Positions 1-24,367 of a stretch of DNA of 24,367 nucleotides are shown here, piece after piece. The first letter of the stretch is position 1. Every line of letters starts with the position of its first letter. Source of the DNA: a virus; IMG/VR virus record IMGVR_UViG_3300015360_000194, positions 1-24,367 of that record; one strand, written 5' to 3'. Under the pieces are notes generated by a model. The model made no database searches, had not been told where the DNA came from, and saw only the letters and a list, made by a program, of their open reading frames with translations. Both the position numbers and the translations under genes were made by a program.

Positions 1-17
1 AAATCCCCTCTCAATCT

Positions 18-266
18 ATGATGATTGAACAAATATGGGTTGCTACAGAAATGTTGAAACTCAAGATGTATGGTGATAAAGAAAAAGATATAACTGGAGT
101 TACTGATGAATTAAAATCCACAAGAAAACAGATTACTGATTTAGATGAAAAAATGACTCTTCTTCTAGACGATAGAAAACTAAGAAAAGCAATAGTAAAA
201 ATAGTTATAGCAATATTTTCAACTATAGGTCTTGGTAAAATAATTAGTGAATGGTTACTAAAATAA
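18..266 (+). CDS. Small coiled-coil protein with C-terminal membrane helix (possible holin accessory)
   Basis: This 82-residue protein has a charged helical first half (about residues 10-55, with heptad-like spacing) and one hydrophobic helix near the C-terminus (about 58-75). That layout, a cytoplasmic coiled coil followed by a C-terminal anchor, resembles XhlA-type holin accessory proteins, but I see no diagnostic motif. The frame stays open upstream to the edge of the window, so the true start could lie before position 18; the tandem ATG codons at 18 and 21 are the first available. It precedes a multi-spanning membrane protein and an amidase, so a lysis or envelope role is inferred from context only. 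Confidence 0.6.
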   Translation: MMIEQIWVATEMLKLKMYGDKEKDITGVTDELKSTRKQITDLDEKMTLLLDDRKLRKAIVKIVIAIFSTIGLGKIISEWLLK

Positions 267-272
267 ACTAAC

Positions 273-821
273 ATGACACCAGAAGAATTAAAAAAGATAA
301 AAAGACAAGCTAATCTAGAAACTATTTATTGGGGATTAGGAGCAGCAGGTATATTAATATTTCTTTTCATTTTACAGAAATATATTCTAGGCGGTCAATT
401 TATAGGTAATTTAATTATAGAAATCCCAGCTCTATATTGTGGTATTATAGGAATAGTATTTACACTATTTACATCTAAGCTTGAAGCTTATTATTATACT
501 CATGAGATAAATGATAGTGAGCCAGATAATTTTAATGAGCATCCTCTATTTATGATGATTAGATTATGTGTAATAATTCCATTATGGATCCTTACTTCCT
601 GGGATATTATTCTTTGTTATATGGGGATGTTTCCATTTATTCATGATGGAAACTACTATAGATGGAGACATAAACTAAATCCGGATATTTATACTAAAAC
701 CTGGTTTGCTCAAAGTACTACTTCTACTGCCTGGTCTACTAAGTTTCTTACTCCAGTTATTAGAACTTCTCTATTTATAGTATCAGTAGTTATATTATTT
801 ATTTTAATATCTAACCAATGA
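273..821 (+). CDS. Four-helix integral membrane protein, unknown function
   Basis: The protein has 182 residues and about four hydrophobic segments, near residues 18-36, 43-68, 93-120 and 163-180. A polar, aromatic-rich stretch lies between the third and fourth (about 125-160, with an HDGNYYRWRH motif). I do not recognise the family. It starts six bases after the upstream gene, and its TGA overlaps the ATG of the amidase (ATGA), so it is translationally coupled to the lysis enzyme. A holin or membrane-remodelling role is plausible from position, but four helices and 182 residues are large for a classical holin. Confidence 0.7.
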   Translation: MTPEELKKIKRQANLETIYWGLGAAGILIFLFILQKYILGGQFIGNLIIEIPALYCGIIGIVFTLFTSKLEAYYYTHEINDSEPDNFNEHPLFMMIRLCVIIPLWILTSWDIILCYMGMFPFIHDGNYYRWRHKLNPDIYTKTWFAQSTTSTAWSTKFLTPVIRTSLFIVSVVILFILISNQ

Positions 822-1456
822 ACATAATACAGAAACATATTGATGATTCTCAATATTATAAACATGAGAATCCAAAATCTATTTTAGTACTCCACCATAC
901 TGCAGGGGGACCTAATCCATATAATGTACTTCATGGGTGGAACTTTAATGCAGAAAGAGTAGGTACAGCTTATGTAATAGCCGGCAAAGAAGATAAGACT
1001 AAATCTTATAAAGACGGAGATATAGTAGAAGCTTTTGATCCTAAGTATCATGCATATCACCTGGGCTTGAAGACAGCTAATAACCTGGATGTTACTGAGA
1101 AATCAATAGGTATAGAGATCTGTAACTGGGGTCAGCTAGTTAAAAAAGAAAATAAGTTCTATAACTATGTAAACACAGAAGCCTCTGCAGAAGAAGTAGT
1201 AACTTTCACAAGTCCTTTCAGAGGATTCTTATATTATCATAAATATACAGATGCCCAATTAGCTTCTTTAAAAGCTCTCATTCTTCATTTATGTGATAAG
1301 TTCAAAATAGATAAAAAATTCAGGCCAGAGATATTTGATATTAATCATACAGCACTTAATGGAGGATCTGGATTATGGACACATGTGTCTTACAGATCAG
1401 ATAAAAATGATTGCTCACCGCAACCTAAACTAATAGATCTATTAAACTCTTTATGA
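818..1456 (+). CDS. N-acetylmuramoyl-L-alanine amidase (endolysin, Amidase_2/PGRP fold)
   Basis: This is the likely endolysin, cutting the amide bond between N-acetylmuramic acid and L-alanine in peptidoglycan. It matches the T7 lysozyme-type zinc amidase layout: an HHTAG motif at residues 26-30 supplies the first zinc histidine, Tyr52 (TAYVI) fits the catalytic tyrosine, and a C-terminal block holds His189, Lys196 and Cys199 in the order of the T7 zinc/catalytic set (His, Lys, Cys). The 212 residues form essentially a single catalytic domain with no obvious wall-binding module and no signal peptide, so it would need a holin or similar protein to reach the periplasm. It overlaps the upstream membrane gene by four bases and is followed at once by more small membrane proteins. 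Confidence 0.92.
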   Translation: MNIIQKHIDDSQYYKHENPKSILVLHHTAGGPNPYNVLHGWNFNAERVGTAYVIAGKEDKTKSYKDGDIVEAFDPKYHAYHLGLKTANNLDVTEKSIGIEICNWGQLVKKENKFYNYVNTEASAEEVVTFTSPFRGFLYYHKYTDAQLASLKALILHLCDKFKIDKKFRPEIFDINHTALNGGSGLWTHVSYRSDKNDCSPQPKLIDLLNSL

Positions 1457-1457
1457 T

Positions 1458-1820
1458 ATGCCAGCTCTTGAGAAAGCAGATAGAGTTGGGTCAACCATAA
1501 ATAATTGGTTGAAAATTGGAGGCATTGCTGTAGGAGCTATTGTTTCTTGTACCTATGCTTATTATCTTATACTAAGTAATGTTGCTGACATTTCTGATCT
1601 TAAAAAGGAAAATGAGAATTTAAAAGCTGATTCAAAAAGACAGTATGGAATATTTAATGAGAAAGATGAGAAAAAAGAGACTCAATACAAGGAAGCTGCA
1701 TCTAAGTTTATGGACTGGATGCTTAAACATGAAGATAGATTAAATCAATTAGAGAAAGAATCTTCATATCAAAAGGGATGGAGAGAATCAGAGCAATTTT
1801 ACAATCAAAAATCTAAGTAA
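1458..1820 (+). CDS. N-terminally anchored coiled-coil protein (inner-membrane spanin-like)
   Basis: The 120-residue protein has one hydrophobic segment at about 18-40 followed by a long charged helical region (about 45-108) rich in Lys, Glu and Asp. This N-terminal anchor plus coiled coil is the topology of Rz-type inner-membrane spanins, which help join the inner and outer membranes in Gram-negative lysis. There is no family-specific motif, so the function is inferred from shape and from its place one base after the amidase stop. An alternative is a structural or scaffolding membrane protein unrelated to lysis. Confidence 0.6.
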   Translation: MPALEKADRVGSTINNWLKIGGIAVGAIVSCTYAYYLILSNVADISDLKKENENLKADSKRQYGIFNEKDEKKETQYKEAASKFMDWMLKHEDRLNQLEKESSYQKGWRESEQFYNQKSK

Positions 1821-1821
1821 T

Positions 1822-2112
1822 ATGACAGATATTAATAAGTTTAGTTTTGGCCAGATGACTAGTAATAGTGATGGTAAGACTTCCGGATCAGGGAGTATGG
1901 GAGTATATATTATAGTATTAAGTGTAATAGCTTTTCTATTTGGATGTGTAGATAAAGCCTGTATCTCACATACTACAGATGTTATGATGTATTCTTCAGC
2001 TAATATCCTAGTTGGGGCCGGTCTTCTTGGTTATAGAAAATCAGTAGATAAAACCACTATAGAGAATGCCAATAATCCAAAAGAAACTGTATCTTTAGAG
2101 CCTAATCAATAA
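1822..2112 (+). CDS. Small two-helix membrane protein (holin candidate)
   Basis: A 96-residue protein with a polar Ser/Gly-rich N-terminus, two hydrophobic segments (about 27-44 and 55-71) separated by a short Cys-containing loop, and a polar charged tail. Size and two-helix hairpin topology fit class II holins, which form the lesion that releases or activates endolysins. No sequence motif proves this. It begins one base after the upstream gene, within a run of co-oriented, tightly packed small membrane genes downstream of the amidase, which supports a lysis role. Confidence 0.6.
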   Translation: MTDINKFSFGQMTSNSDGKTSGSGSMGVYIIVLSVIAFLFGCVDKACISHTTDVMMYSSANILVGAGLLGYRKSVDKTTIENANNPKETVSLEPNQ

Positions 2113-2121
2113 TCTAAATCA

Positions 2122-2328
2122 ATGAAACTCTTTTCAAAAAAATCATTAGTAATAATTTTAGTAATAGCAGGAATCTCTGCAGGATTGATAGCAAGCTATA
2201 ATTTTATGTATAGTGCTGATTCAGCACCAACTACTGATAGTACTATAGTAGCTCCAATTATAGATACATTAGTACCCACAGTTCCAGTTACTGTAGACAC
2301 TACTAAAGTTGATACAACTAAGAAATAA
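2122..2328 (+). CDS. Tiny single-pass membrane protein with Thr/Val/Pro-rich tail
   Basis: A 68-residue protein with a Lys-rich start, one hydrophobic helix at about 8-28, and an outside tail of repeating Asp-Thr/Ser-Thr and Val/Pro units such as VDTT. The low-complexity tail suggests an extended periplasmic segment rather than a folded domain. I do not recognise it. Its place between a holin candidate and a spanin-like pair makes it a possible part of the lysis module. It is separated from the next gene by three bases. Confidence 0.5.
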   Translation: MKLFSKKSLVIILVIAGISAGLIASYNFMYSADSAPTTDSTIVAPIIDTLVPTVPVTVDTTKVDTTKK

Positions 2329-2331
2329 TTT

Positions 2332-2700
2332 ATGAATATAAAAGCAGTAATTGGTACACTTATAGCATTGCTAATATTTGCACTTCTTGCTGCTTTTTTT
2401 ATTCCTATAATTGTAAACCGGTTCAATAATCCTACCAAACCAGTAGATAACACTGAGCTCTATAAAAGATTTCAGAAGTCACAGGATTCCCTGGCTTCTA
2501 TTAATATAATATTATTACAAGCCCACTATAAAGATTCTCTCAGTACTGATAGTATAAAGAAGAGAGCAGCTCAGAATGAGATCAAATCAGTTTACTTAAC
2601 AGATAAGAAACATGAAAGGTTTAAGCTTCTTAATAATGCTACTCTTACTAAACAGGATAGCTTTATGTCAACCATCCACATTACAACCGACAATCATTAG
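2332..2700 (+). CDS. Single-pass membrane protein with helical periplasmic domain (i-spanin-like)
   Basis: This 122-residue protein has an N-terminal hydrophobic helix (about 5-28) followed by a charged helical domain to the C-terminus. The topology fits an inner-membrane spanin or similar envelope protein. The last 89 bases overlap, out of frame (+1), with the first part of the next gene, which itself begins with a secretion signal. An outer partner embedded in the end of an inner partner is the classic Rz/Rz1 arrangement, so I infer a two-gene spanin-like unit. No conserved spanin motif is visible, so confidence in the role is modest. Confidence 0.6.
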   Translation: MNIKAVIGTLIALLIFALLAAFFIPIIVNRFNNPTKPVDNTELYKRFQKSQDSLASINIILLQAHYKDSLSTDSIKKRAAQNEIKSVYLTDKKHERFKLLNNATLTKQDSFMSTIHITTDNH

Positions 2701-3037
2701 AGAGGGCACTACTGACTTTCGTTGTTTTTATCCTAATCAATATAATTATATTGTCACTAGTATTTCTAATGAAATATACTGTGATTCTATTGAGCCAATT
2801 AATATACAAACCATTCATCAATTAGATAGTATTGTAAAGAAACAGACTACTCAGAATAATATTCTTAGATCTATTATAGATAACAACAATGCACAGATCC
2901 TTAATGCTAATATGTTATTAGCTACTCTTAAACAAGATTTAAACCTCACTCAAAAATATGCTTCAAAACAGAAAAAGTACAAAGTATCCTTTGCTATTTT
3001 ATCAGCACTTCTTGGAGTATTAGTCATTATAAAGTAA
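2612..3037 (+). CDS. Exported protein with signal sequence and C-terminal membrane anchor (spanin candidate)
   Basis: The gene starts inside the previous gene in a different frame and encodes 141 residues. Residues 1-18 form a strong signal sequence ending in IALC with Cys19; this could be a lipobox, but leucine at -1 is not canonical (Gly, Ala or Ser is expected), so signal peptidase I cleavage is possible. The middle is helical and Gln/Asn-rich (about 65-115), and residues 125-140 form a second hydrophobic helix. A lipoprotein-like N-terminus plus a C-terminal inner-membrane anchor is the architecture of unimolecular spanins (T1 gp11 type), which have similar length. It is the last gene before a strong terminator. 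Confidence 0.6.
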   Translation: MKGLSFLIMLLLLNRIALCQPSTLQPTIIREGTTDFRCFYPNQYNYIVTSISNEIYCDSIEPINIQTIHQLDSIVKKQTTQNNILRSIIDNNNAQILNANMLLATLKQDLNLTQKYASKQKKYKVSFAILSALLGVLVIIK

Positions 3038-3062
3038 GAGTTATCAACATTTTATTAATATT

Positions 3063-3086
3063 AGCCACCTAAAAAGTGGCTTTTTT
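3063..3086 (+). terminator. Intrinsic terminator after the lysis module
   Basis: A perfect 6-bp stem, AGCCAC (3063-3068) pairing with GTGGCT (3076-3081), has an A-rich 7-base loop and runs straight into six T residues (3081-3086). It lies 26 bases after the last lysis-module gene and should end that transcript, separating it from the packaging and structural genes. Confidence 0.85.
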
Positions 3087-3193
3087 CATTAATATAAGCC
3101 TTTTAGTATTTTTAATAAAATATACACTTTTAGTTTAAACTTAAATTAGTATATTTATCCAAGATTTAAACTTCGAACTAAAAACTATAATAA
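3087..3193 (+). promoter_or_regulatory. AT-rich intergenic segment, probable promoter of the next operon
   Basis: About 107 bases of very AT-rich sequence separate the terminator from the next start codon. TATATTTA at 3150-3157 is one mismatch from the Bacteroides -7 consensus TAnnTTTG, but I see no convincing -33 TTTG at the usual distance. The leader just before the ATG contains AACTAAAAACTA, which recurs before the 702-aa virion gene. The promoter call rests mainly on position between a terminator and a new gene run. Confidence 0.4.
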
Positions 3194-3496
3194 ATGGAAA
3201 ACCAAAGTCCAGAACAAGCAGAAGAAGTTCTTACCCCAGAACAGATAGCACAAAGAAAAGCACAGATGCTACAGTTCTTTAAAGACCAACAACCCTTTCT
3301 TGAAGAACAAAAAAAGTATGAAACACTTATCACAGAAATAGACGAGTTAAGAACTAGAAGAATCAGAGCCCAGGTATTAATGGGACAAATGTTAGCTCCC
3401 TCTCAAGAGGAAGAGGCTAAAAATAAAGCTGAGACAAAAGCATCACAATCAGATTCAGTTAAACAAGAAGCTCAACCAGAAGTAGCAACCCACTAA
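3194..3496 (+). CDS. Glu/Gln-rich coiled-coil protein, unknown function
   Basis: A 100-residue soluble, highly charged protein. Residues 15-65 look like a helical or coiled-coil segment (LTPEQIAQRKAQMLQFF, then alternating hydrophobic and charged residues). The last 30 residues are low-complexity Glu/Lys/Ala/Gln/Ser sequence. It opens the gene run that leads to packaging and head genes, directly after a terminator. I believe similar small coiled-coil proteins accompany crAss-like packaging genes, but I cannot assign a function; a scaffold, cargo or regulatory role is possible. Confidence 0.65.
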   Translation: MENQSPEQAEEVLTPEQIAQRKAQMLQFFKDQQPFLEEQKKYETLITEIDELRTRRIRAQVLMGQMLAPSQEEEAKNKAETKASQSDSVKQEAQPEVATH

Positions 3497-3545
3497 AACC
3501 AAATAATTATGGATACAGAAACTAACATTAGAAATATTAGATTAG

Positions 3546-3677
3546 ATACAAACTCCAGATGCAAATAGTAAAATGAGTCTTCCATATATTTATATGTTTA
3601 CGGCAGATAAAAAACAAGTTCCTTGGCTAGCATCTCAAACAGATGTATTAGCTGAAGATTGGACTGTAGTAGAGTAA
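3546..3677 (+). pseudogene. C-terminal fragment of Tad2 (DUF2829), an anti-Thoeris sponge protein
   Basis: Reading this frame from just after the in-frame TAG at 3543-3545 gives about 43 residues that match the C-terminal half of DUF2829, including PDANSK, LPYIYM, the hallmark VPWLASQTDVLAEDW and a terminal VVE. DUF2829 is Tad2, a phage protein of about 90 residues that sequesters the cyclic-ADP-ribose-type signal of Thoeris defence. The N-terminal half with the usual GWNG region is absent. An ATG at 3509 opens only a 19-codon frame that is one base out of register, and the only in-frame ATG (3573) would give 34 residues. I read this as a truncated, frameshifted remnant; a working micro-protein is a weaker alternative. 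Confidence 0.75.
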
Positions 3678-3702
3678 TATTTTAGTAAAACCATAAACCA
3701 AC

Positions 3703-4071
3703 ATGGCTATTGTAAATCAGGTACAGAAAAAGATCAGAATGGATCAATGGGATATAGTGAAGTTTCAATTGAATATTCACTGTCATATCAATAAGATTAT
3801 CATTTCTGATCTTGATCTGAATTGTTTAACTCTCCTGGCATTAACCGGAGAAACAATCTTAGGAGATTTCTGTAAATCGGCAGTTGACACTCATATAGCA
3901 ACTAGTTTGCAGTCAGTGAGAAATATAATCAACAAAGCAGAGGAAAAACAACTTATAATTAAAAAGGGGAAGAATAAGAAAAAGATATCTCTAAATATTC
4001 AGAATATTCAAACTATTGGTAATATTTTATTAGACTATAAAATCTTAAGAGTTGAATCCCAGGAAGGCTGA
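3703..4071 (+). CDS. Conserved phage protein, possible winged-helix DNA-binding protein
   Basis: The protein has 122 residues. Residues about 35-105 show a helix, helix, helix, beta pattern (ETILGDFCKSAVDTH, then a Ser/Gln-rich recognition-like helix, then a Lys-rich basic wing) compatible with a winged helix-turn-helix. I do not recognise a named family. Its ATG follows the A/C-rich leader AAACCAAC (3695-3702) with no gap. Its 3' end overlaps the start of the HU/IHF-like gene by 20 bases, so the two are probably co-translated. A role in DNA packaging initiation or transcription control is possible but inferred. Confidence 0.65.
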   Translation: MAIVNQVQKKIRMDQWDIVKFQLNIHCHINKIIISDLDLNCLTLLALTGETILGDFCKSAVDTHIATSLQSVRNIINKAEEKQLIIKKGKNKKKISLNIQNIQTIGNILLDYKILRVESQEG

Positions 4072-4456
4072 AGATATATCTAAGCAAACTGCTAAAGATC
4101 TAGAATTAGATCCTATATTAGTAGAGCATATTCTTAAGTTTTATTGGAAGAATCTTAGGAAAATGTTGGTTGAATTAAATGAGCCCACAGTATTAATGCC
4201 AAATCTAGGATCATTTAAAGTAAGAAAAAAGATGCTTAAAAAACGTCTTAAAACTTATTCAGGAATATTGGCCGGTAAAACTCCTCTGACATTTACCAGT
4301 GCTGAAAAACAAGAACAGTTAGAAGAACTAATAAGAAGACTGCAAAAACTAACAGACTTCTATCAAGAAGAAGCCAATAGAAAACAGCAGTTTAAACTAA
4401 AGAAACATCAGGATGAGTCTAATCAGAATATGGAAAAACAAGGGCAAGATTCTTGA
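4052..4456 (+). CDS. HU/IHF-like DNA-binding protein
   Basis: The 134 residues begin with two helices (about 5-45) followed by MPNLGSFKVRKK (49-60), which aligns with the 'GFGxFxvr' strand of HU/IHF family proteins. The DNA-binding beta arm seems shortened and is followed by a basic stretch and a C-terminal helical, Lys/Gln-rich extension (about 83-134) absent from ordinary HU. IHF-like subunits are a known core gene near the packaging module of crAss-like phages, where they may bend or compact DNA. The start must be TTG at 4052: an in-frame TAA lies at 4046-4048 and the next ATG would remove the first helix. It overlaps both neighbours, by 20 and 44 bases. Confidence 0.8.
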   Translation: MNPRKAEDISKQTAKDLELDPILVEHILKFYWKNLRKMLVELNEPTVLMPNLGSFKVRKKMLKKRLKTYSGILAGKTPLTFTSAEKQEQLEELIRRLQKLTDFYQEEANRKQQFKLKKHQDESNQNMEKQGQDS

Positions 4457-4721
4457 AGGAATCACAAACTCTATATTTACTTCAGATCATGTGGAAGAGA
4501 TAGCCAATGAGAGAAAGAGAATATGTGAGGCATGTCCTAATATAGATACTGAAGGATCCTCCTGTACAATCCCGGGAACTCAACCATGTTGTAAATTATG
4601 TGGATGTTGTTTACACTTTAAACAAAGAGCTCTATCTGCATCCTGTGATGATAAAAGATGGGAAGCTGTTCTTACTCAGGAAGAAGAGGATACACTTAAT
4701 GATCATCTAAATACTAACTAA
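4413..4721 (+). CDS. Cys-rich zinc-ribbon-type protein
   Basis: A 102-residue protein with nine cysteines: Cys38, 41, 51, 59, 60, 63, 65, 66 and 78, including CEAC and a CCKLCGCC cluster. The N-terminal 30 residues look helical. Phages commonly carry small proteins with this layout, a short helical N-terminus followed by a Cys-rich module that probably binds one or two zinc ions; their function is not established. It begins inside the HU/IHF-like gene in another frame and ends one base into the ATG of the PD-(D/E)XK nuclease (TAATG), so the three are tightly coupled. Confidence 0.75.
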   Translation: MSLIRIWKNKGKILEGITNSIFTSDHVEEIANERKRICEACPNIDTEGSSCTIPGTQPCCKLCGCCLHFKQRALSASCDDKRWEAVLTQEEEDTLNDHLNTN

Positions 4722-5557
4722 TGGCACTCATCTTTAAACCAGAGTTTCATCAATATCAAAGTATTGATCCTAGTGAGAAAATAGACTGGTTAGGAGTGAC
4801 TACATTTGTTTCTCATTTTAAACAGTCTTTTGATCCGGTAAAACAAGCTACCAGATCATCTAATAATGTTAGATCTAAATGGTATGGAATTTCTCCAGAA
4901 GAAATACAATCTATCTGGAAGGGTGAAGGAGACAGATCTACTACATTAGGTACATGGTATCATAATCAAAGAGAGAGTGATATTATGGAATTTGAGACTA
5001 TGGAAAGACATGGAGTTACAGTTCCTATTGTAAAGCCTATTATAATTGAGGGAATAAAATATGCTCCAGATCAGAAACTTCAGAATGGAATATATCCTGA
5101 GCATTTGGTATATTTAAAATCAGCTGGAATTTGTGGACAGTCAGATAGAGTAGAGGTAGTTAACAGACTTGTTTCTATTTCAGATTATAAAACCAGTAAA
5201 GAAATTAAGCTAGAAGGCTTTACTAATTGGGAGGGACGTACTACTAAAATGTTATATCCTTTAGATCACCTAGATGATTGTCATATAGTGCACTATGGAC
5301 TACAACTTAGTTTATATTTATACATGATTCTAAAGCATAATCCTCAGTTCATTCCAGGAAAGCTAGTTATAGACCATGTAATCTTTGAAGAAGAAGCCAG
5401 AGATAAATATAATTATCCTATATACAAAAAAGATTCATCTGGTAATTATGTGATTAAAGATCTAAAGCATTATCCAGTCCCTTATTATAAAAGTGAAGTA
5501 ATAGCTATGATTAACTATCTTAGAGACAACAGACATTTAATAAAAGTTAAGAAATGA
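4721..5557 (+). CDS. PD-(D/E)XK superfamily nuclease (RecB/Cas4-like)
   Basis: A 278-residue protein with the core motifs of the RecB/Cas4-like branch of the PD-(D/E)XK fold: GTWYH near 77-81, GQSDR with Asp142, SDYKTSK with Asp155 and Lys157 (the D-x-K pair that binds metal), and YGLQLSLY around 192-199 (the Q...Y helix). These residues are all in order, so it should be an active metal-dependent DNase. No Cys cluster for an iron-sulphur site is apparent. Such nucleases are frequent near the IHF-like and packaging genes of crAss-like phages and probably act in DNA processing or recombination. Its TGA overlaps the start of the next gene (ATGA). Confidence 0.85.
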   Translation: MALIFKPEFHQYQSIDPSEKIDWLGVTTFVSHFKQSFDPVKQATRSSNNVRSKWYGISPEEIQSIWKGEGDRSTTLGTWYHNQRESDIMEFETMERHGVTVPIVKPIIIEGIKYAPDQKLQNGIYPEHLVYLKSAGICGQSDRVEVVNRLVSISDYKTSKEIKLEGFTNWEGRTTKMLYPLDHLDDCHIVHYGLQLSLYLYMILKHNPQFIPGKLVIDHVIFEEEARDKYNYPIYKKDSSGNYVIKDLKHYPVPYYKSEVIAMINYLRDNRHLIKVKK

Positions 5558-6036
5558 AAAAAGAAGATGCTCTAAATATCCTTATAAAGGATTCTGATAC
5601 CAATCTTATTTCGGATATTGAAGTATGGAGAGATATACCAGAATATGAAGGTAGATATCAAGCAAGTACTTTTGGAAGAATAAAATCATTATCAAAAAAA
5701 GTAGGAAGACCCGATAGTAAAAATAAACTTATAAATAGAAGAAGAGATATTATTATGTGTAGTAAACTTAATCTAAATAATAAGAAATCATATCATAGAG
5801 TAAATTTAGGTAGAGATAATACATTTCTAGTACATAGACTAGTTGCTCAAACCTTTATTCCAAATCCTGAAAATAAACCGTGTATTAATCATTTAGATGG
5901 AAATAAAAATAACAATCATATTAATAATTTAGAGTGGTGTACCTATTATGAAAATAACCAACATGCTTATAGGCTAGGTCTAAATAAACCTCAACTTCAA
6001 AATCTAATCTATGGAAAAAGAAAAAGAAATTATTAA
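5554..6036 (+). CDS. Free-standing HNH homing endonuclease (NUMOD4 + HNH)
   Basis: The 160 residues contain a NUMOD4-like segment (about 24-50: VWRDIPEYEGRYQASTFGRI) and an HNH_3-type nuclease core, HRLVAQTFIPNP (94-105) followed by INHLDGNKNN with His113 and Asp115 and then NNLEWCT. This is the standard architecture of phage homing endonucleases that cut alleles lacking the element. It sits between the PD-(D/E)XK nuclease and a conserved WDGH-type gene, overlapping the first by four bases and the second by 26. The neighbours look complete, so it is free-standing rather than carried by an intron. Confidence 0.92.
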   Translation: MKKEDALNILIKDSDTNLISDIEVWRDIPEYEGRYQASTFGRIKSLSKKVGRPDSKNKLINRRRDIIMCSKLNLNNKKSYHRVNLGRDNTFLVHRLVAQTFIPNPENKPCINHLDGNKNNNHINNLEWCTYYENNQHAYRLGLNKPQLQNLIYGKRKRNY

Positions 6037-6388
6037 ATCTATAAATAGTTTAATAAGTAATCTAGATATTAATAAAGATAATATCAGTGATACTTATCAT
6101 ACATTCAAAGAATTATATGATCATAGAATAGTATTATTTATAGCACTTTGCAGATGTCTTGAAGGAACAGATCATGATGCATGGAGAACTATCAAACACT
6201 CAGACAATACTATCTGGAAAGGATGGTTTGTACTAGGACTTGGTAAAGAGCCAGGTAAACAAATTACATATCATTTACCTATAGAACTATGGGATAAATG
6301 TAAGTTTGCTGAGACCCTGGATAAAGCCCCAGAATTCGATGGTCATACTTCTGCAGATGTGTTAACTAGACTTAGAGATTTATGTTAG
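6011..6388 (+). CDS. Conserved phage protein with DGHTS motif ('WDGH' family)
   Basis: A 125-residue protein of a family common in phages and prophages, with the N-terminal block SDTYHTFKELYDHR (26-39), a central Trp-rich region (WKGWFVLGLG), a TYHLP segment and the C-terminal signature PEFDGHTSADV (107-117). The family has no established function that I know of. The blocks are all present and in order, so the gene looks intact despite the homing endonuclease inserted upstream. Its start is inside the tail of that endonuclease gene, and its TAG overlaps the next gene by seven bases. Confidence 0.8.
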   Translation: MEKEKEIIKSINSLISNLDINKDNISDTYHTFKELYDHRIVLFIALCRCLEGTDHDAWRTIKHSDNTIWKGWFVLGLGKEPGKQITYHLPIELWDKCKFAETLDKAPEFDGHTSADVLTRLRDLC

Positions 6389-6900
6389 CCTGTCTATTTG
6401 ATATAGAGAATGGAAAGATCATTCCTTCTATTCATGTTCATACTATTAAGTTCTTAAAAGATATCATAGATAAATATCCAAAGGATTATCTAAAGATCTA
6501 TCAATATCTATTTTACATCTGCTGTCCTAATCCTACCATAAATCCTTATTTTAATCTTCCGGAAGAAGATAAAGAACAAGTAATACTTAGTGATATAGAA
6601 GCTGAGTTTTCAATAGAAGATCCAATGATTATAACTGCAATTGAAAGATGTCATCAGTTATACGAAACTCCAACTTATAGATCAGCTATAGCAGCCAAAA
6701 TCATGTTAGATAAAATAAATAAGTATCTAAGAGAGACTAATATTAATGGAAATAGTAAAGATGGAAATGGAGCTTTTATTCTCCGAGCCATGAAAGATCT
6801 TACAGATATGAGGATGACTTATAAAAGTGCATATAAAGATCTTGAAGAAGAACAAAAGATACATGTTAGAGGTAAGATTGATAAAGCTTATGATCAGTAA
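6382..6900 (+). CDS. Conserved protein directly upstream of the terminase (small terminase candidate)
   Basis: A 172-residue, mostly helical protein with no motif I can name. Residues 1-60 include Cys-containing hydrophobic helices (FYICCPNP), and residues 90-172 are charged helices ending in a basic segment. It ends two bases before the large terminase starts, the usual position of a small terminase subunit, which would recognise viral DNA and regulate TerL. This is inference from location and size only; crAss-like small terminases are not easily recognised from sequence. It overlaps the previous gene by seven bases. Confidence 0.6.
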   Translation: MLACLFDIENGKIIPSIHVHTIKFLKDIIDKYPKDYLKIYQYLFYICCPNPTINPYFNLPEEDKEQVILSDIEAEFSIEDPMIITAIERCHQLYETPTYRSAIAAKIMLDKINKYLRETNINGNSKDGNGAFILRAMKDLTDMRMTYKSAYKDLEEEQKIHVRGKIDKAYDQ

Positions 6901-6902
6901 GT

Positions 6903-9900
6903 ATGAGTTACATAGAGATACCTACCTATGAAAACCAGTGGACTACTACTAGTTTTAAGACTAGAGAAGAGTTTAGAGATTTTATACTCTCTATTTTTAA
7001 GGAGCCTGGTCAATATGGGTTTGATGAGACTTCTCACAAGTTCAATGAGCAAGCCAGGATTTTTAATAAAGATAAAGTTTACTGTATAGCTCCTTCAAGA
7101 AGTAAGGATTATGTTACTTACTGGGATGATCAAAAGACAAAAAACAGGTGTGGGGCCATCTATAAAAATAATGGAAAGACCTGGTATCTAACCCGGGATT
7201 ATTATATGTGGTTAAATTTTCTTCCAATCTTTGATAAGGAAGAAGGACACTTTGGATTTGCTAAAGTAAGAGATGCTCAGTATCATATGGCCCTCTATGA
7301 ACTTTTAGCTGAATTACATAATCTACATGCAGCTATTCTTAAGAAACGGCAGATAGCCAGTAGCTACTTTCATTGTGCTAAACTGATAAATCAGATATGG
7401 TTTGAAGAAGGAGTTACTATGAAAATGGGAGCTTCTCACAAAGATTTTATTAATGAGAAAGGAACCTGGAAATTTCTTACTGAATATAGGAATTTCTTAG
7501 ATAAGCATACTGCATGGTATAGACCAATGAACCCGGGAAAGGTTCTCATGTGGCAGCAGCAAATAGAAGTAGTTATAAATAATAGAAAGACCAGTCAGGG
7601 TAATAAAGGAACTATACAAGGATTAACATTTGATAAAGATCCCACTAATGGAGTAGGAGGCCCTTGTGTTTTAAAAGATACATTAATAGTGATGCATGAC
7701 GGAACTCTCAAAAAAGTACAAGATATAATTTTAAATGATTATATAATAGGAATAGACGGTAAACCTAAAAAAGTAACAAAATTATACAGTGGAAAAGATC
7801 TTATGTATAAAGTAAGTCAATCAAAGGGAGATACATATGTTACTACTGGGGATCATAAATTATATTTATGGGATATAGAAAAAAAATCAAATATCATAAT
7901 TAAAACCAAAGATTTTATATCGTTATCTCAATGGAAGAAAAAAACAGTATTAAAGGGCGTTAAATATAACGGTATAGAAAATAAATACAAAAATCTTTTA
8001 ATAGATCCTTATTATTTAGGATTATACTTAGGCGATGGTTGTAAATATGATTATAGAATTTTAGTAAATAAAACAAAGGATATTGAAATATCTAATTATA
8101 TATACGAATTAGCAAAAAAAGAAGGTTATTTAGTAGAAGAAAGAAATAGAAATCTTTATAGAAAGGATTACAATGATCAAATGTGGGATATGAAACTAAG
8201 TTCTGGTTATAAAATAAAAACTATGTTACCCGCATATCATCATAGATTTGAAGAATTAGGTTTAAATAATAAACATATACCAGAATCTTATTTTACAGCA
8301 TCTAAACAACAAAGATTTGAATTATTAGCAGGAATATTAGATACGGATGGTTATCTTAATAATAAAAAACATAGATTTGAACTAAGTATAAAAAGTAAAA
8401 AACTTGCATATGATATTCAAAAATTATGCATACATCTTGGATTAGATGCACATATACATATTGTAAACTCTACTGGAAAAACTTCTACAGTATATAAATA
8501 TAAAACATCATGTTATAGGTTAAATATAACTGGAGATATTACTCATATACCTACTAAAATATTAAGAAAAAAAGCCACTAAATCGGGAATAAAATCAAAA
8601 AATAGATTTAGTAGTTTAAAAGTTACTAAGTATAAAGTAGATAATTATTACGGTTTTGAATGTGAGGATAATTTATTTATCTTAAAAGACGGAACTATTA
8701 CTCATAATTGCAGATATTTCTTCTATGAAGAAGGTGGTATAGCCCCAACAGCAGATACAACAATTGAGTACTTATTACCTGCTATGAAATCTGGTTTATT
8801 AACTACAGGATTATTTATTATAGCAGGATCAGTAGGTGATCTGGAGCAATGTGAGCCATTAAAAAAGATGATATTATATCCTTCAGGAAATGATATCTAT
8901 GCAGTAACAACAAATCTTATAGATGAGAAAGGAACTACAGATCTAGCTGGATTATTTATTCCGGAGCAATGGTCTATGCCTCCTTACATAGATGAGTTTG
9001 GTAACTCCCTAGTTGAAGAAGCTAATAAAGCAATAGATGAACTAAGATTGATTTGGAAGAGAGATCTATCTCCAGAAAAATACCAACTTAGGATTTCTCA
9101 ACATCCCCGGAATATCCAAGAGGCATTTGCTTATAGAAAAATATCTATATTTCCTCAAGTACATGTACAAAACCAAATTAGACGAATAGAAGAGAAGTTA
9201 TATCCATATGAGTTTCTGGACATTCATAGAAATGAAGAGGGAAAAGTAGCAGTAAAAGATACCGGTAAACTACCTATTAGTGAATTTCCTATAAGTCCAA
9301 AAAGAGAAGATAAAGAAGGAGTTCTTGTATGTTATGAGAGACCTATTAAAGATGCAGAATTTGGACTATACTATGCCTCAATAGATCCAGTCTCTGAAGG
9401 AAAAACTACTACTTCAGAATCATTATGTACCATCTATATTTATAAGAATGCAGTTCAAGTTACCAAAGCAGATAGAGCTGGTAAAATGGAGACCTTTATA
9501 GAGAGAGATGGAATAGTAGCTTCCTGGTGTGGTAGATTTAATGATATATCAAAAACTCATGAAAGACTAGAATTAATTATAGAGTGGTATAATGCATGGA
9601 CTATAGTTGAGAATAATGTGAGTCTATTCATTCAACACATGATAGCTCAGAGAAAACAGAAATATTTAGTACCAAAAGATCAGATACTCTTTCTAAAAGA
9701 TCTAGGAGCTAATCAGAATGTATACCAGGAATATGGTTGGAAGAATACAGGAACTCTCTTTAAAACTAATCTATTATCTTATGCTATTGAATATTTAACT
9801 GAGTCATTAGATACTGAAACTAAGCCCGATGGAACTATAGTAAAAACCACTTATGGAGTAGAGAGAATCCCGGATCCAATGTTATTAGTAGAGATGGCAG

Positions 9901-10139
9901 CTTATCAACCAGGACTAAACGTGGATAGATTAATTGCCTTCTCAGCTCTAGTAGCATTCGTGGCTATTCAAAAAGCTAATAGAGGAATAAGAAGAAGAGT
10001 AGATGAAGACTCTACTAAAAATTTGGATAAGTCCAAAAATTTGTATAAATTAAATAAGGGACTGTTTCATAATATGGGCTCTACTAACAAAAATTCAGAT
10101 TCAAGACCGTCAAGAAACCCATTTAAAAATCTTAGATAA
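6903..10139 (+). CDS. terL: Large terminase subunit (TerL) interrupted by an in-frame intein
   Basis: The reading frame has 1078 residues; removing the intein (255-602) leaves a 730-residue TerL, the motor that pumps DNA into the head. The N-terminal ATPase carries a Walker A-like site at 147-156 (KKRQIASSYF) that lacks the usual GK[ST], and a Walker B-type strand FFYEE (606-610) immediately after the intein. The coupling motif region is near 637-645. The C-terminal RNase H-like nuclease has candidate metal ligands Asp828 (YYASID), Glu903 (IVENN) and Asp1008 (NVDR). The intein lies four residues before Walker B, so packaging should depend on splicing. A GIY-YIG homing gene follows six bases later, then the portal gene. 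Confidence 0.95.
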   Translation: MSYIEIPTYENQWTTTSFKTREEFRDFILSIFKEPGQYGFDETSHKFNEQARIFNKDKVYCIAPSRSKDYVTYWDDQKTKNRCGAIYKNNGKTWYLTRDYYMWLNFLPIFDKEEGHFGFAKVRDAQYHMALYELLAELHNLHAAILKKRQIASSYFHCAKLINQIWFEEGVTMKMGASHKDFINEKGTWKFLTEYRNFLDKHTAWYRPMNPGKVLMWQQQIEVVINNRKTSQGNKGTIQGLTFDKDPTNGVGGPCVLKDTLIVMHDGTLKKVQDIILNDYIIGIDGKPKKVTKLYSGKDLMYKVSQSKGDTYVTTGDHKLYLWDIEKKSNIIIKTKDFISLSQWKKKTVLKGVKYNGIENKYKNLLIDPYYLGLYLGDGCKYDYRILVNKTKDIEISNYIYELAKKEGYLVEERNRNLYRKDYNDQMWDMKLSSGYKIKTMLPAYHHRFEELGLNNKHIPESYFTASKQQRFELLAGILDTDGYLNNKKHRFELSIKSKKLAYDIQKLCIHLGLDAHIHIVNSTGKTSTVYKYKTSCYRLNITGDITHIPTKILRKKATKSGIKSKNRFSSLKVTKYKVDNYYGFECEDNLFILKDGTITHNCRYFFYEEGGIAPTADTTIEYLLPAMKSGLLTTGLFIIAGSVGDLEQCEPLKKMILYPSGNDIYAVTTNLIDEKGTTDLAGLFIPEQWSMPPYIDEFGNSLVEEANKAIDELRLIWKRDLSPEKYQLRISQHPRNIQEAFAYRKISIFPQVHVQNQIRRIEEKLYPYEFLDIHRNEEGKVAVKDTGKLPISEFPISPKREDKEGVLVCYERPIKDAEFGLYYASIDPVSEGKTTTSESLCTIYIYKNAVQVTKADRAGKMETFIERDGIVASWCGRFNDISKTHERLELIIEWYNAWTIVENNVSLFIQHMIAQRKQKYLVPKDQILFLKDLGANQNVYQEYGWKNTGTLFKTNLLSYAIEYLTESLDTETKPDGTIVKTTYGVERIPDPMLLVEMAAYQPGLNVDRLIAFSALVAFVAIQKANRGIRRRVDEDSTKNLDKSKNLYKLNKGLFHNMGSTNKNSDSRPSRNPFKNLR
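7665..8708 (+). mobile_element. LAGLIDADG intein within terL (348 aa)
   Basis: The element occupies TerL residues 255-602. It begins with Cys255 as the first splice residue and ends in THN, with Cys603 as the +1 nucleophile. A block B-like TTGDH (Thr315, His318) is present. Two LAGLIDADG helices are recognisable, LGLYLGDG (372-379) and LAGILDTDG (475-483), with the expected acidic residues Asp378 and Asp482, so the homing nuclease looks intact. Block F/G is VDNYYGFECEDN ... THN. All splice and nuclease residues appear present, so both splicing and homing should be active. Its base composition differs from the flanking extein. Confidence 0.95.
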
Positions 10140-10144
10140 TTAAA

Positions 10145-10921
10145 ATGGCTTATCTTTATAGACATATTAGATTGGATAAAAATGAGCCTTTTTATATAGG
10201 AATAGGTTCTCAATCTGATAAGTACTATAGATCTAAAAGAATTACTAAAAGAAATAAAATCTGGAATGATATCTATATAAAAACAGAAATTAGAGTAGAT
10301 ATAGTATTAGATAATATATCCTGGGAAGAAGCCTGTAAAAAAGAAATAGAATTTATTAAATTATATGGAAGGATAGATAATAAAACTGGAGTATTATCTA
10401 ATCTTACAGATGGTGGTGAAGGGTATCTAAATCCATCAGAAGAAGTAAGAAACAAAATATCTATATCTAAATCAGGAAATAATAATCCATGGTATGGAAA
10501 GAAATTTTCTAAAGAACATTGTAATAAAATAGCACTAGGAAATACAGGAAGAAAAGTATCTAAAGAAACTAGAAAAAAGATTTCAGAATCTCAAAAAGGA
10601 ATTCCAAGAAATTCTGAAGAAATGAAAAAACATTTATCAAAAATAAATTCTGGTAGTAATCATCTACACTTTGGAAAACAAAAAAGTCAGTTAACTAGAA
10701 ATAAAATATCAGAAGCATTAACAGGAAAGAAATTATCACAAGAACATATTAATAAACTTAAAAATAAATCCAGAAAACATTCTAAGGTTATAAATATAGT
10801 TACAACAAAAATTTATAAGTCTATAAAAGAAGCTTCTAAAGATTATTATTTAGGATATGATACATTATTATTTAAACTAAAAGGAAAACGTATTAATAAT
10901 ACAAATTTTAAATTATTATAA
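10145..10921 (+). CDS. Free-standing GIY-YIG homing endonuclease with NUMOD3 repeats
   Basis: The 258-residue protein starts with a GIY-YIG domain: YLY (3-5) then FYIGIG (16-21), a catalytic glutamate in the KEIEFIKLYG helix (Glu67 or Glu69), and LTDGGEG (88-94). Several NUMOD3-type DNA-binding repeats follow (about 112-130, 131-150, 180-205; typical cores NPWYGKKFSKEH and GRKVSKETRKKIS). A C-terminal NUMOD1-like helix-turn-helix (about 214-250, with YKSIKEASK) completes the standard seg/I-TevI-like layout. It lies exactly between terL and the portal gene, six bases after one and one base before the other, so it is a mobile insertion at a gene junction. Confidence 0.93.
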   Translation: MAYLYRHIRLDKNEPFYIGIGSQSDKYYRSKRITKRNKIWNDIYIKTEIRVDIVLDNISWEEACKKEIEFIKLYGRIDNKTGVLSNLTDGGEGYLNPSEEVRNKISISKSGNNNPWYGKKFSKEHCNKIALGNTGRKVSKETRKKISESQKGIPRNSEEMKKHLSKINSGSNHLHFGKQKSQLTRNKISEALTGKKLSQEHINKLKNKSRKHSKVINIVTTKIYKSIKEASKDYYLGYDTLLFKLKGKRINNTNFKLL

Positions 10922-10922
10922 A

Positions 10923-13673
10923 ATGGAGGTTCTAAACGCATTACAATTAAAAAGTGGTAAAAAGGCTGATTCTCAAAGACTTGGAACTTTAATTATGCCA
11001 GTTCAGTTTCTTCCAAGAGATGAAAAGGATGACCAATGGTGGGCCAGTAATATGGATTGGTTGGAATGGCAAGGTCTCAAGCAAGTTAGAAGAAATGCCA
11101 GGAGATTAATGAAGAATTATAAGCTTGCTAAAGGTATAATTGATAAAACAGATTATATAGTTGAGGAAGACCAGGAATATGCTGAGTTGATTGATACTCT
11201 TACAAAGGAAGATTCTTCAGCTCTAGAGCTTAAGTTCTATCCTATTATTCCTAATGTTATCAACACAATGGTATCTGAGTTTGCTAAAAGGCACACTGGA
11301 GTATCCTTCAGAACAGTTGATGATTACTCATATAATGAGATGTTAGAAATGAAGAGACAACAAGTAGAAGATGTTCTCTTATCTGATGCTCAACAAAAGG
11401 TATTAATAAAACTTCAGGAGGCCGGCCTAGATCCAGCATCTGAAGAATATCAACAACAAATAGATCCTCAAAATCTAAAATCTCTTCCAGAAATACAAAG
11501 ATTCTTCTCCAAGACATATAGAAATATTCCTGAAGAGTGGGCAGAACACCAACATAATGTTGATGTTGAAAGATTTCATATGGAAGAACTTGAAGAAAGG
11601 GCATTCCGGGATATGCTTATTACAGATAGAGAATTCTGGCATTTCAGAATGATGGAAGATGACTATGAGATAGAACTATGGAATCCGGTACTTACTTTTT
11701 ATCATAAGTCTCCTGATGTAAGATATGTATCAGAAGGAAATTGGGTAGGAAAAACAGAGATGATGACTGTTCCTGATGTTATAGATAAGTATGGTTGGAT
11801 CATGACTGAAGAACAAACCAAGTCATTAGAAGCTATTTATCCAGTCAGATCTGCAGGATATGCTATCCAGGGATATCAGAATGATGGAAGTTACTATGAT
11901 GCTACTAAATCTCATGAATGGAATGTTAATATGCCATCATTAGGTTATAGACAATATGCATCTATGTGGGATAACTTTGAGGCTGGTGGAGATGTTGTTA
12001 ACTGGATCATGAGTGAGCAGGAAGATTATTATGAATTAGGACAAGCTTATTACCTAAGAGTAACTACAGCATATTGGAAGACTCAAAGAAAAGTAGGACA
12101 TCTTACATCTATAGATGAGAATGGAATATCTACTCAGAATATAGTAGATGAGGGACACAAGATAGTAGATAAACCAATTTATGATACAACATTATTTAAA
12201 AACAAGAAAAGAGAAAACCTCCTCTTTGGAGAACATATAGATTGGATATGGATTAATGAGTCATGTGGTGCAGTAAAGATTGGACCTAATAGACCAAGCT
12301 ACTGGGGAATGCCAGGTAATGGTGGAGTAACTCCAATATATCTAGGAATAAATCAGAATAAAATGGGAAGACTTCCTTTTCAGTATAAAGGAGATACCAC
12401 AGTATATGGTTGTAAACTTCCTGTAGAAGGTTCAGTATTCTCAGATAGAAATACCCGATCTACTGCTATGGTAGATTTAATGAAACCATTTCAGATAGCA
12501 TACAACATTGTCAATAATCAAATTGCTGATATCCTTATTGATGAATTAGGAACAGTAATTGCTCTTGATCAGAATGCATTACCAAGACACTCATTAGGAG
12601 AAGACTGGGGTAAAAACAATTATGCCAAGGCTTATGTAGCAATGAAGAACTTTCAGATTCTTCCTCTTGATACAACTATATCAAATACAGAAAATGCTAT
12701 AAGTAATACTCACTTTCAAAAACTAGATCTTGAGCAGACTAATAGATTACTTTCAAGAATAAATCTTGCCAGATATTTCAAAGAGCAAGCTTTTGAAACT
12801 ATTGGTATTACTCCACAGAGATTAGGAGGAGAAGTAGAACATGCTACAGCTACAGGAGTAAGAGTAGCTTTATCTAACTCATATGCACAGACTGAAACTT
12901 ATTTTATTCAGCACTGTGATTACTTGATGCCTAGAGTACACCAAATGAGAACTGATCTGGCTCAATATTATCAAACTAAAAAACCATCTCTAAGATTACA
13001 ATACATCACTACTGCAGAAGACAAGGTTAATTTCAGAATTAATGGAACTGATTTATTACTCAGAGATCTAAATATTTTCTGTACTACAAAAGCAAATACC
13101 CGGGCTGTACTGGAACAGCTAAAAGAACTGGCTCTAAACAATAATACTTCTACAGCATCTATTTATGATCTTAGTCATATTATTAAAACTGAATCAATAG
13201 CTGAGATAGAAAATGTATTGAAAGTCTCTGAAGAAAAAGTACAGGCTAGCAAACTACAAGAACAACAAGCTGCTGCTGAACTACAAGATCAAGCTATTAA
13301 AGCTAAGATAGAAGAAGCAAGACTCAAGCAAGAATTTGAAGCATCTGAGAATGAAAAAGACAGACAAGCTGGAATACTTGAAGCTGAAATAAAAGCTGCA
13401 GGATATGGAGCTATGCAAGATATAAACAAGAATGCAGTTAGTGACTACCAGGACGTTTTAGCTGATATACAAAAATCTGATCAATTCCAACAAACAATGA
13501 ATATTAATCAACTAAAAGTAACAAATCAGCAACAAGCACATTTAGATAAATTACAGATAGAAAGAGAGAAGATTCTTGCCTCTAAAGAAGTAGCAGATAA
13601 ACAACTTCAAATAGCTATTAGAAACAAAAATAGGTTTGATAAACCTACTCCACCGGCTAAGAAAAAGAAGTAG
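10923..13673 (+). CDS. Portal protein (crAss-like, long form)
   Basis: The 916-residue protein sits directly after the terminase and before the scaffold and capsid genes, the expected position for the dodecameric portal through which DNA enters the head and to which the neck attaches. Supporting features are length (crAss-like portals are near 800-950 residues), the aromatic-rich N-terminal region (WWASNMDWLEW about 39-49), large mixed alpha/beta wing and stem regions, and a long C-terminal coiled coil (about 760-905) rich in Gln, Ala, Glu and Lys with a basic tail. The coiled coil would fit a barrel or crown inside the head. Assignment is by context and overall resemblance; there is no short diagnostic motif. 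Confidence 0.88.
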   Translation: MEVLNALQLKSGKKADSQRLGTLIMPVQFLPRDEKDDQWWASNMDWLEWQGLKQVRRNARRLMKNYKLAKGIIDKTDYIVEEDQEYAELIDTLTKEDSSALELKFYPIIPNVINTMVSEFAKRHTGVSFRTVDDYSYNEMLEMKRQQVEDVLLSDAQQKVLIKLQEAGLDPASEEYQQQIDPQNLKSLPEIQRFFSKTYRNIPEEWAEHQHNVDVERFHMEELEERAFRDMLITDREFWHFRMMEDDYEIELWNPVLTFYHKSPDVRYVSEGNWVGKTEMMTVPDVIDKYGWIMTEEQTKSLEAIYPVRSAGYAIQGYQNDGSYYDATKSHEWNVNMPSLGYRQYASMWDNFEAGGDVVNWIMSEQEDYYELGQAYYLRVTTAYWKTQRKVGHLTSIDENGISTQNIVDEGHKIVDKPIYDTTLFKNKKRENLLFGEHIDWIWINESCGAVKIGPNRPSYWGMPGNGGVTPIYLGINQNKMGRLPFQYKGDTTVYGCKLPVEGSVFSDRNTRSTAMVDLMKPFQIAYNIVNNQIADILIDELGTVIALDQNALPRHSLGEDWGKNNYAKAYVAMKNFQILPLDTTISNTENAISNTHFQKLDLEQTNRLLSRINLARYFKEQAFETIGITPQRLGGEVEHATATGVRVALSNSYAQTETYFIQHCDYLMPRVHQMRTDLAQYYQTKKPSLRLQYITTAEDKVNFRINGTDLLLRDLNIFCTTKANTRAVLEQLKELALNNNTSTASIYDLSHIIKTESIAEIENVLKVSEEKVQASKLQEQQAAAELQDQAIKAKIEEARLKQEFEASENEKDRQAGILEAEIKAAGYGAMQDINKNAVSDYQDVLADIQKSDQFQQTMNINQLKVTNQQQAHLDKLQIEREKILASKEVADKQLQIAIRNKNRFDKPTPPAKKKK

Positions 13674-13687
13674 TAGATAGCCATATC

Positions 13688-13762
13688 ATGAGAAGAATTT
13701 TACATTTAGTTATAAATCTAATAAGTTTAAACCTATATTTGATGCATCAGTATAAAGAATAA
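13688..13762 (+). CDS. Possible 24-aa hydrophobic micropeptide
   Basis: A short frame beginning ATG AGA AGA encodes 24 residues with a Leu/Ile/Asn-rich hydrophobic centre. It starts 15 bases after the portal stop, and its TAA shares one base with the ATG of the next gene (TAATG), a coupling pattern seen elsewhere in the window. That is the only support; it could equally be non-coding leader sequence left around the homing gene insertion. Confidence 0.25.
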   Translation: MRRILHLVINLISLNLYLMHQYKE

Positions 13763-14187
13763 TGAAGAGGATAGATAGAAAAGAATATCAAAAAGAATAT
13801 TACAAAAAATATAAAAATAGAGTAGATAGAAAGGATTATTATAGAAAATACGCAAAAACACATAAAAGAGATAGGAAAGAATATCAAAGAAAATATCAAG
13901 AAGGACTTAAGAATAATCAAGTATTTAAAAGACGTATTTTAAAAGACAAACATAAACCCTATCTATCTATTGAAGAATATAATAATTTATTTACACTCCA
14001 AAATGGAGAATGTGCTATATGTAACAAACATCAAGTTGAATTTAAAAAAGCACTAGCTATAGATCATGATCACAAGACAGGAAAAATTAGAGGATTATTA
14101 TGTTTTAAATGTAATGTAATGATAGGATTAGCTAAAGACAATATACAGATCTTAGAAAATGCAATAAATTATTTAAAGAACTACTAA
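13762..14187 (+). CDS. Endonuclease VII-like HNH homing endonuclease, copy 1
   Basis: A 141-residue protein whose first 60 residues are a Lys/Arg/Tyr-rich basic helical region (repeats of RKEYQ/KEYYKKY) and whose C-terminal half is a zinc-binding HNH domain of the T4 endonuclease VII type: CAIC (Cys84, Cys87), IDHDHKTG (His102-His104) and GLLCFKCN (Cys114, Cys117, Asn118). The C-terminal core closely resembles the gene at 18760-19248. In a phage this free-standing form is most likely a homing endonuclease, although a Holliday-junction resolvase role cannot be excluded. It sits between portal and scaffold genes, both of which look complete. Confidence 0.9.
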   Translation: MKRIDRKEYQKEYYKKYKNRVDRKDYYRKYAKTHKRDRKEYQRKYQEGLKNNQVFKRRILKDKHKPYLSIEEYNNLFTLQNGECAICNKHQVEFKKALAIDHDHKTGKIRGLLCFKCNVMIGLAKDNIQILENAINYLKNY

Positions 14188-14201
14188 TTTGACATAATCC
14201 T

Positions 14202-14217
14202 AAACCAACAAACCAAC
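14202..14217 (+). repeat. Tandem AAACCAAC leader before the scaffold gene
   Basis: Two exact copies of AAACCAAC (14202-14209 and 14210-14217) stand head to tail, ending five bases before the ATG at 14223. The same octamer abuts the start at 3703 and occurs twice before 17736. There is no Shine-Dalgarno sequence, so this A/C-rich leader may serve as the translation-initiation enhancer. Confidence 0.6.
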
Positions 14218-14222
14218 AGAAA

Positions 14223-15503
14223 ATGGCAGAAATAGCAAAAGAAATAACTAATATTCAGCAAGTTGAGATCAGTGATAATGATCTTAATGATATACTAGGT
14301 GCCCCAGGTACTGACAGTGTATTACTTCCTGAAGAAGGTCAAAAACCAAGTATTTTTAATAGAACAAATACTGTTGATTTAACATTTATAAATAAAAAAG
14401 AAACTAAAGCTCCTGCTACTAAACCAGCAGAGACTGCTGCTCCTGCAACTGCTACCACAAATGTAGCTGCTCCTACAAAAGAAGAAACTATAACTCCAGC
14501 ACTTAGTGAAATTCTAGATGAGATATATGGAGAAAAACCAGCTACTGAAGATAATGAAGGAGCTACTACTGGTAGACCTAAAGTTGTAAAAGATGGTGCT
14601 ATAGAACTTACAAAAAAACTTATTGAGAGAGGACTTATTGTTCCCTTTGATGATGAGAAATCAGTAGATGATTATAGTGTAAAAGACATTGAAGAATTAC
14701 TAGAAGCTAATATTACAGATAGAGAGAATAGAATTAAAGAAAAAACTCCTATTGAGTTCTTTGATTCTCTTCCGGAAGAATTACAATATGCAGCTAAATA
14801 TCATGCTGATGGTGGAACAGATATGAAAGCTCTATTCCAGGCTCTAGCCCAAGTAGAAGAAACAAGAACACTAGATCCTGAAAAACCAGAAGACCATGAA
14901 GTTATAGTAAAAGAATATCTTAAGGCTACAAATTTCGGGACAGTAGAAGAAATAAATGAGGAGATAGACTCCTTGAAGGATTTAAACAAACTAGCAGATA
15001 GAGCTACTAAGTTTAAACCTAAATTGGATAAGATGAGTGAGAGTAGAGTAGCTCAAAAGCTAGCTTATCAAGAGAATTTAAGAAGACAACAATCAGAAGC
15101 ATCATCTACATACATGAACAATGTATATGAGACATTAAAGCCTTCAGAACTTAATGGTATAAAACTAGATAAGAAAACTCAAGGTATGTTATATTCCGGA
15201 TTAGTTCAACCAAACTATCCATCTATATCAGGAAAACAAACAAATCTTTTGGGACACCTTTTGGAGAAGTATCAGTTTGTTGAACCTAACCATGGTCTAA
15301 TAGCAGAAGCTCTATGGCTTTTAGCAGATCCAGAAGGATACAAAGCAAAGGTAAAAGATATTGGCAAAAATGCACAAGTAGAAGAGACAGTAAGAAAATT
15401 AAAAACTGAAGAATCTAAAAAAATTAGTTCTTCACCAGTTATAGAAAAAGATGAACAAAAAGTAAGAACTGTCAAAAGAAATGATGGTTTCTTTAAAAGA
15501 TAA
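14223..15503 (+). CDS. Putative capsid scaffold/assembly protein
   Basis: A 426-residue acidic protein lying between portal and major capsid genes, the normal site of a scaffold. Residues about 60-110 are low-complexity Pro/Ala/Thr sequence, followed by charged helical regions (about 120-310) and a Lys-rich tail ending near KRNDGFFKR. A flexible acidic front, helical middle and short basic C-terminus is typical of scaffolding proteins, where the basic end binds capsid protein. I see no protease triad. A conserved gene in this position is known in crAss-like phages, but its role here is inferred from order and composition. Confidence 0.65.
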   Translation: MAEIAKEITNIQQVEISDNDLNDILGAPGTDSVLLPEEGQKPSIFNRTNTVDLTFINKKETKAPATKPAETAAPATATTNVAAPTKEETITPALSEILDEIYGEKPATEDNEGATTGRPKVVKDGAIELTKKLIERGLIVPFDDEKSVDDYSVKDIEELLEANITDRENRIKEKTPIEFFDSLPEELQYAAKYHADGGTDMKALFQALAQVEETRTLDPEKPEDHEVIVKEYLKATNFGTVEEINEEIDSLKDLNKLADRATKFKPKLDKMSESRVAQKLAYQENLRRQQSEASSTYMNNVYETLKPSELNGIKLDKKTQGMLYSGLVQPNYPSISGKQTNLLGHLLEKYQFVEPNHGLIAEALWLLADPEGYKAKVKDIGKNAQVEETVRKLKTEESKKISSSPVIEKDEQKVRTVKRNDGFFKR

Positions 15504-15551
15504 TAACAAATAATAATAAACAATAAATAATAATAACTAAAACAATCAAGA

Positions 15552-17168
15552 ATGGCAACTCCAGTATTAAATAATGGTATCTTCCTTAGAGATACATCTT
15601 ATCAAGTATCCTCACATGTGGATTCTTATCACTTGGTGAATATGTTGAAGAGTGAAGAACCTATGGATCTTGGTCCAGTAGACCTTTGGGCTATGGCACA
15701 GAAAGTAGAAATGCCTCTTTATCAACTATCTTCTTTTGGTGGTAAGAACATCATCATGGTAGATAACGTTAGAGGAGAATACAAATGGGAAACTCCAGTT
15801 GTACAAGATTTACCTTATATCATTGAAGACATTGAACCAACTAACACAACAAAAGGTGTTGATGGTACAACTTTTCATGTTAAGATCAACAAAAGAGAAT
15901 TTGGACATGGTGATATTATCACTTATGACAAATACAATGGAGTTGAGATGTACATAACAGCTGATGACATTCTTCCAATGGGAGATGGATACATCTATAC
16001 TGTACAACTTGTAAACAATGACAATTACAAATTCTTAGAAAATAAATATCTTACTGCAGGTACCAAAGTATTCAGAAAAGGTTCTGCAAGAGGTGAGTAT
16101 GGTGAAAGGTTTTCTGACATCAGAACAGCTACAGGTTTCCGTCAATTTTACAACTATGTAGGTGGAGCTGAAGCACATGTTCACTATTCTATTTCTTCAA
16201 GAGCTGATCTTATGATCAAAGGTGGATTGAATGCTAATGGTTCAATCCCAGTTACTGAAATTTGGAGAACATTTGATAAAAATGTTGATCCTTCAGTTAC
16301 TTCTTTAGAGAACATGGTTACTGTAATGGGTAAAGATTATGTTAAGAAAGCAATGGAAAATGGAAATTTATCCAGAACATTCTTAACTACTATGGAAGCA
16401 GCTCACTTAAGTAAAGTAGCTACTGACATTGAAACTTACTTAATGTGGGGACATGGTGGTAGAATTAAACAAGATGGTCCAGATGATATGAGATTATCAG
16501 TAGGTCTTTGGAGACAACTTGATAACTCCTTCAAAAGGGTTTATAACAAATCAGGATTTACTCTTGATTTATTCAAATCAGAAATTTATAATTTCTATGC
16601 CGGTAAAGTTGAATTCCAAGGTCCAGATCCTAAGAGATCACTTATTGTTCAAACAGGAATTGGTGGAATGAAACTAGTAAATGAAGCTATCAAACGTGAA
16701 GCAGTAAATTCAGGACTTGTAATTAATGCTTCTGATGTAGGAGCTATTACAGGATCAGGAATGGATCTTAACTTTGGATTTGCTTACACTTCTTATGTTA
16801 TCCCTTTCTTGGCTAATGTTAAGTTTGTGTTGAATCCTGCATTTGATAATTTACATACAAATGATATAGAAAATCCAATCATTGATGGAAGACCATTATC
16901 ATCATATTCATTCATCATATTTGATGTTACTGATCATGGTAATGATAATATCTTCTTATTGAAACTATCTTGGGATAACCAATTGAAATGGTTCTACCAA
17001 AATGGAACAATGGACTACATGGGAAGACCTCAAGGTTTCCAATCATCTGGTCAATTTAATGGATACAGAGTTATGATGACACAAACAATGCCGGCTCTTT
17101 GGGTTAAAGATCCAACTAAGGTGTTAAAAATTGTAATGAGAAACCCTATTACTGGATTCAGCTTCTAG
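15552..17168 (+). CDS. Major capsid protein (HK97 fold, crAss-like)
   Basis: The 538-residue protein lies after portal and scaffold and has the size and composition of crAss-like major capsid proteins (about 490-540 residues). The N-terminal arm (residues 1-60, with MDLGPVDLWAMAQKVEMPLYQLSS) leads into a beta-rich E-loop-like region (about 65-170), then the mixed alpha/beta core with FRQFYNYVGG (about 196-205) and a C-terminal domain with DYMGRPQGFQSSGQFNGYRV. Assignment rests on order, size and overall resemblance. It should form the icosahedral shell. Codon use favours the same AT-rich set but with more C-ending codons (AAC, TTC), as expected for a highly expressed gene. An unusual hairpin follows it. 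Confidence 0.88.
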   Translation: MATPVLNNGIFLRDTSYQVSSHVDSYHLVNMLKSEEPMDLGPVDLWAMAQKVEMPLYQLSSFGGKNIIMVDNVRGEYKWETPVVQDLPYIIEDIEPTNTTKGVDGTTFHVKINKREFGHGDIITYDKYNGVEMYITADDILPMGDGYIYTVQLVNNDNYKFLENKYLTAGTKVFRKGSARGEYGERFSDIRTATGFRQFYNYVGGAEAHVHYSISSRADLMIKGGLNANGSIPVTEIWRTFDKNVDPSVTSLENMVTVMGKDYVKKAMENGNLSRTFLTTMEAAHLSKVATDIETYLMWGHGGRIKQDGPDDMRLSVGLWRQLDNSFKRVYNKSGFTLDLFKSEIYNFYAGKVEFQGPDPKRSLIVQTGIGGMKLVNEAIKREAVNSGLVINASDVGAITGSGMDLNFGFAYTSYVIPFLANVKFVLNPAFDNLHTNDIENPIIDGRPLSSYSFIIFDVTDHGNDNIFLLKLSWDNQLKWFYQNGTMDYMGRPQGFQSSGQFNGYRVMMTQTMPALWVKDPTKVLKIVMRNPITGFSF

Positions 17169-17176
17169 TATTACTG

Positions 17177-17230
17177 ACTCTGATCCTGGTCTGCAAGAGA
17201 TGACCTCATAAGCATGACCAGGACTGGAGT
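17177..17230 (+). other. Long interrupted RNA hairpin after the capsid gene
   Basis: ACTC (17177-17180) and TCCTGGTC (17184-17191) pair with GACCAGGA (17216-17223) and GAGT (17227-17230) around a symmetric 3x3 internal loop. The stem can continue with TGC (17192-17194) and GCA (17212-17214) past one bulged T, and a small GAG/CTC stem with a 5-base loop can form at the tip. No T-tract follows, so it is not an intrinsic terminator. It lies nine bases after the capsid stop codon, 36 bases before the next gene. Roles as an mRNA stabiliser or processing site are inferred. Confidence 0.65.
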
Positions 17231-17266
17231 GAGTATAAATATTAATAATTTAAAAACTTAAATAAA

Positions 17267-17692
17267 ATGGCTATAGTTTGTCCAGAATGTCCACAAGACG
17301 CATGTTGTCACTTCAGGCCCTTATCTCCTGATCCATTCCTTAAAAAAGATGCAGATATGGCCTTGGCCAAATTTGGGCATCTTAATCACATCATAGATAT
17401 GCTATGTTGTATTTCTGATACAGTTGCAGCATTAGGTGCTATTTTAAGTGGCACAGCTACTTTAGATTTTCCTAATACACTTACTCAAACATCTTCTGAT
17501 TTAACAATCACTGTAGCAGGAGCAGTAGTAGGTAATGCAGTTTCTTTAGGAACACCTGCTGCTCCAAATGCTAATTCATCTTATACAGCTTTTGTTAGTG
17601 CAGCAGATACAGTAACAGTAAGATTTAACAACTACTCTGCAGGAGCAATTAATCCTGCCAGTGGATCTTTTACAGTAAAAGTATTTCAATAG
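17267..17692 (+). CDS. Capsid decoration or head-fibre protein
   Basis: A 141-residue protein with a Cys-rich, Pro-rich N-terminus (CPECPQDACC, residues 5-14), a short helix (about 28-60) and a C-terminal beta domain (about 63-141). The beta domain has the pattern DLTITVAGAVVGNAVSLG ... DTVTVRF ... INPASGSFTV, which resembles small beta-sandwich ends found on many phage fibre and decoration proteins. The N-terminus would attach to the capsid and the beta domain would point outward. Location right after the major capsid gene supports this. The exact virion position is inferred. Confidence 0.7.
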   Translation: MAIVCPECPQDACCHFRPLSPDPFLKKDADMALAKFGHLNHIIDMLCCISDTVAALGAILSGTATLDFPNTLTQTSSDLTITVAGAVVGNAVSLGTPAAPNANSSYTAFVSAADTVTVRFNNYSAGAINPASGSFTVKVFQ

Positions 17693-17706
17693 ATTTCAAT
17701 TAAGTT

Positions 17707-17730
17707 AAACCAACAATCAAAAAAACCAAC
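17707..17730 (+). repeat. Pair of AAACCAAC leader motifs before the 338-aa gene
   Basis: AAACCAAC occurs at 17707-17714 and again at 17723-17730, separated by an A-rich spacer, and the second copy ends five bases before the ATG at 17736, the same spacing as before the scaffold gene. Confidence 0.55.
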
Positions 17731-17735
17731 AACTA

Positions 17736-18752
17736 ATGAGTAATCTAAACATAGTAGAAAAGTATCCACAGCTAAAGCATGGATCTATATCAGTTAAACC
17801 ATACTTCGATAATTCAATGTCAAACATGGGATTAGAGAAGTATGGTCTTTCTTTACATGATGGTGTATATCATGAAGAACAATTAGCATGTCTTGAGATG
17901 AATGGTGTAAAAAGATATGTTACTGGCCTTAATGAATTTGCTCCAGATGTAAAACTTCTTCCTTCAGAATTAAAAGAAGCAAGAATTAAAGAGATAAGAA
18001 CTATTGTAGCAGAGTGTGAGAAACAACTTTCAGCTAATGTTATAGAAATTGATGACAAAGAATTCTGGAATAAGGTTAAATTACTAAAACCGGATAATCA
18101 TGAATTCTGGAGTCTGATCTCAATTAGATGTGGAAATGAACCTTTATATCTTGAACCTAATAAAGATCCTTATGATCTTATTAAGTTATGTGCTATAGAG
18201 GCAGGTGGTTTTTCTATTGTTGCTAAAAACTATGAGGATGCAAGATCAAGAGCAGTTCCTCCTAAATTCTTTCTTGATAAGTACCAGGAAACAATAAGTA
18301 CTACAACTGAGTATAAAAAACTTAAGAACCGGGCTATTGCAGAACTACAAAAACTATATGATAAGAATGCTACAAAGCTTCTTTATATAGCAAAAGTAGT
18401 AGACACAAACTCGGCACAGTATAAAAAGAGTACTCCAAATGATATTGTCTATGATAACATGGATAGATACATCTCTGGAGAAGGATCAGAAACTAATAAG
18501 AAAAGAGCAGCAAGACAATTTGTAGATACAGCAGAACTAGATATGGAGACTCTTAAATTAAGGGCCCTTATAAAAGATGCTACATTCTATAAAGAGATAG
18601 CTCCTAAATCAGATGGTTTTATCTACCATATTAATTCTAATACATTACTAGGAAGAAATGCATCTGATATTTTGGAATTCTTCAGAAATACTCTTAATGA
18701 TCAAGTATTAAATGCTGTAATGAAAGCAATAGAAAAACAGTGGAACAGTTAG
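17736..18752 (+). CDS. Conserved crAss-like protein, probable virion-associated, function unknown
   Basis: A 338-residue soluble protein with mixed charge and several helical stretches (about 80-105, 190-215, 250-275, 310-335). I recognise no domain; there is no signal peptide or membrane segment. It is placed between the decoration protein and the neck genes, within an unbroken run of structural genes, so a virion or assembly role is likely from context. It is preceded by the A/C-rich leader used for other structural genes, which argues for strong translation. A homing endonuclease gene follows after seven bases. Confidence 0.65.
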   Translation: MSNLNIVEKYPQLKHGSISVKPYFDNSMSNMGLEKYGLSLHDGVYHEEQLACLEMNGVKRYVTGLNEFAPDVKLLPSELKEARIKEIRTIVAECEKQLSANVIEIDDKEFWNKVKLLKPDNHEFWSLISIRCGNEPLYLEPNKDPYDLIKLCAIEAGGFSIVAKNYEDARSRAVPPKFFLDKYQETISTTTEYKKLKNRAIAELQKLYDKNATKLLYIAKVVDTNSAQYKKSTPNDIVYDNMDRYISGEGSETNKKRAARQFVDTAELDMETLKLRALIKDATFYKEIAPKSDGFIYHINSNTLLGRNASDILEFFRNTLNDQVLNAVMKAIEKQWNS

Positions 18753-18759
18753 TGGATCT

Positions 18760-19248
18760 ATGAGTAAAGATAGATCAGAATATTCAAAAGAATGGTATCA
18801 GAAGAATAAAAATAGGATTAAAGAAAGAAATCATATTCATTATTTAAAAAATAAAGTTGAAATTAAAAAAAGAGTAAAAAAATATAGAAATAAGAATCCT
18901 CATATAGTAGATAAATATAACAGGAAGAGAGATAAAATAAGATCTTCTTATGATAAAGAAAGATATAAAAATAGTTATAGAAATAGTATCTATAAAAAGA
19001 AATATAATATATCTTTAGATGATTATAATAAATTATTTATTAATCAATATGGTCAGTGTTTAATATGTAAAATACATCAATCAGAATTAAGTAAAGCATT
19101 AGCAGTAGATCATGATCATAAAACTGGAGAAGTTAGAGGCTTATTATGTAGTAAGTGTAACATCATGTTAGGACTAGTTAATGATGATACTACAATTTTA
19201 CTAAATTTAATAAAGTATTTATCTATAAATAATATTAAAACTAAATAA
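18760..19248 (+). CDS. Endonuclease VII-like HNH homing endonuclease, copy 2
   Basis: A 162-residue paralogue of the gene at 13762-14187. The first 85 residues are strongly basic and Tyr/Lys/Asn-rich. The C-terminal HNH core has CLIC (Cys100, Cys103), VDHDHKTG (His118-His120) and GLLCSKCN (Cys130, Cys133, Asn134). Over the 32-residue core beginning KALA, 23 positions are identical between the two copies, while their N-terminal regions differ, suggesting the same nuclease with different target recognition. It lies between the 338-aa gene and a small gene with no damage to either. Confidence 0.9.
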   Translation: MSKDRSEYSKEWYQKNKNRIKERNHIHYLKNKVEIKKRVKKYRNKNPHIVDKYNRKRDKIRSSYDKERYKNSYRNSIYKKKYNISLDDYNKLFINQYGQCLICKIHQSELSKALAVDHDHKTGEVRGLLCSKCNIMLGLVNDDTTILLNLIKYLSINNIKTK

Positions 19249-19250
19249 CC

Positions 19251-19460
19251 ATGGCAATAAAACAACCTAAGATTCAGAAATTTGATAACAAAGAGTATCT
19301 ATCTGGATTAGTAGATGCATACAATGATATGTATGCAGATCCTAAAGCATATGCTGAATCTAAATATGCAGCTCAGATAAAAGAGCTTGGCCGGGTAAGT
19401 CCTAGGGATGCCAGGTACAAAACAGTAATTCCACAGGATAAGAATAAAATTCCTAATTAA
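19251..19460 (+). CDS. Small basic protein, unknown function
   Basis: A 69-residue protein with a Lys-rich front, a Tyr/Asp/Ala-rich middle (VDAYNDMYADPKAYAESKYA) that looks helical, and a basic C-terminal third. It has no membrane segment and no motif I know. It is the first of three consecutive small genes between homing copy 2 and the ring protein, starting two bases after the homing gene stop. A virion-internal or assembly role is a guess from context. Confidence 0.6.
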   Translation: MAIKQPKIQKFDNKEYLSGLVDAYNDMYADPKAYAESKYAAQIKELGRVSPRDARYKTVIPQDKNKIPN

Positions 19461-19482
19461 TAATAACTAAAACTAAAATATC

Positions 19483-19674
19483 ATGAATTATTCAAACAAA
19501 ACAGAGTCAGCTATTGGTGCTGCTAAATTAGCTGCATATGGTAAAACTGGACAAGGTGTAGGAGGAGTTAAAAATCCTAATCCTATGTCAGTATTTGAGG
19601 CAAATGCTGGACACTATCCATTTTGCCATGAATCAGGAGGTAAAGTAACATTTGATAAATCAAATCGTAAATAA
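19483..19674 (+). CDS. Small Gly/Ala/Lys-rich protein, unknown function
   Basis: A 63-residue protein with a Gly/Ala/Lys-rich first half and a second half containing HYPFCHESGG and a short basic end. It might be unstructured. The leader AACTAAAACTAAAA before its ATG matches other leaders in the window, which supports it being translated. The function is not recognisable. Confidence 0.55.
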   Translation: MNYSNKTESAIGAAKLAAYGKTGQGVGGVKNPNPMSVFEANAGHYPFCHESGGKVTFDKSNRK

Positions 19675-19676
19675 AA

Positions 19677-19796
19677 ATGGCAACTAAAAAACCAGCTTAC
19701 AAAACAGGAGGAATGAAAAATTCAAATTCTTCTGCAAAAGTAAACCCTTCTGTAAAGAAAGGTGTAGCAGTTAAAAAAATGGGTAAAAAGAAGTAG
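19677..19796 (+). CDS. Lys-rich 39-aa basic protein
   Basis: ATG at 19677 opens a 39-codon frame ending in TAG at 19794-19796, right after the previous gene (two bases) and three bases before the ring protein start. The product is very basic (about 13 Lys among 39 residues, no acidic residue) with Ser/Asn/Gly linkers, ending KKMGKKK. This could be a nucleic-acid-binding or virion-packaged peptide. Tight packing on both sides supports it as a real gene despite its size. Confidence 0.6.
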   Translation: MATKKPAYKTGGMKNSNSSAKVNPSVKKGVAVKKMGKKK

Positions 19797-19799
19797 TAG

Positions 19800-20504
19800 A
19801 TGAATAATGCAGCTATTCAAATAAAGGTTAAAGAAAGACTCAACAAGCTTGATAGCAAGGACTATGATAACATAGAATGCTGGCAAATTGTTGAGGCTTT
19901 CAATAAGGCCCAAATTGAATGGTGCAGAAGACAACTAGTAGGTTCTAATATCCTAAGACAAGGAGATGAGCAATCTAAAAGAAGAGTTTCAGATCTTGAG
20001 ACTCTTCTAACTACAGTTTCTATGGAACTTGTACATGCTCCTCTCTTCAGTGAATCAAGTGTATTACCTGCAGATTTTTTAGAGTTTAAAAGGTTGGAGC
20101 TATTTGCAACTAAAGACTGTTGCAAAGAGCCCCGCCTGATAACAGTCTATCTTGGAGAAGAAGCCAATGCTGTTAACTATCTCAAAGATGAAAACAAAAG
20201 ACCAAGTTATGATTGGGGAGAAACCTTTATTACTTTAATAGGAAATAAAGTCAGAGTATATACAGGTGGAGATTTTACAGTAGCATCCACAAAGATGGTG
20301 TACTATACAAAACCCCGGAATATACAGATTATAGGTTGTGTAAGTCTTGAAACACAACAGGTAGTTACAGTTAATGTAACTTCAGAATTAAAAGATGATG
20401 TCATTGAAGTAATCATTGATGACACTGTAGCAATACTAGCAGGTGATATAGAAGCTATGAATCAGTACTCAAGAGAAAGTCAGGCAGCAGAAAAGAATAA
20501 CTAA
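19800..20504 (+). CDS. Neck/tail ring protein candidate (crAss-like)
   Basis: A 234-residue protein. The N-terminal half is helical with the segment LDSKDYDNIECWQIVEAFNKAQIEW (start near 17), followed by an Arg-rich region with RQGDEQSKRRVSDLETLL; the second half is beta-rich (about 110-215: RLITVYLGEE, NKVRVYTGGD, MVYYTKPRNI). This helical then beta layout and the conserved N-terminal block resemble the head-to-tail ring proteins of crAss-like phages, which stack below the portal. The assignment comes from my recollection of the family and from the gene's place in the head-neck region. It is not secure at the level of which ring. Confidence 0.6.
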   Translation: MNNAAIQIKVKERLNKLDSKDYDNIECWQIVEAFNKAQIEWCRRQLVGSNILRQGDEQSKRRVSDLETLLTTVSMELVHAPLFSESSVLPADFLEFKRLELFATKDCCKEPRLITVYLGEEANAVNYLKDENKRPSYDWGETFITLIGNKVRVYTGGDFTVASTKMVYYTKPRNIQIIGCVSLETQQVVTVNVTSELKDDVIEVIIDDTVAILAGDIEAMNQYSRESQAAEKNN

Positions 20505-20513
20505 TTATATTTT

Positions 20514-20942
20514 ATGGACACGATACCAAGAAAATTAGCAAGTATGTCCTCTACAACAGGATCAGTAGATTCTTTAACAGCTGCTTGTGTATCAGAATTA
20601 ATGAATGCTGCAGTATCTTTTCATAAGTTACATCTTAAGATTACTGGCACCGGATCATATGCTGGTCATAAAGCTCTTAATGAAATCTATGATGCATTAC
20701 CAGGACTTGCTGATGATGTAGCAGAAGGATACCAAGGAGCTAGTGAAAAACTTCTAGTTTATACTGAAGTATCACCTAAAATATTGAAGTCTGTAGATGA
20801 TGGAGTAAAGTATCTTAGAGATATGATAGCAATGGTAACAGCTTTACAAGTTAAAATGCCTTATAGTGAGATTATTAATGATCTTGATAATGTAAAAACC
20901 CAATTTAATTCAACAAAATATAAATTAATTTTTCTTAAATAA
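20514..20942 (+). CDS. Ferritin/Dps-like four-helix protein (DUF5856-like)
   Basis: A 142-residue, almost wholly helical protein. Residues 30-75 carry a ferritin/Dps-like pattern: FHKLHLK (His37, His40), HKALNEIYD (His52, Glu57, Asp60), then LADDVAEGYQG (Asp67, Asp68, Glu71), the spacing of metal-binding residues across Dps helices. Similar proteins (DUF5856, as I remember the name) occur in crAss-like and T4-like phages; their role is not established. Iron handling, DNA protection, or a structural use of the four-helix fold are all possible. It is the last gene before an AT-rich promoter candidate, nine bases after the ring protein gene. Confidence 0.7.
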   Translation: MDTIPRKLASMSSTTGSVDSLTAACVSELMNAAVSFHKLHLKITGTGSYAGHKALNEIYDALPGLADDVAEGYQGASEKLLVYTEVSPKILKSVDDGVKYLRDMIAMVTALQVKMPYSEIINDLDNVKTQFNSTKYKLIFLK

Positions 20943-21033
20943 AATAATTAATATTTTATTTGGATTTTAAATTTATTATCTTTATATTATAATATGTGTA
21001 TAAATTTTGTGTATAACTAAAAACTAAAAAACA
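20943..21033 (+). promoter_or_regulatory. AT-rich leader with tandem TGTGTATAA, probable promoter
   Basis: This 91-base gap is nearly all A and T. It holds TTTG at 20959-20962 and TATCTTTA at 20977-20984, which resemble the Bacteroides -33 and -7 elements but are too close together (14 bases) for the usual 19-21. Two exact copies of TGTGTATAA (20995-21003, 21008-21016) follow, then the leader AACTAAAAACTA shared with the 3194 gene. A promoter for the large virion gene is likely; the exact elements are uncertain. Confidence 0.45.
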
Positions 21034-23142
21034 ATGGCTTATTTCAATCATGCATTTGCAAAACTCTTTATTGGGACACATCCTACTCAGGCAGCTGATG
21101 GATCCCACTCTGGAGTAACCACAGGATTCTTGGTAACATCCAGAATACCTAGTGTACAATTAATCAATAGAGCATCACCTTACCAATTAGGATTAGGTGT
21201 ATTTGGACTCTTTGATCCAAAAACTTATTTATCAGTAATTGCTGCTGATGCCCAGATTACAACTGGAGCACCGTTGATTCTAGCAAGTACTGCTTTATAT
21301 CAACATGACAAGATTGGTCCTTTCCATGGTGGATACCAGGAATCAACCAAATCTAAAATGATCAATCCTAAATACGTAAACAGATTTTATAGAGTAGATC
21401 CTTGTACACCTAACCAAAATGTGGTGCATGTAGGTAATACTCCTTATACTAATGGTGGTGGAGTAGCCTCAGTAACTATTACTGGTGCTGGAACAGGATA
21501 CACTAATGGTACTTATACTAACATAGTATTAACTGGTGCAGTTGGTAACGGTGCCCTTGCAACAGTAACAGTAGCTGGTGGTGCGATCACTGCAGTTGCT
21601 ATTACTGCTCCAGGTAGTTTCTATGATGTAGGTAATGTACTTGGTGTAACTGGTATTACTTTTACTCCTGGTACTGCAGCAGTACTAACTGTAGCAGCTA
21701 TCACAGCAGTAACTGATGTTACATGCTGCAAAGAGTTTTTATGTGATGAAACATACTTCTTAAGAGTAGATGTTAAAGGTTCACCAGAATTGAGATACTT
21801 ATCTCGTAATGGATACTGGACTACTGCATCTTACACTGGATGTTGCCCTGCAGGTTGTGGAACTCCGGTACCAGTTGATTCTACTTTAGTATTTATTGGA
21901 TGGGCTAATGAACTTCTTGCAAATAGAATTGTAGGTCCATTCTTGAATATAGTAATCTATGATGAAAATGGTGTTGGATGGTATGCTCCAGGCCAAGATA
22001 TTAAAGTTGGTGACACTGGTGGATTTGATTTAAGTCCAGGTGTTGGTGCAGCAACTATCACTAATGCTGGTTCGGGATATAACAATGGTACATTTACTAA
22101 TGTAACATTCCAAAGTTCTGGTTCAGGTGTTGGAGCTGTAGCAACAGTAACAGTTGCCGGTGGAGTAGTAACTGCAGTAGTATTTAATAATCCAGGTTTA
22201 AGTTATGCAGTAGGAGATACTTTAACTTCTCCTTTGTTATCACCAGGAACAGGATTAGTACTTACAGTTACTGCAACAGTGACTCCAACATGGGATAATT
22301 ACGTATCTCCAGGCCATATTGATGGTGCTTGTGCAGGTATGAAAATTATGGGTGCCTTTATTGACACTAAATTTGGAGATTGTACTTTCTATCCAACTGA
22401 TTATTTTGAGAAAGAACCAGTTAAAATCCTCCCTTCTGAAGTAGATGAAACAGGAGATGTATGTGCATTCACTGGTCTTTGTATAGTTGAGCAATGTCCT
22501 CCAAGACAAGGTATGGGCTTTGGTGAACAAGTTTTAAGAGACTTGATCTTATCAGAAAGCTATATGCAGAATTACTTCTATACTGGAGAAGATCTTCGTA
22601 TTAGAGAAGTAACTCAAGGATATGATATATCTAGTGCAATTATTAGATCAGCTCAATACTATAGATACTTTATCTTACATAGTGTTCCAAGGTTTAATAA
22701 CCCAACTGGAGTATTTGATAATGATCAATATCTATTAGAGATCATAACTACTGCAGTTAGTGCTACATTTGAGTCTACAATGGCAACCTGGTTAACAGCT
22801 TGTAATTGTTCAATAGCACTTGAAACATATGCATGTGGGGCAGCTTGTCCTGGTGCTTGTGCTATTCTTACCTTTGTACCAACAGCTGGTGCAGTATCAG
22901 GTGGAACAGTAGATATACCATATGTATTCACTCCAATTGCAGTATCAGGTGGAACAGCTCCTTATAGCTTTGAAGTTACAGCTGGTGCTTTACCTCCAGG
23001 TTTAGTACTAGGTGCTACAACAGGTGATATCACAGGAACACCAACTACTACCGGAACATATGAGTTCACAGTATCAGTAGTTGATACTAATGGATGTCAG
23101 ACAAATGTTGTTTACTCAATCACTGTAGTAGCAGCAGGATAA
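21034..23142 (+). CDS. Large beta-rich virion protein with duplicated inserts and C-terminal Ig-like domain
   Basis: The 702-residue protein has a conserved-looking core (about 1-140, 230-335 and 415-610: GFLVTSRIPSVQLINRASPY, ELRYLSRNGYW, MGFGEQVLRDLILSESYMQ) interrupted by two related beta-rich inserts at about 144-222 and 338-414. Each insert follows the scheme TITxAGxGYxNGTxTN ... ATVTVAGG ... TAV ... PGxxYxVGxxL ... VLTV. The last 75 residues (about 628-701) form a He_PIG/cadherin-like Ig domain with GGTAPYSFEVTAGALPPGL and GDITGTPTTTGTYEFTV. Such surface domains often bind carbohydrate or mucin. The core is probably a crAss-like structural protein. It has its own upstream promoter candidate and a terminator immediately downstream, so it may be a separate transcription unit. 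Confidence 0.75.
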   Translation: MAYFNHAFAKLFIGTHPTQAADGSHSGVTTGFLVTSRIPSVQLINRASPYQLGLGVFGLFDPKTYLSVIAADAQITTGAPLILASTALYQHDKIGPFHGGYQESTKSKMINPKYVNRFYRVDPCTPNQNVVHVGNTPYTNGGGVASVTITGAGTGYTNGTYTNIVLTGAVGNGALATVTVAGGAITAVAITAPGSFYDVGNVLGVTGITFTPGTAAVLTVAAITAVTDVTCCKEFLCDETYFLRVDVKGSPELRYLSRNGYWTTASYTGCCPAGCGTPVPVDSTLVFIGWANELLANRIVGPFLNIVIYDENGVGWYAPGQDIKVGDTGGFDLSPGVGAATITNAGSGYNNGTFTNVTFQSSGSGVGAVATVTVAGGVVTAVVFNNPGLSYAVGDTLTSPLLSPGTGLVLTVTATVTPTWDNYVSPGHIDGACAGMKIMGAFIDTKFGDCTFYPTDYFEKEPVKILPSEVDETGDVCAFTGLCIVEQCPPRQGMGFGEQVLRDLILSESYMQNYFYTGEDLRIREVTQGYDISSAIIRSAQYYRYFILHSVPRFNNPTGVFDNDQYLLEIITTAVSATFESTMATWLTACNCSIALETYACGAACPGACAILTFVPTAGAVSGGTVDIPYVFTPIAVSGGTAPYSFEVTAGALPPGLVLGATTGDITGTPTTTGTYEFTVSVVDTNGCQTNVVYSITVVAAG
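21463..21699 (+). repeat. Beta-rich insert, copy 1 (in the 702-aa virion protein)
   Basis: This segment codes for residues 144-222, which align with residues 338-414: GAGTGYTNGTYTN against NAGSGYNNGTFTN, ATVTVAGGAITAV against ATVTVAGGVVTAV, and a shared PG...YxVGxxL and VLTV end. The DNA copies are diverged, so the duplication is old or the two arrived separately. Confidence 0.8.
22045..22275 (+). repeat. Beta-rich insert, copy 2 (in the 702-aa virion protein)
   Basis: The second insert encodes residues 338-414 and shares the motif order of copy 1. The two copies are separated by about 115 residues of core protein, so they occupy two distinct surface loops rather than a tandem array. Confidence 0.8.
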
Positions 23143-23161
23143 ATTGTATGAATTGGTAAAG

Positions 23162-23198
23162 AAAAGGGAAGGAGGACAAAAACTTCCTTCCCTTTTTT
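23162..23198 (+). terminator. Intrinsic terminator after the 702-aa virion gene
   Basis: AAAAGGGAAGGA (23162-23173) pairs perfectly with TCCTTCCCTTTT (23185-23196) around an 11-base loop, followed by a run of T (23193-23198) and further T-rich sequence. The 12-bp stem is the strongest in the window. It lies about 20 bases after the stop codon of the large virion gene. Confidence 0.9.
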
Positions 23199-23231
23199 AT
23201 TTTTAATTAACTTTATTCATACATTTAACCT

Positions 23232-23789
23232 ATGGCAAAACATGTCCTAAGTCTAGAAATACCTGATGTACTGAACTCTTGCATTATAAGAGTTATAGAT
23301 ACTTCAGTTTATGATCCTACTATTCCTCTTGAGTGTCCTAAGTTAGAAATAACAAGTCCAGGATTTTGGGAAGCTTCTATAGTACCAGATATAGAACCCG
23401 GATTTATAGAGAATATCACAGCATGTGCTTTAGGTATTCAAACAACTAATTGCACTACTACATTCAATACCCTACCAGATGGAGTATATATTGCAAGATA
23501 TAGTGTTTCTCCCAATGATATAGTCTTTGTAGAATATAATCATTTAAGAATAACATCAGCACTAAAAAAATACAGTAATGTATTATGTTGTCTTGATATA
23601 AGAGGTTGTGATCCTACTGCAGAGATAGATAAGTTCATTAGAGAACTTCAGTTCATAAGAACATTATTTGATGCAGCAAAAGCAAAAGTAGAATACTGTC
23701 ATTCACCAAAACATGGAATGGATATTTATTTATATGCATTAAAGAGACTAAATAAATTAAGTTGTTTATGTGGGTGTGGAAATTGTTAA
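23232..23789 (+). CDS. Conserved crAss-like protein, probable virion component
   Basis: A 185-residue protein with a beta-rich N-terminal domain (about 1-110, with LEITSPGFWEASIVPDIEPGF, TTFNTLPDGVYIARYSVSPND and VFVEYNHLRIT, an Ig-like pattern) and a helical C-terminal part (about 115-185) ending in a Cys cluster (CLCGCGNC). I believe this domain pairing recurs in crAss-like phages near the neck and tail genes. A structural role is inferred; no enzyme motif is present. It starts 33 bases after the terminator run, so it may depend on read-through or its own weak promoter. A partial GIY-YIG gene follows after one base. Confidence 0.6.
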   Translation: MAKHVLSLEIPDVLNSCIIRVIDTSVYDPTIPLECPKLEITSPGFWEASIVPDIEPGFIENITACALGIQTTNCTTTFNTLPDGVYIARYSVSPNDIVFVEYNHLRITSALKKYSNVLCCLDIRGCDPTAEIDKFIRELQFIRTLFDAAKAKVEYCHSPKHGMDIYLYALKRLNKLSCLCGCGNC

Positions 23790-23790
23790 T

Positions 23791-24367
23791 ATGGAAAGAC
23801 AAGGACATATATATGCATTAGTTGATCCTAGAAATGATCAAATTAGATACATTGGAAAAACTTTATTTCCTAAGTCTAGATTAAGTAAACATTTAACAGA
23901 AAAATATCTAGGTACTCATAAACAGAAATGGATAAGATTATTGAAAATTAATAATATAAAACCTAGTTTTAAAATATTATATACAGGTTCTGAATCAAAT
24001 CTAAATTTTTGTGAAATAGAATTAATAAAACATTATAAAAGTTTCTGTAAATTAACTAACGGAACTATTGGTGGAGATGGAGGAACAGGAAGACAAAATA
24101 ATAAAGCAATTATAGAAAGGATGAAATCAGATAGAAATCCTATGAAAGAGTCCTCTATAGCTAGAAGAGTTGCTAATATAAACAAACTAAATGGAGTAGA
24201 TGAATCTAATAGACAAAGAATGTTATCAGATATCAATCCAGGGAAGAAACAAATGAAAAAGATTTATCAATATACAAAAGATAATCTATTAATAAAAGAA
24301 TGGAATTGTATAAAAGAAGCAGCAGATACATTAAAAATAGCTAGATCAAATATATCCAGAGCCTGTA
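23791..24367 (+). CDS. GIY-YIG homing endonuclease, incomplete at window end
   Basis: ATG at 23791 opens a frame with no stop before the window edge, giving 192 residues so far. The N-terminal GIY-YIG domain has HIYALVDPRNDQIRYIGKT (6-24), a downstream Arg30, a catalytic glutamate in FCEIELIKHY (Glu75 or Glu77) and LTNGTIGGDGG (88-98). A NUMOD1-like helix-turn-helix begins near 157 (KIYQYTKDN ... CIKEAADTLKIARSNISRA), so only a short C-terminal end is probably missing. It is less rich in NUMOD3 repeats than the GIY-YIG gene at 10145, so the two are related only in the nuclease domain. It begins one base after the preceding virion gene. Confidence 0.9.
   Translation, partial: MERQGHIYALVDPRNDQIRYIGKTLFPKSRLSKHLTEKYLGTHKQKWIRLLKINNIKPSFKILYTGSESNLNFCEIELIKHYKSFCKLTNGTIGGDGGTGRQNNKAIIERMKSDRNPMKESSIARRVANINKLNGVDESNRQRMLSDINPGKKQMKKIYQYTKDNLLIKEWNCIKEAADTLKIARSNISRAC

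Follow-up and report, generated by a model that had tools for sequence, protein, structure and literature searches.

In synthetic home-and-rescue gene drives, a recoded copy keeps the target gene working. The WHO elements of yeasts involve the 3' end of the gene FBA1, WHO nucleases and a resistant version of the target, and cleavage was shown for them (PMC7282813). Among phages, F-CphI is described as being protected by an intron in psbA, a relationship known as collaborative homing (PMC6083498). Furthermore, homing genes were already reported to cluster around those for terminase and capsid, and HEG-islands were described as stretches of more than 10 kb featuring high identity and flanked by homing genes (PMC10448857). 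For the nuclease HrdP of Skunavirus, a role in packaging was proposed (PMC12724721).

In this study, viral DNA of 24,367 nucleotides (IMG/VR record IMGVR_UViG_3300015360_000194, positions 1 to 24,367; hereafter referred to as the window) was compared with related loci. The phage in question is a distant relative of crAssphage. Based on this comparison, the six nuclease genes of the window are likely to represent separately acquired homing elements, namely five free-standing genes and one intein, of which the free-standing ones most likely replace part of their target.

Nuclease elements of the window and their occupancy in relatives

Six nuclease elements belonging to four families, all encoded on a single strand between position 5554 and the window end, had been recognized in the initial annotation and were recovered by Pfam and PHROG matches and by reading of the intein sequence (Table 1). 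According to both databases, the free-standing genes encode nuclease domains of known homing families. GIY1 matched the PHROG entry 'homing endonuclease' (1.9e-20) and its GIY-YIG core could be aligned with nine other sequences; the GIY-YIG domain of GIY1 itself was not called by Pfam. The stop codon of GIY2 is located at window position 24381 as deduced from contig G001, which is 99.95% identical to window positions 7736-24367 without indels. The Endonuclease VII motif spans residues 68-140 in E7a (141 residues) and 79-155 in E7b (162 residues), and judged on motif position neither protein features the N-terminal motif of T4-type Endonuclease VII resolvases. The TerL reading frame (6903-10139) harbors Hom_end_hint (Pfam, 3.5e-14) and LAGLIDADG_3 (2e-8) domains within an intact host protein frame, indicating an intein with predicted splicing and homing activity. 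It shows C at its start and HN followed by C at its end, which we take to be the splice-site residues.

Table 1. Nuclease elements of the window and associated genes.
Feature	Position	Strand	Evidence
Exonuclease-like gene, left neighbour of HNH1	4721-5557		
HNH1, NUMOD4-HNH nuclease gene	5554..6036	+	Pfam NUMOD4 6.6e-10, HNH_3 4.4e-7
Small accessory gene, right neighbour of HNH1	6011-6388		
terL, interrupted by intein	6903..10139	+	PHROG terminase large subunit 3.6e-44
Intein carrying a LAGLIDADG homing domain (TerL residues 255-602)	7665..8708	+	Boundaries from sequence reading
GIY1, GIY-YIG/NUMOD3 nuclease gene between terL and portal	10145..10921	+	Pfam NUMOD3 3.5e-18
Portal gene	10923..13673	+	PHROG portal protein 1.2e-84
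First 48 nt of portal, putative GIY1 target	10923..10970	+	Matching stretch recoded in GIY-bearing relatives
E7a, Endonuclease VII-like nuclease gene	13762..14187	+	Pfam Endonuclease_7 1.5e-25
E7b, Endonuclease VII-like nuclease gene	18760..19248	+	Pfam Endonuclease_7 9.4e-25
Virion structural gene, nuclease-free in the window	19800..20504	+	phrog_29507 5.4e-12
GIY2, GIY-YIG/NUMOD1 nuclease gene, cut by the window end	23791..24367	+	GIY-YIG 7.8e-6, NUMOD1 8.5e-7

Each free-standing gene had been described as being inserted between two core genes with gaps of 1-35 nt or short overlaps. This description required correction, since HNH1 overlaps its flanking genes on both sides and the left gap of E7a measures 88 nt; yet distances of 61-200 nt are normal between portal and the gene at 14223 (241 of 248 distinct relatives). 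Moreover, not all flanking genes belong to the core, since, among 383 loci, 6011-6388 was recognized in only 4 and 19251-19460 in only 5, and two of these five loci represent one and the same phage.

Gene order was compared across relatives with presence or absence scored per junction, as the initial annotation had proposed, and the nuclease sites were mostly empty. The comparison comprised 383 loci; identical junction sequences were counted once and the loci of the window phage itself (L306, L082) were dropped from most counts. The intein was lacking at 224 of 226 distinct TerL junctions, the GIY2 site was vacant in all 90 distinct relatives (flanking genes at most 60 nt apart), and the E7b site between the genes at 17736 and 19251 was empty in both of the only two scorable relatives, i.e., those possessing both genes. 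Nine of 249 distinct relatives carried a GIY gene between terL and portal, an EndoVII-like gene was detected between portal and 14223 in none of 248, and an HNH1 homologue was absent from the 383 loci at E 1e-3. The exonuclease-like gene and 6382 are 824 nt apart in the window, whereas 93 of 156 distinct junctions show a gap of at most 60 nt, and most junctions are shorter in the majority of relatives.

Occupancy was patchy at every junction scorable in relatives and GIY carriers were scattered on the terL+portal tree, in accordance with the repeated homing suggested previously. On this tree (216 rows, loci with stops or short proteins excluded), the 10 GIY carriers including the window correspond to 10 changes. 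L016 and L019 appeared there as separate carriers beside the empty loci L287 and L017; a sliding comparison identified them as sisters over most of the region, the tree having been misled by a mosaic stretch of this group comprising the 3' part of portal and the next gene. Accordingly, they were counted as one event, resulting in nine events, and no clean co-conversion tract is claimed for them. Presence and absence at one site among close relatives with intact flanking genes, as observed here, characterizes free-standing homing genes. No window nuclease gene was shared at an identical site by all of the relatives compared, and the window nucleases are not stable residents. The dense nuclease load noted earlier was also confirmed: a 96-kb copy of the window phage encodes 10 nuclease elements, and 32 other long contigs encode 24 together. 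Given this excess and the shorter junctions of most relatives, the pattern goes beyond chance. When 50,697 phage records were searched by megablast with the window as query, no match was returned, and hence no long high-identity block of the HEG-island type.

Several further candidates were rejected. A 223-aa insert between portal and 14223 in L339 and L345 represents PhoH, and for an insert of L153 matching GIY2 by tblastn no GIY-YIG domain was called by Pfam. The intein also matched a 'terminase' of Klebsiella phage JD001; this protein reads as helicase-type, with the intein apparently located at a Walker A-like motif, and therefore provides no evidence of a common TerL intein site.

Recoded gene starts and relics beside nuclease genes

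Beside GIY genes at the terL-portal junction, the first 24-48 nt of portal were recoded compared to the nearest empty relative in all ten pairs scored. Portal nt 4-48 were more divergent than nt 49-480 in 10 of 10 carriers (excess 0.09-0.19 per site, mean 0.144), while 102 empty-empty control pairs averaged about 0; the carrier mean was reached in none of 20000 resamplings. Scored were those of 13 carrier representatives having an empty relative at a portal identity of at least 0.84 (L068, L347 and L398 remained unscored; L393 and L416 were outside the representatives), and these pairs are not fully independent given the sister loci mentioned above and one empty relative common to L199 and L412. 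The largest control excess, 0.209 in an empty-empty pair, was higher than that of every carrier, and 7 of 43 empty-empty pairs at least 97% identical showed five or more differences at the portal start. In the closest pairs (L379-L327, L201-L200, L454-L183, L016-L287), the terL end was almost unchanged.

The homologue of the virion structural gene at 19800 is a target of EndoVII-like elements in relatives. There, the nuclease gene is located inside the 5' end of the virion gene, in the order upstream relic of the old start, nuclease and recoded start, the relic sometimes being fused to the nuclease. Relics similar to those of WHO elements were found in six of seven carriers by DNA comparison (scores 37-92, compared with a maximum of 28 in 142 empty loci); in L349, the DNA score of 26 is not clear and the relic was recognized by its protein start only. 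The mean recoding excess amounted to 0.184 in six carriers, omitting L349 (nearest empty relative at 0.68 identity), and to -0.015 in 57 control pairs, and none of 20000 resamplings reached the carrier value; the carriers L102 and L107 are not fully independent, and L071, taken singly, does not stand out, since 16% of controls reach its excess of 0.065. L107 and L102 are 99-100% identical upstream and over target nt 90-500, and differ in the nuclease and in the initial 90 target nt. Over this initial stretch, L107 is 93% identical to L060, compared with 65-83% deeper in the gene. As judged from these alignments, the nuclease gene and adjoining target DNA moved as a block between the two lineages. 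The new end of the gene would be resistant and the old end sensitive.

A general scan of all loci for equal N-termini in neighbouring genes yielded 23 hits versus 24.6 in the null, and the hits included many similar neighbours that do not encode nucleases. Since the scan was useless as a general test, start duplication was evaluated by a nuclease-anchored test, in which 16 of 154 nuclease genes attained the floor p (1.5 expected), eight of which involved neither portal nor the 19800-type gene. Start duplication was also observed at further genes of other phages. For the target of L509, which is outside the clade, the best relative beyond its own contig in a search for an empty allele was only 58% identical; blastn searches of L487, L464 and L426 against named phages returned one partial match or none.

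Within the window, duplicated starts were absent at GIY1 (p 0.47), E7a (p 0.14) and E7b (p 0.91), GIY2 and HNH1 being covered by the relic search only. This search revealed no relic of the respective downstream gene at any of the five free-standing genes. Among 319 portal and 100 downstream-gene starts from relatives, the best scored 26 near GIY1 and GIY2, where shuffled sequences reached 26 and 24, respectively; these matches, not positioned at the gene start, are read as chance. The nearest empty relative shares just 76% identity with the window in portal DNA. The free-standing window genes most likely work like the target-replacing elements of the relatives.

Proposed mechanism and alternative explanations

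Patchy occupancy, recoding of the target end, relic starts and block transfer, all shown by sequence comparison of relatives, are consistent with nucleases that would cut the 5' end of the downstream gene and a recoded version that would resist the cut. In a genome lacking the nuclease gene, the nuclease would cleave the 5' coding end of the adjoining downstream gene, and repair would introduce both the nuclease gene and the donor version of that end. The latter would encode nearly the same amino acids by other codons, leading to a loss of nuclease fit and a functional essential gene. At some sites, the old start of the recipient would persist upstream, either as part of a nuclease fusion or as a short, defunct reading frame. 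The recoded first codons thus probably shield the neighbouring gene from the cutter while its function is kept.

Ordinary free-standing homing with co-conversion, in which a divergent donor flank is copied in and no rescue-copy element is involved, is a serious alternative, rated only slightly below an even chance. Co-conversion by free-standing T4 genes (PMC2988022) and resistance via the donor's cleavage sequence (PMC12724721) are textbook knowledge, and a portal start piece was kept by L068 only among 15 GIY junctions inspected and by no window junction. However, a relic start accompanied by a second, recoded start, at times nuclease-fused, exceeds what a plain two-sided tract would leave, as does the one-sidedness of the closest terL-portal pairs. 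Recoding could also reflect translation, if the new upstream gene altered the start context and selected for weaker RNA structure at the start. When 15 carriers were compared with their empty partners, mean folding of the start region was weaker by 1.4-1.6 kcal/mol in the carriers, but this difference was not significant (p 0.10, 0.08), ten control pairs with spacing differing for other reasons showed a mean excess of -0.02, and the relic starts and the L107/L060 block are left unexplained, making this account improbable.

That the nucleases are useful residents, EndoVII-like proteins resolving DNA branches before packaging or the terL-portal nuclease aiding packaging like HrdP, appears very improbable. 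T4 Endonuclease VII is a resolvase (PMC6083498), and HrdP was located between terL and portal in 89 of 89 Skunavirus genomes of one study (PMC12724721), but the nuclease genes are missing at these sites in most relatives, Endonuclease_7 and GIY-YIG domains occur in only 7 and 9 of 33 long contigs, the window phage encodes two EndoVII genes, and the catalytic motif lies at their C-terminus, which is also its position in the homing clade described previously (PMC6083498). The motive suggested in the initial annotation, namely that clustering in the virion region mainly weaponizes the genome against co-infecting relatives, is possible given that interference by an intron-borne nuclease was shown in another phage (PMC11620839); it is nevertheless unlikely to be the main cause, since the placement can be accounted for by homing into conserved sites, with no benefit from harm having to be invoked.

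Beyond target replacement in the clade studied, the data raise the prospect of a general phage class of natural 'home-and-rescue' elements, for and against which the chances seem evenly balanced. In such elements, a GIY-YIG or EndoVII-type nuclease would home into the initial codons of its target gene, bringing a recoded copy of them, recurring in different phages at virion genes, portal, a lysozyme gene, an NAMPT-like gene and others, and the free-standing window genes would be members with lost relics. If true, this would explain how free-standing homing genes spare their own genome without a site-hiding intron or intein, and phages would have evolved the recoded-rescue idea of synthetic gene drives, mirroring the WHO mechanism of yeasts at the 5' end. 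Each nuclease is predicted to cut within the initial 24-90 nt of its downstream gene, which would make many uncharacterized phage nucleases directly testable.

Comparison with described systems

The WHO elements of Torulaspora and Lachancea yeasts resemble the proposed phage elements in that a nuclease gene beside an essential gene swaps one end of it, the old end being left as a fragment and the target gene becoming chimeric (PMC7282813). In contrast to WHO elements, the putative ones of phages involve the 5' end, GIY-YIG or EndoVII-like nucleases and phage genes, and fusion of their relic start with the nuclease may occur, unlike in the WHO elements described (PMC7282813). The Seg and Mob nucleases of T4-like phages are likewise free-standing between phage genes, target a neighbouring gene and co-convert flanks, whereas a second copy of the target start or a nuclease-fused relic is not part of their description (PMC2988022). 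With F-CphI and the DHHRN family, the EndoVII-like proteins share the C-terminal EndoVII catalytic motif and the free-standing phage homing lifestyle (PMC6083498); in contrast to F-CphI, no intron was seen here and the target end is recoded. Clusters of homing genes and HEG-islands in ICP1 and other phages similarly bring numerous homing genes close to essential ones such as those for terminase and capsid (PMC10448857), whereas the elements found here are single genes, each accompanied by only some dozens of target bases. Finally, like the elements proposed here, synthetic home-and-rescue drives aim a nuclease at an essential gene; they are engineered CRISPR systems of insects (PMC7968924), whereas the phage case would be a natural one.

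Homing elements and their density

The virus record holding the window comprises 24,367 b. PHROG families were matched by its TerL and portal, and its capsid and TerL proteins showed weak matches to crAss-like phages, which we take the cr-named records to be. Such phages are generally associated with Bacteroidota, but the best capsid match among named phages (15552-17168; 27.6%) is Leptolyngbya phage Lbo-JY46, the host of which is a cyanobacterium. The six elements of four nuclease families listed by the initial annotation were recovered by Pfam and, for the GIY-YIG core of GIY1, by alignment.

Homing elements of the window (positions in the window)
Element	Position	Type	Evidence
HNH1	5554	NUMOD4-HNH nuclease	Pfam
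TerL intein	7665-8708	Hint/LAGLIDADG intein within TerL	Pfam
GIY1	10145	NUMOD3 protein	Pfam for NUMOD3; GIY-YIG core seen in alignment
E7a	13762	Endonuclease_7 gene	Pfam
E7b	18760	Endonuclease_7 gene	Pfam
GIY2	23791-24381 (end read from contig G001)	GIY-YIG/NUMOD1 gene	Pfam

Both EndoVII genes retain the DHDH and CxxC residues. In the region coding for the C-terminal catalytic part (13961-14175, 19007-19221), their DNA is 74.5% identical over 216 nt, and their N-terminal parts are unlike each other; a swap of domains, a duplication or capture from a single family may underlie this pattern. A further repeat lies inside the 702-aa tail-region gene (21470-21615 and 22049-22197, 69.7% identity).

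The same phage is represented by contig G001 (IMGVR_UViG_3300020180_000013; 96,195 b), which matches window positions 7736-24367 at 99.95% identity without indels. Five nuclease families were searched in G001 and 32 further contigs, all 90 kb or longer. G001 carries ten elements, namely four GIY-YIG, one HNH_3, two Endonuclease_7 and two LAGLIDADG_3 matches (one under Pfam's cut-off) as well as GIY1, detected by NUMOD3 only; six of them lie within the 18.8-kb stretch from HNH1 to the window's end. The other 32 contigs together hold 24 elements, at most four per contig: 11 GIY-YIG, one HNH_3, six Endonuclease_7, three sub-threshold LAGLIDADG_3 and three NUMOD3-only elements (G005, G025 and, below cut-off, G027). 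The nuclease load of this phage is unusual for its clade. Four further matches lie outside the window at G001 positions 12425, 20085, 51979 and 95860; the reading frame at 51979 extends from approximately the end of a 1680-aa gene to a point shortly ahead of a 662-aa gene. According to the available text of the respective sources, crowding of homing genes around terminase and capsid loci is already known in other phages (PMC10448857), and of two close relatives among the Zeta crAss-like phages, one has five homing genes and the other three, without a single one in common (PMC12386605).

Occupancy of the junctions in relatives

Relatives were collected by scans with the MCP, tail, portal, TerL and 17736 genes (at most the best 80 loci per scan; 383 loci mapped), and distinct junctions only were counted, the own phage being left out. 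Among the matches listed, the intein site was occupied in 2/226 distinct junctions (loci L007 and L051), by inteins 26-29% identical to that of the window. In Klebsiella phage JD001 (L392, NC_020204.1), an intein seems to lie at a Walker A-like motif in the product of a gene annotated 'terminase large subunit', which reads like a helicase-type protein.

Among the matches listed, the E7b site (17736|19251) was empty in 2/2 and the GIY2 site (23232 to next gene) in 90/90 junctions, and at the HNH1 site the spacing from the exonuclease-like gene to gene 6382 did not exceed 60 nt in 93 of 156. Spacing between portal and gene 14223 was 61-200 nt in 241 of the 248 distinct junctions listed; three listed inserts of at least 500 nt were found there, in L153 (GIY-like by tblastn) and in L339 (6152-6823) and L345, where a PhoH gene takes the place that E7a has in the window phage. 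Before a targeted GIY search, a GIY gene stood between terL and portal in 9/249 distinct junctions among the matches listed (L016, L019, L068, L199, L201, L326, L347, L360, L379); after it, the biased count was 16/256 junctions of at least 500 nt. A terL+portal tree with 216 rows requires ten changes for its ten carriers, the window among them; since L016 and L019 are sisters across most of the region, nine is the safer number. Separate from the GIY insertion, L016, L019, L017 and L287 show a mosaic stretch of about 1.8 kb, from the 3' portal to the next gene, in which partners switch among these four close phages.

The junctions are patchily filled and mostly empty in relatives, and the reading of the nucleases as stable residents was therefore rejected at the sites that could be scored. 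The repeated homing suggested initially is well supported by this scoring of presence and absence per junction; harm to rival phages, the motive also suggested initially, is speculative.

Recoded gene starts beside the nuclease genes

As far as sequence comparison indicates, homing genes of this clade bring along a recoded substitute for their neighbour's start (other codons, nearly the same amino acids), sometimes leaving the old start behind. At the junctions inspected, GIY carriers differed from their nearest empty relatives by a burst at the portal start, followed by renewed agreement: L201 and L200 show seven differences in nt 1-24 and none in the following 96, L379 and L327 seven and one, and L326 and L235 eleven in nt 1-36, amino acids 1-20 being identical. 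Excess was defined as the difference rate in portal nt 4-48 minus that in nt 49-480, and 10 of 13 carrier representatives were scored, namely those with an empty relative at a portal identity of at least 0.84. It was positive in all ten (0.09-0.19, mean 0.144), pairs that are not fully independent, and this mean was reached in 0/20,000 resamplings; 102 empty-empty control pairs averaged about 0 (5-95% range -0.09 to 0.15), and single carriers, each reached by 1-11% of controls, are not extreme alone. Control pairs with spacing differences of other origin showed no mean excess (10 pairs, -0.02). Synonymous differences predominate in the recoded stretch of 8/10 pairs (exceptions L412, L417). The last bases of terL are almost unchanged in the closest carrier/empty pairs, to which this comparison is limited, distant pairs not being comparable without gaps.

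The link between recoding and nuclease is not perfect, because differences at the portal start occur among empty phages too (7/43 pairs at 97% identity or more, all within L363-L374). These empty loci are 97-99% identical in portal, yet have different codon sets at nt 4-48, and the start of L374 is nearly that of carrier L201, though their portals are less than 90% identical. Such variants may be resistant alleles outliving, or moving without, the nuclease.

EndoVII-like genes of relatives lie directly ahead of homologues of gene 19800, a virion structural protein (phrog_29507), and seven distinct carriers were studied. Downstream of the nuclease, the functional start shows recoding (mean excess 0.184, six carriers; -0.015 in 57 control pairs; carrier mean reached in 0/20,000), L071 by itself being unremarkable. 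Upstream of the nuclease, a piece of the old start scored 37-92 against near relatives' starts in 6/7 carriers; the maximum in 142 empty loci was 28. L349 (26) is by DNA not separable from empty loci; the first eight residues of its nuclease and target are identical. In-frame fusion of old start and nuclease is seen in L060, L107 (MLNSTITVKIK), L320 and L349, and the old start is present unfused in L071, L102 and L042. L042 yielded no intact nuclease frame; L513 has the same arrangement with an intact frame. In the six carriers with a listed frame, the nuclease stop overlaps the new start.

Identity between L107 and L102 is 99-100% upstream and 100% over target nt 90-500, but drops to 63-73% in the nuclease and to 67-87% over target nt 1-90. 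With L060, L107 shares 80-95% over nuclease and first 90 nt (93% in the latter) and 65-83% over the remainder of the target. Its relic of the old start equals empty relative L152 in 32/32 bases, as derived from the alignment score. This identity pattern and the relic match argue that nuclease and first 90 nt arrived as one block. The source was L060-like, and the recipient genome, either empty or already with an L102-type element, kept its own old start on the left; block and retained start together point to a break between about nt 33 and 90 of the target.

Furthermore, gene starts to the left and right of 154 distinct nuclease genes that are followed by another gene (82 EndoVII, 72 GIY) were compared in an anchored analysis; the set is non-random, comprising clade members as well as other phages retrieved through their resemblance to these nucleases. 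Start duplications at p <=0.01 were found in 16 (expected 1.5). Seven concern the 19800-type gene and one the portal (L068), and these eight include cases that prompted the duplication test. The others lie at a NAMPT-like gene (L509), phage lysozyme (L426, L434; similar loci), L448 (DUF7936) and L439 with a similar start, a gene for a virion structural protein (L464) and an unnamed gene of 94 aa (L445), with L428 as a weak case; in local alignment, L487 (103-aa gene) is conspicuous as well. A search for close empty alleles of the non-clade cases L509, L487, L464 and L426 found none.

The window's own genes and known systems

GIY1 shares group and junction with the GIY genes whose portal starts are recoded. 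Compared with the L107 nuclease, E7a reaches 40% and E7b 47% identity, but both adjoin genes other than the 19800-type gene. No relic of its own downstream gene was found in any of the window's five free-standing genes, and the portal of the nearest empty relative (about 76% DNA identity) is too distant for the recoding comparison. The free-standing genes probably act as their relatives' elements do.

Homing nucleases with an EndoVII motif are already known (F-CphI; PMC6083498, available part), and the accessible text of PMC12724721 already assumes that a homing gene, when acquired, comes together with the resistant cleavage sequence of its donor. The recoded start carried with the homing gene is what this analysis adds, new only as far as the open-access literature shows; within the accessible portions of that literature on duplicated or recoded gene ends, no phage case with a relic start was found. 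In WHO elements of yeast, as described in the available part of PMC7282813, the 3' end of FBA1 is replaced by a resistant version, the old end being left as a fragment. The logic is common to both, the end of a target gene being replaced and the old one left; unlike in WHO elements, it is the 5' end that is replaced here, in phages and with other nuclease families adjoining.
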